From Streptomyces sp. P3 (GTDB taxonomy: Bacteria; Actinomycetota; Actinomycetes; Streptomycetales; Streptomycetaceae), in NCBI RefSeq assembly GCF_003032475.1, contig NZ_CP028369.1:6200001-6264000 (forward strand): a stretch of 64,000 nucleotides of DNA, written 5' to 3'. The notes beneath the pieces were generated by a model. The model saw only the letters and a list, made by a program, of their open reading frames with translations. It searched no databases and was not told the origin of the DNA. The translations under genes were made by a program, and so were the position numbers. Positions 1-64,000 of the stretch are shown here, piece by piece (the first letter of the stretch is position 1; each line of letters opens with the position of its first letter).

Positions 1-265
1 CAGCAGCCACCACTTCACCAGGACCAGGCCCCGGGAGAGCTGTTCGGGGTACGCGACGTCCCAGTGTGTGGGGTAGTCGGGGACGTCGGCGAGCGTGAAG
101 GGCGGGTAGCGGTCGGTGCCCAGAGCGCCGTACGCGTAGTACGCCACCCGCCAACTCCAGCGCAGTACACCGGTATTGAAGTCGAACAGAGCGCGTGGGT
201 ACCGGCCCGTGATGAGGTTGCCGCGACAGGGGGACGACCGGCCCCGATGTGAGGGGCGGTCGGCG
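1..265 (-). pseudogene. DUF4389 membrane protein, C-terminal fragment (runs off left edge)
   Basis: The minus-strand frame reads [20 protein letters not shown], then [22 protein letters not shown], and ends in [11 protein letters not shown] at the window edge. This matches the second half of actinobacterial DUF4389 membrane proteins, as recalled from the family. The N-terminal transmembrane half is missing: the frame opens directly after the TGA of the upstream permease (268-270) and has no ATG, GTG or TTG before the homology begins. I therefore call it a 5'-truncated remnant. Whether the C-terminus is intact beyond the edge cannot be seen. Confidence 0.6.
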
Positions 266-267
266 GT

Positions 268-1443
268 TCACGTGCCGGAACTGGTGGTCAGCCGGTGGCG
301 CAGCGCGAGGGACGCGAGGGTGACCAGGGCAGTGGCGAAGGCCGCGAGGACCGTCAGCTCGCGAAGGATCGCCGACAGGTCCCCGTTGCGCGACAGCAGC
401 GTCGTCCACGCGTCGACCGCCCAGGCCTGCGGCACCGCGTGCCCTGTGGTCTCCAGCCAGTCCGGGACCACGGCCAGCGGCCACATGCAGCCGCCCAGCA
501 TGCCCATCCCGATGCCGAGCGCGGGGCCGATCGCGTGCACCTGTTCCGGGGTTCGGAACACGGCCCCGGCCAGCACACCGGCGCCGGTGCCGACGAGCGC
601 CCACACGGCGACCAGGACAGTCGCGGCGAGCGGATCGCCCCAGGCGACGTCGAAGGCCAGCGCGCCGATGCCGACGATCAGCATTGACTGCAGGAGGGCC
701 AGCAGAAGGTAGGCGACCGTCTCGCCGAGCACCAGGGTGCGGGCCGCGACGGGCGCCGCGAGCGCCCGCGTGTACACCCCGGTCCTCCGTGTCTCCACGA
801 TGGCCGCACCTCCGGCCAGGGCGTTGATGAACACGAACAGCACCAGCATGGTCGGGGTGCTGTAGCTGTAGCCGAGTGGGAGGAAATCGCTCTGGCCGTT
901 GACGGTTTCGCTGCGTACGGCGATCGGAGTCGCGGCCTGTTCGGCGCCGCGGGCGAGCGCGAGGTTGGTGTCGAAGTCGCCGCCGGCCTCGTCGCCGGCG
1001 AACCGGGCGGCCTGCAGGCGCGCAGCGTGCTCGGTGACGACTGCCGACACCGAGGTCACCGCCGAGTGGCCGGCGCTGCCCGAGGGCTCCACGAGGACCC
1101 GTACGGTGACGGAACGCCCGGCACGTACGTCCGCGTCAAGGCCGGACGGCATCAGCACGATCGCGTCCAGTTCGGCGCGGCGCAGCGCGTTCCGCGCCTC
1201 CTCGGCGGTGTCGTAGGTGCGGGTTCGCAACCCGGGTGCGTCCTCCAGATCCGAAGTCAACTCCCTCGTCACCGGCCCTGCTTGGGCGGCAGGGACGAGA
1301 CCGACCCGGAACTGGTCGAAGCCGCTGACGGTGACCCCGATGACGACGATGATGGCGATCGGGAGCAGCACCATGAAGAACAGCGCCGTGCGGTCGCGCA
1401 GGGTGCGCACGAGGGTGGCCCGGGTTACCGCGAGCGCGGTCAT
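268..1443 (-). CDS. ABC-2 type exporter, permease subunit 2
   Basis: A 391-residue integral membrane protein. It has one hydrophobic segment near the N-terminus (ALFFMVLLPIAIIVVIGV), a long extracytoplasmic domain (about residues 45-185), then five more hydrophobic segments. This is the YhgE/ABC-2 exporter arrangement. Its ATG overlaps the TGA of the upstream permease (ATGA at 1440-1443), so translation is probably coupled. With its neighbour it should form a heterodimeric channel powered by the ATPase at 2616-3593. The substrate is unknown; drugs or lipids are usual for this family. The longer open frame reaching upstream to 3414 is a shadow of the other two genes. Confidence 0.88.
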   Translation of the reverse strand: MTALAVTRATLVRTLRDRTALFFMVLLPIAIIVVIGVTVSGFDQFRVGLVPAAQAGPVTRELTSDLEDAPGLRTRTYDTAEEARNALRRAELDAIVLMPSGLDADVRAGRSVTVRVLVEPSGSAGHSAVTSVSAVVTEHAARLQAARFAGDEAGGDFDTNLALARGAEQAATPIAVRSETVNGQSDFLPLGYSYSTPTMLVLFVFINALAGGAAIVETRRTGVYTRALAAPVAARTLVLGETVAYLLLALLQSMLIVGIGALAFDVAWGDPLAATVLVAVWALVGTGAGVLAGAVFRTPEQVHAIGPALGIGMGMLGGCMWPLAVVPDWLETTGHAVPQAWAVDAWTTLLSRNGDLSAILRELTVLAAFATALVTLASLALRHRLTTSSGT

Positions 1444-2609
1444 GATGTCCTCCTCAGCCGAAGGAGCAGTGCCGTCACCGCGGCCACGACGATCGAGAAC
1501 GAAGCGATGCCCAGGAGCGGGGCGCCGACGGCGTCCCAGCCGCGCACCCCGGTGCCCAGGTCGGTGAAGCCGCGCAGGGCCCAGCCGTTGGGCGTGAACA
1601 GGGCCAGGGTGCGGATCGCCGGTGTCGTGCCGGAGGCGAAGACGAAGTTGCCACCGAGCAGGACGAGCGCGAAGACCAGGATCGACGCGAGCCCCTGGGC
1701 CTGCTGCTCGGTGCGTACCAGCGCGATGACCAGCGCGGTCAGACACACCACGCACACCGCCATGGCCACGCTGAGCGCCGCGACCCCGAGCGGGTCCGCC
1801 CAGCTGGCGCCGAAGGCGAGCCATGACACGACCGTCACGGTGGCCAGCCCGGCCAGACTGTAGACGAACGTCGACACCGACTTGCCGAGCAGCAGTGCAC
1901 CGCGCCCGACGGGTGCCGCAGCGATCCGGTCGAGGGTGCCCTGCTGCTGCTCGATGAAGTAGCCGCGCGCCCCGAAGCCGACTGTGAACAGTACGAAGAA
2001 CATGCCCATGCTGGGCCCGAAGTAGCTGATCACCTTCAGCGGGTCGTCGGGAAGGCCTTGCGGCTGGACTTGCTCGGGCAGCCGCAACAGGGCTGCCTTG
2101 GCGGCGAGTTCGGGGATGTCGCGCTGTGGGGCGCCTGCGGCGATGGCTGTGGCGACCGACAGTCGGCCGGCGTTGACCTGGGCGACGTACGACTCGGTGA
2201 CGGCCCGGGCGAGCTGGGCCTGCAGGCCGTAGTCGACGCTGTCCAGGACCCGGACCGGTGCGGCCGCGGTTCCCCGCAGCGACTCGGTGAACCCGTCGGG
2301 TACGACGATGGCGGCGTGCACGCTGCCATCGTCCACGGCCCGTCGGGCGGCGCTCTCGTCGTCGTAGGACTGCACTTGGACCGTGCCTTGGAGCTCCGGG
2401 CTCTTCAGGACCTGGGTGAGTCCGGTGGCGGCCGGGCCCCGGTCCAGGTCGACGACGCCGATGTTCGCGCGGAACGAGTCGTTGTTGTTGAACGCCATGG
2501 CCATGAGGGCCGAGATCAGTATGGGTGCCAGGAACACGATCACCCAGGCGGACCGGTCGCGCAGCCGCTGTCTGAGGTCCTTGGCAGCGATGGCGAGTAC
2601 GACGTGCAT
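1440..2609 (-). CDS. ABC-2 type exporter, permease subunit 1
   Basis: A 389-residue membrane protein with an N-terminal hydrophobic segment (AWVIVFLAPILISALMAMAF), an extracytoplasmic domain of roughly 150 residues, and a C-terminal block of hydrophobic helices. The order of topology matches the next gene, so the pair looks like a diverged duplication. It starts six bases after the stop of the ATPase gene and overlaps the following permease by four bases, giving a three-gene operon ATPase-permease-permease. No regulator is adjacent, so control is unknown. Confidence 0.88.
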   Translation of the reverse strand: MHVVLAIAAKDLRQRLRDRSAWVIVFLAPILISALMAMAFNNNDSFRANIGVVDLDRGPAATGLTQVLKSPELQGTVQVQSYDDESAARRAVDDGSVHAAIVVPDGFTESLRGTAAAPVRVLDSVDYGLQAQLARAVTESYVAQVNAGRLSVATAIAAGAPQRDIPELAAKAALLRLPEQVQPQGLPDDPLKVISYFGPSMGMFFVLFTVGFGARGYFIEQQQGTLDRIAAAPVGRGALLLGKSVSTFVYSLAGLATVTVVSWLAFGASWADPLGVAALSVAMAVCVVCLTALVIALVRTEQQAQGLASILVFALVLLGGNFVFASGTTPAIRTLALFTPNGWALRGFTDLGTGVRGWDAVGAPLLGIASFSIVVAAVTALLLRLRRTS

Positions 2610-2615
2610 GGCGGC

Positions 2616-3593
2616 TCACTCCCTCAGGGCGGTGCCGGTCAGGTGGAGGAAGACGGCCTCCAGGTCGGGCTCGTCGATCTCCACGCTGCGGATGTCGGCG
2701 CCCTGTGCGTGGGCGAGATCGAGGAGGTCCGGCAGCAGGCTGCGGGCGTCCTTGACGACCAGTTCCACGACGTCGCCGTTGCCGACGGTCCGTGCCGCGC
2801 CCTCGACGCGGGCGAGGCGGCTGCACGCGTCGGCGTACGCCGCCAGGTTGCCCACGGCGGTCAGCCGCACCCGGTCCCGCTCGGCGACCAGCGCCACCAG
2901 CTCGCGTGGGGTGCCCTCGGCGACCAGGCGGCCGCGGTCGATGATGCCGACGCGGTCGCAGAGCCGTTCGGCCTCTTCCATGTAGTGCGTGGTGTAGAGG
3001 ATGGCCATGCCTTCCTCGCCGAAGCGGGTGACGCTCTCGAGGATGGCGTGCCGGCTCTGCGGGTCGACGCCGACGGTCGGCTCGTCCAGCACCAGCAGTG
3101 TCGGCGAATGCACCAGCCCGGCACCGATGTTGAGGCGCCTGCGCATGCCGCCCGACAGGGAGTCGACGCGGTCGTGCGCCCGTGCGCCGAGGTCGACGAG
3201 GTGCAGCACCTCGTCGACGCGGCGCTCCAACTGGCGGCGGGGGAGCCGGTAGAGGCGGCCGAAGAAGCGGAGGTTCTCGCGGACGCTGAGGTCGGGGTAG
3301 AGGGCCACGTCCTGTGGGACGAAGCCGATGAGCTGCTTGGCCGGCCCGGCGGCGGTGCTCACCGGTTGCCCCGCCACGTGCACGGTCCCGGTGTCGGGGC
3401 GTAGCAGTCCGCACACCATCCTGATCGTCGTCGTCTTGCCCGCGCCGTTCGGCCCCAGCAGGCCGTACGTCTCGCCCGGCGCGATGCGCAGGCTCACGTC
3501 GTCGACGGCGGTCCGCTCACCGAACCGCCGGACCAGGTGGCCGCATTCGAGCACGGCCCGGGTGGCGTCGGGGTCCCTCACGGGATCGTTCAT
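2616..3593 (-). CDS. ABC exporter ATPase subunit (DrrA/CcmA-like)
   Basis: A 325-residue nucleotide-binding protein. Walker A is GPNGAGKTT near residues 48-56, the signature is LSGGMRRR, and Walker B is LLVLDEPT, followed by the switch histidine in YTTHYM. The C-terminal 90 residues form the extension common in DrrA-type ATPases of antibiotic and lipid exporters. It is the first gene of the operon and would energise the two permeases downstream. The start is ATG at 3593, preceded by a purine-rich stretch (GAGGTGAT). Confidence 0.93.
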   Translation of the reverse strand: MNDPVRDPDATRAVLECGHLVRRFGERTAVDDVSLRIAPGETYGLLGPNGAGKTTTIRMVCGLLRPDTGTVHVAGQPVSTAAGPAKQLIGFVPQDVALYPDLSVRENLRFFGRLYRLPRRQLERRVDEVLHLVDLGARAHDRVDSLSGGMRRRLNIGAGLVHSPTLLVLDEPTVGVDPQSRHAILESVTRFGEEGMAILYTTHYMEEAERLCDRVGIIDRGRLVAEGTPRELVALVAERDRVRLTAVGNLAAYADACSRLARVEGAARTVGNGDVVELVVKDARSLLPDLLDLAHAQGADIRSVEIDEPDLEAVFLHLTGTALRE

Positions 3594-3602
3594 GGCATCA
3601 CC

Positions 3603-3860
3603 TCATGGTGCGAGGGAGAAGTAGTTCTCCTCTTCCTGTGTGAAGTGCAGGCGCAGCACGCTGTGCTGCCCGTAGAGACAGGCGCGCAGGTCGTCGAGCT
3701 GCTCGAAGGTGAGGGCGCGGCGCTCCGTCTCGGCGTGCGCGCGGCTCATCGTCGCCGTGGCCTCCGGGCCGCCGAGCGTGGGCGCGAGCGCGGGGCAGAG
3801 CTGGTTTTCCTCGGCGTGCTCGTGCGGCAACAGCCCTTCCTCCTCGGCTTCCTGTCTGCC
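3603..3860 (-). pseudogene. Hemerythrin-like (HHE) protein, C-terminal remnant
   Basis: The minus-strand frame contains LLPHEHAEENQLCPAL and then LTFEQLDDLRACLYG and LRLHFTQEEENYFSL, which are hallmarks of the last helices of HHE cation-binding proteins. His and Glu iron-ligand candidates are visible (HEHAEE, HFTQEEE). The N-terminal half is absent, and the middle is shortened between the two blocks. No convincing start lies in this frame: the only ATG would give 75 residues, less than half the usual length. The good ribosome-binding site upstream (at 3942) feeds a different frame. I read it as a decayed gene. Confidence 0.55.
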
Positions 3861-3889
3861 TGAAGGGCGTGGGAGGTACCCCCATCGCG

Positions 3890-3942
3890 GGCGCGACGCT
3901 CGCGGCGGAACCGTCGAGTCCGACGACGGCAGGGCCGGTCAT
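3890..3942 (-). pseudogene. Universal stress protein, 5' end only
   Basis: An ATG at 3942 with a strong ribosome-binding site (GGAGGT) starts a frame reading MTGPAVVGLDGSAAS. This is the standard opening of Streptomyces universal stress proteins and is very like the intact one at 4231 (MSGPMGGPVVVGVDGSPSS). After about 17 codons the similarity stops and the frame continues out of register through the hemerythrin remnant. A deletion joining the two genes is the simplest reading. Confidence 0.45.
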
Positions 3943-4230
3943 GGCACACCTCCGGGTTGGTGCGGCAGACGAAACCTGACCGCATTTGCGCCTCCTCCAC
4001 CCAGGCTGACCGCGCGAGGCCCGGCGCGGGAGGGCCGGACGGTATGCCCTCGGGGCCCGTATGGCCCAGTGCGGGACCGTCTCGGAAGGCCGAGGCTGAT
4101 AGCCGTGGAGGCGAGCCGGGGACCGCCCGGCCGGCGATGCCGGGCACGGCCGCCTGCGCTGTCATTGTCCCGCCGCGCAGGACAGGACCGCCCGGCGAGG
4201 ACGGGAGCGTCCGGAGAGGGGAGAGCTGCC

Positions 4231-5043
4231 ATGAGTGGCCCCATGGGTGGTCCGGTTGTGGTGGGCGTCGACGGCTCGCCGTCGAGTCTGGCCGCGGTGG
4301 AGACCGCGGCGTGGGAGGCAGAGCGGCGTGGGACGGGCCTGCGGCTGACGCACGCCCTCGTATGGCCGTCGACGCACGTCCCGCCTGGTATACCGCCCTG
4401 GGATCCGGACGGCGGAGGGCTGCGGGACCGGGTGAACGGTTCCTTGACCGAAGCCGAGCGGAGGGCGCGAAGCGTCGCGCCGCAGGTCACGATCACGTGT
4501 GACGTCCTCTTCGGCGAGCCCGCGGCCGTACTGGAGATCGAGACGCGTACCGCGTCGCTCACCGTGGTGGGCGGACGCCGAGCGACCCGCGACGGCGTTC
4601 TGCTGCACGACTCCGTCGCCGACCGGCTGACCGCCCACGGCCGTTGTCCCACCCTGGTCGTGCGGGGCAGGCCGGAGCCGGCCGGTCCTGTCGTGCTGGC
4701 CGACGACGCCTCACCGGCCCTCACGGCAGCGGCCGAATTCGCTTTCGCCGAAGCCTTGGGGCGCGGCGCCGATCTCGTCGTCCTGCACACACGGGCCGGG
4801 AACGGTCGGCTACCCCTCGGCCCGCTGTCCAGCCTGCGGACGAAGTACCCGGACGTTGCCGTGCGCCCCCGATGGCTGCGGGGCAGGGAGGGCCGAGTCC
4901 TCGTCGAGGCGAGTGCGGACGCGCAGCTTGTCGTGGTCGGCGCGCGTCACCGGGTCCGGAACACGCTGCCCGGCTCGGTCGGCCGGATGCTGCTGCGGCA
5001 CGCGCACTGCCCCGTGGCCGTCGTCCCGAGCGCAAAGGTGTGA
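4231..5043 (+). CDS. Tandem universal stress protein (UspA family)
   Basis: A 270-residue protein made of two UspA domains (about residues 5-140 and 150-268). The first begins with the typical VVVGVDGSPSS strand-loop. Each domain ends with a nucleotide-loop-like motif: VVGGRRATRDGVLLHDSVAD, and VVGARHRVRNTLPGSVGRML, which fits the G-x2-G-x9-G[S/T] ATP-binding pattern. The ATG at 4231 is preceded by GGGAGAG. Such proteins usually sit in hypoxia/dormancy-type stress clusters. Here the neighbours that would form the cluster are broken, leaving this as the only intact member. Its TGA overlaps the GTG of the following ATPase remnant. Confidence 0.88.
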   Translation: MSGPMGGPVVVGVDGSPSSLAAVETAAWEAERRGTGLRLTHALVWPSTHVPPGIPPWDPDGGGLRDRVNGSLTEAERRARSVAPQVTITCDVLFGEPAAVLEIETRTASLTVVGGRRATRDGVLLHDSVADRLTAHGRCPTLVVRGRPEPAGPVVLADDASPALTAAAEFAFAEALGRGADLVVLHTRAGNGRLPLGPLSSLRTKYPDVAVRPRWLRGREGRVLVEASADAQLVVVGARHRVRNTLPGSVGRMLLRHAHCPVAVVPSAKV

Positions 5044-5530
5044 CCGTGGACGGACCGACGAGGGCTGAGACCGTGCCATCGGTATCGGCGGCGGAACGCG
5101 CCACCGGGGCGTCGGACCCTTACCGTCTGACCCTCACACGGGTCGCCGAACAGCTGCGCGTCGATCCAGCCGTAGGACTGAGCACGCGGGCGACCGCCGA
5201 ACGCGCGCAGGTCCACAGGCCTAATCGACTGGCCGAACCGGCCCGGCGGCCCGAGTGGGCTTCCCGCCGTCCTGGCATTGACCCTCGCTCTCGGGGTGCA
5301 CCGGATGGCGCGCCGCGGCGCCATCGTCAAACGCCTGGCCTCGGTGGAGTCGCTCGGCTCAGCGACCGTTGGGTGCAGCGACAAGACCGGCACGCTGACC
5401 CTCAACGAGATGACCGTACGGGCTTTGTGGACCGGCGGGAGGCTCTACGACGTCACCGGCGAGGGCTACGCCACGAAGGGCACCGTCCGCGGCGCCGAGG
5501 CACACTCCATCCAGCTCGGGACCGTGCAGT
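5040..5530 (+). pseudogene. P-type cation-transporting ATPase, internally deleted remnant
   Basis: A GTG overlapping the stop of the stress-protein gene opens a frame with the cation-ATPase N-terminal motif (DPYRLTLTRVAEQLRVDP, then [22 protein letters not shown]). At about 5260 it jumps frame into [20 protein letters not shown] and [20 protein letters not shown], which includes the phosphorylated Asp of the DKTGT motif, followed by [16 protein letters not shown]. The actuator domain and first membrane helices are missing between the two blocks, and nothing recognisable remains of the nucleotide-binding and C-terminal membrane domains. It cannot be functional. Confidence 0.75.
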
Positions 5531-5765
5531 GCGACGCGACCGCGAGCAGCGCTGCGTGGCGCTGCTGGGAGAGCCCAGGCGGCGGTGTGATCGTGAGGCG
5601 GATCGACGCGACACGGGCGGGGCGGTCGCAGGCCATGGTGAACTCCATACGGACCCGGAGCCCGGTGCGGTGCAGGCCATGGCGGAGGAGATAGCGGCCC
5701 GCGTGGAAGGCGACGCAGGTGGCGAGCGACGCGGCGAACAGTTCGACGGCGTACTTCGTCCAAAG
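5500..5765 (-). pseudogene. OsmC-like peroxiredoxin, remnant
   Basis: The minus frame reads TKYAVELFAASLATCVAFHA, then [21 protein letters not shown] and [10 protein letters not shown]. This matches the conserved core of OsmC/Ohr-type thiol peroxidases, including both redox cysteines (ATC and HCTV). Sequence on either side is unlike the family: the N-terminal strand region is replaced by low-complexity sequence, and the tail after HCTV is scrambled. It converges with the P-type ATPase remnant, so a deletion probably fused the two gene ends. Confidence 0.55.
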
Positions 5766-5954
5766 CCGCCATGCGGAAGACGAGTCTGGCCAGGAACGCT
5801 CAACCCGCCGTACGGGAATGTGCCGTGCGCGAGAGGGCCCGTACGCCTCACGGTGAACGGGCCCTGAAGCGCGAGGAGATCGCGCCGAACGCGAAGCGGG
5901 CCGTGTCATCGGCGGCACGGACCGCCCACGGACGGGCGATGAGTCCTCGGGTCG

Positions 5955-6638
5955 TCAGCGCACCTTGTTCAGCTTCTCGAGCGCCTTGGCGAGGCCGTTG
6001 GCCCACAGCTGGTTGACGCGCGAGCGCTCGGTCGTGTTGGGGTAGCGGTTGGTGCAGGACGTGCCGGGTCCGCCGCCCGACATCAGTTCGCTGCACGGGC
6101 CGGTGTAGTGGTCCGGCAGCCCCAGCACGTGACCGGTCTCGTGCGCGGCGACGCGGATCGAGTCGTACTGCCGGTTCTGGGCGTAGTCGAGGAAGATGTA
6201 GCCCCTGCCGTGGCCGTTGGTGGAGGCGTACGAGCCCCGGGAGTCGTTGCCCTCGTAGTAGGCGAAGTCGCCGCTGCCCGAGGTGGACTGCAACTTGACG
6301 TTGCTCACGGAACTGTTCCATATCGAGGCGGCGCTCGATATCTGGGAGCGGAAGTTCGGCGCCTGGGAGGCGTTGTAGTAGACGGTCACCGACTGCAGGC
6401 TCGGGTTGGCCGCCTGCTTCTCGGCGACCGAGTCGAGGACCGCTTCGAAGAACGCCTTGTTGTTCGCCGACTCCTGGGCCGAACCGGTGTAACCGGTGAC
6501 AGGGGCGGCGGCGGAGCCGGTTGTCTGGGCGCTCGCCGGGACCGCGCTGCCAAGGGCCGCGAACGTCACGCCCAGGCCGAGCGCCAGCAGTCTTCTGGAG
6601 GCCTTCGCGGACGTGGAGGACCTACGGGTGGATGTCAT
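5955..6638 (-). CDS. snpA: Snapalysin, secreted M7 zinc metalloprotease
   Basis: A 227-residue secreted neutral protease. The start at 6638 gives a long signal peptide ([23 protein letters not shown], cleavage near AQT) followed by a propeptide and the catalytic domain. The zinc site is [12 protein letters not shown], which has the HExxHxxGxxD arrangement unique to snapalysins. Two cysteines (GPC and TSC) are placed for the family disulfide. It is divergently transcribed from the LysR gene at 6823, the classic snpA/snpR pair in which the LysR protein activates the protease gene. A frame extending to 6785 exists but would bury the signal peptide. Confidence 0.93.
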
Positions 6639-6767
6639 GTGGGGGGCTCCTACTCGTTCGTGTGGGGTGGTGAACGATCGGTAGGGCCGAGTGTGGGGCA
6701 GCCGGTCGGCCGCGGGGATGATGGCAACCGGGGATAGCACACGGCTATCGGAGCGACTCGTGTTGTT

Positions 6768-6785
6768 ATGTTGGCGTTTGAACAT
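6768..6785. promoter_or_regulatory. Candidate LysR operator between snpA and its regulator
   Basis: An interrupted inverted repeat ATGTT-N8-AACAT lies in the 184-bp divergent region, 37 bp before the regulator start. This spacing fits a LysR-type recognition site, so it may serve both autoregulation and activation of the protease gene. Confidence 0.5.
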
Positions 6786-6822
6786 CTGGCGTCTCGTCAG
6801 ACCCAGCCCCTACGCTCCGCGC

Positions 6823-7794
6823 ATGGAGCTCGAGGTGAGGCACTTACGCGTGCTGTGCGCCATCGCCGACGCCGGCAGTCTGCACAAGGCGGCTCGCGAA
6901 CTGGGCATGGCCCAGCCCTCGTTGAGCACCCAGCTGCGCCGTATCGAGCAGCTGCTGGGCGGCCGGCTCTTCGTCCGTGACTCCAGGGGCAGCCGCCCCA
7001 CGCCGTTGGGTCAGGTCGTGGTCAGCCGCGCACGGCCGCTGGTGGACGAATTCTCCGCGATCGTGACCGAGACCCGGGCCGCGGCCGCCCACACGGCGGG
7101 CGGCCCCCGGCTGCGTATCGGCGCCACCGCCAGCCGGGCGATCCCGGGCTGGCTCAGCCGGCTGCGCGCCCGCAGGCCCGCGGTCGAGCCCGGCCTGCAG
7201 ATGGACGTGTCCGCGAACGCCCTGCTGCGGCAGGTGGCCGAGGGCAGGCTCGACCTGGCGTTCGTGCACGAGGTCGAGGGCAGCCCGCTGCGCGTCCCGA
7301 ACGGGCTGTGTCTGCGCGTCCTGGTGGAGCGCGAACCCCAGTTCGTCACCATGGCCGCCGACCATCCCGCGGCGGCCCACCCCGAGGTGCGTCTCGCGGA
7401 CCTCGCTCACGACCGCTGGATGGTGGACGCCACGGTCGACGGGGAGTGGGACGGGGTGTGCCGAGTGCTGCGCGCCGCCGGGATCAAGCCCGATCTGCTG
7501 CACGGTGACTACCTCACCGCCTACCTCCTGGCCGCCATCGGCGAAGTCGTCACGGTCAGTCAGCCGACCGCACTGCCGCCCCGCCCCGACCTGGTCATCC
7601 GGCCCCTGCACGGCGACCCGATCGGTGTGCGGCTGCTGCTCGCGGCCCGCACGAACGCCGAACTCGACGCCGAATCACCGGAGTTGGAAAGAGCATACTG
7701 GGAAGCGGCCTGCCAGGCGCCTGCATACCAGGAGTGGCTGGCGCGCGGAGCCGCCGGACGGCCGGCACAGACACTGCGGGCGGTGGGAGCCTGA
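6823..7794 (+). CDS. snpR: LysR-family regulator of the snapalysin gene
   Basis: A 323-residue regulator. The winged helix-turn-helix occupies residues 1-60 (MELEVRHLRVLCAIADAGSL, with AARELGMAQPSLSTQLRRIE as the recognition unit). The effector-binding domain follows from about residue 90. The ATG at 6823 starts directly on the conserved LysR N-terminus; an upstream in-frame ATG at 6691 would add 44 unrelated residues. It is divergent to snpA, and members of this pair are known activators of the protease gene. The nature of any effector is not evident. Confidence 0.9.
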   Translation: MELEVRHLRVLCAIADAGSLHKAARELGMAQPSLSTQLRRIEQLLGGRLFVRDSRGSRPTPLGQVVVSRARPLVDEFSAIVTETRAAAAHTAGGPRLRIGATASRAIPGWLSRLRARRPAVEPGLQMDVSANALLRQVAEGRLDLAFVHEVEGSPLRVPNGLCLRVLVEREPQFVTMAADHPAAAHPEVRLADLAHDRWMVDATVDGEWDGVCRVLRAAGIKPDLLHGDYLTAYLLAAIGEVVTVSQPTALPPRPDLVIRPLHGDPIGVRLLLAARTNAELDAESPELERAYWEAACQAPAYQEWLARGAAGRPAQTLRAVGA

Positions 7795-7896
7795 ACAGCG
7801 ACGAGTTCCAGGCTGTCGCGCAGTCAGGGCCGCAGACCGCGCGGCAGCCCGGCACCGGGTGGGCGCTACCCCTCGCTCCGGCCCCGTGCAGCGCGA

Positions 7897-8526
7897 TCAG
7901 GGGCAGCTCTCACCGAACTTGACCGCTGTGAACTCGACGGGCTGCCCGTTCAGTTTCTCTCCGGCGGCGGGCTTTTGCGTGCATACCTGCCAGTTCGACT
8001 CGACGAGCACGAACCGGTCCTCGGCGGCGTCCTTCACGGAGATCGACGTCCCGGAGTCGAGGGCGGCGCGGGCGGTCTTCACGCTTTTGCCCGCGAAGTC
8101 GGGCATCGTGCCACCGGCCTTGGCCGGCGCGGTCTGGTCCTTGGCAGGGCAGGTTTCGTCGAGTTTCACCGCGCCGAAGTCGAGCTCGGTGTCCACGGAC
8201 ACCACCTTTCCCGCGGCGATGTTCTGGCTGCAGACCTTCCAGTTGCGGTCGAAGGCCTGCATACGGCCGCGGCCGAGGGAGTCGTGGGAGGAGAGGCTGC
8301 GGAAACCGGCCGACCGGGCGCTGTCCTGGGCGGATTGCAGTCCCATGCCGATGAAACCGGGGACGGCCTTCGTCTCCGCCTTGCCGTCATCGCCGCCCGC
8401 GGTCTTCGACGTGCCGACGGCGGGTGTCGCGCTGCTGCCGGAGGTGTCGTCGGGACCGCAGGCTGATGCGGTGCCTGCGATGACGAGTACGCCGATCGCT
8501 GCACCGATGATGTGTCGACTGATCAT
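7897..8526 (-). CDS. Lipoprotein with two PASTA-like repeats
   Basis: A 209-residue protein with a signal sequence ending in GTASACGPDD, a plausible lipobox with Cys23 as the lipid-anchored residue, then a Ser/Thr/Gly-rich linker. Two similar repeats follow: one around VPGFIGMGLQSAQDSARSAG with KVCSQNIAAGKVV, the other around MPDFAGKSVKTARAALDSG with QVCTQKPAAGEKL. Each ends in a conserved Cys (DETCP and GESCP), so one disulfide per repeat is likely. PASTA-like folds bind cell-wall fragments, but the ligand here is unknown. The ATG at 8526 lacks a strong ribosome-binding site. Confidence 0.82.
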   Translation of the reverse strand: MISRHIIGAAIGVLVIAGTASACGPDDTSGSSATPAVGTSKTAGGDDGKAETKAVPGFIGMGLQSAQDSARSAGFRSLSSHDSLGRGRMQAFDRNWKVCSQNIAAGKVVSVDTELDFGAVKLDETCPAKDQTAPAKAGGTMPDFAGKSVKTARAALDSGTSISVKDAAEDRFVLVESNWQVCTQKPAAGEKLNGQPVEFTAVKFGESCP

Positions 8527-9012
8527 GATTGCCCCCTGATTGCGCAGATGATGCTGGCGAGCGTAGGACCGACAGGGGGAGCGCGCGCCGGGCGTGACGG
8601 TGCTGTGACTCGAATGGGGGGATCCGGGCGCATGTGCGCACCACTCGGTGCTGCCCGGGGTGCCCTGGAGCCGGTGTGCCGGCAGCACGAGGCGGGGTGT
8701 TCCACGCCGTCGGGGTTTCACGGGCACAGGTGAGGGCCGGGTGGGCCTTCGCCGCGGTCGCACGCGACGGCGGGGCCCCGCCCGACTCCCCCGAGGACCT
8801 CGACGAACGCCGCACGCGGGCTCGCCTCCACTGCCGTGACCTCCCAGCGGCTCGCGGAGCAGCCTCCACAGCCCGGATTCCGGTCAGTGGATGCCGATTT
8901 GCGGTCACAATCCGATCAAGGCCGCCTCACCCTTGCTTACCGCGCGGCTTCCGGTCTGACAACATCACCGAAAGATCTGGTCAGTGGTGTCAGCGGGGCT
9001 TGGGGGAGCCGG
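8527..9012. other. Divergent intergenic region without a gene
   Basis: This 486-bp region separates the lipoprotein (minus) from the permease (plus). Several open frames cross it but none shows a recognisable domain or a start with a good ribosome-binding site. It should hold the promoters of both neighbours; I could not place -10/-35 boxes with confidence. Confidence 0.6.
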
Positions 9013-12000
9013 GTGGCGACTTACGGGGGGCGTTTCGGGGTGCGCCCGGGGAGTGCCACGCTCGTCCTGGCGAGGGCACGAGCCCATCGGGCGCTGATCA
9101 CGGCCGCGCTCGTCACCGTCCTGCTCACCACGTCCGTGCTGGCGGCCTTGGCCGCCTACTCGGCCGCGATGGGCGACGCGGCCCTGCGCCATTCGCTGGC
9201 CGGGCCACGCAACGCCGCCGACGCCGCGCTGGTCGTCACGGCCGAGGTGGCGGCCGACGACCGCCGCGCCGCCGACACCGCCGTGCGCGACGGCGCCCGC
9301 CGTACCTTCGACGGACTGCCGGTGACCGTGCGGACGCTGGTGCGCTCCGGCCCGTACGCCCTGCCCGCGACCACCAGGACGGCAGCCGCCCGGCCCGGCG
9401 ACAAAGCCGACCTCACACACTTCGCGACGCTCGACTCCACCCGGGTGCGGTTCAGCGAGGGACGGCCCCCGCGCGCGGGCACCCACGACGTCGAGGTGGC
9501 GCTGCCCGAGACCGCCGCACGGCGGCTTCGGCTCGCGCCGGGCGCCCGCCTCACCGTCACCGACCGGCTCGGCGGGCCGTCCGTACCGATCGCCGTCACC
9601 GGCGTGTACCGGCCCGCCGACCCTGCCTCCCCCTATTGGCTGACAGACGAACTGGGCGGCCGGGGCGTACGACGGACGTCCGACTTCACCACCTACGGAC
9701 CCCTCCTGACGGCGCCCTCCGTGGTCACCGGCGGCCGGGTGAGCGAGGGACCGTCCGCGTGGCTCGCCTCCGCCGACTTCACCCGCTTCACCGCCGACCG
9801 CATCGACGCCCTGCGCACCTCCGCGCGCACCGGGCCGGCCGCCCTGCTCAAGCTGCGCACCAGGGACGGCGGCGAAGGCGGGACGACCGCGAGCACCGCT
9901 CTGCCCGAAGTCCTCGACCGCGTCGAGCGCTCCCTGCTCGTCTCCCGCTCCACCCTCCTGATCGTCGCCCTCCAACTCGCGCTGCTCGCGGCCTGCGCGC
10001 TGCTGCTCGTGGCCCGGCTGCTCGCCGCCGAACGCACCACCGAGACCCGGCTGCTGCGCGCCCGCGGTGCCTCCCGCGCCGCCCTCGCCCGCCTCGCCGC
10101 CCTGGAGGCGCTGCTGCTGGCCGGGCCCGCGCTGCTCATCGCCCCGCTGCTGGCAGGCCCGCTGACCCGGCTGCTCGCCGGACACGGGGCGCCGGCCCGG
10201 ATCGGGCTGGAGCTCGAGGCGCCGGCCGGCGGACGGCCCGCGGTGTGGCTGACAGCGGCCGCGGTGGCGCTGGGGTGCGCGCTGGCGGTGACCCTGCCGG
10301 CGGTCGCGTCCACCGGGTTCCGCACGTTGCGCGCCCGCCCTCTGCCCGCTCGGCTGCGGGCCGGCGCGGATCTGGGGCTGACGGCGGTGGCCGGGGTCGC
10401 CTTCTGGCAACTGAACCGCCGTACGTCGGGCGCGGTGAGCGCGGACACGGCCGGCGCCCTGGGCATCGACCCGCTGCTGGTCACCGCGCCCGCCCTCGCG
10501 CTGCTGGCCGGCGCCGTCCTGACCCTGCGTCTGCTGCCGCCCGCCGCGCGCCTCGCCGAACGCCGGGCGGCGGGCGGGCGGGGGCTGGCCGTGGCGCTGG
10601 CCGGCTGGCAGCTCAGCCGCCGACCGGGGCACGGCGCCGGACCCGTACTGCTGCTCGTGCCGGCCGTCGCGCTCGGCGTGCTGGCGATCGGCCAGGGCTC
10701 CTCCCTGGGGCGCTCGCAGGACGACCAGGCCGACTTCGCGGCAGGCGCGCCGGTACGCATCCTGGGCACCGGCGGCGGCGAGCTCGGCCTCACACAGGAG
10801 TACGCGGCCGTGCCGCATGTGAGCGAAGCCGCCCCCGCCGTGCGGACGACGCTGCCGCTGTCCGGCGACCGCACGGCGACGGTGCTGGCGCTGGACACCG
10901 CGCACGCGGCGGACACCGTCCTGATGCGCCCCGACCTCGCGCCCGCCCCGATGAACGGGCTGCTGGCGGGGCTGGGACCGGCGGGCGAGTCGGCGGGCGC
11001 ACGCGTACCCGCCGGGGCGACCCGGATCACGCTGACGGCGACCCTGCTCAGTTCGGTGCCGGGCACGCAGAGCGCGGCGACCGTGACCCAGACGCTGGAG
11101 GACGACCACGGCGTCCCCTACCCGCTGCCGTCCGGCAGCCTCCCCGCCGACGCCCGCCCGCACACACTCTCGGTCGAACTGCCCAGCGGCCACGGACCGT
11201 TGAAACTCACCGGGGTACGGCTCGTGCTGCCCGTGCCGTCGAACCGTGCGGAACAGCACACCCTGACCCTCGACGCCCTGACCGCGACGACCGCCACCGG
11301 CACGGCACAACGGGTGCCCCTGCCGGCGGCGCCCTGGACGGTGGCCTCCAGCACCGACGGGCAGGGCTCGGCAGACGCCGGAACCACGCCCGCCCGCCCG
11401 GCCGTCCGCCCCGCCGCACACCCGACCGCGGTGTACGGCACGGGCTACGTTCCCTCCGGTCAGCCCTGGCTCAGCCCGTCGCTGACGCTGCGCATGCAGG
11501 TGACACAGCCCCGGACCACCATGGTGGCCGCCCTCGCCACGGACCGTTTCCTCGCCTCCGCCGGCGCCCGCCCCGGCCAGACCATGGACATCGTCGTGGA
11601 GGGGCAGAACGTGCCCGTGCGGATCGTGCGCGCCCTACGGCAGCTGCCGACGGCCCAGGGCGAGGAGGGAGACGGCGACGGCGGTGCCCTGCTCGTCGAT
11701 CTGTCCGCCGTGAACCGGGTCCTCCAGGCACGCTACGGGCTCGCCCTCGCGCCCGCCGAGTGGTGGCTGCGGCCGGACTCGTCCTCGCACGGTGCGGACG
11801 TCGCCACCGCCCTGCGCGCCCGGCCCGACCTCGATCCCGAGCAGATCGTCGTGCGCGACGAGATCGCCGCCGAACTGCGCGACGATCCGTTCGGCGCGGG
11901 CCCGGAGGCCGCGTTCACCGCGGCGGCCGCCGCGGCGGCGATGCTCGCCGCGCTCGGTTTCGCGGTGAGCGCGGCCGGGGCGCTGCGGGAGCGGAACGCC

Positions 12001-12315
12001 GAGTTCGCGATGCTGCGCGCCCTGGGCGCCCCGCCTGGCCGGCTGGCCCGTGCCGTCGCCGGCGAGCAGAGCGTCCTGGTCGCGCTGGCGCTGGCCGTGG
12101 GTACCGGCCTGGGCCTCGCCCTGACCCGTGCGGTGCTGCCGCTCATCGTGCTGACCGGCGAAGCCACCCACCCCGTTCCGGATCTGCTCGTGGTGCTGCC
12201 GCCGCTGCGGGTGGCGGCCCTGGTGGCGGCGGTGGCCGCCGTCCCGGTCGTCGTGGTGGCGCTGCCGGCGGTGCGACGGGCCGATCCGGTGCGGGTGCTG
12301 CGGGAGGGGGAGTGA
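9013..12315 (+). CDS. FtsX/MacB-type ABC permease, very large
   Basis: A 1100-residue membrane protein. It opens with a transmembrane segment (residues about 35-60), a large extracytoplasmic domain, an FtsX-type helix block (VALQLALLAACALLLVARLL and following), a second extracytoplasmic domain of about 400 residues, and a C-terminal FtsX block containing the typical LRERNAEFAMLRALGAPPGRL coupling region. GTG at 9013 is chosen because GGGGGAG lies five bases upstream; the frame is open further upstream but without a signal. It overlaps the next permease by four bases (GTGA). The partner ATPase is probably at 15352. Such systems move lipids, lipoproteins or peptides; the substrate is unknown. 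Confidence 0.85.
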   Translation: MATYGGRFGVRPGSATLVLARARAHRALITAALVTVLLTTSVLAALAAYSAAMGDAALRHSLAGPRNAADAALVVTAEVAADDRRAADTAVRDGARRTFDGLPVTVRTLVRSGPYALPATTRTAAARPGDKADLTHFATLDSTRVRFSEGRPPRAGTHDVEVALPETAARRLRLAPGARLTVTDRLGGPSVPIAVTGVYRPADPASPYWLTDELGGRGVRRTSDFTTYGPLLTAPSVVTGGRVSEGPSAWLASADFTRFTADRIDALRTSARTGPAALLKLRTRDGGEGGTTASTALPEVLDRVERSLLVSRSTLLIVALQLALLAACALLLVARLLAAERTTETRLLRARGASRAALARLAALEALLLAGPALLIAPLLAGPLTRLLAGHGAPARIGLELEAPAGGRPAVWLTAAAVALGCALAVTLPAVASTGFRTLRARPLPARLRAGADLGLTAVAGVAFWQLNRRTSGAVSADTAGALGIDPLLVTAPALALLAGAVLTLRLLPPAARLAERRAAGGRGLAVALAGWQLSRRPGHGAGPVLLLVPAVALGVLAIGQGSSLGRSQDDQADFAAGAPVRILGTGGGELGLTQEYAAVPHVSEAAPAVRTTLPLSGDRTATVLALDTAHAADTVLMRPDLAPAPMNGLLAGLGPAGESAGARVPAGATRITLTATLLSSVPGTQSAATVTQTLEDDHGVPYPLPSGSLPADARPHTLSVELPSGHGPLKLTGVRLVLPVPSNRAEQHTLTLDALTATTATGTAQRVPLPAAPWTVASSTDGQGSADAGTTPARPAVRPAAHPTAVYGTGYVPSGQPWLSPSLTLRMQVTQPRTTMVAALATDRFLASAGARPGQTMDIVVEGQNVPVRIVRALRQLPTAQGEEGDGDGGALLVDLSAVNRVLQARYGLALAPAEWWLRPDSSSHGADVATALRARPDLDPEQIVVRDEIAAELRDDPFGAGPEAAFTAAAAAAAMLAALGFAVSAAGALRERNAEFAMLRALGAPPGRLARAVAGEQSVLVALALAVGTGLGLALTRAVLPLIVLTGEATHPVPDLLVVLPPLRVAALVAAVAAVPVVVVALPAVRRADPVRVLREGE

Positions 12316-15077
12316 ACACGGTGATCCCGTTCAGGCGTGGGACGCTCGTCGCCGCCCCGTGGGTCCGCACCCGCCTGCGGTCCGCGCCCGGTGCCGCTCT
12401 CGCCCTCGCGCTGCTGGTGGCGGTGACCGCCTGCCTGGCCGCCGCGTTCCCGCGCGCACTGGAGCGGTACGAGGACGCGGGCCTGCGCCACTCCGTCGAT
12501 CAGGTGCCCCACCTCCGGAGCGTCGTCACGCTGTCCGCCCCGGCGCCGCTGCCGAACCTGCCGCAGGAACAACGCGAGCAGGCACTGCGCCCTGCCACCG
12601 TGAAGCGCCACTACGACAGCATCCTCGGCACGGTCCGGCGTCCCCTCGTCCCCGACCCGGGCCAGTCGTCGTACGGCGTGGCCACCTCCACCAACCAGGC
12701 GGTGCCCGAGCCCTGGCTGCCCCGGCCGAGCGGGCTGCCCGCCCGGGTCGCCCTCGTCGCACAGGCCGGTCTGGCCGACCACGCCCGGCTGAGCGAGGGC
12801 CGTCCGCCGCGCGCGTCCGGCACGGTCACCGCGACGACGCCCGAGGTCGAGGCGGCGGTCAGCGCGGACACCGCCAGGAGCCTGCGCATCAAGGTGGGGT
12901 CGGTCCTGCACGTCCCCGGCGCGGGACGGGACACGCTCGCCGTCCGGATCACCGGCATCGTCGAACCGCGCGACCGGGAAGGCGCCTACTGGGCGACCGA
13001 CATCCTGCTGCGCACGCCCGTTCTGATGCGGGTGTCGCCCGTCGACCCGGAGTCGCCCCGGTACTGGCTCGGCGCCCTGCTGCTGCCGCCCGAGGCCGCT
13101 CCCGCGCTGCTGGGCACCGAAGGGCGACCCTACCGCTACTGGCGGCTGGCCCCCGACCCGCACACCCTGCGCCACCGTGACCTGGGCGCGCTCAAGTCCG
13201 CACTCGCCGCACTGGTGTCGGGCCCCGGTCTCCAGCAGATACGCACGGCCACCGACCCCCTCACGGACGCCGACACCCGCCTCGACGACGTTCTCGACTC
13301 CTACGCCCGCCTGCACGCCGGCGTTTCCCCGCTGATCGCGGTCGCGGCGTTCGGCGGCGGTACGGTCGCCGCCGTAGTCCTGGCGCTGGCGGGCGGTCTG
13401 GCCGCCGACCGCCGCCGCACCGAACTGGCCCTGCTGCGCGCTCGCGGCGCCTCGTCGGCCGGCCTCGCGGGCCGCCTGCTCGCGGAGACGGCGGTGGTCG
13501 CCGTCCCGGCCGGCGCGCTCGGCCTGGCCGTGGCGATGCGGGCCCTTCCCGGGGCGCGCACCCTGCCCGCCGTACTGGCCGCCCTCGCGGTCACGGTGTT
13601 CGCCTGTGTCGCCCTCCCCCTGCGCGCCGCGGCCGCCCACCGGCTCGTCCGCATTCCCGTCCTCCGCGAGGACGTGACGTCCGTACGACCGTCCCGGCGA
13701 CGCACGGTCGCGGAGCTGACGCTGGCGGCGGTGGCCGTCGGCGCGGTGGTGACCCTGCGCCGGCAGGGGACGTCCGGCGGCTCCGGCGACCAGCTGATCT
13801 CGGCGGCACCCGTGCTGGTGGGAGTGATCGCCGCGCTGCTGCTGGTCCGCCTCTACCCCCTTCCGCTGCGCGGCCTGGCAGGCCCGGCCGGGCGGCTGCG
13901 TGGGGTGGTGGGCCATCTGGCCCTGGCTCGGGCCGGCCGCGGTTCCGCGTCCGCCGTACTGCCGTTGCTCGCCCTGCTCACCGCCCTGACCACGGCCTCG
14001 TTCGGCGGCTCGGTCCTGGCCGGCATCGGCGAGACCAGGGACCACACGGCGCTCCTCGCCGTCGGGGCCGACGCCCGGCTGGAGTCGACCGTCGGTCCAC
14101 TGCCCTCGGGCCTGGCCGAACGGGTGCGCCGGGTCTCCGGCGTGCGGGACGTGGCCGCGGTGAGCATCGCGTACCAGGCGAAGCCGAACGACGGGCGCCA
14201 GGCAGTGCCGGTGGTGGGCGTGGATCCCGGCGGCTATGCGGAGCTGACGAGAAGGACGGGGCTCGGCGCCTTCGCCGAAGCGGCGGTGAGGAAGGGCCGG
14301 GGCGGGTCGGGGGCCGGCGCCGCGCTGCCCGCCGTGGCCTCCCCACGCGTGGCGGAAGCCCAGGGTTCGTCCCCGTTCCCCGTCACCATGGAGGACGGCA
14401 GCAGTGTCACCGTCCGCATCGTTCTCGTCCGGGACGTCACTCCGGCCGTGCCGGGCGCCGACTTCCTGGTGGTGGACCGCGCGGGCCTCGGCGCCACGGC
14501 GGCCGAGCCGACGACGCTGCTGGCGACGGGCCCGGAAGCGGACGGCCGTGCGCTGCGCGAGGCGGCCGGGGACGCGGTGTCGGTCCGGCTCCGCGCCGAC
14601 GAGAGGGCCCGGTACGTCGACTCGCCCCTCCAGTCCGGAGCCGAGCACCTCTACACTGCGGCGGTGGCGGCAGGCGCCGGCTATGCCGTGCTCGCGCTGC
14701 TCCTGTCACTCCTGCGCGCCGCTCCCGAACGCGTCGCGCTGCTCGCCCGGCTCCGCACCATGGGCCTCACCCGTGCGCAGGGCCGCCGCCTGCTCGTCCT
14801 GGAGTCCCTGCCCCAGGCCCTGCTCGCCGCGGCCGGCGGTGCCCTGACCGGCTGGTGCGCGATCCGCCTGCTCGCCCCCGGCATGGACCTGACCGCGGTG
14901 GCGCTACCGCCCGCGGCCGCTCCCGTGGAGCAGAGCCGGCTGTCGACCGACCCCTGGTCGCTGACGGTGCCCACGCTGAGTGTCGTGGTGATGACGGTGG
15001 GCGTCGCCGCGGTACAGGCGTGGTGGGCGGGGAGGAGGGGAGCGGTGCGGGAGTTGAGAGCGGGTGACACCAGGTGA
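12312..15077 (+). CDS. FtsX/MacB-type ABC permease, second subunit
   Basis: A 921-residue protein that starts at a GTG overlapping the stop of the previous gene. Residues 20-45 form the first membrane helix (GAALALALLVAVTACLAAAF). An extracytoplasmic domain of about 270 residues follows, then FtsX helices with the LALLRARGASSAGL coupling motif near residue 360, a further extracytoplasmic domain, and a final helix block ending in ARLRTMGLTRAQGRRLL and two helices. The layout is parallel to the upstream permease, so the two probably form a heterodimer. Confidence 0.85.
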   Translation: MNTVIPFRRGTLVAAPWVRTRLRSAPGAALALALLVAVTACLAAAFPRALERYEDAGLRHSVDQVPHLRSVVTLSAPAPLPNLPQEQREQALRPATVKRHYDSILGTVRRPLVPDPGQSSYGVATSTNQAVPEPWLPRPSGLPARVALVAQAGLADHARLSEGRPPRASGTVTATTPEVEAAVSADTARSLRIKVGSVLHVPGAGRDTLAVRITGIVEPRDREGAYWATDILLRTPVLMRVSPVDPESPRYWLGALLLPPEAAPALLGTEGRPYRYWRLAPDPHTLRHRDLGALKSALAALVSGPGLQQIRTATDPLTDADTRLDDVLDSYARLHAGVSPLIAVAAFGGGTVAAVVLALAGGLAADRRRTELALLRARGASSAGLAGRLLAETAVVAVPAGALGLAVAMRALPGARTLPAVLAALAVTVFACVALPLRAAAAHRLVRIPVLREDVTSVRPSRRRTVAELTLAAVAVGAVVTLRRQGTSGGSGDQLISAAPVLVGVIAALLLVRLYPLPLRGLAGPAGRLRGVVGHLALARAGRGSASAVLPLLALLTALTTASFGGSVLAGIGETRDHTALLAVGADARLESTVGPLPSGLAERVRRVSGVRDVAAVSIAYQAKPNDGRQAVPVVGVDPGGYAELTRRTGLGAFAEAAVRKGRGGSGAGAALPAVASPRVAEAQGSSPFPVTMEDGSSVTVRIVLVRDVTPAVPGADFLVVDRAGLGATAAEPTTLLATGPEADGRALREAAGDAVSVRLRADERARYVDSPLQSGAEHLYTAAVAAGAGYAVLALLLSLLRAAPERVALLARLRTMGLTRAQGRRLLVLESLPQALLAAAGGALTGWCAIRLLAPGMDLTAVALPPAAAPVEQSRLSTDPWSLTVPTLSVVVMTVGVAAVQAWWAGRRGAVRELRAGDTR

Positions 15078-15351
15078 GAAGGGCGACGCACACCGTCGTC
15101 GGCGGCCCCGGCCCCGGCCCCGGAATCCGGTGGCCTCGGCACCGGTCCTCGAGGCCCCCGGCGACCCCGGCCCCTGACGCCGGTCGGACCCGGCGGCAGC
15201 GATCCCCGCGTCCGGCCGGGATCCCCGGGGCCCTGGCGCCCGACCCTCGCTGTCTCGGCGGCCCAGGCCGCCACTCCGACGACCCCCGCCCGCACGCGGC
15301 AGCCCCGCGCGCGCACCCGGCGGGCCGCGGCCCCCTCGACCAAGGAGCCCG

Positions 15352-16308
15352 ATGACGACGAATCCCACCCTCGCCGAACTGACCGACAAGGCGACCGCCA
15401 CCCGCGATCGGCCCGCCTACGGCCACGACGCCCTCATCACCTGCGACCGTCTGGTCCGTATCTTCTCGGCGGACGGCGTGGAGGTGCAGGCCCTCCAGGG
15501 TCTCGACCTGCTCGTCCGCGAGGGCGAACTCATGGCCCTGGTGGGCGCCTCGGGCAGCGGCAAGTCCACCCTCATGAACATCCTGGCCGGCCTCGACACC
15601 CCCACTGCCGGGGTGGCCCGGGTGGCCGGCCACGACCTGCTGGCCATGACCGGGAAGGACCGCCTGCACTACCGGCGCAAAGTGGTCGGCTTCATCTGGC
15701 AGCAGACCTCCCGCAACCTGCTGCCGTATCTCACCGCGGCCCAGAACGTCGTCCTGCCCCTCCAGCTGGCGGGCGGGCGGCGCCGCTCCCGGGCCCGCGC
15801 CGAACGTGCCCTGGAGCTGCTGGAGTTGCTCCAGGTCGCCGACTGCCGGGACCGCCGCCCACAGGAGATGTCCGGCGGTCAGCAGCAGCGGGTCGCGATC
15901 GCCGTGGCCCTCGCCTGCGACCCGGCGGTACTGCTCGCCGACGAACCCACCGGCGAGCTGGACTCCCACACCGCCCAGCAGATCTTCGCCGCGTTCCGCA
16001 CGGCGAACGAGGAGCTGGGCACCACGATCGTCATCGTCACCCACGACCGCGCCGTTGCCACCGAGGTCCGTCGCACGGTCGCCATCCGCGACGGCCGCAC
16101 CTCCACGGAGGTCCTGCGCCGCAGCGAGGTCGACGAGAGCACCGGCCACGAGACGTTGGTGGCCCGCGAGTACGCGATGCTCGACCGGGCCGGCCGCCTC
16201 CAGCTGCCTGCCGAGTACACGAGGACCCTGGGCATGCGTGACCGGGTGGCGCTGGATCTGGAGGAGGACCACATCACCGTTTGGCCGGACGACAGCGGGC
16301 ACAGCTGA
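15352..16308 (+). CDS. ABC transporter ATPase with AbrB-like C-terminal tail
   Basis: A 318-residue LolD/MacB-type ATPase: Walker A GASGSGKST, Q-loop WQQTSRN, signature MSGGQQQRVAIA, Walker B AVLLADEPTGELD, switch His in VTHDRA. After the ATPase domain (to about residue 240) there is a roughly 60-residue extension with a strand pattern LQLPAEYTRTLGMRDRVALD resembling a single AbrB/SpoVT-type swapped-hairpin domain. It lies 274 bp after the FtsX pair on the same strand and is their likely energiser. The 274-bp gap holds only proline/arginine-rich open frames that I do not believe are genes. Confidence 0.88.
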   Translation: MTTNPTLAELTDKATATRDRPAYGHDALITCDRLVRIFSADGVEVQALQGLDLLVREGELMALVGASGSGKSTLMNILAGLDTPTAGVARVAGHDLLAMTGKDRLHYRRKVVGFIWQQTSRNLLPYLTAAQNVVLPLQLAGGRRRSRARAERALELLELLQVADCRDRRPQEMSGGQQQRVAIAVALACDPAVLLADEPTGELDSHTAQQIFAAFRTANEELGTTIVIVTHDRAVATEVRRTVAIRDGRTSTEVLRRSEVDESTGHETLVAREYAMLDRAGRLQLPAEYTRTLGMRDRVALDLEEDHITVWPDDSGHS

Positions 16309-16404
16309 TCGCCGGTTCTGACCGGACAGCGGGCGCGCGGGCGGCTCGCCGCACCACCGCGCCGGTGGCGACCAGGACGACGACGGTGCCCGCACGGCGG
16401 CCCG

Positions 16405-17130
16405 TCACATGACGGGTGACGACTCGGCCTGCTCCCTCGTCGCGTCCCGTATCTCCCCGTCGCGCAGTTCCAGCACCCGGTCGGCCAGGTCGAGCAGCGT
16501 CGCGTCGTGCGTGGCCACCAGCGCGGTGACGTGCTCGCTGCGCACCACCGCCCGCAGCAGCTCCATCACCGCATGGCCGGTCTCCGCGTCCAGCTGGCCG
16601 GTGGGCTCGTCGGCGATCAGCAACGAGGGGTTGTTGGCCAGGGCGCGGGCGATGGCGACCCGCTGCTGCTGGCCACCGGAGAGCTCGCCGGGCCGCTGGG
16701 CCGCGTGGTCGGCGAGGCCCACCAGGGACAGCAGCAGCTCGACCCGCTCCTCACGCTCCCGTACCTCGGTCCGGCGCATGCGCATCGGCACACCCACGTT
16801 CTCCGCCGCCGTCAGGATCGGGATGAGGCCGAAGGACTGGAACACGAAGCCGACCCGGTCCCGCCGCAGCGCCAGCAGGCCGTCCTCGCCGAGCTCCGAA
16901 AGGTCGAGACCGTCCACGGTGACACGCCCCCGGTCCGGTGTGTCGAGGCCGCCGACGATGTTCAGCAGAGTGGTCTTCCCGGAGCCCGACCGCCCTTTGA
17001 GCGCGACGATCTCCCCGCGCGGGATGTCGAACGACACACCGCGCAGGGCATGGACGGCGGCGGCCCCCTGGCCGTACGACTTGTGGACGTTCTCGACGCG
17101 CACCATGGTCTCGGCGACGACCCGGCTCAT
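16405..17130 (-). CDS. ABC transporter ATPase (LolD/MacB type)
   Basis: A 241-residue ATPase: Walker A GRSGSGKTT, Q-loop QSFGLIP, signature LSGGQQQRVAIA, Walker B LLIADEPTGQLD, switch His in VATHDA. It is convergent with the ATPase at 15352 and lies beside the same FtsX permeases, so the system may use two different ATPases as a heterodimer, or one of them may serve a distant permease. ATG at 17130 has AGGGAGA upstream; an internal ATG nine codons later is the alternative start. Confidence 0.88.
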   Translation of the reverse strand: MSRVVAETMVRVENVHKSYGQGAAAVHALRGVSFDIPRGEIVALKGRSGSGKTTLLNIVGGLDTPDRGRVTVDGLDLSELGEDGLLALRRDRVGFVFQSFGLIPILTAAENVGVPMRMRRTEVREREERVELLLSLVGLADHAAQRPGELSGGQQQRVAIARALANNPSLLIADEPTGQLDAETGHAVMELLRAVVRSEHVTALVATHDATLLDLADRVLELRDGEIRDATREQAESSPVM

Positions 17131-17287
17131 GTGTTCTCCCTTGATCCCCTGTGGGCGCCAGTATCGCCGCGTTCCGCCCGGCCCTCAACGCGGTGGGACG
17201 TCGGACGATGTTCTGTGACGGTCGACCAGGAAGCACGCGACAGTGCCCGGCCCTCGCACGCGCCGCCTCGTCGCTACGCCGTTCCTC

Positions 17288-20200
17288 TCATCGCACCTCT
17301 CTCGCGTACGGCGCGACGGCGATCCGGTCGATCAACGGCGCGTACCGGGAGCGGAGCAGCACGCCGGGGAAGGTGTCCGAGGCGTAGGTGGTGCCGTCGA
17401 AGTCGGGCAGTTCTTCGGAGCGGAAGGTGAGTGTGTTCCGTCCCTTCGCGAGTTCGACGGGGACGGTCAGCTCCCAGAAGTTGTTCTGGTGGAAGGTGTG
17501 CGGGAAGAAGACCCGCCGCGTCTGGCCGCCGTTGACGGTGAGGTCGGCGTGACGGGTGAGCGGGTCCGGGTTGTAGTGGGTGGCCGGGGACTGTTCGGGG
17601 TTGGCGTAGCGGATGCGCAGTGCGTGCAGGCCCGGCTGGTCCGCGGTGACGGTGAACGTGGCGGTGTTGCCGTTGCCCGGGTCGCCGCCGATGCCGCTGA
17701 TCGCGGTGCCGCCGGTGGCCAGGGAGAGGGGACTGAGGGCGGCCGATCCGGTGAGCGCGGCGTCCTGGGCCTCGTACGTGCGCGTCCTGAGGGTGCCCTC
17801 GGTCGGGGTGACCGTGAGGCGGTCGACGAGGGTGATGCCCGAACCGCCGCTCACCGTCACCTTGTTGACGCCGCCGGAGAGGGAGACGGCGGCGCTGTTC
17901 TTGCGCTTGCCCAGACGCAGGACGTCCTGGCCGTTGACGGAGACACGGCCGTCCGTGCCGGCGAGGGTGTCGATCGTGAGGGTCGCTTCGCGGTCGGCGG
18001 GGGAGTAGACCCAGAAGGTGGCGGTTCCCTTCTTCGGCAGCCGGGCGGCGCCCGAGCCGGTGGCCGCCGGCTCGGGCAGGTCGTAGACGGGGCGCGCCCC
18101 GCCGCCGAGCCAGGCCAGTTCACCCTCGTACACCTGCGTGTGGGCGGAGGCGTCCGGCAGGGACAGGGTCAGCCGGTCCACGATGGCGTCGCCCTTGGTG
18201 GCGCGCTTGCCGTCGAGGCTCCTCGCGGCGAGCGTCAGGGTGTGCTTGCCCTTGGTGAGCCTGACCTCGGTGTCGCTGTGGTCCCACACCACCCACTTGT
18301 AGCCGAGCGGCAGGTACAGCTCCTGCTCGCCGGCCGCAGCGCCGTCCACCCGCAGGAACACGTTGGTGGGACCCTGCTCCTGGACCTTGTCGAAGGTGTT
18401 GAGGGAGTTGGCGAAGACGCTCAGGTCGTAGCTGCCGTCTTCGGGCACGTCCACGGTGAAGTCGAGCGTGACGTCCGAGCCGGTGCGCAGGCCGCCCACG
18501 TCGTAGCCGCCGGACGTGTAGAACTTCGACACGTCGCCCGTCGACCCCTCGGGGCCGTTCTTCGAGTAGCCGGAGCCGGTGTGTGCGGCGTCCTCGGCCT
18601 CGTACGAGCCCTGCCAGCGCACGGGTGCGGACTGTACGTCCTTCGCCGTGCCGGCCGGGCTGAGAACGATCTCGTACGCCGAGGACTCCTTGAGCGCAGG
18701 CAGTGTTCCGTCGCCGAAGTCGGCGGACACGCTGCCGTCGGCGCCGACCTCGAGATTCGTTTCCGCGAGCAGCTTCGGGCCGGAGCTGTCGCCGACCTGC
18801 CCGCTCCACTCGATCTCGCGGATCCAGGCGTGGACGCTCGTGCCGAAGACCTTTTCCGGGATGCCGGCGAAGGTGATGTGGCCCTTGCCGGCGGAGCCGC
18901 CGAAGAGCAGCCGGGCCTGCTTCTTCTTCTCGTCGAGGGTGGCGACGCCCTGCATGGTGTAGTTCCGGCCGGGGAACGGCGGGTCGACCGTGACGGTGTG
19001 GCCGCTCATGGAGGCGTAGGAATGCAGCAGCCACCACTGGCCGTTGCCGCGGTTGGACTGGACGGCGGAGTCGGAAAGGTTGCCGTCGATGTTCCAGTAG
19101 GCGATGTCGGCGTCCACCTTGGACTCCTCGATCGCGGAGACCCACTGGATCATCTGGCCGGGGACGGAGGTGTGGTAGTTGAAGGCGTACTCGTTGATGT
19201 TGACGGGGAGTCGGGTGCCCTCACGGTTGGTTCCCTCGAACAGGGCCCGCTCCCACGTCCGGTATTTGGTGACGCCGGCGCGTACGGCATCCGGGTGGCT
19301 CAGTTCGTGCCAGGTGATCACGTCCGGGAGTGTGCCGGCGGCGAGGGTGTGCGTGAGGAAGCCCTTCACCTGGTCGTACAGGATGCTGGTGTTGGGGCCG
19401 GCGATGCGGGCGTCGGGCATCCGGCCCTTGATGAGCCGGTACGAGGAGTCCCAGGCGGCGAGGAAGGCGTCGGGGGAGTTCAGCCAGCTGACCTTGTCGT
19501 AGCTCCACTCACCGGTGCCGAACATGTTGCCCTCGGGCTCGTTGAACGGCACGAAGACGATGTTGTCCTGATACCGCTTCGGCAGCCGGAGCACCTGGTC
19601 GACCTGTTTGGCGATCTTCTCCTCGTACAGCTTGACCTTCTCCGCGGGGGTGGCGCCCGGCCACTCGTACGGGAACCCACGGTGGATGTCGGTCATGTAG
19701 ATGTACACGTCACCGTCGGTGGAGTCGGCCAGTGGCCCGACCACCTCCAGGGCGTCGGCACCCGGATGCTGGGGACCGTCCTGTGCCTTGGTGGAGACGG
19801 TGCGCAGACCCATGCCCTCGATGAGGTTGTTGGTGGGGACGTCGGGTCCGTACACGCCGTAGAGGGTGCCGGAGGCGCCGCCGTGGAAGGCGCCGGTGTC
19901 CGAGCCCAGGTCGACGGTGAGTTCGCCTTCGCGGACCACGGTGACGGTCGCCGTCACCCGGCGCCCGGCCGCCGTGCCTGCCGTCGTGAACGTGCCGGGC
20001 CGGGCGTACTTGTCCGACGGTACGGCGTCCCAGACGATCGGGGTGTCGCGGTCGTAGCCGTCGGAGTAGGTGGAGCGGACCGCTGAGGGGAGGGGCGGGG
20101 CCGTTGCGGCGGTGGTCCGGACCTCGAAGGACGTCCGCGACAGTGCCTGAAGCGTGGGGACGTCACCGACCATACCCGCCACCTGCTCGGCGCTGAGCGC

Positions 20201-20950
20201 CGAGTGCCATACCGTGAAGTCGTCGATCGCGCCCTTGAGGAGCGGATCCGGGTGGAAGGACCTTCCGATGTAGCCGGCGGCGGTGGCCGAACCGTCCAGC
20301 AGGTCCTTGGCCTTGACGGTCGTCGCCGAGAAGGAGACCGCCACGCCGTCGAGGTAGGTGGTGACCTGTCCGGCGGCGGTGTCGAGGGTGACCGTGACGG
20401 TGCGCCAGGCGCCGGCCGGGAGCGCCGCGTATCCGGAGACCTGCGACTCCGCGCCGCCTCCGCCGGTCGTCACGGCGGTGCGCAGCACGCCGCCGTTGTG
20501 GGACGGGGTGGTGAAGAGGTACTTCGTGGTGCCGGTGCCCAGGTCGAAGATCCGCTGCCAGGACGATGTGTCGTCGCCCCACTTCACGCGGGCGGACACC
20601 GTCAGGTCGGTCGCGTCGCCGACCACTCCCCGGGGCAGGCGCACGTAGGCGCCGTCGGAGGTGGGGGCCCCGCCGGGCAGGGCGAGCGCCTTGCCGCCGT
20701 CCCTGCCTTCGACGGTCCGTGCGGTGGAGCCGTTGACCAGACTCGCCGTCAGGCCGTTGCCGGAACTGTCGGTGATCCTTCCGGAGGCGAGGTCGTCCTC
20801 GTCGAAGGTGTAGCGGGCCGTGGGCGGGGGCGTCTCCGCCGCCTGCGCGGGGGCGGCCGGTGCGGCGAGCAGACCCGCGCCGAGGGCCAGGGCCGCGGCG
20901 GCGGAGGCCCGGCGGCGGGCTGAACTGTCAGCGGATGACGCGGATGACAT
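17288..20950 (-). CDS. Secreted multidomain glycoside hydrolase (clan-A-like catalytic domain)
   Basis: A 1220-residue exported enzyme. Domains in order: signal peptide (to about residue 38), LamG/concanavalin-like domain (about 45-240), bacterial Ig-like domain (about 255-335), a TIM-barrel-like catalytic region (about 345-680), and two carbohydrate-binding modules of the CBM6/35 type (about 785-940 and 1060-1215). In the catalytic region, VFVPFNEPEGNMFG supplies a candidate acid/base Glu near residue 471 and LPVNINEYAFN a candidate nucleophile Glu near 587, a spacing that fits retaining clan-A enzymes such as GH39. The family is not certain and the substrate is probably a plant cell-wall polysaccharide. 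LacI-type operators upstream suggest sugar induction. Confidence 0.8.
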   Translation of the reverse strand: MSSASSADSSARRRASAAAALALGAGLLAAPAAPAQAAETPPPTARYTFDEDDLASGRITDSSGNGLTASLVNGSTARTVEGRDGGKALALPGGAPTSDGAYVRLPRGVVGDATDLTVSARVKWGDDTSSWQRIFDLGTGTTKYLFTTPSHNGGVLRTAVTTGGGGAESQVSGYAALPAGAWRTVTVTLDTAAGQVTTYLDGVAVSFSATTVKAKDLLDGSATAAGYIGRSFHPDPLLKGAIDDFTVWHSALSAEQVAGMVGDVPTLQALSRTSFEVRTTAATAPPLPSAVRSTYSDGYDRDTPIVWDAVPSDKYARPGTFTTAGTAAGRRVTATVTVVREGELTVDLGSDTGAFHGGASGTLYGVYGPDVPTNNLIEGMGLRTVSTKAQDGPQHPGADALEVVGPLADSTDGDVYIYMTDIHRGFPYEWPGATPAEKVKLYEEKIAKQVDQVLRLPKRYQDNIVFVPFNEPEGNMFGTGEWSYDKVSWLNSPDAFLAAWDSSYRLIKGRMPDARIAGPNTSILYDQVKGFLTHTLAAGTLPDVITWHELSHPDAVRAGVTKYRTWERALFEGTNREGTRLPVNINEYAFNYHTSVPGQMIQWVSAIEESKVDADIAYWNIDGNLSDSAVQSNRGNGQWWLLHSYASMSGHTVTVDPPFPGRNYTMQGVATLDEKKKQARLLFGGSAGKGHITFAGIPEKVFGTSVHAWIREIEWSGQVGDSSGPKLLAETNLEVGADGSVSADFGDGTLPALKESSAYEIVLSPAGTAKDVQSAPVRWQGSYEAEDAAHTGSGYSKNGPEGSTGDVSKFYTSGGYDVGGLRTGSDVTLDFTVDVPEDGSYDLSVFANSLNTFDKVQEQGPTNVFLRVDGAAAGEQELYLPLGYKWVVWDHSDTEVRLTKGKHTLTLAARSLDGKRATKGDAIVDRLTLSLPDASAHTQVYEGELAWLGGGARPVYDLPEPAATGSGAARLPKKGTATFWVYSPADREATLTIDTLAGTDGRVSVNGQDVLRLGKRKNSAAVSLSGGVNKVTVSGGSGITLVDRLTVTPTEGTLRTRTYEAQDAALTGSAALSPLSLATGGTAISGIGGDPGNGNTATFTVTADQPGLHALRIRYANPEQSPATHYNPDPLTRHADLTVNGGQTRRVFFPHTFHQNNFWELTVPVELAKGRNTLTFRSEELPDFDGTTYASDTFPGVLLRSRYAPLIDRIAVAPYAREVR

Positions 20951-21045
20951 GGACTGCGTCCTCGATCCTGTGAGTTACGGGTCCCGGCCGGTGGCTGCCG
21001 GGCCGTATGCCGGGCCGGTGAGGAGGATCCGCGGACCTGCGACGT

Positions 21046-21057
21046 CGAATCGGTTCG
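21046..21057. promoter_or_regulatory. LacI-type operator 1
   Basis: Core CGAATCGGTTCG; the flanking GACGT/ACGTC extends the inverted repeat to 22 bp (21041-21062) with a single mismatched pair. It lies 96 bp before the hydrolase start, in the place expected for a repressor. Confidence 0.6.
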
Positions 21058-21172
21058 ACGTCGGGGCATCCAGAGGGGGGCGGGATGCCCAAGGACGAAC
21101 GGGGTCGGTGCCCGGCACGGCAACGGTCGTGGGGGGAGGGGCTGGCTCGGGTCGTCGGAAGGATCACTCCAT

Positions 21173-21184
21173 CGAATCGGTTCG
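21173..21184. promoter_or_regulatory. LacI-type operator 2
   Basis: The same 12-bp core as operator 1 (CGAATCGGTTCG), about 127 bp further upstream. The central CG dyad and TTCG arms are typical of LacI-family sites in Streptomyces. Confidence 0.55.
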
Positions 21185-21326
21185 CAGGAAGCTAACACCG
21201 GGAAAATCCCGCAGCAATACCCCCGACGCAAGGAGCGTCGGCGAGGACCGCGGATCGTGCGGATTGTCCTGCTGTCAGGGGAGGCACCCCGATCCAGGTG
21301 CGGACAACCCCGCCGTGCGGCAGCAC

Positions 21327-21338
21327 CGAACCGGTTCG
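21327..21338. promoter_or_regulatory. LacI-type operator 3
   Basis: CGAACCGGTTCG, a perfect 12-bp palindrome related to the two cores downstream. Three sites over about 290 bp could allow looping by a tetrameric repressor. No LacI gene lies in the window. Confidence 0.5.
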
Positions 21339-21569
21339 AGTCAGGTTGTTCTCCAACGCGGGTCGGCCGCCCACCGGTGGTCGGTTCGGCAGGTTCGAGC
21401 GGCGGCCCGAGCACACAGGGGCGCGGCCGGGCCGGTGTGAGCGCCCCGAGCGACGTCTCTGCGCACCCGTCACGTTCGGACCAGCACGTGCGCCCCACGC
21501 GCTCCCCTCCGCCCCTTCACACCCCTGAGCACCGGGAACCGTCGGCCTCCTCCACGCCCTCCTGAGGGC

Positions 21570-21830
21570 ATGTTCCCGAAGCAGCGGTCTCCTTTCGGCA
21601 TCGTCCTCAGGGCGAACCTGCGGCGGCAGGCCGGCCCGTTGGCCGCGTTCGTCGTGGCCGCACTGATCGTGTGCGTGGTCTGGGACGGTCTGTACGCCCG
21701 GGACATGTGGCGGGAACTGGAACGGGCAGGCGGGTACACCGCGGTGGTCGCAGGCGCCGCCCGCTGGGACGAGGGGAACGTCGACCTCCCCGGTGCGCCA
21801 CCCGGCGTCCGTGACGACGGCCTGCGCACA
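21570..21830 (+). pseudogene. Possible small membrane protein fragment
   Basis: A frame starting at ATG 21570 reads as a plausible membrane protein for about 85 codons: a helix PLAAFVVAALIVCVVWDGLY, then ARDMWRELERAGGYTAVVAG. Third-position G+C is high, as in real genes. After about 21830 the frame runs into low-complexity sequence antisense to the HEAT-repeat gene. There is no good ribosome-binding site. It may be the broken start of a membrane protein, or a chance frame. Confidence 0.3.
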
Positions 21831-21898
21831 GCGTCTCCCCACTGCGGATCCGTCGGCTGCGGGCTGTCGCCCCCGGGGCCCTGCCGAACGCGATCGAT

Positions 21899-23245
21899 CT
21901 ATGGGGGAGACAGCCGGGCAGGATGCGGTGGGCCGACGTGTGCCAGGATCGCTCGACGGGCGCTGCGGGCGGCGGCCAGAAGGCTTTCGTCCAGTCTCAT
22001 CTCGGCGTCGCGGGTGGAGTCGTTGACAGGGATGCGGGTACGTCTGTCGATCAGGGCCGTCACGTCCGGCAGTGCGGGGCGCGCGTGGCCGCCCATCCGG
22101 GCGAGACCCGCCAGGTAGTACTCGCCGACCGCGTAGTCGGCCAGGTGAGGTGTCATGAGGGCGAGCAGCCGGGGCAGGGCGGAGGGTCCGGCGTGTCGGA
22201 GCCACAGCGGGGCGCACTCCGCCTGTGAGCGGCAGGGGTGATGGAACGTCAGGTTGTACAGCTGGGCCGCCTGTCGGAAGGTCAGTGGGCCGTCGTCCAG
22301 CAGGGCCTCGTAGATCTCGGAGGCGTGAGCGAGACGGGTGATGCCCACTGGCCTGGCGGCGAGCAGCGCGGCGGCGGATGCGCTGTCGTACGACGTCGCG
22401 GTGGACGGGATCCGGCGGGCCCTCGTGGTCGGCGTGAAGGGGACCTCGGCGAGGAGAGCTCCGTGGGTCCGCATCGCCGCCTCGGAGATCGAGGCTGTCG
22501 CGAGCGCCTTGCCGAGAGCCGGGGTGATCCTCTGGCTGTGGTGTCGGACGAGGAGCGGCAGCAGCCCGACCGGTGCGGCCCGCCAGTCGTGGCACGCCTC
22601 GCGGGCCAGGTCGGCGCCGATGTCCCGGGTGGCGGGGTCGGCGAGGAGGCGGGCCACGAGGGCGTACGTGTCGTGCTCGCGCCCGAGTCCGTACAGGGCC
22701 GCGCCCCAGAGGTGCCCGACGTCCTCCAGGTGGTGCGCGGCCTCCCGGGCATCGTCGAGGAGTGCGGCGTCCAGGGAGCGCCACCGCGGGGGTGGCGCTG
22801 TCCGCAGCGTCTCCAGGTGCGCGAGGAAGCGGACCGACGCGAGGCCGTCGCCGGTCAGACGGGCGGCGGCCGGGCCGAGCGCTCTGGCCAGGACGGTGCG
22901 CACGACAGGATCGGCGAGTTCGGCGAGGGCCGCGAGAACCAGGCCGGGCTCCCCGTGGAAACCGACGAGACACGCGGCTCGGCGCCGTACTTCCTCGTCG
23001 AGGTCATTGAGCCGGGCCACAGCGGCGTCGACGGCCTCTGGCCAGGGCCGTTCGCGGGCCAGGCTGCGCAGGAGGTCCAAGGCCTCTCGGCGGACGACGG
23101 GTGCGTCGGCGTGTGTGAGCCGGAGCAGCCGGGTGGCGACCGTGCCGGTGCGGTCGGCGCGTATCGCCTGGAAGAGCGCGATACGGGAAGGGTGGGCGGG
23201 TGTCGTGGCCGTGCCGTTGGCCACGGCCTCGTCCGGCCACGTCAT
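21899..23245 (-). CDS. HEAT-repeat protein of unknown function
   Basis: A 448-residue, soluble, alpha-helical protein with no signal or membrane segment. Several HEAT-like helix pairs are visible, for example APVVRREALDLLRSLARERP, LDEEVRRRAACLV and ADPVVRTVLARALGP. Similar large HEAT-repeat proteins of unknown role are common in Streptomyces. I chose ATG 23245 (MTWPDEAV); an in-frame ATG at 23308 would add 21 residues. It is divergent from the gene at 23614 and apparently monocistronic. Confidence 0.75.
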   Translation of the reverse strand: MTWPDEAVANGTATTPAHPSRIALFQAIRADRTGTVATRLLRLTHADAPVVRREALDLLRSLARERPWPEAVDAAVARLNDLDEEVRRRAACLVGFHGEPGLVLAALAELADPVVRTVLARALGPAAARLTGDGLASVRFLAHLETLRTAPPPRWRSLDAALLDDAREAAHHLEDVGHLWGAALYGLGREHDTYALVARLLADPATRDIGADLAREACHDWRAAPVGLLPLLVRHHSQRITPALGKALATASISEAAMRTHGALLAEVPFTPTTRARRIPSTATSYDSASAAALLAARPVGITRLAHASEIYEALLDDGPLTFRQAAQLYNLTFHHPCRSQAECAPLWLRHAGPSALPRLLALMTPHLADYAVGEYYLAGLARMGGHARPALPDVTALIDRRTRIPVNDSTRDAEMRLDESLLAAARSARRAILAHVGPPHPARLSPP

Positions 23246-23613
23246 CGGGCGGGGCGGAAGTCGCCCTTCCGTGCTGGAGCTTCGATCATGAGACCGATCA
23301 TCCCACACGCGCGACAGCTTGGGCAGGGTCGCCGCCTGCGCACCCCACAGGACGAAACTCCCCCGAAGTACTCAGCCATCGTCGGTCCGGGGCTCGGGCG
23401 CGTGTGTCCTGAGCGGACGAGCCCCACCCCGATGCCACGAAACTCCGTCGCGCGGATCGACTCACCCGGTTGTCCCGTTCAGCGAGTGACCCGATGCGCG
23501 GTTCGCGGCGGCCCGGCTCACGTCCGCCTCGCGCCCGGGTGCCCAATGACCCGCCTTGACCAGCGGGTTCGTGTGGCAGAAAGTGGTCCTATTGATCGAC
23601 CGGGGCGGGAAGC
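23246..23613. other. Divergent intergenic region
   Basis: 368 bp between the HEAT-repeat gene (minus) and the TPR-like gene (plus). No gene, repeat or clear promoter was recognised; it presumably carries both promoters. Confidence 0.5.
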
Positions 23614-24435
23614 ATGACACATGAGGAATACGCCGCCCACTGCGAGGAGCTCTTCGCGGTGGGCGGATTCACGGAGGTCCGGAAGCTGGCCGAATCCGGC
23701 CTGGCGGAAATCGGACCCGATCCGGTGCTCTACCGGTGGCTCGGCCTCGCACATGCGGCGGAGGACGAGGACGACCACGACGACGAGGCGGAGAAGGCCT
23801 ACGGGGCCGGGCTCGCCCAGTGGCCCGACGACCTCGGACTGCTGGTCTCCTACCTGGAACTGTGCCTGCGGGCCGACGGGTGGACGTACCCCGGGCGCAG
23901 CGCTCGGGCGGGCTCGCTCAAGGAGCGGATCGCCGTGCTGGCTCCGGCGGGGTCGCCCGAGGCGGCACAGGTGGAGGACGCGCTCGGGCGGGCCGGACGA
24001 GGCTACTGGCAGGACCTACGGGAGAGGACGGCCTCCGTGCGGGCGGAGCGGGCGGCTCTGACCTCCCACAGCGCCGATGTCGCCGAAGCGCTGGAGAAGG
24101 GAGGCCGGCCGTCCGCCCATCCCGAGGACCTGCGGGCCGCCGAGGTGGCGGCCGCGCTGGAGCTGCTGGCCGGCCCGTGGCGTGCCCCGCTCCGGCTGCT
24201 GGTCCGCTACCGGGTGGCCGCGTACTCCGCCGCCTTCGTGCTGGTCGTTGCCACGAACAAGGCGCTGGTGCTGAGCGGAACCGTCTCCTACAGCGCATGG
24301 GGCTGGATCTGGTACGCGCCCCTGCTGCTGGCCGACGCGAGACTCAAGCAGGCTCGGCGGGTGGCCCGGCAGCGGGTGATCGGCGCGATCGAGGCGCGGC
24401 ACGCCGAGACCGCCGCCGCGGACCAGGGTCGGTAG
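23614..24435 (+). CDS. TPR-like protein with C-terminal membrane helices
   Basis: A 273-residue protein. Residues 1-95 look like two tetratricopeptide-type helix pairs (CEELFAVGGFTEVRKLAESG and EKAYGAGLAQWPDDLGLLVS) interrupted by an acidic stretch (EDEDDHDDEAEK). A coiled-coil-like segment follows near residues 130-165, then two hydrophobic helices (VAAYSAAFVLVVATNKALVL and WGWIWYAPLLLADA) and a basic tail. The role is unknown. It is preceded by a GGGCGGGAAG ribosome-binding site. Confidence 0.75.
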   Translation: MTHEEYAAHCEELFAVGGFTEVRKLAESGLAEIGPDPVLYRWLGLAHAAEDEDDHDDEAEKAYGAGLAQWPDDLGLLVSYLELCLRADGWTYPGRSARAGSLKERIAVLAPAGSPEAAQVEDALGRAGRGYWQDLRERTASVRAERAALTSHSADVAEALEKGGRPSAHPEDLRAAEVAAALELLAGPWRAPLRLLVRYRVAAYSAAFVLVVATNKALVLSGTVSYSAWGWIWYAPLLLADARLKQARRVARQRVIGAIEARHAETAAADQGR

Positions 24436-24586
24436 TGAAAGCGACGCCCGATCGCGGATGATCACGATGTGCGGGACGTGGTGATCCGCTGCGGCGCTCA
24501 CCTCGTGGGGGCGACGGACTGCTGCGACGATACCGCCGACCGACCCCCGATCACTCGTTCGACACCGGCCCGAGGAGGCGTACGCA

Positions 24587-25282
24587 TTGACCGCCGTGGT
24601 GCTCGTGCATGGCCTGTATCACCGTCCCGCACACTTCGCCCTGGTGGCCGAACGCCTGCGGACCGCGGGAACCGAGGTCCTCGCTCCCGAGCTCCACCGG
24701 GGCTCACTGGCCGCCGACACGGCCGCGGTGCAGGCTGTCGTCGACTCGCTGCCGGATCCTCCCACCGTGCTCGGCCACTCCTACGGCGGGTCGGTGATCA
24801 CCGGGCTGCGCGGGGTGGGACATCTGGTCTACCTGGCGGCCTTCGTGCCGGACGTCGGTGAGAGCGCGGCCGGTCTGGGTGGTGCGTCCCCGCAGCTCCA
24901 GGACGCGATCGACCTCGAGCCCGACGGCTCGACCAGCCTGCACCCCGGCCGGGCCGCCGACACCCTCTACGGAGACTGTCCCGAACCTCTCGCCGCCTGG
25001 GCGGTCGGCCTGCTGCGGGCGCAGGCCCCCGGCTGCGGGCGAGGCATTCCGGAGCATCACAGCTGGAAGCACACTCCCTCCACCTACGTCGTCTGCGGGC
25101 AGGACCGGGCCCTCGACCCGGTCCTGCAGCGGAGGATGGCCTCTCGCTGTACCGACGCGCGCGTGTGGCAGACGGGCCACTGCCCGTTCGTAGGACGGCC
25201 GGGTCTCGTCATCGAGCTCCTGCAGGAACTGCTCGCCGCCGCCCCGGATCAGCCCGGCGGAGGATGCGCAACCGCTCCTTGA
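24587..25282 (+). CDS. Alpha/beta hydrolase
   Basis: A 231-residue cytosolic hydrolase of the esterase/methylesterase type. The oxyanion-hole motif is VLVHGLYH, the nucleophile elbow is GHSYGG, the acid is the Asp of GQDRALDP and the base is the His of TGHCPF, so the whole triad is present. The start codon is TTG at 24587 with GAGGAGG upstream; no ATG or GTG suits the N-terminal strand. The substrate cannot be told. Confidence 0.85.
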   Translation: MTAVVLVHGLYHRPAHFALVAERLRTAGTEVLAPELHRGSLAADTAAVQAVVDSLPDPPTVLGHSYGGSVITGLRGVGHLVYLAAFVPDVGESAAGLGGASPQLQDAIDLEPDGSTSLHPGRAADTLYGDCPEPLAAWAVGLLRAQAPGCGRGIPEHHSWKHTPSTYVVCGQDRALDPVLQRRMASRCTDARVWQTGHCPFVGRPGLVIELLQELLAAAPDQPGGGCATAP

Positions 25283-25333
25283 TGTCGCAGGTACGGGCGG
25301 CAACCGTGTGATCAGGCGGCGGCGCAGGGCTCG

Positions 25334-27286
25334 TCAGACGGCGATGATCTGCCACTGCTCCTCAGGCGCGCGGTGATACGCGACCTGGTCGATGTTGGCC
25401 CCGTCGGCGGTCGAGCCCGCGTCGACGTTGAGTGACAGTCCGCTGAACCGGTTGGTGAGGCAGTAATAGCCGTCACCGGTCGGGGTGACCGCCCAGTGCT
25501 GCTGGGGGACGTCGTCGTCTCCCCAGATGGACACGTTGCCGCCGTCCACCCGCGAGAGGCCGGCCACCTCCATCAGCTTGCCGCTGTTCACGTTCCTGAC
25601 TTCGTAGTAGCCGTCGCCGGTGGAGCTGAAGGTCCACTTCTGCGCGGTGTTGTTCAGCCATGGCCATTGTTGGATGTTGGTGCCGTTGGCGGTGCCGAAG
25701 TTGTACACGTCGGCGACTTTGCCGCTCTTGCGGTTGACGATGCGGTAGACCGTGCCGTCGCCCGGCAGGACATTCGACACCAGGGTCGGCTTGGCTGTCC
25801 GGCCACCGATCCTGACGCCGCCCATGTTGGCGTAGCCGCCGGTGGCCGCGTTCGCCTGGATCCGCACGAAACCCACGTTCCGGGCGGGCCATTCGGTCAC
25901 CTTGGTGGCGCGGTCGCCGGCCCAGGTGCCGGTGGCGACCTGGGTGAAGTTCGTGCCGTCGGTGCTGGTGTGGACGGTGTACGAGGTGATGTCGCCGTCG
26001 GTGGAGTTATTGCGGTTCCACTGTTTGGGCAGGTACTCCAGGGTGGAGACATTGCTCCACACCCCGCCAAGGTCGATCGTGATCGAGTGAGGCAGCGCCG
26101 AGGACAGTCCCCACGTGGACCAGCAGGTCTCGTAGCCCCTGTCGCTCAGCCCGTCGATGGCGTTGAGCGGTCCCTCGCCGGTGTGGAAGCCGGTGGCGTA
26201 GGCGCTGACGGGGGTCACGGGGTGTTCGGCGCGGAGCATCTGGGCGGGCAGTGGCGGGCGGGAGGCGTTGGGGCTCCATGCCGCCCCGACTTCGGCGAGT
26301 CGGTTGACGATGTTGGCGTCCAGCTTGCCGTTGCGGTTGGGCGGGCAGTTGAGGACGAATGAGGTGTACTTCGGTTCCAGGTCCGCCAGGTGCGACAGGA
26401 TCGCCGCCTTGCTCATGGGGTCGGTGGTGGGCGTGGACGGATGCCAGAACCATCCGTCGCTGATCGTCTGTCCCTGCGTTGCGGCGTAGGTGTTTCCGGC
26501 CGGCGCGGTGATTCCCAACGGCTCCTCGAAGTAGATCGCGTCACCGAGGGAGGGCACGGACAGTCCGCCGTGGTCGATCATGACGATGTCCGGCTGGAGC
26601 GACTTCACGTGCTCGCGGATCCGCTGGTAGGAGACGGCCTGCTGGCCCATCTGCCATGCGTAGCCGTCGGTGACGAACATGTCGATGGTGCCGTAGTTGG
26701 TGAGCAGTTCGGTGATCTGACCCAGGATGAAGGTCATGTCGCCGGGCTGGATGGCATCGGTGATGTCGAGTCCGGTCACCTTGTGCCGGCTCTCCCACGC
26801 CTCGACGCCGAAGGTGCGGTCCCATATCGAGTAGTAGAGCCCGACCCTGAGCCCCTTCGCCCGGAAGGCGTCGCAGTACGCCTTCACCACATCCTGCTTG
26901 TAGGAGCTGTTCGCGACGTTCTGGGTGCCGTAGGCGCTCGGCCACAGGGCGAAGCCGTCATGATGCTTGGTCGTCAGGATGCCGTAGCTCATCTTCGCCG
27001 CGGCGGCGGCGGCCGCCCACTGGGCACAGTCCACGGCTGTGGGCGCGAACAGGGCGGGGCTCTGGTTGGGGGCTGCCCACTCCTCGTTGGTGAACGTGCC
27101 CAGGCTGAAGTGGTTGAACATGCCGAACCGCATGTTCACCAGCTTTTCCAGGTTGGTCTGCGGGTCCGCGGCGGCCGCCTCGGCCAGCAGGGGCGACAAC
27201 GCGGGGATCACGGGCAGCGTGGTCGCGGCCACGGCGGCCCCGGCGGCACCCAGCAGTGTGCGCCGGGACACTTTTCCTGACGGCAT
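25334..27286 (-). CDS. Secreted alpha-L-fucosidase, GH29, with CBM32 and ricin-type modules
   Basis: A 650-residue enzyme exported by the twin-arginine route (SRRTLLGAAGAAVAATTLPV). The GH29 barrel spans about residues 45-385. It has the conserved MRFGMFNHFSLGTF opening, TTKHHDGFALWPS, and VTDGYAW, whose Asp is the likely nucleophile. An F5/8-type (CBM32-like) domain follows at about 390-525 and a ricin-B lectin domain (RICIN, three QxW-type repeats: QQWPW, QQHWAV, EQWQII) at about 530-650. It releases fucose from plant or host glycans. The ATG at 27286 has GGGAG upstream. It is divergent from the GH43 gene and shares its promoter region. Confidence 0.9.
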   Translation of the reverse strand: MPSGKVSRRTLLGAAGAAVAATTLPVIPALSPLLAEAAAADPQTNLEKLVNMRFGMFNHFSLGTFTNEEWAAPNQSPALFAPTAVDCAQWAAAAAAAKMSYGILTTKHHDGFALWPSAYGTQNVANSSYKQDVVKAYCDAFRAKGLRVGLYYSIWDRTFGVEAWESRHKVTGLDITDAIQPGDMTFILGQITELLTNYGTIDMFVTDGYAWQMGQQAVSYQRIREHVKSLQPDIVMIDHGGLSVPSLGDAIYFEEPLGITAPAGNTYAATQGQTISDGWFWHPSTPTTDPMSKAAILSHLADLEPKYTSFVLNCPPNRNGKLDANIVNRLAEVGAAWSPNASRPPLPAQMLRAEHPVTPVSAYATGFHTGEGPLNAIDGLSDRGYETCWSTWGLSSALPHSITIDLGGVWSNVSTLEYLPKQWNRNNSTDGDITSYTVHTSTDGTNFTQVATGTWAGDRATKVTEWPARNVGFVRIQANAATGGYANMGGVRIGGRTAKPTLVSNVLPGDGTVYRIVNRKSGKVADVYNFGTANGTNIQQWPWLNNTAQKWTFSSTGDGYYEVRNVNSGKLMEVAGLSRVDGGNVSIWGDDDVPQQHWAVTPTGDGYYCLTNRFSGLSLNVDAGSTADGANIDQVAYHRAPEEQWQIIAV

Positions 27287-27781
27287 GGTTCTACTCCCGG
27301 TTCGGGCGGCTCGGACGTTCGGGGTGAGGCGGTCGGACTGGCGGTCCGAGGGATGCGGTCTCCAGCCCTCAGTGACCCGGCCCTCCCTCTGGGCTCCAGG
27401 GCGTCGGATGTTACGCATGAAGTTCGGTCATGCACCCCGCCCATGTCAACGGGCGTGAAGGGATGAACTGTCGTCAGTGAGATGACATTTGGCACCGGTG
27501 GATGGGAAATATGACGATGCGTCTCCCGGTAAACATGGCATGTCTGACGCATTCATCCGTCCGGATGCAAGCGACGACCCACGCAGTGCGGCGAGTGCCC
27601 ACGGCCGCGGCGAGAAGAAAGCGAAGTGTTCGACATGCCGGACATCGTTCGAAAACTATTGACGCTGATCGTGTCCCCCAACAAACTCGCCAACGCGATG
27701 TCATACGGGCCGAACGGCAGCACCTCGGCCGAGGCCTCGCGCACCCTGCCACAGCCATGCCTTCTCCAGGGATGTGAACCC
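27287..27781. other. Divergent regulatory region between fucosidase and GH43 gene
   Basis: 495 bp without a believable gene; the in-frame ATG at 27626 upstream of the GH43 gene lacks a signal peptide context. Visible elements are an 11-bp palindrome ACATGGCATGT (27533-27543), two direct GTTCGA hexamers 19 bp apart (27628 and 27647), and a TTGACG box at 27659 that may be the -35 of the GH43 promoter. Confidence 0.4.
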
Positions 27782-30106
27782 ATGCACAGCGTGAGACCTC
27801 GCGGTCGCCCAAGATTCCTGCCAGGCACTCTGGCCGCCGTGGCTGCCGCCTCGCTCCTGTGGGGCTTCACAGGTCCGGCCGTACCCGCCCAGGCGGCGGA
27901 GATCACCGACGGCCTGGCCCTCTGGTACAAACTCGACGCCGCCTCGGGCACCGTGGCGGTGGACTCCTCCGGGCACGGCCGAAACGGAACCGTCAACGGC
28001 ACCGCGGGCTGGTCGGGGACCGGGGAGGGGCTCACGTTCGACGGATCCGGCACCTACATCAAGGTGCCGGACAACATCATGAGCGGCATGAACGCGATCA
28101 CCGTTTCGATGGACGTGCAGATCGACCCCGCCCAGACCACGCCGTACTTCATCTACGGCTTCGGCAACACCAGCAACGGCAGCGGCAACGGGTATCTCTT
28201 CACCACCGGTAACTCGTTCCGGACCGCCGTCGCTTCCGGGGGCCCGTCCACCGAGCAGAACACCCAGGCCGCCGGCACGTTGCAGCGCGGGGTCTGGAAG
28301 CACGTCACCTACACCCAGACCGGCAACACGGGAGTCCTCTACAGGGACGGCGTGGAGGTGGCCCGCAACACGTCGGTCACCATCACCCCCGGTTCCATCG
28401 GGTCCGGCACCACCACGGCCAACTACGTGGGCAAGTCGGTCTTCACCAGTGACAAGCTCTTCAAGGGCAAGATCCGGGACTTCCGGGTCTACGACCGAGC
28501 GCTGGCACCCGGCGAGGTCCTCGACATCAGCGGCAACACCACGGGCATCGCGAAGGTCACCCACCCCGCGCTGAAGACCGACGCCATCATCGACGACGCC
28601 AACAGCAAGATCACGCTTCCCCTGGTCGAAGGGACCGACCTCACCGCGCTCGCCCCGCAGTTCACCCTCGCCGACGGCTCGTCCATCAGCCCCGCCTCCG
28701 GGACCCCGCGCGACTTCACCCAGCCCGTCACGTACGAGGTGACCGGCTCCGACGGCGCCAAACGCACCTGGACGGTCGCGGCGTTCATCATGAGGAGCCC
28801 CGTCCTGCCGGGGCTCACCGCCGACCCGGACATCATCAGGTTCGGGGACACCTACTACATCTACCCGACGACCGACGGGTTCCCGAACTGGAGCGGCACG
28901 CGCTTCAACGCGTACTCCTCCAAGGATCTGGTCCACTGGACCGACCACGGCGTCATCCTCGACCTGGGACCGGACGTCAGCTGGGCCGACAGCAAGGCGT
29001 GGGCGCCGACGATCGAGGAGAAGAACGGCAAGTACTACTTCTACTTCTGTGCCAACGGCAACATCGGTGTAGCGGTCTCCGACTCGCCCACCGGCCCGTT
29101 CGCGGACGCCCTGGGCAAGCCGCTGCTGCAGGCCGGCGCCTACACGGGTCAGATGATCGACCCGGCTGTCTTCACCGACGACGACGGGCAGTCGTATCTC
29201 TACTGGGGGAACGGCCAGGCGTACGTCGCGCCTCTCAACGACAACATGGTCTCCTTCGACGCCTCGAAGGTCACCAACATCACCCCCAGCGGCTTCAGGG
29301 AGGGTGCCTTCGTCATCAAGCGCGCGGGCACCTACTACTTGATGTGGTCGGAGAACGACACCCGGGACGAGAACTACCGGGTCGCCTACGCCACCGGCTC
29401 CTCGCCCACCGGTCCCTGGACCAAGCGGGGTGTCATCCTCGAGAAGGACCTCTCGCTCGGCATCAAGGGTCCCGGCCACCACTCCGTCGTCCAGGTCCCG
29501 AACACCGACGACTGGTACATCGCCTACCACCGTTTCGCGATCCCCGGCGGAGACGGCACCCACCGCGAAACCACCGTCGACAAAATGGAGTTCGACACCG
29601 ACGGCCTGATCAAGAAGGTCGTCCCCACCCTGAGCAGCATCGCCCCCGTCACCGTCGGCACCGCCCTGCCGACGAACACCACCCGCTCACTGCGATCGGT
29701 CAACTTCCCCGGCCGCTACGCGGTCGTACGCTCGGACAGCCTCGGCTACCTCGACCCCGTGACCTCCTCCAGCACCACCGCGGTCAAGCAGAGCGCAACT
29801 TTCACCGTCGTCCCCGGCCTGGCCGACTCCAAGTGCTATTCGTTCCGTGACTCGTCCGGCCGCTACTTGCGCCACGCCGACTACCGGGTCCGCTTCGACG
29901 CGAGCAACGGCACGCGGCTCTTCAGCAAGGACGCCACCTTCTGCGCCCGGCCCGGCTCGGTCGCCGGCTCGGTCGGCCTGGAGTCGTACAACTACCCCGG
30001 CCGCTACCTGCGCCACTACAACTACGAGCTGCGCATCGACCCCTACCAGGACAACGCCACCTTCCGTGCCGACAGTTCCTTCACGGTGGTCAGCCCCTGG
30101 GCCTGA
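27782..30106 (+). CDS. Secreted GH43-type arabinanase/arabinofuranosidase with LamG and AbfB modules
   Basis: A 774-residue secreted enzyme. Signal peptide (to about residue 37, ending VPAQA), LamG-like domain (about 45-245), a short bacterial Ig-like/DUF5018-type domain (about 255-335), then a five-bladed propeller of family GH43. The three catalytic acids are visible: Asp in LTADPDIIRFGDTYYI, Asp in MIDPAVFTDDDG, and Glu in GFREGAFVIKRAGTYYL. The last 140 residues are an AbfB (CBM42) arabinose-binding domain with the repeated NFPGRYAV, SGRYLRH and NYPGRYLRH motifs. It should remove arabinose from arabinan or arabinoxylan. Confidence 0.9.
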   Translation: MHSVRPRGRPRFLPGTLAAVAAASLLWGFTGPAVPAQAAEITDGLALWYKLDAASGTVAVDSSGHGRNGTVNGTAGWSGTGEGLTFDGSGTYIKVPDNIMSGMNAITVSMDVQIDPAQTTPYFIYGFGNTSNGSGNGYLFTTGNSFRTAVASGGPSTEQNTQAAGTLQRGVWKHVTYTQTGNTGVLYRDGVEVARNTSVTITPGSIGSGTTTANYVGKSVFTSDKLFKGKIRDFRVYDRALAPGEVLDISGNTTGIAKVTHPALKTDAIIDDANSKITLPLVEGTDLTALAPQFTLADGSSISPASGTPRDFTQPVTYEVTGSDGAKRTWTVAAFIMRSPVLPGLTADPDIIRFGDTYYIYPTTDGFPNWSGTRFNAYSSKDLVHWTDHGVILDLGPDVSWADSKAWAPTIEEKNGKYYFYFCANGNIGVAVSDSPTGPFADALGKPLLQAGAYTGQMIDPAVFTDDDGQSYLYWGNGQAYVAPLNDNMVSFDASKVTNITPSGFREGAFVIKRAGTYYLMWSENDTRDENYRVAYATGSSPTGPWTKRGVILEKDLSLGIKGPGHHSVVQVPNTDDWYIAYHRFAIPGGDGTHRETTVDKMEFDTDGLIKKVVPTLSSIAPVTVGTALPTNTTRSLRSVNFPGRYAVVRSDSLGYLDPVTSSSTTAVKQSATFTVVPGLADSKCYSFRDSSGRYLRHADYRVRFDASNGTRLFSKDATFCARPGSVAGSVGLESYNYPGRYLRHYNYELRIDPYQDNATFRADSSFTVVSPWA

Positions 30107-30249
30107 GCGGTCTTCTCGCCCACCCGGTGGCCCGCACGGCGGCAAGGTGCGCGCCGTCTCGAGTCGAGAGCGGGTGGGAGAGGCCCGGGCTGGGCATCCG
30201 GGCCGCCGGCCGTGCGGAGATCCGCTCGTCACGAACGTCCGACACGGCA

Positions 30250-30294
30250 GGCAAGGCCGCCGCCCGTCCACAGGGGAGGGGTGACGGCCTTGCC
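30250..30294. terminator. Possible bidirectional terminator
   Basis: Inverted repeat GGCAAGGCCG / CGGCCTTGCC (10 bp, loop of 25 bases) between two convergent genes. The long loop makes it a modest candidate. Confidence 0.35.
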
Positions 30295-30346
30295 CGATGC
30301 GGTCACGCGGCGGGGCACCGCTCAGGTGTCCTGCCGCCGGGACACG

Positions 30347-30808
30347 TCAGTCCACGTACCACTTGCCGCACTTGGTGACGCCCTCGATCTCGGCACAGGC
30401 ACGCGCGGCGAAGTTGGAGTTGAAGACGGACTGCGTGCGGGTGCCGGTGTAGGGGCCGCACATCTTCCAGCCCTGGCTCTTCGCCTGCTGATCGCTGACG
30501 ATGCCCTTGGTGTTGGGGAACGAGTGGAAGCTGCGGTCGACCCACAGCCGGTCGCCGGCCTTGCGGCCGGACTTGATCTCCGCGCGGCTGTAACGGTCGA
30601 GCGCCGACTCGTTCTGCAGCTCGACCCGGCGACCCCGGAAGTCGAACGAGGCTCCGGACTCGACAGCCCTGAAGCGGCCGATGACGGCAATGCCGTCGCA
30701 GTCGGCCTCGGTGGCCGAGGCCACCGACGCGGGGACGAAGACTACGGCGCCGCTGCTGATCAGTACGGCCGAGGCCGCGACCAGGCGGCCCATACGGGGC
30801 TTCTTCAC
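30347..30808 (-). CDS. Small secreted protein, four cysteines, unknown function
   Basis: A 153-residue exported protein: signal peptide of about 33 residues (RLVAASAVLISSGAVVFVPA, cleavage near ASA-TEA), then a mature part of about 120 residues with four cysteines (ADCDG, KMCGPY, RACAEI, TKCGKW), so two disulfides are likely. It starts with GTG at 30808, preceded by AAGGAA. No catalytic motif is seen. Similar small secreted proteins occur in Streptomyces without known role. Confidence 0.75.
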   Translation of the reverse strand: MKKPRMGRLVAASAVLISSGAVVFVPASVASATEADCDGIAVIGRFRAVESGASFDFRGRRVELQNESALDRYSRAEIKSGRKAGDRLWVDRSFHSFPNTKGIVSDQQAKSQGWKMCGPYTGTRTQSVFNSNFAARACAEIEGVTKCGKWYVD

Positions 30809-31497
30809 ATGGGTTCCTTGTTCGAATGGCGTGTACGGGCGGGGCCTACCGCTGCGCTGGACAGGCGAAGACCGGCAACGAAGTGCATCGTCATCTCGAT
30901 GTCGCCCAGCGGCATTCCGCGTTGCCCACCGAACAGTGCGCCACAGACCTTGCGGAAACCTTGCGAACCGGTCGTGAACTGGGCAGTTGAACAACATCCT
31001 CCCCTCCCGGTCGGCAGCCCACGAGACACCTTCACGCCACCGGCTCGACGACGTACGCGCAGACCGGGCAGACACACCGGGTAGACAGACCACGCAGACA
31101 GACCAGGCAGGCAATCCGTTGCCCCGGGATGGGTCGAGCCGCGGGAAAGCGTGAGGCACACGATGTGGAGCCACGCTCGCTTCGACCGTGCACCAGTCCC
31201 TGCCTGCTTCGCGGGCGTCCTGTCGATCCACGGGACGACGTGGTTGCGTCCACATGAGGGAGGCAAGGCCGGGACTTGAGAGAGTGTCAGGTCCATCATG
31301 CCTGTTCGGAGGCGGTCTCGGTAGGACCCAGCGCACGTCCGTTCGGCCTTGTGGCGGCGGATTTCGCGCGCCAGACTCGTCGTCATCCACTCTCCGGCCA
31401 ACGTGTCGACAGCCTCATGCGGCTGTCGGTGCGTTCGCCGTGCTGTCTCGCCGTGTGACGTGCACAGGCCGGGGAGTGGCGGGACGAAGGGGGATCG
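30809..31497. other. 689-bp region without a recognised gene
   Basis: Frames here are long on the minus strand but read as low-complexity sequence. A tract at about 31058-31112 is built from degenerate copies of a unit like CAGACCGGGCAGACA. Nothing else was recognised. Confidence 0.45.
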
Positions 31498-31815
31498 ATG
31501 GATCAGGACATGGTGATGCTGGCGAGGGTCAGGCTGCTCAGTGCCAACCGACGGGTGGTGCGCGGTGCCGAGGGGCTGTGGATCTACCGCCTTCTGACAC
31601 AGGTCGAGCCGGAGGTGTACGGGTCGAAGTTGGCGTACGTCCTGCTGGAGGCGAGCGCGTCGCCCCTGGTGGGGGAGTACCCCGAGCGACGGTCGGCCCT
31701 GCTGGACGAGGCCGTTGAGGTGGCGAAGGCTCTCAGCACGTCGAATCCCTACCGGTCGAAGATGCTGGCCAGGGCCGGACAGCTCCTGAAGAGCAACGGC
31801 GGGTTCGCCGACTGA
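31498..31815 (+). CDS. Small conserved-looking cytosolic protein
   Basis: A 105-residue alpha-helical protein with no signal or membrane segment (LRLLSANRRVVRGAEGLW and VEVAKALSTSNPYRSKML are typical stretches). GAAGGGGG precedes the ATG. I do not recognise a family. It ends shortly before a strong hairpin terminator and stands alone. Confidence 0.6.
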   Translation: MDQDMVMLARVRLLSANRRVVRGAEGLWIYRLLTQVEPEVYGSKLAYVLLEASASPLVGEYPERRSALLDEAVEVAKALSTSNPYRSKMLARAGQLLKSNGGFAD

Positions 31816-31992
31816 CCGTCGGACGTGACAGTGCGAGCGACCGTGGTCTGCGCCCGCACGACCGAGCCCCCGTCCTCGAAGCGGGTGCCCGCCCCGGACG
31901 AGCGACGAGGCGGGCCCGGCCAAGGGGACCGTTCGGTCGAATCGGTGGCATCGTCGGCGACCGTGCCCGCCGAGCGGCTGGCAACTGCTGTG

Positions 31993-32047
31993 CCGCGGAC
32001 CCCGACCGAGTCCTGGACGTCGTCCTGCGCTCGGTCGGGGTCCGCGG
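31993..32047. terminator. Strong hairpin, bidirectional terminator
   Basis: A perfect 18-bp inverted repeat (arms 31993-32010 and 32030-32047, first arm CCGCGGACCCCGACCGAG) with a 19-base loop. It lies between two convergent genes, so it probably terminates both. There is no poly-U tract, as is usual in Streptomyces. Confidence 0.75.
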
Positions 32048-32144
32048 ACGCCGACGCTCAGATACCGGCGGCCCCTGCGGATGATCAGCGGGGTGCGCGG
32101 CGGGTCCCGTCGGGGCCGGCGGGTGCGTGGAGGCGGGGCCCGAG

Positions 32145-32558
32145 TCAGGCGAGGGGCCGCCGCCGGCGCCGGCCGCCTTGGGCGCAGGTGACGCAGGTGG
32201 TGGCCGCCGGACGGATCTCCAGGCGTTCGGGCGGGATCATCCTGCCGCAGCCTTCACACCGTCCGTACTGTCCCTGTTCGAGACGTTCCAGCGCCCGGTC
32301 CAGTTCTTCCAGGTGCTCGCGTGCCTGCGCCATCAGGCCCGCCACATGGGCCCGCTCGAAGGCGGTGGTGCCTCCCTCGGGGTCGTGCTCGTCGTCGACC
32401 GCGATCAGGGCGTTCGCCGCGACGATCCCGTCGAAGTCCCGGCTCAGCGCGGCCGACCGGGCGAGCGTGTCGGCGCGGTCGGCCGCGAGGCGTGCGCGGA
32501 CGCTCGAGAGCCAGGACGGATCGGGAACGTCCTGGCGGTGGCGGGAAGACTCGCCCAT
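32145..32558 (-). CDS. DksA/TraR-type zinc-finger protein
   Basis: A 137-residue protein: an N-terminal coiled-coil-like helical part (about residues 15-85, AHVAGLMAQAREHLEELDRA) and a C-terminal zinc finger with four cysteines, CEGC then CVTC, 17 residues apart. In DksA the coiled coil enters the RNA polymerase secondary channel; here acidic tip residues (DDEHDPEGG) are present, but their function is inferred. The basic tail GGRRRRRPLA is unusual. ATG 32558 is chosen as the first start in front of the helical part. Confidence 0.85.
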   Translation of the reverse strand: MGESSRHRQDVPDPSWLSSVRARLAADRADTLARSAALSRDFDGIVAANALIAVDDEHDPEGGTTAFERAHVAGLMAQAREHLEELDRALERLEQGQYGRCEGCGRMIPPERLEIRPAATTCVTCAQGGRRRRRPLA

Positions 32559-32777
32559 GCTGGGGCAACGCGGATCCGTGGTCCAGGATTCCCCCGGCCA
32601 CCCGCATCCTCCCTTCTCCGGGAGGCGGGGCCCGTCGACGGCTCGGCGGTGGCGGCGTTCGAGAGGTGGGACCGTACCGGGGGGTGCCCGGCACGGTTGG
32701 TGAAGGGCCCGGCTCGTGCTGTGACCGTGCAGGTACGCCGGGCTGGGCCGTCGCATACGGCCAGGTCCTTCAGCGGT

Positions 32778-33794
32778 TCATCGTGTGGCCGCCGGCGTCG
32801 GGCCGAAAGCGTCACCGAGGCTGGTGAGGACGGAGCCGGGCCAGCGGTTGTCCCCGAACACGCTGATCGGCGCGGCGAGCACGCCGTGTTCGCACCGGAG
32901 TGTCTCGGCCGGGATCTCCACCGGGAAGAAGTAGTTGCCGGGACACGTCCGGCTCGCCGTGGGAATCGCCCCGAGCACGTCGTCCGGCAACCGTTCGAAC
33001 AGCCGCTCGGCGCGTGCGGCGAGTTCGTCGACGACCCGCTGGGGCACGTCGCTGTGTCCGATCAGCAGACGGTGGGCGAGGTGCAGCTGTGCCGGCGTGG
33101 GCGGGTCCGCCCGGAACGCTTCGGCCCATGCGGCTTGCGACGGACTCAGCAGGACCACGCCGAACGTGCGTGGCCACAGCCACCCCTTGGTGACCGAATG
33201 CAGCAGGACCGCCCGGCCGGTGTCCAGCAGTCGCCGCGTGCCGGCGGCGAACGGGGCTCCCAGGTCGTAGACGCTGTCGATGAGCAGGCTGCGGCGTGGT
33301 GAGCCCCGCAGCCACGACACCACCGCGGCGCACTCGGCGTCGGACAGGTACCGGCCGAGGGGTTTGCTGGGGTTGGCGAGCAGCAGGTATTCGGGCCGGC
33401 TGCTCGCCGGCGATCCCGGCAGGGCCGGCGCCGGCAGCGTCGGGTAGGACCCGGGCTCCAGGCCTGCAGCACGGGCCAGTTCGAAGTAGACCGGGTACAC
33501 GTCGCCGGGCAGCCACAACTGCGCATCCTCGGCGTGCATCCGGTGGAACAGCACGCCGAGCCCGTGCCGGACCCCCCGACAGACCATGGCGTGGCCGGAC
33601 CACTCCCGCGGCAGCTCGAAGCGCCGCAGCCAGGCGCGGGCGAGATCGCACCGGTGCACCGTGGCCACGTCGGTCGGAGGTTGCGGCCGGATCGGGGCAA
33701 GCGCCCGGTACACGTTGGTCTCGGCGGCGTCGAGAAGGGAGGATGAGGCACTGAGCTGCCGTCGCCGGAATCCCTGGAACTCGTCGAACCTCAT
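32778..33794 (-). CDS. PLP-dependent aminotransferase-fold enzyme, coupled to a radical SAM gene
   Basis: A 338-residue fold-type I enzyme. The schiff-base lysine candidate is K203 in HSVTKGWLWP. An N-P pair (LANPSKPLGRY) and D173/Y176 (LIDSVYDLG) sit where class I/II aminotransferases bind the cofactor ring and hydroxyl. It is shorter than ordinary aminotransferases (about 390 residues), mainly at the N-terminus. Its ATG overlaps the stop of the radical SAM gene (ATGA at 33791-33794), so the two are made together and probably act on the same substrate. I do not recognise the pathway. Confidence 0.82.
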   Translation of the reverse strand: MRFDEFQGFRRRQLSASSSLLDAAETNVYRALAPIRPQPPTDVATVHRCDLARAWLRRFELPREWSGHAMVCRGVRHGLGVLFHRMHAEDAQLWLPGDVYPVYFELARAAGLEPGSYPTLPAPALPGSPASSRPEYLLLANPSKPLGRYLSDAECAAVVSWLRGSPRRSLLIDSVYDLGAPFAAGTRRLLDTGRAVLLHSVTKGWLWPRTFGVVLLSPSQAAWAEAFRADPPTPAQLHLAHRLLIGHSDVPQRVVDELAARAERLFERLPDDVLGAIPTASRTCPGNYFFPVEIPAETLRCEHGVLAAPISVFGDNRWPGSVLTSLGDAFGPTPAATR

Positions 33795-35131
33795 GCCGTC
33801 GCGCCTTCCGGCAGGATCTCGCTGGCCCGGTCCTCCAGGGAGGCGTAGCAGCGTCCGTCGGCCATGACGTTCCAGCTGCGCGCGATCCCGCTGGTGCGCT
33901 CCCAGAGCAGGCTGGGCTCGGTGTAGGCGGCAATCCGCATCGGCCGTCCGGCCCAGCTGCCGTGATAGACCGGCGCGCCCCAGGGCAGTCGGCTCGCCAG
34001 TCCGAAGCCGTGCTGCCCGGCGAACCGGGTGACGAGGGACAGCGAGACCTGGTGTTCCCGGCTCCAGACGTTGGCGGTGCGGTCGAAGTAGAGCGACTCG
34101 GTGCTGGTGGACACGTAGAGCTCCTTGAAGCAGACTTCCTCGACACCGAGAGCCGCGGCCCACGACAGGTAGTCGGCGACGTCCTGCGCGTCGGCGACAC
34201 CGCCGTGCTGGAGTACGCAGATCAGCCGCATCCGCAGCCCGGGCCAGCGCTCACGTTCCTCGCGCCAGGTGCCGATGACAGAACTCACCGGTGTGCGCAG
34301 CATCATCAGCCGCTCGCTGACGGCGTCGTCCTGATGGTGCCGGGAGACCGCCAGCACGCTCAGGCCCGCCGTACTCAGGGCTGCGAGGCGGTCGGCCCGG
34401 TCGGCGTGCCGGCCCTTCGCCAGAGTGTGCGCGTTGGTGATCAGGACGACCTTCGGGAAGGCCGCCGAGCAGGCGGACACCAGTCGAAGCTGCTCGTCGA
34501 AGGGAATGAGGGTGGGCTCCCCGCCGCCGGTGATCACCGCACGCTCGGCGCCCGCCGCACGGGCGCGCTCCAGCCAGTGGGTGACCGCCTCCCACGGGAC
34601 CCGAGCCGGCGCCTGGTCGCTGGAGATCGATGCCGAGGAGAAGCAGAACGAGCACCGGGCCTGGCAGGCGGAGGCGACCGGCAGGAGCGACACCGAGCGC
34701 GGTCGCGTGTCGGCGTAGCGACGCAGAGTCGATCCGTGCAGCTGCAGGGAGGCCGCCGTCGCATCCTCGACGGTTGTCGCACGCAGAGCGAACTCGTCGC
34801 CCAGGTGGTCGAGTTCGTGGATCGCTGACAACCGGATGTGCGCCTCGTGCAGTTCCGTGCCGAGGCCGGTCGCCACGTTGGGCACCAGCTTGCCGGGGTC
34901 CACGGTGGTTTCCAGCACCAGCAGCCGGTCGCCCGGAATGGCCAGGCGGTCCAGCAGGCGTCGCGCCTTGGCGACGCCGATTCCCAACTCCGCCCGGGTC
35001 AGCAGGTGGAACCGGTCGGGATAGGTGCTCTCCGGAATCCCCGCCTTTCCGTACGCGTACGCGTACTTGTCGAAGCCCTTCGCGAAGTTCGACAGCACGA
35101 TGACGTGGAAGCGCTGGTCGCCATGGTTCAT
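33791..35131 (-). CDS. Radical SAM enzyme of unknown substrate
   Basis: A 446-residue protein. The [4Fe-4S] motif is C156-x3-C160-x2-C163 (ACQARCSFCF), followed by GGGEPTL, the SAM-binding glycine-rich motif. There is an N-terminal domain of about 145 residues before the radical SAM core (VIVLSNFAKGFDKYAYAYG) and a C-terminal part with one Cys (DGRCYASL); no complete SPASM-type cysteine set is seen. It is the first gene of a two-gene operon with the aminotransferase-fold protein. The ATG at 35131 has a poor ribosome-binding site; GTG at 35146 is the alternative start. There is no precursor-peptide gene that I can see nearby. Confidence 0.85.
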   Translation of the reverse strand: MNHGDQRFHVIVLSNFAKGFDKYAYAYGKAGIPESTYPDRFHLLTRAELGIGVAKARRLLDRLAIPGDRLLVLETTVDPGKLVPNVATGLGTELHEAHIRLSAIHELDHLGDEFALRATTVEDATAASLQLHGSTLRRYADTRPRSVSLLPVASACQARCSFCFSSASISSDQAPARVPWEAVTHWLERARAAGAERAVITGGGEPTLIPFDEQLRLVSACSAAFPKVVLITNAHTLAKGRHADRADRLAALSTAGLSVLAVSRHHQDDAVSERLMMLRTPVSSVIGTWREERERWPGLRMRLICVLQHGGVADAQDVADYLSWAAALGVEEVCFKELYVSTSTESLYFDRTANVWSREHQVSLSLVTRFAGQHGFGLASRLPWGAPVYHGSWAGRPMRIAAYTEPSLLWERTSGIARSWNVMADGRCYASLEDRASEILPEGATA

Positions 35132-35211
35132 CCGGTCATCATGCACAGTCGGCGCGCCCCCACGCACCCCCCGGACAGGGTCGACCAGGGCGATACGGCG
35201 ACGCAGCGGTC

Positions 35212-35281
35212 TTGACAGGAGATCGGGATGACGCTTTCTTGGTGTCGTTGCATATAGCGGCACTGTTGTGTAGTGCACAAC
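35212..35281 (+). promoter_or_regulatory. Promoter with tandem palindromes before the formate-dehydrogenase-like gene
   Basis: TTGACA at 35212-35217, then a weak palindrome GTTGCATATAGCGGCAC (35247-35263) and a perfect one, GTTGTG-TAGTG-CACAAC (35265-35281). This is the island-wide operator type; here the spacing is 18 rather than 19. Confidence 0.6.
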
Positions 35282-35375
35282 AACATGAAGTCTGTGTCGA
35301 CGGCTGTGCACGAGAGCCGGGACATCCGGCGACGGAACGGCCCTGATTTCCCTACCACCCGGAGTGGCGCTTCAG

Positions 35376-37691
35376 ATGACTCGCAACGCACCTGTCGACG
35401 ATCCCGGGGACGCCCGGCTGCGGGTCGGCCCTCCCAAGGAATACGCCGCCGGCCTCCCCGCGGTCACCTCCTCGCTCCGGCACGCCGGCGAGCAGATGGG
35501 AGCCCGCCGGAGCCTGCTCACCCTCCTGCGGGTCAACCAGAAGGAAGGCTTCGACTGCCCCGGCTGCGCCTGGCCCGAGCCGGAGCACCGGCACCGGGCG
35601 GAATTCTGCGAGAACGGCGCCAAGGCGGTGGCCGAGGAGGCCACCGTGCGCCGGGTCACCCCGGACTTCTTCGCCGCGCACACTCTGGAGGACCTGCTGC
35701 CCGCCGGCGACTACTGGCTCGGCCAGCAGGGCCGTCTGACGCACCCCATGTACCGCACGGCCGGCGACGACCGCTACCGGCCGATCTCCTGGGACGACGC
35801 GTTCGCCGTGATCGCCCGGGAACTCGCCGCCCTCGACCACCCGGGCCAGGCCGCCTTCTACACCTCCGGCCGGGCGAGCAACGAGGCCGCGTTCCTGTAC
35901 CAGTTGTTCGTCCGGATGCTCGGCACCAACAACCTGCCGGACTGCTCCAACATGTGCCACGAGTCCAGCGGATCGGCACTGACGGAGACCATCGGGATCG
36001 GCAAGGGCAGCGTCACCCTGGACGATCTCCACGACGCCGACCTCATCCTCGTGGTCGGTCAGAACCCCGGTACCAACCACCCCCGGATGCTCTCCTCGCT
36101 GGAGACGGCCAAACGCCGGGGCGCCCGGATCATCGCGGTCAACCCGCTTCCCGAGGCGGGGCTGCTGCGGTTCAAGAACCCCCAGCGGCCGTCCGGCGTC
36201 CTCGGCGGCGGCACCCGCCTGGCGGACCTGTTCCTCCAGGTCAGACTGGGCGGGGACCAGGCGCTGTTCCAGGCCTTCAACCGTATGCTGCTGGAGGCGG
36301 AGGACGAGGCCCCCGGTTCCTGCCTGGACATGCCCTTCATCGACCGGTACACACACGGTTTCCAGGAGTTCGCCGAGCACGCCCGCCAGGTGTCGTGGGA
36401 CGAGGTCCTGACGGCCACCGGCCTGCCCGAGGAGGAGATCCGGGCGGCGTTCCGCGAGGTGCTGGCCGCCGAGAAGATCGTCGTCTGCTGGGCGATGGGC
36501 CTGACCCAGCACCGACACTCGGTGCCCACCATCCGGGACGTCGTCAACTTCCTCCTGCTGCGCGGCAACATCGGCCGCCCCGGCGCCGGCCTCTGCCCGG
36601 TACGCGGCCACTCCAACGTGCAGGGCGACCGCACCATGGGCATCTACGAGAAGCCGGACGACGCGTTCCTGGACGCGCTCGGCGCCGAGTTCGCGTTCAC
36701 GCCCCCGAGGCGGCACGGCCATGACGCGGTCGAGAGCATCCGGGCCATGCGTGACGGAGACGTACGGGTCTTCGTCGCGCTCGGCGGCAACTTCGTGGCC
36801 GCCGCCCCCGACACCGACCTCACCGAGCGGGCTCTGCGCAACTGCCGCCTCACCGTGCAGATCTCCACCAAGCTCAACCGCTCGCACGTCATCGCCGGGG
36901 AACAGGCGCTCATCCTCCCCTGCCTCGGCCGGACCGAGGCCGACCTGCGGCCCACCGGGCCCCAACTGGTCACCGTCGAGGACTCCATGGGCATGGTGCA
37001 CCTCTCCCGAGGGCGACTCGCCCCCGCGTCCGACCACCTGTTGAGCGAGGTCGCGATCGTCTGCCGGATCGCACGGGCCGCGCTGGGGGAAGCGGGCTCC
37101 CACGTGCCCTGGCAGGAGTTCGAGAAGGACTACGACCGTATTCGCGACCGCATCGCCCGCGTGATCCCCGGCTTCCAGGACTTCAACCAGCGGGTACGAG
37201 CGCCGGGCGGCTTCGCGCTGCCCCACCCGCCGCGCGACGAACGCCGCTTCACCACCGCCACGGGGCTGGCCAACTTCACCGCCAACCCGCTGGAGCGGCC
37301 CCACGTGCCGCCGGGCCGCCTGCTGCTCCAGACACTCCGCTCCCACGACCAGTACAACACCACCGTCTACGGCCTGGACGATCGCTACCGCGGTATCCAC
37401 CAGGGCCGCCGTGTCCTCTTCGTGCACCCCGGCGACCTCGCCGACCGGGGCCTGGCCGACGGGGACCTGGTCGACATCGTCAGCGAGTACGACGACGGGG
37501 TGGAACGCAGGGCGCCGGCCTTCCGCGTGGTGCCCTACCCGACACCCCGCGACTGCTGCGCCGCATACTTCCCCGAGACCAACGTCCTGGTTCCTCTGGA
37601 CTCCACGGCGGCGATCAGCAACACCCCCACCTCGAAGTCGATCGTCGTCCGCCTGGAACCGGTCCCCGCCGACCCGTCCACGGGGATCTGA
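35376..37691 (+). CDS. Molybdopterin oxidoreductase, FdhF/YdeP family (formate dehydrogenase-like)
   Basis: A 771-residue Mo-bisPGD enzyme. An N-terminal iron-sulfur motif uses C61, C64 and C78 (FDCPGCAW and FCENGAKA). The molybdenum-domain motif NMCHESSGSAL supplies a Cys where formate dehydrogenases carry Sec or Cys. Cofactor-binding stretches (GQNPGTNHPRM, RGHSNVQGDRTMG) and the C-terminal barrel (HPGDLADRGLADGDLV) follow. In this island it would oxidise formate, from formaldehyde or formyl-THF released during betaine demethylation, to CO2; that assignment rests on context. ATG 35376 is chosen over GTG 35364, which overlaps the GGAG ribosome-binding site. Confidence 0.82.
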   Translation: MTRNAPVDDPGDARLRVGPPKEYAAGLPAVTSSLRHAGEQMGARRSLLTLLRVNQKEGFDCPGCAWPEPEHRHRAEFCENGAKAVAEEATVRRVTPDFFAAHTLEDLLPAGDYWLGQQGRLTHPMYRTAGDDRYRPISWDDAFAVIARELAALDHPGQAAFYTSGRASNEAAFLYQLFVRMLGTNNLPDCSNMCHESSGSALTETIGIGKGSVTLDDLHDADLILVVGQNPGTNHPRMLSSLETAKRRGARIIAVNPLPEAGLLRFKNPQRPSGVLGGGTRLADLFLQVRLGGDQALFQAFNRMLLEAEDEAPGSCLDMPFIDRYTHGFQEFAEHARQVSWDEVLTATGLPEEEIRAAFREVLAAEKIVVCWAMGLTQHRHSVPTIRDVVNFLLLRGNIGRPGAGLCPVRGHSNVQGDRTMGIYEKPDDAFLDALGAEFAFTPPRRHGHDAVESIRAMRDGDVRVFVALGGNFVAAAPDTDLTERALRNCRLTVQISTKLNRSHVIAGEQALILPCLGRTEADLRPTGPQLVTVEDSMGMVHLSRGRLAPASDHLLSEVAIVCRIARAALGEAGSHVPWQEFEKDYDRIRDRIARVIPGFQDFNQRVRAPGGFALPHPPRDERRFTTATGLANFTANPLERPHVPPGRLLLQTLRSHDQYNTTVYGLDDRYRGIHQGRRVLFVHPGDLADRGLADGDLVDIVSEYDDGVERRAPAFRVVPYPTPRDCCAAYFPETNVLVPLDSTAAISNTPTSKSIVVRLEPVPADPSTGI

Positions 37692-37930
37692 GGTCCGACG
37701 AGGAGAACAGGGGGCCTCCTCGCCCCGCAGGTCTGTCGGCCCCTTCGGCGGTCCGGTCCTCCCCCACACCCGGGGGTGCGACCGGCGACCGGCGATCCCG
37801 CGGCCCTGCAATCCGCCGGGCTCCGGGCCGTCGTCGCCGACTTCGAGGGCCGTCCGGTCCGCGCGCGCCCGGGGGCGTGAGCCGTACCGTCCGTGCCCGC
37901 CCTCCGTCCGGACACGCGCCACGGACCGGG

Positions 37931-38026
37931 TCGCGCGAGTGGACCTCCTCGCTCGAGCGGGACGTCCACACCGAGAACGTCATGATCGTGGACCTGGTCC
38001 GCAACGACCCGGGAGCGTCCGCGTAA
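37931..38026 (+). pseudogene. Fragment of a PabB/TrpE-type chorismate-binding enzyme
   Basis: The plus frame reads DVHTENVMIVDLVRND and then stops at TAA 38024. ENxMIVDLxRND is the signature of the chorismate-binding domain in p-aminobenzoate and anthranilate synthases. Only about 30 codons remain, without a start, so it is a relic. Confidence 0.4.
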
Positions 38027-38375
38027 CCGGCACCGGGCCTCGGTGACGGTCGCCCCCGTTGTCGACGCCTCTCCCTTCCTGCCAGGTCGCGCGACCGTCG
38101 CCCGCGGCGGAGCGTCCACCGCTGTCCGTGGGATGAACCATCGCGGTCCGTGTCTTCCGCCGTCCCGGAGCGGCGGACCCGCCAGCCCGGCGGGCCGTGG
38201 CACCGCCCTGTGCGGCCACGGCCCGCCGGGCTTTCGCGTCCGCCTCCGGGATCATGCGCCTGCCCTCGCCCCGCGGTCGCGGCGAGCCGGCGAGGCGGGC
38301 TTCTTCGTTGTTCTATGTGAGTCGAGTTGTGAATGTCGCAACGCTCCATGGGACTCGAAGGGGCCCCTGAATGCC

Positions 38376-38443
38376 TTGACAAGGGTTCTGGGCGACTCCA
38401 GACTGATGTTGCGCTTACCGCAAACCGTTTCGTTATACGCACC
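38376..38443 (+). promoter_or_regulatory. Promoter with tandem palindromes before the Rieske ferredoxin gene
   Basis: TTGACA (38376-38381) and CAGACT 17 bases later. Then GTTGCG-CTTAC-CGCAAA (38408-38424) and GTTTCG-TTATA-CGCACC (38427-38443), start-to-start 19 bp. The second ends 10 bases before the ATG. Confidence 0.7.
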
Positions 38444-38452
38444 CGAGGTGTC

Positions 38453-38815
38453 ATGATGATTCCCGCGTGCCGTCTCGCGGATCTCCCGCGAGGTGAGGCC
38501 TTCCGGCTCGACGTCGACCCGCCGGTGTCGGTGTTCCACACCGACGACGGCGAGGTCTTCGCCATCGACGACACCTGCACCCACCAGGACGCCTCGCTCG
38601 CCGACGGCTGGCTGGAGGGCTGCGAGGTGGAATGCCCTCTGCATGCCTCCAAGTTCGACCTGCGCACCGGCGCGGTGGACTCCCCGCCGGCGAAGCTGCC
38701 GGTCCGGACGCACGAGGTCGTCGTCGAGGACGGCGTGATCTACGTCCGGCTCTCCACCGAGGCGCCCAACCTGCCGCCCTGCATCTCCGCCCGCCTCGCC
38801 GGCGGTCCCGCGTGA
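38453..38815 (+). CDS. Rieske-type [2Fe-2S] ferredoxin
   Basis: A 120-residue small ferredoxin of the non-haem oxygenase type. Its cluster ligands are Cys-x-His in DTCTHQDASLADG and Cys-x2-His in ECPLHASKFDL. It should carry electrons from the reductase encoded next (four-base overlap, GTGA) to the Rieske oxygenases of the island. ATG 38453 or the adjacent 38456 can start it; GAGG fits the latter slightly better. The upstream in-frame ATG at 38333 would add 40 residues translated through the operator and is rejected. Confidence 0.9.
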   Translation: MMIPACRLADLPRGEAFRLDVDPPVSVFHTDDGEVFAIDDTCTHQDASLADGWLEGCEVECPLHASKFDLRTGAVDSPPAKLPVRTHEVVVEDGVIYVRLSTEAPNLPPCISARLAGGPA

Positions 38816-39975
38816 GGACGGTCGCCGTGGTCGGCGCCTCCCTCGCCGGCCTGTCGGCGGCGCGCTCCCTGCGCAAGCAGGGCTTCGACGGACGCCTGGT
38901 CGTCATCGGGGACGAGCTGCACCGCCCCTACGACAGGCCCCCGCTGTCCAAGGAGTTCCTGTCCGGCACCCTCGGCGAGGCCGAACTCGCCCTGGAGGCG
39001 GAGGGCGAGGACCTGGCGGCGGAGTGGTTGCTCGGCGTCCGCGCCACCGGCCTCGACCACACCGCGCGCTCCGTCCGTCTCGCCGACGGACGTGAGGTGT
39101 GCGCCGACGGCTTCGTCATCGCCACCGGCGCCGTGGCGCGCGCCCTGCCGGGCTCCGTGGGCCTTGCCGGAGTGCACACCCTGCGCACCCTTGACGACGC
39201 CCGCGCCCTTCGGGACGAACTGGCCGGCGGCGGACGCCTGGTGGTGATCGGCGGCGGATTCATCGGCGCCGAGGTCGCCTCCACCGCGTATGCCCTCGGT
39301 CTCGACGTGACCGTCGTGGAAGCGGCCCCGACCCCGCTCGCCGGGCCGCTGGGCGCCACCATGGGCGCCATCGTCTCCGGCCTCCACGCCGACCACGGTG
39401 TGCGGCTGTTGTGCGGCACGGGCGTCAAGGGACTGAGCGGGGAGCACCGGGTCGACGCCGTCCTGCTGGAGGACGGCCGAAGCGTCCCCGCCGACATCGT
39501 CGTCGTCGGAGTCGGAGCCCTCCCGTGTGTCGAGTGGCTGGCGGGTTCCGGCATCGCCCTCGACAACGGCGTGAAGTGCGGCGCGGACGGCCGTACCAGC
39601 CTGGCCGGGGTGGTCGCGGTCGGCGACTGCGCGAACTGGTACGACCCCCGGGCCGGCCACCATCGCCGGGTGGAGCACTGGACCGGCGCGCGCGAGCGTC
39701 CGGAGGCCGCCGTCGCCACCCTGCTCGCGGGGGGCGCGGTCGAACCCGGCGTTCCCCGGCCGCCGTACTTCTGGTCGGACCAGTACGGGGTCCGCATCCA
39801 GTTCGCCGGCCACGCGGCCGAAGCCGACAGCATCACCGTCGAGGCGGGCGCGGCGGACGACCGCGACGTCCTCGCCGTCTACCGGCGTGCCGGGCGGCCG
39901 GTCGCGGTGCTCGGCATGAACCAGCCGCGGCTGTTCATGCGGGCGCGCAAACAGCTGGCCGCCGGCACATCTTGA
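38812..39975 (+). CDS. FAD-dependent ferredoxin reductase (glutathione-reductase type), copy 1
   Basis: A 387-residue flavoprotein of the BphA4/rhodocoxin-reductase class. FAD motif [17 protein letters not shown] at the N-terminus, [16 protein letters not shown]-binding motif [16 protein letters not shown] near residue 145, the second FAD motif VAVGDCANWY, and the C-terminal [17 protein letters not shown]. It is translationally coupled to the ferredoxin gene, giving an NAD(P)H-reductase-ferredoxin chain. The cluster thus uses separate reductase and ferredoxin components, unlike the fused reductase of the Pseudomonas betaine monooxygenase. Confidence 0.9.
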   Translation: MRTVAVVGASLAGLSAARSLRKQGFDGRLVVIGDELHRPYDRPPLSKEFLSGTLGEAELALEAEGEDLAAEWLLGVRATGLDHTARSVRLADGREVCADGFVIATGAVARALPGSVGLAGVHTLRTLDDARALRDELAGGGRLVVIGGGFIGAEVASTAYALGLDVTVVEAAPTPLAGPLGATMGAIVSGLHADHGVRLLCGTGVKGLSGEHRVDAVLLEDGRSVPADIVVVGVGALPCVEWLAGSGIALDNGVKCGADGRTSLAGVVAVGDCANWYDPRAGHHRRVEHWTGARERPEAAVATLLAGGAVEPGVPRPPYFWSDQYGVRIQFAGHAAEADSITVEAGAADDRDVLAVYRRAGRPVAVLGMNQPRLFMRARKQLAAGTS

Positions 39976-40039
39976 CAGCACCCCGGCGCCACCCCATGCT
40001 GCGGTTGCCCACAGCGCGCAGTGTTGCTCCATGTACAAC
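39972..40039 (+). promoter_or_regulatory. Promoter with tandem palindromes before Rieske oxygenase 1
   Basis: TTGACA at 39972-39977 (overlapping the end of the reductase gene). Then GTTGCC-CACAG-CGCGCA (40004-40020) and GTTGCT-CCATG-TACAAC (40023-40039), again 19 bp apart. Confidence 0.62.
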
Positions 40040-40105
40040 GCCGTTCGGAGTCGTTCCTCCCGGCGTCCGAATGACCCCTCCGCGATGTTCACCGAGGAGT
40101 GACCC

Positions 40106-41236
40106 GTGACCTCGAACGGCCTGCCCGACAGCCTGATCGCCACTCTTCCCGGCTCCGCCTACACCGATCCCGGGGTCTTCGCCCAGGAACAGGAGCGCAT
40201 CTTCGAGACGATGTGGTTCTGCGTCGCCCGGGCTTCCGAGCTGGCGAAGCCGGGCGCGTTCCGCACCGTCGACGTCGGCCGGGAGAGCATCCTGGTCACC
40301 CGGGCCCGGGACCACTCGATCCGCGCGTACTTCAACGTCTGCCGGCATCGCGGGGCCAAGCTCTGCACCGAGGAGTCGGGCGAGGTCAAGCGGTCCTTCC
40401 AGTGTCCCTACCACGCCTGGACGTACGGCCTGGACGGCAAGCTGGTCGCCGCGCCGAACCTGACCAAGATGCCCGACGTCGGCCGCACCGAGTACGGCCT
40501 GGTGAGTGTCGCCGTGCGGGAATGGCTCGGCTACGTCTGGGTGTGCCTCGCCGAGAACCCGCCGTCCTTCGAGGAGGACGTCATCGGTGAGGTCGTGGCC
40601 CGCCTGGGCGACGTCGAGTCGATCGAGCGGTACGACATCGGCAACCTGTCGGTCGGGCGTCGGATCACCTATGACGTGAAGGCGAACTGGAAGCTCGTCA
40701 TCGAGAACTTCATGGAGTGCTACCACTGCGCGACGATCCATCCGGAGCTGACGGAGGTGCTGCCGGAGTTCGCGGACGGGTACGCCGCGCAGTACTACGT
40801 GGGTCACGGCGCGGAGTTCGGTGAGGAGGTCCAGGGGTTCACCGTGGACGGCTCCGAGGGTCTGGACCGTATCCCGGGTGTCGCCGAGGAGCAGGACCGC
40901 CGTTACTACGCGATCACCGTGCGGCCGCAGGTGTTCATCAATCTCGTTCCCGACCATGTGATCCTCCACCGGATGTACCCGGTGGCGGTCGACCGCACGG
41001 TCGTCGAGTGCGACTGGCTGTATCTCCCGCACGTCGTGGAGAGCGGCAAGGACGTCAGCCGGTCCGTGGAGCTCTTCGACCGGGTGAACCGGCAGGACTT
41101 CGACGCCTGTGAGCGCACCCAGCCCGGGATGAGCTCGCGGATGTACGCCAAGGGCGGCGTGCTGGTGCCCAGCGAGCACCACATCGGCGCCTTCCACGAC
41201 TGGGTGAACGACCGCCTCGGCACTCCTCAGGGGTGA
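40106..41236 (+). CDS. Rieske oxygenase alpha subunit, glycine betaine demethylase-like, copy 1
   Basis: A 376-residue oxygenase like GbcA. The Rieske centre is Cys-x-His in [11 protein letters not shown] and Cys-x2-His in FQCPYHAW. The mononuclear iron site is in [15 protein letters not shown], with two His, and a further Asp is expected toward the C-terminus. It would hydroxylate one N-methyl of glycine betaine to give dimethylglycine and formaldehyde. GTG at 40106 has GAGGAG upstream. The last 594 bp of the gene are almost identical to the second copy at 60407. The substrate assignment rests on family and context; related enzymes also act on stachydrine or carnitine. Confidence 0.87.
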
Positions 41237-41237
41237 A

Positions 41238-42035
41238 TCAGCCCAGGAATCCCATGCGGTGGCTGATCTCGGCGGCGCCCTTGACCAGCACCGGGGACAG
41301 TTCGTGCAGCCGCTCCTCGGTGAGCCGGTAGGAGGGCCCGGAGGCGCTGAGAGCGGCGATGACCTCGCCGTCCCGGTTGCGGACCGGCGCGGCCATGGCG
41401 TGCAGACCGATCTCCAGCTCCTCCAGGGTGAAGGCGTAACCCTGCTCCCGGGCGGTGACGAGGTTCTTCTCGAGCTTCGTCTTCGCGGTGATGGTGTGCG
41501 GGGTGACCTTCTTCATGCCCGTGGTCGCCAGCAGCGTGGCGCGCTCCTGCGCCGACAGGTGGGCCAGCAGGATCTTTCCGCTCGACGTGGCGTGCAGGGG
41601 AGTCAACTGACCCACCCAGTTGTGCGCGGTGACCGCCCCCGGTCCGCGCACCTGGTACAGGTTGATCGCGTACTGCTCCTGCATCACGGCGATGTTGACG
41701 GTCTCGCCGATCTCCTCGGCCAGACGCTCGCACACGGGACGGCTCTGCTGCGTGATGTCGATACGGCCCGTGACCGCGCCGGCCAGGCGCACGATGCCGA
41801 AACCGAGCCGGTACTTGCCGCGCTCGCCGGCCTGCTCGACCAGGCCGCGCGCTTCCAGGGCGCCGAGGAGACGGAAGGCCGTGGACTTGTGCACCTCGAT
41901 CTCGGCCGCCACCTCGCTGACACCCGCTTCGCCGCGCTGCGCGAGGATCTCCAGGACGCTGATGGCGCGGTCGACCGACTGCACCCCGCCCGCGGGCGCG
42001 TTCGACGTTTCTGTGTCAAGGCTGTAGTTGCTCAC
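41238..42035 (-). CDS. IclR-family regulator, probable repressor of the betaine island
   Basis: A 265-residue IclR protein. The winged HTH occupies residues about 18-80 ([40 protein letters not shown]), and the effector domain runs from about 90 to 260 with the usual [13 protein letters not shown] stretch. The start is GTG at 42035. No ribosome-binding site is visible, and TATAGT lies about six bases before the GTG, so the transcript may be leaderless. Tandem palindromes cover the start codon, so it is probably self-repressed. It is convergent with Rieske oxygenase 1 and divergent from the choline dehydrogenase. A small amine of the pathway is the likely ligand. Confidence 0.9.
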
Positions 42036-42062
42036 AGTGCAACTATACGCGCAGTAAACAAC
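42027..42062 (-). promoter_or_regulatory. Tandem palindromes over the IclR-gene start
   Basis: GTTGCT-CACAG-TGCAAC (42027-42043) includes the GTG start codon. A weaker partner TACGCG-CAGTA-AACAAC (42046-42062) lies 19 bp away. This position fits autorepression. Confidence 0.65.
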
Positions 42063-42100
42063 ACGACTGCAAGTAACCGCCCTGGAGCGAAGTTCCATAA

Positions 42101-42136
42101 GTTGCGCGGTTCGCAACCTGGTGCGTATAGCGCGAC
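42101..42136 (+). promoter_or_regulatory. Tandem palindromes before the choline dehydrogenase gene
   Basis: A perfect GTTGCG-CGGTT-CGCAAC (42101-42117) followed after 19 bp by GGTGCG-TATAG-CGCGAC (42120-42136). It is the best example of the operator unit in the window. No TTGACA box is seen here. Confidence 0.75.
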
Positions 42137-42185
42137 CGGGTCTAGCATGCCACGCATATCTACGGCGCGAGTGAGACGAGGCACC

Positions 42186-43856
42186 ATGGATCCTGTGCAG
42201 TACGACTTCGTGATCGTCGGTGGTGGTTCTGCGGGCAGTGCACTGGCAAACAGGCTGTCCGCCGACCCTGCGAACCGGGTTCTGGTCCTGGAAGCGGGCC
42301 GGTCGGACTTCCCGTGGGACGTCTTCATCCACATGCCGGCGGCGCTGACCTATCCGATCGGCAGCCGGTTCTACGACTGGAAGTACGAGTCCGAGCCCGA
42401 GCCCCACATGGGCGGGCGGCGTGTCTACCACGCGCGCGGCAAGGTGCTGGGCGGGTCCAGCAGCATCAACGGCATGATCTTCCAGCGCGGCAATCCCATG
42501 GACTACGAGCGCTGGGCCGCCGACCCGGGGATGGAGGCCTGGGACTACGCGCACTGCCTGCCCTACTTCCGGCGCATGGAGAACTGCCTCGCGGCGGACC
42601 CCGACGACGAGTTCCGCGGCCACGACGGCCCTCTCGTCCTGGAGCGCGGCCCCGCCTCCAACCCGCTCTTCGGCGCCTTCCTCAAGGCAACCGAGGAAGC
42701 CGGCTACGCCCCCACCGACGACGTCAACGGCTACCGCCAGGAGGGCTTCGCCAAGTTCGACCGCAACGTCCACCGCGGACGCCGGCTCTCCGCCTCGAAG
42801 GCGTATCTGAAGCCCGTCCGCAAGCGCCCCAACCTCACGGTCACCACCCGCGCTCTCGTCACCCGGGTCCTCTTCGAGGGCAAGAAGGCGGTCGGCGTCG
42901 AGTACCGGCGAGGCAAGGGAGCCGCGAAGCAGGTCCGCGCGAAGGAGGTCATCCTCTGCGGCGGTGCGATCAACTCGCCCCAGCTGCTCCAGCTCTCCGG
43001 TGTCGGCAACGCCGGGGAACTGAGGGCGCTCGGCATCGACGTCGTCCACGACCTCCCGGGCGTCGGCGAGAACCTGCAGGACCACCTGGAGGTCTACATC
43101 CAGTACGCATGTGAGAAGCCCGTCTCCATGCAGCCGTACCTGGCGAAGTGGCGGGCGCCCTTCATCGGGCTCCAGTGGCTGTTCCGCAAGGGCCCGGCCG
43201 CCACCAACCACTTCGAGGCGGGCGGGTTCGCCCGCAGCAACGAGGAGGTGGACTACCCCAACCTGATGTTCCACTTCCTGCCGATCGCGGTCCGTTACGA
43301 CGGTTCGGTGCCGGCCGGCGGCCACGGCTATCAGGTGCACGTGGGACCCATGTACTCCGACGCCATCGGCTCGGTGAAGATCAAGAGCAAGGATCCGAGG
43401 GAGCACCCCGCCCTTCGCTTCAACTACCTCTCCACGGAGCAGGACCGCCGCGAGTGGGTCGAGGCGATCCGGGTGGCCCGCAAACTCCTCAACCAGCCCG
43501 CGCTCGCCCCCTACAACGGTGGGGAGATCTCTCCCGGACCGTCCGTCGAGTCGGACGAGGAGATCCTCGCCTGGGTCGCCAGGGACGGCGAGACCGCTCT
43601 GCACCCCTCCTGCACCTGCAAGATGGGCACCGACGAGATGTCCGTCGTGGACCCCACCAGCATGCGCGTGCACGGCCTGGAGGGTCTGCGGGTGGTGGAC
43701 GCCTCGGTCATGCCGTACGTCACCAACGGCAACATCTACGCCCCCGTCATGATGATCGCCGAGAAGGCCGCCGACCTGATCCTCGGCAAGAAGCCGCCGA
43801 CGCCGTCGAGGGCCGCGTACTACCGCCACCGCGACGCGCAGAAGCAGGCGGGGTAG
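42186..43856 (+). CDS. betA: GMC oxidoreductase, choline dehydrogenase-like
   Basis: A 556-residue FAD enzyme. The dinucleotide motif is [19 protein letters not shown], the GMC signature [16 protein letters not shown] follows, and the second signature [15 protein letters not shown] comes later. The C-terminal catalytic block includes [19 protein letters not shown] and VTNGNIYAP. It should oxidise choline to betaine aldehyde; GMC enzymes vary in substrate, so another amino alcohol is possible. ATG at 42186 has GACGAGG upstream. The next gene starts four bases after its stop, forming an operon. Confidence 0.85.
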
Positions 43857-43859
43857 ACG

Positions 43860-44696
43860 TTGACCGCCGCAGGGCTTCGCGCGCTGCTGAGGACGGTCCG
43901 CTTCGAGGTGCTGCCGGTGAGGAGCACCGAGGAGAAGGTCCTCGCCCACGTTCCGCGCGACGTCGTCGTCACCGTGGCGGCGTCGCCGGTCAAGGGCCTG
44001 GAGCCGACCCTCGACCTGGCCGGCCGGCTGGCCGCGCACGGGTACCGTACGGTTCCGCACGTCCCCGCCCGGCTCCTGCGGGACGACCTGCACCTGAAGG
44101 AGGTCGTGGACCGGCTGCGCGAGGCCGGTGTGGACGACGTGTTCGTCCCGGCGGGCGACGCCGACCCGCCGGCCGGGCCCTACGACGGGTCGCTGCCGGT
44201 GCTCCGCCGGCTGGGCGAGCTGGGCGGGCCGTTCGCCCGGGTGGGGGTCACCGGCTATCCCGAGAGTCATCCGCTCATCCACGACGACGTCACCGTCCAG
44301 GCGATGTGGGACAAGCGCGAGCACGCCACGTACATCGTGAGCAACCTCTGCTTCGACCCGCGGGTGCTGGGAGAGTGGCTCGTCCGTATCAGGCGCCGGG
44401 ACGTGACCCTGCCGGTCCATGTGGGCGTCGCGGGGCCCGTGCAGCGGGCGAAGCTGCTGGCCATGGCGACGAAGACGGGGGTGGGGGAGTCGGTCCGCTT
44501 CCTGACCCGGCACCCGTCGTGGTTCGTGCGCTTCGCCGCGCCGGGCGGCTACGCGCCGGAGAAGCTGCTCACCGGCATGCGGAACGCCCTCACCGACCCG
44601 GCGTCCGGGGTGGCGGGGCTCCACCTGTTCACCTTCAACCAGATCGCGGAGACGGAGCGGTGGCGGCAGGCCCTGCTGGACCGGCTGGACGGCTGA
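43860..44696 (+). CDS. Methylenetetrahydrofolate reductase-like protein (MetF family)
   Basis: A 278-residue protein with a TIM-barrel pattern like MetF: an opening FEVLPVRS strand, VVTVAASP, the AHGYRTVPHVPARLL helix, and GVTGYPESHPL. The C-terminal GLHLFTFNQIAETERW is close to the family ending. It starts at TTG 43860 directly after the dehydrogenase. It may interconvert 5,10-methylene- and 5-methyl-THF produced from the betaine methyl groups. It is a short, diverged family member, so flavin use and direction are uncertain. Confidence 0.75.
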   Translation: MTAAGLRALLRTVRFEVLPVRSTEEKVLAHVPRDVVVTVAASPVKGLEPTLDLAGRLAAHGYRTVPHVPARLLRDDLHLKEVVDRLREAGVDDVFVPAGDADPPAGPYDGSLPVLRRLGELGGPFARVGVTGYPESHPLIHDDVTVQAMWDKREHATYIVSNLCFDPRVLGEWLVRIRRRDVTLPVHVGVAGPVQRAKLLAMATKTGVGESVRFLTRHPSWFVRFAAPGGYAPEKLLTGMRNALTDPASGVAGLHLFTFNQIAETERWRQALLDRLDG

Positions 44697-44829
44697 GCAC
44701 ACCGCTCCTGCGCCGTTTCGTGCCGGACGCGGAAGTCCGGACGGGCTCTCCGCCCGCCCCGCGTTCCGCACCCGTACGTCACGTACTCATGGCCAGGTTG
44801 CGGCCGAGGGGACGTGGGCGGCCTCGGCC

Positions 44830-44865
44830 GCTTCGTAATACACAACATGATGAGCGATACGCAAC
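44830..44865 (+). promoter_or_regulatory. Tandem palindromes, distal unit before the importer operon
   Basis: GCTTCG-TAATA-CACAAC (44830-44846) and GATGAG-CGATA-CGCAAC (44849-44865), 19 bp apart. The right half-sites fit the consensus well, the left ones poorly. Confidence 0.5.
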
Positions 44866-44943
44866 ATGGCCGCTTCGGTGTCACCTGCGGCCAAGGGTGG
44901 GCGGGCAAGTGGCCGCATGCTCAAATCGTCATACGTCAATGTC

Positions 44944-45006
44944 TTGACGTCCGTCTGGCCAGCCGACAGTGTTCCATCACAAGCAATCAGGTGCACGATG
45001 CGCAAC
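44944..45006 (+). promoter_or_regulatory. Promoter with tandem palindromes before the importer operon
   Basis: TTGACG (44944-44949), then GTTCCA-TCACA-AGCAAT (44971-44987) and GGTGCA-CGATG-CGCAAC (44990-45006), 19 bp apart and ending 25 bases before the GTG. Confidence 0.6.
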
Positions 45007-45031
45007 GAATGTCATTCGGAAGGCTCGGGGC

Positions 45032-46514
<1,483 letters not shown>

Positions 46515-46515
<1 letters not shown>

Positions 46516-48533
46516 TGACCGTCGTCGTGGAGAAGACCGAGCCGGCGGGCGGACCGGAGAGTACCCGGCCCGTCGAGGAGCCGGCCCCGGCCGCAGGGCC
46601 CCGCAGGATCAGACGCTCCCTGGTGATCGGCGTGATCCTGGTCGTCTGGCTGGTGCTGTTCGCCGTGCTGCGCGGGAAGCAGACGTTGTCGCTGGCGGCG
46701 GCCGACCTCACCGATCTGCACCGGTGGTTCAACGACGTCAACGACTCGATCGGTGCGAACCGCGACTCCAACCCGCTGTTCCTGTACTTCTTCAACGAGA
46801 TCCGTCTCGTCATCGACACTCTGGCCGCGTTCGTCCAGGAGCTGATCTCGCAGCCGTCGGCCGGCCGGCCCCTCCCGCAGATCGGCTGGCTCGGAGTCGT
46901 CGGCATCGTCGGCTACGTCTCCTGGGCTTTCGGTAACTGGCGGGTCGCCCTGCTGGCGGTGGCGGGTTTCACCTTCCTCGGGCTGCAGGGGCTGTGGCAG
47001 GAGAGCATGGACACCCTGGCGCTGACCCTGTCCTCGGTCCTGGTGGCGCTGCTGTTCGCGATCCCGCTCGGGGTGTGGGCGGGGCTGTCCGACCGGTTCC
47101 ACCGGATCATGACGCCCTTCCTGGACTTCATGCAGACGATGCCGACCTTCGTCTACCTCGCCCCGCTGACGCTGTTCTTCCTCATCGGCGGAGCCTCCGC
47201 CACCATCGCCACGGTGATCTACGCGGCCCCGCCGGCCATCCGCATCACCGCGCACGCCATCCGGTCCGTGCCCGAGACCACCGTCGAGGCGGCCGAGTCA
47301 CTGGGCGCGACACGTCGGCAGTCGCTGACGAAGGTCCTGCTGCCGATGTCCAGGCGGACCGTGGTGATGGGCGTCAACCAGACCATCATGGCCGCCCTGG
47401 CCATGGTCACCATCGCCGCCCTCATCGACGCTCCCGGTCTCGGCAAGACCGTGGTGCAGGCGCTGCAGTCGCTCGACGTCGGCACCGCCTTCAACGCGGG
47501 CCTGTCCATCGTCGTCATGGCGATCGTCCTCGACCGGGTGACGACCGCGGCCAGCACCCGCGAGGAGGAGGCCCGGCGTTCGAAGAACCGGTTCCTCGCC
47601 TGGCGGCGGCCGCTGCTGGGCGCGGGCGCGGCCGTCACCGCGGTCCTGGTCTACCTGTCGCACACGTTCGTGTGGGCGGCCGAGTTCCCCGGCGAGGGCG
47701 GTCTCGGCAGTTCCATCGCGAGCGCGGCGGACACCACGACGACCTGGGTGCAGGACCACTTGTCGGGTGTCACCAACACCGTCCGTGACGCCCTCACGAA
47801 CGGGCTGCTCAACCCCTTCCAGTCACTGCTCACCGACTCCCCGTGGTGGCTGGTCGGCGCCGTACTGATCGCACTCGGCGCGGTGCTCGGCGGCATACGG
47901 GCCGGCATCACCACGGCCGTCTGCGTCGGCCTGCTGGTCGCCACCGGGATGTGGTCGGACGCCATGACGACGCTGGCCTCGACCGTCGTCGCGACGGCGC
48001 TGGTGATGCTGCTCGGCGTCGTTCTCGGTGTGTGGATGGGCCGCAGCGCTCTCGTGGACCGGGTGTTGCGGCCGAGTCTGGACGCGGCGCAGGTCATGCC
48101 GCCGTTCGTCTATCTGGTGCCGTTCCTCGCGCTGTTCGGCGCGACCCGCTTCACGGCCATCGTCGCCGCCGTGGTGTATGCGGCTCCCGTCGCCATCAAG
48201 ATCATCGGGGATGGGGTGCGGAACGTGCCCGCGGCCACCGTGGAGGCGGCCACCTCCGCCGGGTGCGACACCTGGCAGATCATCACCAAGGTCCAGCTGC
48301 CGATGGCACGCGGCGCCCTGACCCTCGCGACCAACCAGGGTCTGATCTACGTGCTGTCGATGGTTGTGGTGGGCGGCCTGGTAGGCGCGGGCGCCCTCGG
48401 CTACGACGTCGTGGCCGGTTTCTCGCAGGGCCAGCTGTTCGGGAAGGGGCTCGCCGCGGGGCTGGCCATCGTCCTTCTCGGAGTCATGTTCGACCGCATC
48501 ACCCAGGCCGCGGCGCGGCGAACCAGTGCGTAA
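46515..48533 (+). CDS. Glycine betaine ABC importer, duplicated permease
   Basis: A 672-residue permease that contains two ProW-type domains in one chain. The first EAA-type loop is TTVEAAESLGATRRQSLTKV (about residue 255) and the second is ATVEAATSAGCDTWQIITKV (about residue 570). About 13 hydrophobic helices are visible. Ordinary ProW has a single domain and homodimerises, so this fused form makes both halves of the channel. The N-terminal 35 residues are cytosolic and acidic. Confidence 0.9.
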
Positions 48534-48546
48534 GGAGCAACTGACC

Positions 48547-49527
48547 ATGGCAAGGCAAGCAAGACGATGGAGAGCCGGCGCGGCCGGCATGGCGGTCCTC
48601 GGGCTCACCCTCACCGCCTGCGGCGGTGCGAAGGTCGGCGACAGCTCCTCAGGGACCGGCGGCGGCGCGGACGGCTCCGGCAAGTGCGGCACCTTCAACC
48701 TCGCGGTCAACCCCTGGGTCGGCTACGAGGCCAACGCCGCGGTCGTCGCGTACGTCGCGGAGAACGACCTCCACTGCAAGGTCACCAAGAAGGACCTCAA
48801 GGAGGAGATCGCCTGGCAGGGCTTCGGGACCGGCGAGGTGGACGCGGTCGTCGAGAACTGGGGCCACGACGACCTCAAGAAGAAGTACATCACCGGCCAG
48901 AAGACCGCCGTGGAGGCCGGCCCGACGGGGAACAAGGGCATCATCGGCTGGTACGTGCCGCCGTGGCTGGCCAAGGAGCACCCGGACATCACCGACTGGA
49001 GCAACCTGAACAAGTACGCGGCGAAGTTCAAGACCTCGGAGTCGGGAGGCAAGGGCCAGCTTCTCGACGGCGACCCGTCGTACGTGACCAACGACGAGGC
49101 GCTGGTGAAGAACCTGAAGCTGGACTTCAAGGTGGTGTACGCGGGCAGTGAGACCGCGCTCATCCAGGCCTACCGCAAGGCGGAGAAGAACAAGGAGTGG
49201 GTGATCGGCTACTTCTACGAGCCCCAGTGGTTCCTCTCCGAGGTGCCGCTCGTGAAGGTGAACCTGCCCGCGTACAAGGCGGGTTGCGACGCCGACGCGG
49301 AGAAGATCGCGTGCGACTACCCGGTGTACGACCTGGACAAGATCGTCAGCGCGAAGTTCGCCGAGTCGGGCAGCCCGGCCTACGACCTGGTGAAGAAGTT
49401 CAACTGGACGAACGACGACCAGAACGTCGTGGCCAAGTACATCGCGGTCGACAAGATGACCCCAGAGGCCGCGGCCAAGAAGTGGGTCGAGGCCAACCGC
49501 GCCAAGGTGGACGCCTGGATCAAGTAG
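48547..49527 (+). CDS. Glycine betaine-binding lipoprotein
   Basis: A 326-residue OpuAC-type binding protein. The signal peptide ends in the lipobox LTLTAC-GG, then a Ser/Gly linker. The mature domain opens FNLAVNPWVGYEANAAVVAY and includes many Trp/Tyr (AVVENWGHDD, GWYVPPWLAKEHPD, GYFYEPQWFLSE) of the kind that build the aromatic cage around quaternary amines. The ATG at 48547 has AAGGAG upstream; GTG 48526, which overlaps the permease, would spoil the signal peptide. It ends the importer operon. Confidence 0.92.
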   Translation: MARQARRWRAGAAGMAVLGLTLTACGGAKVGDSSSGTGGGADGSGKCGTFNLAVNPWVGYEANAAVVAYVAENDLHCKVTKKDLKEEIAWQGFGTGEVDAVVENWGHDDLKKKYITGQKTAVEAGPTGNKGIIGWYVPPWLAKEHPDITDWSNLNKYAAKFKTSESGGKGQLLDGDPSYVTNDEALVKNLKLDFKVVYAGSETALIQAYRKAEKNKEWVIGYFYEPQWFLSEVPLVKVNLPAYKAGCDADAEKIACDYPVYDLDKIVSAKFAESGSPAYDLVKKFNWTNDDQNVVAKYIAVDKMTPEAAAKKWVEANRAKVDAWIK

Positions 49528-49563
49528 TGGCGGAGACCGGGCGCGGGAGGCCGGTCTGACCAT

Positions 49564-49606
49564 GCCCGGTGGGCGGCGTGTGCGGGATGCGCGCCGCCCA
49601 CCGGGC
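49564..49606 (+). terminator. Terminator of the importer operon
   Basis: Perfect 15-bp inverted repeat (49564-49578 and 49592-49606, first arm GCCCGGTGGGCGGCG), 13-base loop, 36 bases after the binding-protein stop. Confidence 0.8.
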
Positions 49607-49657
49607 GTCGCTGTGTCCGGGCTTGTCGGCCCCCTGTTTTCCGAGGTCTCGGGACCC

Positions 49658-52203
<2,546 letters not shown>

Positions 52204-52240
52204 CACCCGGCCACGACCGAAGAGGGAAGGAACACCGCCG

Positions 52241-53101
52241 GTGAACGCACAACTGCTCGACGGCAAGGCCACCGCCGCCGACATCCGCCGCGAACTCACG
52301 GAGCGCGTGGCCAAGTTGACCGCCATCGGCGGCCGCCCGCCGGGCCTCGGCACCGTTCTGGTCGGCGACGACCCCGGCAGCCGTGCCTATGTCGGCGGCA
52401 AGCACCGCGACTGCGCCCAGGTCGGCATCGCCTCCATCCGCCGCGACCTGCCCGCCGACGCCACCCAGCAGCAGGTCGAGGACGTCATCGACGAGCTGAA
52501 CGCCGACCCGGCCTGCACCGGCTACATCGTCCAGCTCCCGCTGCCACGCCACCTCGACGCCAACGCCGTACTGGAACGCATGGACCCGGCCAAGGACGCC
52601 GACGGACTGCACCCGGTCAACCTCGGCCGGCTCACCCTCGGCGTCGACGCACCGCTGCCGTGCACCCCGCGCGGCATCGTCGAACTCCTCCGCCGCCACG
52701 ACGTGCCGCTCGCCGGCGCCCGGGTCTGCGTGGTCGGCCGGGGCATCACGGTCGGCCGCCCCATCGGCCTGCTGCTCACCCGTCGCTCCGAGAACGCCAC
52801 CGTGACCCTGTGCCACACCGGCACCAGGGGTCTGGCCTGGCACACCCGCGAGGCCGACATCGTCATCGCGGCGGCCGGGTCACCCGGACTGATCACCAAG
52901 GACATGCTGCGCACCGGCGCGGCCGTCCTGGACGTCGGCATCACCCGCACCGACCAGGGCCTGATCGGCGACATCCACCCGGACGCCGCCCAGGTCGCCG
53001 GCTGGATCGCGCCGATGCCCGGTGGAGTGGGCCCCATGACCCGCGCGATGTTGCTGGCCAACGTCGTCGAGGCCGCCGAGAGGAACGCCACCGCCGTATG
53101 A
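52241..53101 (+). CDS. folD: Methylene-THF dehydrogenase/cyclohydrolase
   Basis: A 286-residue bifunctional enzyme that oxidises 5,10-methylene-THF to 10-formyl-THF with NADP. The catalytic Lys is in YVGGKHRDC, the folate region is [10 protein letters not shown], the NADP motif [11 protein letters not shown], and the C-terminal [11 protein letters not shown] is present. The start is GTG 52241 with AGAGGGAAGG upstream. It is a pathway-specific copy; most genomes have another housekeeping folD. It would handle the methylene-THF made by its two neighbours. Confidence 0.92.
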
Positions 53102-53159
53102 ACGCGCACGCCCCCCAGTACCCGCCGTATCCGCACCTTTCGGAAGACGGAGACGTCCG

Positions 53160-54392
53160 ATGAGCCCCCGCACCCCAGGCGCAGACCTCCCCGAGCACCC
53201 CGACTGGCTGTGGCGTGACCCCGAGCCCGCGAAGTCGTACGACGTAGTGATCGTCGGCGGCGGCGGACACGGTCTGGCCACGGCCCACTACCTGGCGAGG
53301 AACCACGGCATCACCAATGTCGCGGTGCTGGAGAAGGGGTGGCTCGGCGGCGGCAACATGGCCCGCAACACCACGATCATCCGCTCCAACTACCTGTGGG
53401 ACGATAGCGCGGGCATCTACGAGCACGCCCTCAAGCTCTGGGAGGGACTGGAGGAGGAGCTCGACTACCCGATCCTCTTCTCCCAGCGCGGTGTGCTGAA
53501 CCTCGCGCACAGCCTCCAGGACGTCCGCGACAGCGTGCGGCGCGTGGAGGCCAACCGCCTCAACGGCGTGGACGCGGAGTGGCTCGACGCCGACCGCGTC
53601 AAGGAAGTCTGCCCGATCGTCAACATCTCGCAGGACGTGCGCTACCCGGTCCTCGGCGCGACCTACCAGCCGCGCGCGGGCATCGCCAAGCACGACCACG
53701 TGGCCTGGGGCCTGGCCCGCTCCGCCGACGCGGCCGGCATCGACATCATCCAGAACTGCGAGGTCACCGGCCTCGACGTCGTCGACAACCGGGTCGTCGG
53801 CGTCCGGACGACACGGGGCCGCATCGCGGCCGGCAAGGTCGCGCTCTGCTCGGCAGGGCACACCTCGGTCCTCGCCGCCATGGCGGGCATCCAACTCCCC
53901 GTCCAGTCCCACCCGCTGCAGGCCCTGGTCTCCGAGCTCCTCGAGCCCGTGCACCCCACGGTCGTCATGTCCAACGCCGTCCATGTGTACGTCAGCCAGG
54001 CGCACAAGGGCGAGCTGGTGATGGGCGCGGGCATCGACGCGTACAACTCGTACACCCAGCGCGGCGCCTTCCACATCATCGAGGAGCAGATGGCCGCGGC
54101 CCTGGAGCTGTTCCCGGTCTTCGCGCGCGCGCACGTCCTGCGCACCTGGGGAGGCATCGTCGACGTCAGTCCCGACGCGTCGCCGATCATGGGGCTCAGT
54201 CCCGTCGACAACCTCTATCTCAACTGCGGCTGGGGAACGGGCGGTTTCAAGGCCACCCCGGGCGTCGGCTGGGTCTACGCCCACACCATCGCCCACGACA
54301 CCCCGCACGCCCTCAACGCCCCCTTCTCGCTCGACCGTTTCACCACCGGCGCGCTCGTCGACGAGCACGGCGCGGCCGCGGTGGCCCACTAG
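53160..54392 (+). CDS. soxB: Sarcosine oxidase beta subunit
   Basis: A 410-residue flavoprotein. The FAD motif is [20 protein letters not shown], and the KHDHVAW stretch near residue 178 holds the His to which FMN is covalently bound in characterised Sox[19 protein letters not shown] and [12 protein letters not shown] are typical of the family. It oxidises sarcosine to glycine together with the alpha, delta and gamma subunits. It is followed after 11 bases by the fused soxDA gene. Confidence 0.93.
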
Positions 54393-54403
54393 GGAGCCCA
54401 ACC

Positions 54404-57400
54404 ATGCTGCTCATCCCCTGCCCGTGGTGCGGACCCCGCGACGAGGCCGAGTTCCACTACGGCGGCCAGGCCCACGTGGCCTATCCCGAGACCCCCTCGG
54501 CCCTCACCGACGAGGAGTGGGCCCGCTACCTCTTCTTCCGCGACAACACCAAGGGCCCGTTCGCCGAACGCTGGAGCCACGCGGCGGGCTGCCGCCGCTG
54601 GTTCAACGCGGTGCGCGACACCTCGACGAACGAGATCCTTTCCGTGTACCGCTCGGGCGAGGAACGCCCACCGACCCCGGAGCCGCGTCCGGCATCACCA
54701 GCCAGTCCGGCGTTTGAGGACGAGGCCCTTCAGGCCGAAGAGGGGTCCGGGGGCGCAACCCCCGGAAGCGGTGTCGAAGGTGCGCAGCCCCTTCAGGACG
54801 GGACGGGCGGGGCGACCCAACCGTTCCGCCACCCCACCCGAGGCCGGATCGACCGCGGCACCCTCCTCACCTTCACCTTCGACGGCACCGAGTACCAGGG
54901 CCACCGGGGCGACACCCTCGCCTCCGCCCTCCTCGCCAACGGAGTGATCCAGGCGGGCACCAGCATCAAGCTCGGCCGCCCCCGAGGTATCTTCTCCGCC
55001 GGCGTCGAGGAACCCAACGCCGTCATCCAGATCGTGGAACCCTTCCCCGAGCCGATGCTCCCCGCGACCACCGTCGAGCTCTACGACGGCCTGGTCGCCA
55101 CCAGCCTCCCCGGCCAGGGCCGCCTCGCCACCGAACCCGACCCGGCCCGCTACGACGCCGTACACGCCCACTGCGACCTGCTGGTCGTGGGCGCGGGCCC
55201 GGCGGGCCTCGCCGCCGCGGCCGCGGCGGCGAACAGCGGCGCCCGCGTCATCCTCGCCGACGACCAGCCGGAACCCGGCGGCAGCCTCCTCGGCACCGCC
55301 GAACACCTCGACTGGGTGGGTGAGACCGCCGACCTGCTCGAAGCCGCGCCGGAGGTCCGGGTGCTGCGCCGTACGACCGTCTTCGGCTACTACGACGACA
55401 ACCACCTCCTCGCCGTCGAGCGCCGCACCAACCACCTCGGCGGCGCGGCCCCCGGGAACGTCTCCCGGGAACGCGTCTGGCGCATCCGCGCCCGTCGCGT
55501 CGTCCTCGCGACCGGCGCCCACGAGCGGTCGCTGGCCTTCGCCGACAACGACCGCCCCGGCGTGATGCTGGCCTCCTCGGCCCGCACCCACGTCAACCGC
55601 CACGGCTCCCTGCCCGGCCGCCACGCGGTTGTCTTCACCACCAACGACAGTGCCTACGCGGCGGCCCTGGACCTCGCCTCGGCGGGCCTGGCCGTCACAG
55701 CCATCGTCGACACGCGCCCCGAACCGGGGGAGTGGGCCGAGCGCGCCAGGGCCGCCGGCATCGAGGTCCTGGCCGGGCACGCCGTCACCGGCACGGAGGG
55801 CGAGGCGCGGCTCACCGCCGTGACCGTGGCCCCGTACGGCGAGTCCGCCGGACAGCGGGAGTTCGCGGCCGACCTGCTGCTGGTCTCCGGCGGCTGGAAC
55901 CCGGTGGCGCACCTCTTCAGCCAGTCCGGGGGGAAGCTGCGCCACGACGAGACACTGGGCTCCTTCGTGCCCGACACCGGCCGCCAGGCGGTCGAGGTCG
56001 TGGGCGCCGCGAGCGGCCTCCTCGACCCGGCAGCCGTCCTCGCCCAGGGCGCCGCCGCCGGCGCCCGTGCGATCGAGGCCGAGGGATACACGCCCGAGGA
56101 GCGCCGCCTCCCGGCCGTGCCGCCACAGCCACGGTCGACTCCGCCGATGCACGTGTACGTCGTCCCGGGTGAGTCGGACGCTCCCCGGTTCGTGGACCTC
56201 CAGCGTGACGTCACCGTGTCGGACCTGGCCCGCGCGACCGGCGCCGGCCTGCGCTCGGTGGAGCACACCAAGCGGTACACCACCGCCGGCACGGCGAACG
56301 ACCAGGGCAAGACCTCGGGCGTGCTGGCGAGCGGGGCCGTCGCCGAACTGCTCGGCGTGGACGTGTCGGCCCTCGGCACGACCACCTTCCGCCCGCCGTA
56401 CACACCGGTCTCCTTCGCAGCCCTCGCGGGCCGCGACCGGGGCGTGCTGAGCGACCCGGTCCGCACGACCGCGCTCCACGAGTGGCATGTCGGGCACGGG
56501 GCGCTGTTCGAGAACGTCGGCCAGTGGAAGCGTCCCTGGTACTACCCGCGGGACGGCGAGGACATGGAGACCGCCGTGCTGCGCGAGTGCGCGGCGACCC
56601 GCGAGGGCGTGGGCTTCATGGACGCCTCCACCCTCGGCAAGATCGACGTCCAGGGCCCGGACGCCGGTGTCTTCCTCGACCTGCTCTACACCAACATGAT
56701 GAGCACCCTGAAGGTCGGCATGATCCGCTACGGCGTCATGTGCCGCCCGGACGGCATGGTCTTCGACGACGGCACCGTCATCCGGGTCGACCGGAACCGC
56801 TACCTGGTCACCACGACGACCGGCAACGCCGCGGCCGTCCTGGACTGGATGGAGGAGTGGCTCCAGACGGAGTGGCCCGAGCTGAAGGTGCACTGCACGT
56901 CCGTGACCGAACAGTGGGCCACGGTCGCCCTGGTCGGCCCGAGCTCCCGTGACGTGCTCGGAGCCCTCGCACCCGGGCTCGCCGTCGCCAACGAGGACTT
57001 CCCGTTCATGGCCTGGCGCGAGACGACCGTCGCGGGCATCGAGGCCCGGGTCTGCCGGATCAGCTTCTCCGGCGAACTCGCCTACGAGATCAACGTGTCG
57101 CCGTGGGAGGCCCTCGCCCTGTGGGAGGCCCTGTACGAGGCCGGCGCCCCTTACGGCATCACCCCGTACGGCACCGAGACCATGCACGTCCTGCGCGCCG
57201 AGAAGGGCTACCCGATCATCGGTCAGGACACCGACGGCACCGTCACCCCGCAGGACCTCGGCATGAGCTGGGCGGTCTCCAAGAAGAAGCCCGACTTCAT
57301 CGGCAAGCGCTCGTTCGCCCGCGCCGACACGGTGCGCCCGGACCGCAAGCACCTGGTCGGCCTGCTCCCCGAGGACCCGGCCGCGTTCCTCCCCGAGGGC

Positions 57401-57634
57401 ACCCACCTGGTCGCCGACGGCGAACTGCCGGCTCCGCCCGTGCCGATGCTCGGCCACGTCACCTCCAGTTACCGCAGCGCCGCTCTCGGCCGCACCTTCG
57501 CGCTCGCCCTGATCAAGGGCGGCCGGGACCGCATCGGCGAGCGGCTCTACGCCCCCGTGGGCGACCGGCTGGTCCCCGTGACCGTCGCCAGCCCCGTCCT
57601 CTACGACCCCGAGGGAGCCCGCCGCGATGGCTGA
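54404..57634 (+). CDS. soxDA: Fused sarcosine oxidase delta-alpha subunit
   Basis: A 1076-residue open frame. Residues 1-85 are SoxD, with its zinc motif C6-P-W-C9 and SHAAGC63RRWF. Residues about 97-137 are encoded by a Streptomyces intergenic repeat. From about residue 140 to the end is SoxA: start-like TQPFRHPTRGRIDRGTLLTF, an NAD-binding motif LLVVGAGPAGLAAAAAA, then a C-terminal GcvT-like folate domain (from about 660). Normally soxD and soxA are separate, each about 95 and 950 residues. No ATG or GTG in frame lies near the usual soxA start, so SoxA can only be made as a fusion unless a frame-internal GTG upstream (54646) is used. AGGGAG precedes the ATG. Confidence 0.85.
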   Translation: MLLIPCPWCGPRDEAEFHYGGQAHVAYPETPSALTDEEWARYLFFRDNTKGPFAERWSHAAGCRRWFNAVRDTSTNEILSVYRSGEERPPTPEPRPASPASPAFEDEALQAEEGSGGATPGSGVEGAQPLQDGTGGATQPFRHPTRGRIDRGTLLTFTFDGTEYQGHRGDTLASALLANGVIQAGTSIKLGRPRGIFSAGVEEPNAVIQIVEPFPEPMLPATTVELYDGLVATSLPGQGRLATEPDPARYDAVHAHCDLLVVGAGPAGLAAAAAAANSGARVILADDQPEPGGSLLGTAEHLDWVGETADLLEAAPEVRVLRRTTVFGYYDDNHLLAVERRTNHLGGAAPGNVSRERVWRIRARRVVLATGAHERSLAFADNDRPGVMLASSARTHVNRHGSLPGRHAVVFTTNDSAYAAALDLASAGLAVTAIVDTRPEPGEWAERARAAGIEVLAGHAVTGTEGEARLTAVTVAPYGESAGQREFAADLLLVSGGWNPVAHLFSQSGGKLRHDETLGSFVPDTGRQAVEVVGAASGLLDPAAVLAQGAAAGARAIEAEGYTPEERRLPAVPPQPRSTPPMHVYVVPGESDAPRFVDLQRDVTVSDLARATGAGLRSVEHTKRYTTAGTANDQGKTSGVLASGAVAELLGVDVSALGTTTFRPPYTPVSFAALAGRDRGVLSDPVRTTALHEWHVGHGALFENVGQWKRPWYYPRDGEDMETAVLRECAATREGVGFMDASTLGKIDVQGPDAGVFLDLLYTNMMSTLKVGMIRYGVMCRPDGMVFDDGTVIRVDRNRYLVTTTTGNAAAVLDWMEEWLQTEWPELKVHCTSVTEQWATVALVGPSSRDVLGALAPGLAVANEDFPFMAWRETTVAGIEARVCRISFSGELAYEINVSPWEALALWEALYEAGAPYGITPYGTETMHVLRAEKGYPIIGQDTDGTVTPQDLGMSWAVSKKKPDFIGKRSFARADTVRPDRKHLVGLLPEDPAAFLPEGTHLVADGELPAPPVPMLGHVTSSYRSAALGRTFALALIKGGRDRIGERLYAPVGDRLVPVTVASPVLYDPEGARRDG
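54692..54815 (+). repeat. Streptomyces interspersed repeat inside the sox fusion gene
   Basis: The DNA between the SoxD and SoxA parts reads CCAGTCCGGCGTTTGAGGAC, GAGGCCCTTCAGG and so on. This resembles the dispersed repeat often found between genes in Streptomyces. It contains a perfect hairpin TCCGGGGG-CGCAA-CCCCCGGA (54746-54766). It is read in frame as an acidic, Gly/Ala/Pro-rich linker. Confidence 0.7.
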
Positions 57635-58229
57635 CACCGCCCCGACCTCCCGGCCCCGCAGTCCGCTGGCCGGGGCCGCCGACCGGCTGGCCGCCGCCAC
57701 CCGTACCTCCGGTGGCGCGATCCGGCTGGCCGAACTGCCCTTCCTCACCCAGCTCGACGTGCGTCTCGACGCGAAGGGGGCGGCGGCGGACGCCGTCGGC
57801 CTCGCGCTGGGCCTCACGCTGCCACTGGAACCCGACACCGTCGTCCGCGCGGGGGAGTCGACCGCGCTGTGGCTCGGCCCCGACGAGTGGCTGCTCGTGG
57901 GGCCGCCGGGCCGGGAGCGCGAACTGGAGAGCCGGATCCGGGAGGCCGCGGGAGAGGAGCCGGTCTCGGTCACCGACGTCTCCGCGCAGCGCACCACCGT
58001 CCTCGTCGCCGGCGCGCGAGCCCGTGACCTGCTGGCCCACGGCTGCTCGCTGGACCTGCATCCGAGGGCCTTCGGTTCCGGCCGCTGTGCCCAGACCACC
58101 CTGGGCCGCACCCAGGTCGTCCTGGTCGCGCGTGAGGAGCCCAGCGCCGGTTTCTGGATCCTGGTCCGTTCGTCGTTCGCCGGGTATCTGGCGGACTGGC
58201 TGCTGGACGCGGCGACGGAGTACGTCTGA
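57627..58229 (+). CDS. soxG: Sarcosine oxidase gamma subunit
   Basis: A 200-residue protein with the SoxG pattern: IRLAELPFLTQLDVRLD, LWLGPDEWLLVG, VSVTDVSAQRTTVLVAG, and FWILVRSSFAGYLADWLLDA. It starts eight bases before the soxDA stop. It completes the heterotetrameric-type enzyme, of which only the subunit number is altered here by the delta-alpha fusion. Confidence 0.9.
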   Translation: MADTAPTSRPRSPLAGAADRLAAATRTSGGAIRLAELPFLTQLDVRLDAKGAAADAVGLALGLTLPLEPDTVVRAGESTALWLGPDEWLLVGPPGRERELESRIREAAGEEPVSVTDVSAQRTTVLVAGARARDLLAHGCSLDLHPRAFGSGRCAQTTLGRTQVVLVAREEPSAGFWILVRSSFAGYLADWLLDAATEYV

Positions 58230-58259
58230 GTCACCCCGGCGGGGGCGACCCCGTCACGC

Positions 58260-58290
58260 CTGTGGGAGCTCCGGTGAGGGGCTCCCACAG
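58260..58290 (+). terminator. Terminator after soxG
   Basis: Perfect 10-bp stem CTGTGGGAGC / GCTCCCACAG with an 11-base loop, 30 bases after the soxG stop. Confidence 0.7.
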
Positions 58291-58361
58291 CGCTATGCCG
58301 GCAAGGCCGTGAAAGCGTCCTGCCCACGCGGTCCTGTCAGCGCGTCGAAAGTCGGACACCA

Positions 58362-59285
58362 GTGATCGTCACGGCCCCCGCCACCGGCAGATCCTCGCGT
58401 CCGGGAACGCCGGACCTGTACCCGCACGGCCTTCCACGTCCGGGCAGGACGCTGGTCATGGGCGTCGTGAACGTCACGCCGGACTCGTTCTCCGACGGCG
58501 GGCTGTCGTTCGCCGAGCACGCCGCCGTGGCGCACGGGCTCGCCCTGCTGGAGCAGGGGGCGGACATCGTGGACGTCGGCGGTGAGTCGACCCGCCCCGG
58601 CGCGCTGCGCCCACCGGTCGAGGAGGAGCTGCGACGGGTGCTGCCCGTCGTCCGGCACCTCGCGGCGGCGGGCGCGGTCGTCAGTGTCGACACCATGCGG
58701 GCCGAGGTCGCCGCCCGCGCCCTGGAGGCGGGCGCACGGCTGGTCAACGACGTCTCAGGGGGCCTCGCCGATCCCGGGATGCTGCCCCTGATGGCGCGGT
58801 CGGGGGTGCCGTACGTGCTGATGCACTGGCGTGGCCACTCCGCCGCCATGCAGGAGAACGCCGTCTACGACGACGTGGTCGACGAGGTGCTCGGCGAAGT
58901 GCGGCTGCGGATCGACGCCGCCCTGGAGGCGGGTGTCCCGCCCGGATCGATGATCGTCGATCCCGGGCTGGGCTTCGCCAAGCAGCCCGAACACAACTGG
59001 GAGCTGCTGGGCCGTCTCGGCGAGGTCCGCGCGCTGGGCCGCCCCGTCCTGCTGGGCGCGTCCCGCAAGGCGTTCCTGGGGCGGCTGCTCGCCGACCGGA
59101 CGACCGGGGAACCGCGCCCGGCGCGCGAGCGTGACGCCGCGACCACCGCCGTGTCCGTGCTCGCGGCCGCACAGGGCGTCTGGTGCCTGCGCGTGCACGA
59201 CGTCGCCTCCACGCTGGACGCGGTGCGGGTGACGGCCCGTTGGGGCGCGGAGACGGCGGTGTCTGCGCGGCTGCCTCTGGGCTGA
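58362..59285 (+). CDS. folP: Dihydropteroate synthase
   Basis: A 307-residue TIM-barrel enzyme of folate synthesis that joins p-aminobenzoate to the pterin. All family motifs are present: GVVNVTPDSFSDGG, VGGESTRPGA, LVNDVSGG, VLMHWRG, DPGLGFAK and LLGASRKAFLG. The start is GTG 58362. Streptomyces usually carry a folP in the folate operon, so this one is probably an extra copy tied to the THF demand of the demethylases. Loop 2 and the sulfonamide-contact loops look ordinary. Confidence 0.9.
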   Translation: MIVTAPATGRSSRPGTPDLYPHGLPRPGRTLVMGVVNVTPDSFSDGGLSFAEHAAVAHGLALLEQGADIVDVGGESTRPGALRPPVEEELRRVLPVVRHLAAAGAVVSVDTMRAEVAARALEAGARLVNDVSGGLADPGMLPLMARSGVPYVLMHWRGHSAAMQENAVYDDVVDEVLGEVRLRIDAALEAGVPPGSMIVDPGLGFAKQPEHNWELLGRLGEVRALGRPVLLGASRKAFLGRLLADRTTGEPRPARERDAATTAVSVLAAAQGVWCLRVHDVASTLDAVRVTARWGAETAVSARLPLG

Positions 59286-59315
59286 CCGCTCTTCGCGGAA
59301 GGTCAGCCCCGGACA

Positions 59316-59611
59316 GCCCATCCTGCGGGTGATCTCCTCGGCGCCCCGTGTCAGCACGGGCACGAGTTCGCGCATGCGCTCCTCGGTGAAGCGGTAGGCC
59401 GAGCCGGAGGCGCTGCCTTCTCCGGCTTCGGCCCGGCGGCGAGGGTGCGGGGTCGGCTTCCGCAGCCCGGACGCCTCCAGCACCTCGGAGCGCCGCCGCT
59501 GCGACAGGTGGGCCAGCAGGGCTTGGCGGCTGGACGTGGCGTGCACGGGGGTGAGCCGGCCGCCCTGGTTGTGGGTGCCGACCGCGCCCGGTCCGCGTAC
59601 CCGGTGGAGCA
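59316..59611 (-). pseudogene. Decayed second IclR-family regulator
   Basis: The minus frame reads VRGPGAVGTHNQGGRLTPVH, ATSSRQALLAHLSQRRRSEV, and later SAYRFTEERMRELVPVLTRG, AEEITRRMG. These parallel the effector domain of the intact regulator ([20 protein letters not shown], and [16 protein letters not shown]). About 60 residues are missing between the two blocks, and the HTH is absent. It lies beside Rieske oxygenase 2, just as the intact gene lies beside oxygenase 1 (though here on its 5' side), so it is a relic of a duplicated locus. Confidence 0.75.
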
Positions 59612-59750
59612 GTCCTGCCCGAAGGTCCCGAGGTGTTCGCGGTGCGTGTGCCCTGGCCGGAACCGGTCGCCCGCATGGTCGCGCGGTCCCTCCTGTCCGG
59701 CGAAGGGGGCGGCGTCGAGGGGGTACGGGCAAGTCGGCGCGGCCGACCTC

Positions 59751-59824
59751 TTGACAGTGGGTGTCCCCGAGGAGACAGTTTGGTCGTCGTTGCTCATGGC
59801 GAAAGCAGTTGCGCTATATAGAAC
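59751..59824 (+). promoter_or_regulatory. Promoter with tandem palindromes before the second Rieske locus
   Basis: TTGACA (59751-59756) with GACAGT 17 bases on. Then GTTGCT-CATGG-CGAAAG (59789-59805) and GTTGCG-CTATA-TAGAAC (59808-59824), 19 bp apart. Confidence 0.6.
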
Positions 59825-60100
59825 ACGATGAACGACTGTGGTTCGGCCGCGGTCCCCGTCCGGGCCCCGGTGGAGACACTCCTCCCCTCCCTCGCCGACA
59901 GCTCCGGGGAGCGATCGGCGTCCTCCCGCCATCCAGCACATCCGGCCGAAGCACGAATTCGGCCCCCCTCTACGAGGAGATCGACCGTGACGCACGAGGT
60001 GAGCGCCGTCGGCGCCGACGTGTCCGGGCGCGGCGGCGCGGTGAGGTCCTCCTGTCACGGCGCCTGCCTGCCCTCGACGTCCCCGCCCCGATCGGCCTCC

Positions 60101-60361
60101 CGCATCGAGCGCCTCGTCACCTCCGGTCGCTCGCCCGGCGCGGTCTGCCTCCACGTGAACGCGCTGGTCTCCGCAGAGACCCTCCTCCGGGGGCCCGGAC
60201 CCGCCGGCCGCTCCTTCCCGGGCTTCGGCGCCGTCGTCGCCTCCGTCCGGGACCTCCCGCTGACGCTCCCCGCCGGCACCACCGTCCCGACCGGCCACGG
60301 CGAGACCGCCCCGATCGGGGCCGAGGCGCCCCGCCTCGACGAGTGGATCGCCCGCGGCCAC
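60101..60361 (+). pseudogene. MBL-fold hydrolase, internally deleted remnant
   Basis: The frame reads RIERLVTSGRS, the usual start of Streptomyces MBL-fold hydrolases. It then jumps to ALVSAETLLRGPGPAGRSFP and ends PTGHGETAPIGAEAPRLDEW-IARGH, the usual C-terminal part. The metal-binding HxHxDH block between them is deleted. In many actinobacteria this gene follows the S-(hydroxymethyl)mycothiol dehydrogenase, so it may be debris of a formaldehyde-detoxification operon. It is in frame with the following oxygenase gene. Confidence 0.6.
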
Positions 60362-60406
60362 CGAACGCCCGCCACCGCATCACGAATTCCCCGCGAAGGT
60401 GACTCG

Positions 60407-61540
60407 ATGACCCTCAACCATCTGCCGCCCAGCCTCATCCCCACGCTGCCCGGCGAGTACTACACGGACCCCGAAGTCTTCGCCCAGGAGCAGGAACGGG
60501 TCTTCGAGACCATGTGGTTCTGCGTGACCCGCGCCTCCGAGCTGGCGAAACCCGGCGCCTTCCGTACCTACCAGGTCGGACGGGAGAGCGTCCTCGTCGC
60601 CCGCTCCCGGGACGGGTCGGTCAAGGCCTTCCTCAACATCTGCCGGCACCGCGGGGCCAAGCTCTGCACCGAGGAGTCGGGCGAGGTCAAGCGGGCCTTC
60701 CAGTGTCCGTACCACGCCTGGACGTACGGCCTGGACGGCAAGCTGGTCGCCGCGCCGAACCTGACCTCGATGCCGGACATCGACCGGACCGAGTACGGCC
60801 TGGTCGGCGTCCATGTGCGGGAGTGGCTCGGCTATGTGTGGGTGTGCCTCGCCGACGAGCCGCCGTCCTTCGAGGAGGACGTGCTGGGCGCGGTCGTCGA
60901 GCGGCTCGGCGACGTCGAGTCGATCGAGCGGTACGACATCGGCAACCTGTCGGTCGGGTGTCGGATCACCTATGACGTGAAGGCGAACTGGAAGCTCGTC
61001 ATCGAGAACTTCATGGAGTGCTACCACTGCGCGACGATCCATCCGGAGCTGACGGAGGTGCTGCCGGAGTTCGCGGACGGGTACGCCGCGCAGTACTACG
61101 TGGGTCACGGCGCGGAGTTCGGTGAGGAGGTCCAGGGGTTCACCGTGGACGGCTCCGAGGGTCTGGACCGTATCCCGGGTGTCGCCGAGGAGCAGGACCG
61201 CCGTTACTACGCGATCACCGTGCGGCCGCAGGTGTTCATCAATCTCGTTCCCGACCATGTGATCCTCCACCGGATGTACCCGGTGGCGGTCGACCGCACG
61301 GTCGTCGAGTGCGACTGGCTGTATCTCCCGCATGTCGTGGAGAGCGGCAAGGACGTCAGCCGGTCCGTGGAGCTCTTCGACCGGGTGAACCGGCAGGACT
61401 TCGACGCCTGTGAACGCACCCAGCCCGGGATGAGCTCGCGGATGTACGCCAAGGGCGGCGTGCTGGTGCCCAGCGAGCACCACATCGGCGCCTTCCACGA
61501 CTGGCTCCAGACCAAGCTCGGTGCAGGGCCCGCGCACTGA
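60407..61540 (+). CDS. Rieske oxygenase alpha subunit, glycine betaine demethylase-like, copy 2
   Basis: A 377-residue paralogue of the protein at 40106. The Rieske motifs ([19 protein letters not shown]) and mononuclear iron motif ([14 protein letters not shown]) are intact. The N-terminal 165 residues differ at about 35 positions, while the rest is nearly identical at DNA level; one change in the shared part replaces Arg by Cys (GRRITYD to GCRITYD). ATG 60407 with GAAGG upstream is chosen; the open frame extends upstream through the MBL-fold remnant, but that part is not oxygenase. It probably shares the ferredoxin of copy 1. Confidence 0.87.
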   Translation: MTLNHLPPSLIPTLPGEYYTDPEVFAQEQERVFETMWFCVTRASELAKPGAFRTYQVGRESVLVARSRDGSVKAFLNICRHRGAKLCTEESGEVKRAFQCPYHAWTYGLDGKLVAAPNLTSMPDIDRTEYGLVGVHVREWLGYVWVCLADEPPSFEEDVLGAVVERLGDVESIERYDIGNLSVGCRITYDVKANWKLVIENFMECYHCATIHPELTEVLPEFADGYAAQYYVGHGAEFGEEVQGFTVDGSEGLDRIPGVAEEQDRRYYAITVRPQVFINLVPDHVILHRMYPVAVDRTVVECDWLYLPHVVESGKDVSRSVELFDRVNRQDFDACERTQPGMSSRMYAKGGVLVPSEHHIGAFHDWLQTKLGAGPAH

Positions 61541-61564
61541 CCTGGTCCCGCCCTTCTTCCGACC

Positions 61565-61608
61565 CCCCGTCCACCTGCCGCTCCGGCCCCCTCGGCAGGC
61601 GGGCGGGG
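61565..61608 (+). terminator. Terminator after Rieske oxygenase 2
   Basis: A hairpin with 16-base arms (61565-61580 and 61593-61608), one mismatch and one G-T pair, 12-base loop, 25 bases after the stop. Confidence 0.65.
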
Positions 61609-61621
61609 TGCAGACGGAATC

Positions 61622-61657
61622 GTTGCGATCGACGCAACCCGGAGCGTGATCGGGAAC
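61622..61657 (+). promoter_or_regulatory. Tandem palindromes, distal unit before reductase 2
   Basis: A perfect GTTGCG-ATCGA-CGCAAC (61622-61638) and a weak partner GGAGCG-TGATC-GGGAAC (61641-61657), 19 bp apart. Confidence 0.65.
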
Positions 61658-61675
61658 GATCGGCGGTCCGCCCTC

Positions 61676-61740
61676 TTGACACGCCCGAATTCCACCTAAA
61701 CCATGTTGCGCATAACGCGAATCGTTGTGCCATGTGAGAC
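61676..61740 (+). promoter_or_regulatory. Promoter with tandem palindromes before reductase 2 and glyA
   Basis: TTGACA (61676-61681). Then GTTGCG-CATAA-CGCGAA (61705-61721) and GTTGTG-CCATG-TGAGAC (61724-61740), 19 bp apart, ending 22 bases before the ATG. Confidence 0.68.
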
Positions 61741-61762
61741 ATCTCTTCGTCTGGAGCCCCGC

Positions 61763-62944
61763 ATGAGGAGCATCACCGTCGTCGGAGCGTCACTGGCGGG
61801 CCTGAGTACGGTCCGGGCGCTGCGCGCAGAGGGCTACGACGGCGAGATCGTCGTCGTGGGGGAGGAGCGTCACACCCCCTACGACCGCCCTCCGCTGTCC
61901 AAGGACTTCCTCAAGGGTGACATCGACGCCGACGCGCTCGCCCTCGGCGACGCCGACGAGTACGACGCCCTGGACGTGCACTGGCTGCTCGGCGAACGCG
62001 CGGTCCGTCTCGACCCGCTCGCCCGGACCGTCACCCTGACCGGAGGGCAGCAGGTACGCACCCACGGCGTGGTCGTCGCCACCGGCGCGAGCCCCCGCAC
62101 ACTCCCCGGCTCCGACGGGCTGGCCGGCGTCCACACGCTGCGCACCCTGGACGACGCCCTCGACCTGCGGGCCGAGCTGCTGGACGGCCTGCCCCGGGTC
62201 GTCGTCATAGGCGCCGGTTTCATCGGCGCCGAAGTGGCCTCCACCGCCCACCGGCTCGGCCTGCACGTCACCCTCGTCGAGGCGGCCGACGTACCGCTGG
62301 AGCGCCAACTCGGCCGAGAGATGGGCCTGGTGTGCTCCTCCCTGCACACCGATCACGGCGTCGACCTGCTGTGCGGCACCGGCGTGGCCGAACTGCTCGG
62401 CGAGGACCGGGTCACCGGGGTGCGGCTGGCGGACGGGCGGGTGCTGCCCGCCGACGTGGTCGTGGCCGGCGTGGGCGTGCGCCCCAACACGGACTGGCTC
62501 GCCGGCTCCGGAGTCCTGGTGGACGACGGCGTGGTGTGCGACGCCGGCTGCGCGACCACCGTCCCGGGCGTCGTCGCCGTCGGTGACGTGGCCCGCTGCC
62601 CCCACCCCTTCACCGGCCGCCACGCCCGCATCGAGCACTGGAGCAACGCCACCGAGCAGGCCAGGACCGCCGCCCGGACCCTGCTGACCGGGGTGTCCGC
62701 CCCGGCCCCGCGGACCGCCCCCTACTTCTGGTCCGACCAGTACCGCACGCGCATCCAGCTCGCCGGGTACGTCGTGCCGGGCGCGGAGCCCGAGGTCGTC
62801 GAGGGGGACCTCGACAGCCGTGTGTTCACGGCCGTCTACCGGCACGAGGGCAACCCCGTGGCTGTGCTCTCCCTCAACCAGCCGAAGTTCTTCAACCGGC
62901 TCCGCCGCACGCTCGTCCCCGCCGCCGCGGTCGCCTTGTCCTGA
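61763..62944 (+). CDS. FAD-dependent ferredoxin reductase (glutathione-reductase type), copy 2
   Basis: A 393-residue paralogue of the reductase at 38812, with [60 protein letters not shown] and [17 protein letters not shown]. Unlike copy 1 it has no ferredoxin gene beside it, so it must share the ferredoxin at 38453 or use another. CTGGAG precedes the ATG at 61763; the in-frame ATG 61703 lies inside the operator region. It is followed after 61 bases by glyA on the same strand. Confidence 0.9.
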
Positions 62945-63005
62945 GCGCCCGCTCGTGAGCGTCCCACTCTCCCTCCTCCCTCCGGAACCGCACAGGAGAC
63001 CGCTG

Positions 63006-64000
63006 ATGACCCTGCTCAACCAGTCCCTGCACGACCTCGACCCCGAGGTCGCCGCCGCCGTCGACGCCGAGCTGGACCGCCAGCAGTCCACCCTGGAGAT
63101 GATCGCCTCGGAGAACTTCGCTCCGGTGGCGGTCATGGAGGCCCAGGGCACGGTCCTGACCAACAAGTACGCCGAGGGCTACCCCGGCCGCCGTTACTAC
63201 GGCGGCTGCGAGCACGTCGACGTCACCGAGCAGATCGCCATCGACCGCCTCAAGGAACTCTTCGGCGCCGAGTACGCCAACGTCCAGCCGCACTCCGGTG
63301 CTTCGGCGAACCAGGCGGCGCTGTTCGCCCTGGCCCAGCCCGGCGACACCATCCTCGGTCTGGATCTGGCCCACGGCGGCCACCTCACCCACGGCATGCG
63401 CATCAACTTCTCCGGCAAGCAGTTCAACGTCGTTCCCTACCACGTCGACGACTCCGGTCTGGTCGACATGGACGAGGTCGAGCAGCTCGCCAAGGCCCAC
63501 CACCCGAAGGTGATCATCGCGGGCTGGTCGGCGTATCCGCGGCAGCTGGACTTCGCCGCGTTCCGCCGGATCGCCGACGAGACCGGCGCGTTCCTGTGGG
63601 TGGACATGGCCCACTTCGCCGGGCTGGTCGCGGCCGGGCTGCACCCGAACCCCGTCGAGTACGCGGACGTGGTCACCTCCACCACCCACAAGACCCTCGG
63701 CGGCCCGCGCGGAGGCATCATCCTCGCCCGGAGCACGGAGTTCGCGAAGAAGCTCAACTCGTCGGTGTTCCCGGGCTTCCAGGGCGGTCCGCTCGAGCAC
63801 GTCATCGCGGCCAAGGCGGTCTCCTTCAAGGTCGCCGCGAGCGAGGAGTTCAAGGAGCGCCAGCGGCGCACGGTCGCGGGCGCCCGGATCCTCGCCGAGC
63901 GGCTGACGGCCCCTGACGCCCGCGCGGCCGGCGTCGACGTGCTGTCCGGCGGCACCGACGTCCACATGATCCTGGTCGACCTGCGCGCCTCCGACCTGGA
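63006..64000 (+). CDS. glyA: Serine hydroxymethyltransferase (cut by right edge)
   Basis: 331 codons of a PLP enzyme are visible. It has the [20 protein letters not shown] opening, [43 protein letters not shown] and the cofactor lysine in [12 protein letters not shown]. The gene runs past the edge (usual length about 420). It joins glycine, the end product of betaine demethylation, with methylene-THF to give serine, which recovers carbon from the pathway. ATG 63006 has CAGGAGA upstream. It is probably co-transcribed with the reductase gene. Confidence 0.95.

Follow-up and report, generated by a model that had tools for sequence, protein, structure and literature searches.

A 36-base element found 5' of the choline and betaine breakdown genes of Streptomyces sp. 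P3 is, judging from its sequence and distribution, very probably bound by a repressor of the IclR type. The element consists of two 17-bp dyads with the consensus GTTGCG-N5-CGCAAC, whose starts lie 19 bp apart, and it recurs across the 35–62 kb island of the 64,000-nucleotide stretch analysed here (the window; Table 1). We hold with high confidence that it is the operator of the IclR protein encoded at 41238..42035 and of its close paralogues, and that the pathway is repressed through it. We infer that each dyad would be occupied by an IclR dimer, the two together making a tetramer placed immediately 3' of the -10 box and across the expected transcription start. Transcription of the genes for the phosphocholine-choline-betaine-dimethylglycine-sarcosine pathway would thereby be blocked, along with that of the importers, of the genes for formaldehyde and formate disposal and of the regulator gene itself, until the repressor was released by a metabolite of the pathway, glycine betaine or dimethylglycine being the likeliest.

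Table 1. Paired sites and genes of the island, with sites found elsewhere in the genome (last three lines, genome positions).
Position	Strand	Feature	Basis or context
35247..35281	+	Operator pair, 18-bp spacing	5' of FdhF/YdeP-type oxidoreductase
35379..37691	+	FdhF/YdeP family oxidoreductase (start uncertain)	TIGR01701, 989 bits
38307..38342	+	Additional operator pair	Upstream of 38408 pair; 23.2 bits (window matrix)
38408..38443	+	Operator pair	5' of ferredoxin / ferredoxin reductase
38456..38815	+	Rieske-type ferredoxin-like ORF	Translation; type judged by eye
38812..39975	+	Ferredoxin reductase (approximate start)	PF07992 and PF14759
40004..40039	+	Operator pair	5' of first glycine-betaine-monooxygenase-like gene
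40106..41236	+	Rieske oxygenase, glycine-betaine-monooxygenase-like	PF00355 and PF00848; best NCBIfam NF058607, 225 bits, below cutoff of 670
41238..42035	-	IclR-family regulator, proposed operator-binding protein	PF09339 (HTH_IclR) 55.6 bits, cutoff 22; PF01614 (IclR_C) 153.1 bits, cutoff 24; both above cutoff
42027..42062	-	Operator pair	Spans GTG start of IclR gene
42101..42136	+	Operator pair	5' of choline dehydrogenase
42186..43856	+	Choline dehydrogenase	TIGR01810, 859 bits, above cutoff
44830..44865	+	Distal operator pair	Aldehyde dehydrogenase remnant / OpuA unit
44971..45006	+	Proximal operator pair	Aldehyde dehydrogenase remnant / OpuA unit
45044..45406	+	Betaine aldehyde dehydrogenase remnant (internal deletion)	
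45430..49527	+	Glycine betaine/choline-type ABC importer: ATPase, permease, binding protein	
49689..49724	+	Operator pair	5' of dimethylglycine-dehydrogenase-like / sarcosine oxidase operon
49765..52203	+	Dimethylglycine-dehydrogenase-like DAO+GCV_T protein	
52196..53101	+	FolD	NF010789, 475 bits, above cutoff
53160..54392	+	Sarcosine oxidase beta (SoxB)	TIGR01373, above cutoff
57627..58229	+	Sarcosine oxidase gamma (SoxG)	PF04268
58362..59285	+	Dihydropteroate synthase	TIGR01496, above cutoff
59307..59609	-	Decayed second IclR gene	tblastn to residues 125-264 of intact copy in relative G013
59789..59824	+	Operator pair	5' of eroded unit
60113..60361	+	Metallo-beta-lactamase-fold gene remnant	54% over 87 residues to L037:9555-10184
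60407..61540	+	Second glycine-betaine-monooxygenase-like gene	Best NCBIfam NF058607, 230 bits, below cutoff
61622..61657	+	Distal operator pair	5' of second ferredoxin reductase
61705..61740	+	Proximal operator pair	5' of second ferredoxin reductase
61763..62944	+	Second ferredoxin reductase (named by resemblance)	ORF; as query matches relatives' ferredoxin-reductase genes
8929299		Non-training site	5' of phosphorylcholine phosphatase homologue
9618219		Non-training site	At IclR paralogue start
9619503		Non-training site	5' of aldehyde dehydrogenase

All eleven tandem palindrome pairs listed in an earlier note on this DNA were found where it had placed them, ten of them with the 19-bp spacing and one (35247/35265) with 18 bp. 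Agreement with the consensus ranged from 7 to 12 of the 12 arm bases per palindrome in these eleven pairs, the poor dyads being those at 42046 (7/12) and at 40004, 44971, 61641 and 61724 (8/12 each). A twelfth pair, 38307/38326, was added; it is absent from the genome-wide list of the site model, and pairs standing 101–103 bp upstream of a proximal pair, as this one does, recur in relatives. The 35247 pair was missed by the 19-bp model in the genome scan, and its likely orthologue in relative G007 (L042:76) has the usual 19 bp and scores 34.9 bits. The pair matching 59789 in relative G013 precedes an S-(hydroxymethyl)mycothiol-dehydrogenase-like gene, for which no match was found anywhere in the window. 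The metallo-beta-lactamase-fold gene, present here as a remnant, elsewhere comes after mycothiol dehydrogenase.

That the palindromes arose by chance, or are functionless leftovers of duplicated promoter regions, is hardly credible. In its favour, the lone palindrome (≤3 mismatches) is no commoner in the window than chance predicts (54 observed vs 57.3 expected) and was discarded as evidence, three arm-locus sites are near-copies of window sites, and two of the operator-led units in the window are eroded (the aldehyde dehydrogenase and the unit behind 59789). Against it stand the dyads' conservation across genera and families, a tight offset from TTGAC (see below), and the behaviour of the pair. 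The 19-bp spacing is commoner in the window than others, with 13 pairs having at least 17 of 24 matches and every other spacing from 10 to 40 having 0–5 such pairs each. Leave-one-out scores of the ten 19-bp pairs were 19.8–33.3 bits, and a 10-Mb first-order Markov simulation reached at least 20 bits at 2 positions. The pair pattern (≤3 mismatches) occurred at 6 places genome-wide, 5 of them inside the window, with none for its backwards control; a version with 24-bp spacing had 2 matches, neither of them in the window, against 8 for its control.

A genome-wide matrix scan, applied to 150 out of 911 first-look candidates, resulted in a list of 15 places. A choline/betaine context was seen for 14 of the 15 places listed; 11 of these 15 were training sites, and 3 of the 4 non-training ones fit this context (Table 1). 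A weak match at 9303543 (E 1.67; PWM 13.2), was taken as chance, and no pathway gene was recognised among its listed ORFs. Around the third IclR paralogue (C1:9042665) no strong site was found in the surrounding 18 kb (best 11.4).

The site also travels with the gene of the proposed regulator. Among 200 genomes of the genus, our own included, it was present in 99 of the 107 with a close orthologue of the 41238 gene and in 5 of the 93 without (8 had the gene alone, and 88 neither). In a sample of 296 genomes of the class, the same-genus part gave 16/16 with the gene vs 0/15 without, and the part beyond the genus 26/39 vs 21/226, leaving 13 discordant genomes with the gene and no site at threshold and 21 with the site and no gene; the genomes in these counts are related, so that Fisher p-values overstate their independence. 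Stricter filters drop weak matches, and some of the gene-only cases are thus threshold losses: three such regions from beyond the genus (L165–L167) do carry sites, with best scores of 23.6, 30.4 and 26.0 bits. Out of 577 confirmed relatives, the 80 best, which are the named loci, all carry a site where the IclR gene starts (80/80). Of the 534 sites in these loci, 509 have a catalogued pathway gene at most 300 bp downstream, and 22 of the 25 remaining ones are no more than 800 bp from the end of a locus. Coverage was lower for the first monooxygenase genes (34/73 loci) and for the FdhF genes (1/9). In other genera and families, sites lie beside or cluster with IclR orthologues of 45–60% identity, and in relatives the element is also found 5' of mycothiol-dependent formaldehyde dehydrogenase and BCCT transporter genes. 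One switch thus appears to run choline and betaine breakdown in Streptomyces and some related actinomycetes.

Could a different regulator encoded elsewhere in the genome (e.g. of the TetR, GntR or AraC type) bind the element, with the IclR gene a mere neighbour? The five genus genomes that carry the site without an IclR orthologue would suit such a reading, as would the fact that GntR/FadR sites can also resemble TTG-N-CAA dyads. We nevertheless consider it very unlikely in view of the co-occurrence of gene and site, the invariable site at the IclR start and the match to an IclR motif class. The same observations, together with the neighbourhood of the orthologues and the agreement with IclR tandem sites, favour the IclR protein as the predicted binder, as the earlier note had suggested.

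The position of the element relative to promoter sequences is that expected of a repressor site, a placement first suggested by TTGACA or TTGACG boxes 27–38 bp upstream of the pairs in seven units. These distances were borne out (35, 32, 32, 27, 31, 38 and 29 bp before 35247, 38408, 40004, 44971, 49689, 59789 and 61705, respectively), and across 442 distinct sites TTGAC stood 29–33 bp before the element in 254, with 0–4 at any other offset. Four of the seven window boxes fall inside this peak, those of 35247, 44971 and 59789 outside it. With this conserved offset the expected transcription start would lie under the operator, and the IclR start codon sits inside its own operator. A consensus sigma-70 scan of 35000–45100 gave 0 promoters at threshold (0.3 expected); the -10 sequence read by eye from aligned sites is CAnnnT, not TATAAT. 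A riboswitch or other known RNA was rejected, since nothing in 34000–63000 reached the gathering score of an Rfam family.

An alternative that keeps the element as the IclR operator is that the protein acts mainly as an activator, or as an activator at distal and a repressor at proximal elements, in the manner of PobR and some other IclR proteins. Relatives of the regulator in the PDB include PobR (chain 5hpf), named as an activator, and several units have a second, distal element at recurring distances (74–76, 79–84, 98–103 and 141–145 bp), those at 38307, 44830 and 61622 in the window lying upstream of the -35 box. We think this unlikely, since coverage of the expected start and of the IclR start codon both suit repression.

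The IclR gene is, as the earlier note had it, the only regulator gene of the island at present; a second one, intact in relative G013, has decayed here, and this status therefore reflects decay. Two more close paralogues of the 41238 regulator (87% and 70%) are found in the genome. Glyoxylate was rejected as the effector: a Cys of E. coli IclR, which we take to be a ligand residue, aligns with Pro in the 41238 protein. Eight paralogue pairs had 80–96% identity in the HTH domain vs 64–86% in the effector domain; two orthologue pairs lean likewise (95% vs 81–85%), so that HTH conservation is by itself no evidence for paralogues with multiple inputs, and that argument was dropped.

A broader proposal is offered tentatively, and we rate it as rather doubtful: that one operator and a few IclR paralogues, alike in recognition helix and diverged in effector domain, form a shared multi-signal master switch of the whole quaternary-amine route in many Actinomycetes, reading different intermediates on the same sites and deciding whether betaine is kept as an osmolyte or burnt. 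If true, the switch would span phosphocholine hydrolysis, choline and betaine import, oxidation and the three demethylations, as well as folate one-carbon handling and mycothiol-dependent formaldehyde removal. The 41238 protein is a candidate master regulator of choline/betaine catabolism in Streptomyces and relatives, open to test; no such regulator was described in the titles and abstract starts listed. One site links importers, demethylation enzymes and formaldehyde disposal, and the site model allows regulons to be read from sequence.

The earlier note's idea of a dimer of dimers on two adjacent dyads agrees with a published architecture and is as such a known family trait, not a novelty. 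Suvorova and Gelfand (2021, PMC8222616) predicted tandem IclR sites 18–22 nt apart in 94 orthologous groups and accounted for them by tetramers; the window pairs, at 19 or in one case 18, lie within that range; the 19-bp model finds sites in relatives. The element resembles the GTT-11-AAC motif subgroup described there in its 17-bp palindrome with GTT/AAC ends; in 96 distinct sites (both orientations, picked with the window matrix) the outer ends were G 96%, T 91% and T 91%. Compared with the YCRY arm interior, position 5 was C (89%), 6 a purine (70%) and 7 a pyrimidine (90%), whereas position 4 was G (76%) in place of the pyrimidine given in PMC8222616. In that study the centres of IclR sites peak between -3 and +1 relative to the gene start, and the island's IclR start likewise lies in its operator. 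The correlation that pairs His27 of the HTH with G/C at positions 10/22 of the site (PMC8222616, Table 5) does not fit here and, like the G at position 4, speaks against the assignment: the protein has His, yet T occupies that place in 91% of the sites (both numberings aligned by eye). Words for choline or betaine are absent from the main text of PMC8222616.

The best NCBIfam model for the regulator is that of BhcR of Paracoccus denitrificans (NF045644), at 200.1 bits and thus below the equivalog cutoff of 350. As described in PMC11323563, BhcR is likewise of the IclR type and has a palindromic site upstream of a -35 region; it controls the beta-hydroxyaspartate cycle, and glyoxylate lowers its DNA binding. 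TtgV, an IclR protein solved with its DNA (PDB 2xrn/2xro) and cited as the tetramer precedent in PMC8222616, is distant from the 41238 regulator (50.5 bits) and, unlike it, an efflux regulator. The 41238 protein is not BetI: its 6 Pfam matches include IclR domains and none of the TetR type. BetI belongs to the TetR family and GbdR to the AraC family, and their regulons are narrower. Both likewise control choline/betaine genes (PMC12442346, PMC3572970). IclR control of such genes was not found in the titles and abstract starts among the matches listed, which is weak evidence of absence. The tandem IclR architecture is already known, and its assignment to choline/betaine catabolism looks new.

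All 11 pairs of GTTGCG-N5-CGCAAC palindromes (dyads) listed in an earlier note were found in the window as described. The single palindrome was not enriched over expectation there, and the evidence therefore depends on the pair. At the 19-bp tandem spacing, whose excess had been set beforehand as a test, 13 pairs with at least 17 of 24 matches were obtained, versus 0–5 at every other spacing from 10 to 40. A position weight matrix was built from the ten 19-bp pairs; scored with themselves left out, these reached 19.8–33.3 bits, and 10 Mb of simulated sequence contained two positions of at least 20 bits. One pair beyond the 11 was found at 38307 (23.2 bits), and the 18-bp pair at 35247 has as its likely counterpart an ordinary 19-bp site upstream of this gene in the relative G007 (L042:76, 34.9 bits).

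The window represents 6.200–6.264 Mb of a single-contig 9.85-Mb genome, and across this genome the element was largely confined to choline/betaine contexts. A degenerate pair pattern with up to three mismatches occurred at six places, five of them inside the window, and its reversed version at none; a control pattern spaced by 24 bp had two occurrences, neither of them in the window, and its reversed version eight. The sequence-only model (E up to 10; 150 of 911 first-look candidates scored) placed 15 sites among the matches listed: ten were window sites, three belonged to a chromosome-arm locus, one preceded a phosphatase gene, and a weak one had a context that makes no apparent sense. The training set had included 11 of the 15, and three of the other four listed fit the pathway. 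The pairs at 35247 and 38307 had no match in this 19-bp model scan. The phosphatase site (C1:8929299), far from the island, directly precedes a gene homologous to phosphorylcholine phosphatase (PDB 4as2, 478 bits). The arm locus carries an IclR paralogue (87%), a second OpuA importer and an intact betaine aldehyde dehydrogenase. The matrix added a pair there (C1:9615329, L037:8329; 22.0 bits) before an S-(hydroxymethyl)mycothiol dehydrogenase (TIGR03451 above cutoff) and a metallo-beta-lactamase-fold protein, which probably serve in formaldehyde disposal. A third IclR paralogue (C1:9042665, 70%) showed no strong operator in the fetched 18-kb stretch.

Genes behind the sites were catalogued in the best 80 of 577 confirmed relatives of the IclR gene (82–96% identity; 78 records titled Streptomyces, two Actinacidiphila). 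A site was present at the IclR start in all 80. These loci contain 534 sites, 509 of which precede a catalogued pathway gene on its 5′ side by up to 300 bp; of the 25 others, 22 were no more than 800 bp away from an end of the retrieved sequence. Most genes that never had a site look to us like later operon members. FolD and dihydropteroate synthase adjoin the sarcosine-oxidase genes in the window, which suggests that one-carbon units pass to folate.

Features of the 35–63 kb island and its relatives. Site counts are loci with a site before the gene/loci with the gene, among the best 80 of 577 relatives.
Feature	Window position (strand)	Site before gene	Remark
IclR	41238–42035 (-)	80/80	
Decayed second IclR gene	59307–59609 (-)		Intact in G013, there 77% identical to window IclR
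Choline dehydrogenase	35–63 kb	66/68	
Betaine-type ABC importer	35–63 kb	0/66, 0/62, 0/59	
Two Rieske oxygenases	35–63 kb		Best NCBIfam glycine betaine monooxygenase, below cutoff
First monooxygenase		34/73	
Ferredoxin	35–63 kb	74/75	Named by resemblance only
Ferredoxin reductases	35–63 kb	0/75 (second)	Second named by resemblance only
Aldehyde dehydrogenase		62/65	
Betaine aldehyde dehydrogenase remnant	45044–45406		First ~105 residues joined to last 17
Dimethylglycine dehydrogenase(-like)	35–63 kb	29/30	
Sarcosine oxidase subunits	35–63 kb	SoxA 0/1, SoxB 0/1	
FolD	52196–53101	0/2	
Dihydropteroate synthase	58362–59285	6/9	
FdhF/YdeP-type oxidoreductase	35–63 kb	1/9 (FdhF)	
BCCT		9/14	
Mycothiol dehydrogenase		57/62	
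Hydrolase after mycothiol dehydrogenase		0/56	
Metallo-beta-lactamase-fold (hydrolase) remnant	60113–60361		Behind 59789 operator; all that remains there

The element co-occurs with the IclR gene. Among 200 genomes of the genus (orthologue at E up to 1e-60, element at E up to 0.5), 99 had both, 8 the gene alone, 5 the element alone and 88 neither; in the same-genus part of a 296-genome class sample, the element was present in 16/16 genomes with the gene and 0/15 without, both samples containing the source genome from which the model originated. Outside the genus, the element was detected in 26/39 genomes with the gene and 21/226 without. The predicted co-occurrence with orthologues held within the genus, apart from the 8 and 5 exceptions; beyond it, 13/39 were gene-only and 21/226 element-only. 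Three of the 21 gene-less genomes had matches at E <0.05 (G252, G307 and G326; 1.4–2.2 Mb). Matrix sites of at least 17 bits were found in all 14 orthologue regions retrieved from outside the genus, 11 from model-positive genomes and three (L165, L166 and L167) from model-negative ones, with best sites of 23.6, 30.4 and 26.0 bits, respectively. The genes beside these 14 regions' sites vary among dimethylglycine, aldehyde, choline and mycothiol dehydrogenases, monooxygenase, importer, BCCT and sarcosine oxidase. Around orthologues of 49–60% identity, 11 of 13 regions had a site of at least 19 bits; L062 and L063 (49–50%) had none.

Of 442 distinct sites (at least 20 bits), 254 have a TTGAC starting 29–33 bp upstream of the element, in no case on both sides, and each other offset accounts for 0–4 cases. 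In the window, four of seven such boxes fall within this range and the others at 27, 35 and 38. A CAnnnT-like hexamer, read by eye in the aligned classes, follows the -35 box by 17–18 nt and ends 0–3 bp before the element's first G; the predicted transcription start therefore lies inside the first dyad. The IclR gene's own element covers its GTG start. An autoregulated repressor would show this geometry. Neighboring elements recur at 74–76, 79–84, 98–103 and 141–145 bp.

Based on these data, we infer that the IclR protein binds the element, probably as a repressor, with a tetramer that would occupy both dyads and a pathway intermediate that would release it; glycine betaine or dimethylglycine is our tentative guess at the effector. 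The 14-residue recognition helix core is identical in 13/13 close copies compared, and the arm-locus paralogue should therefore bind the same sites.

Two window operators face damaged units, namely the aldehyde dehydrogenase remnant and the unit behind 59789. The intact arm-locus aldehyde dehydrogenase (C1:9619705) lies under the same operator pairs as the remnant. In the relative G013, a mycothiol-dehydrogenase-like gene follows the operator matching 59789 by ~150 bp; this G013/G007 gene has no match in the window, and the arm locus has both mycothiol and aldehyde dehydrogenases. Two diverged IclR copies stand ~20 kb apart within the islands of G013 (L039/L040) and G007 (L042/L043), which suggests that the regulator was duplicated long ago.

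Among the matches listed in a literature search by title and abstract start, none described choline or betaine genes as controlled by an IclR protein. In their main text, from which the words betaine, choline and sarcosine are absent, Suvorova and Gelfand (PMC8222616) report a GTT-11-AAC palindrome class of IclR sites, and tandem sites 18–22 nt apart in 94 orthologous groups, attributed to tetramers. The element shares this palindrome class and tandem spacing and, on the strength of that text, belongs to an already described type of site.
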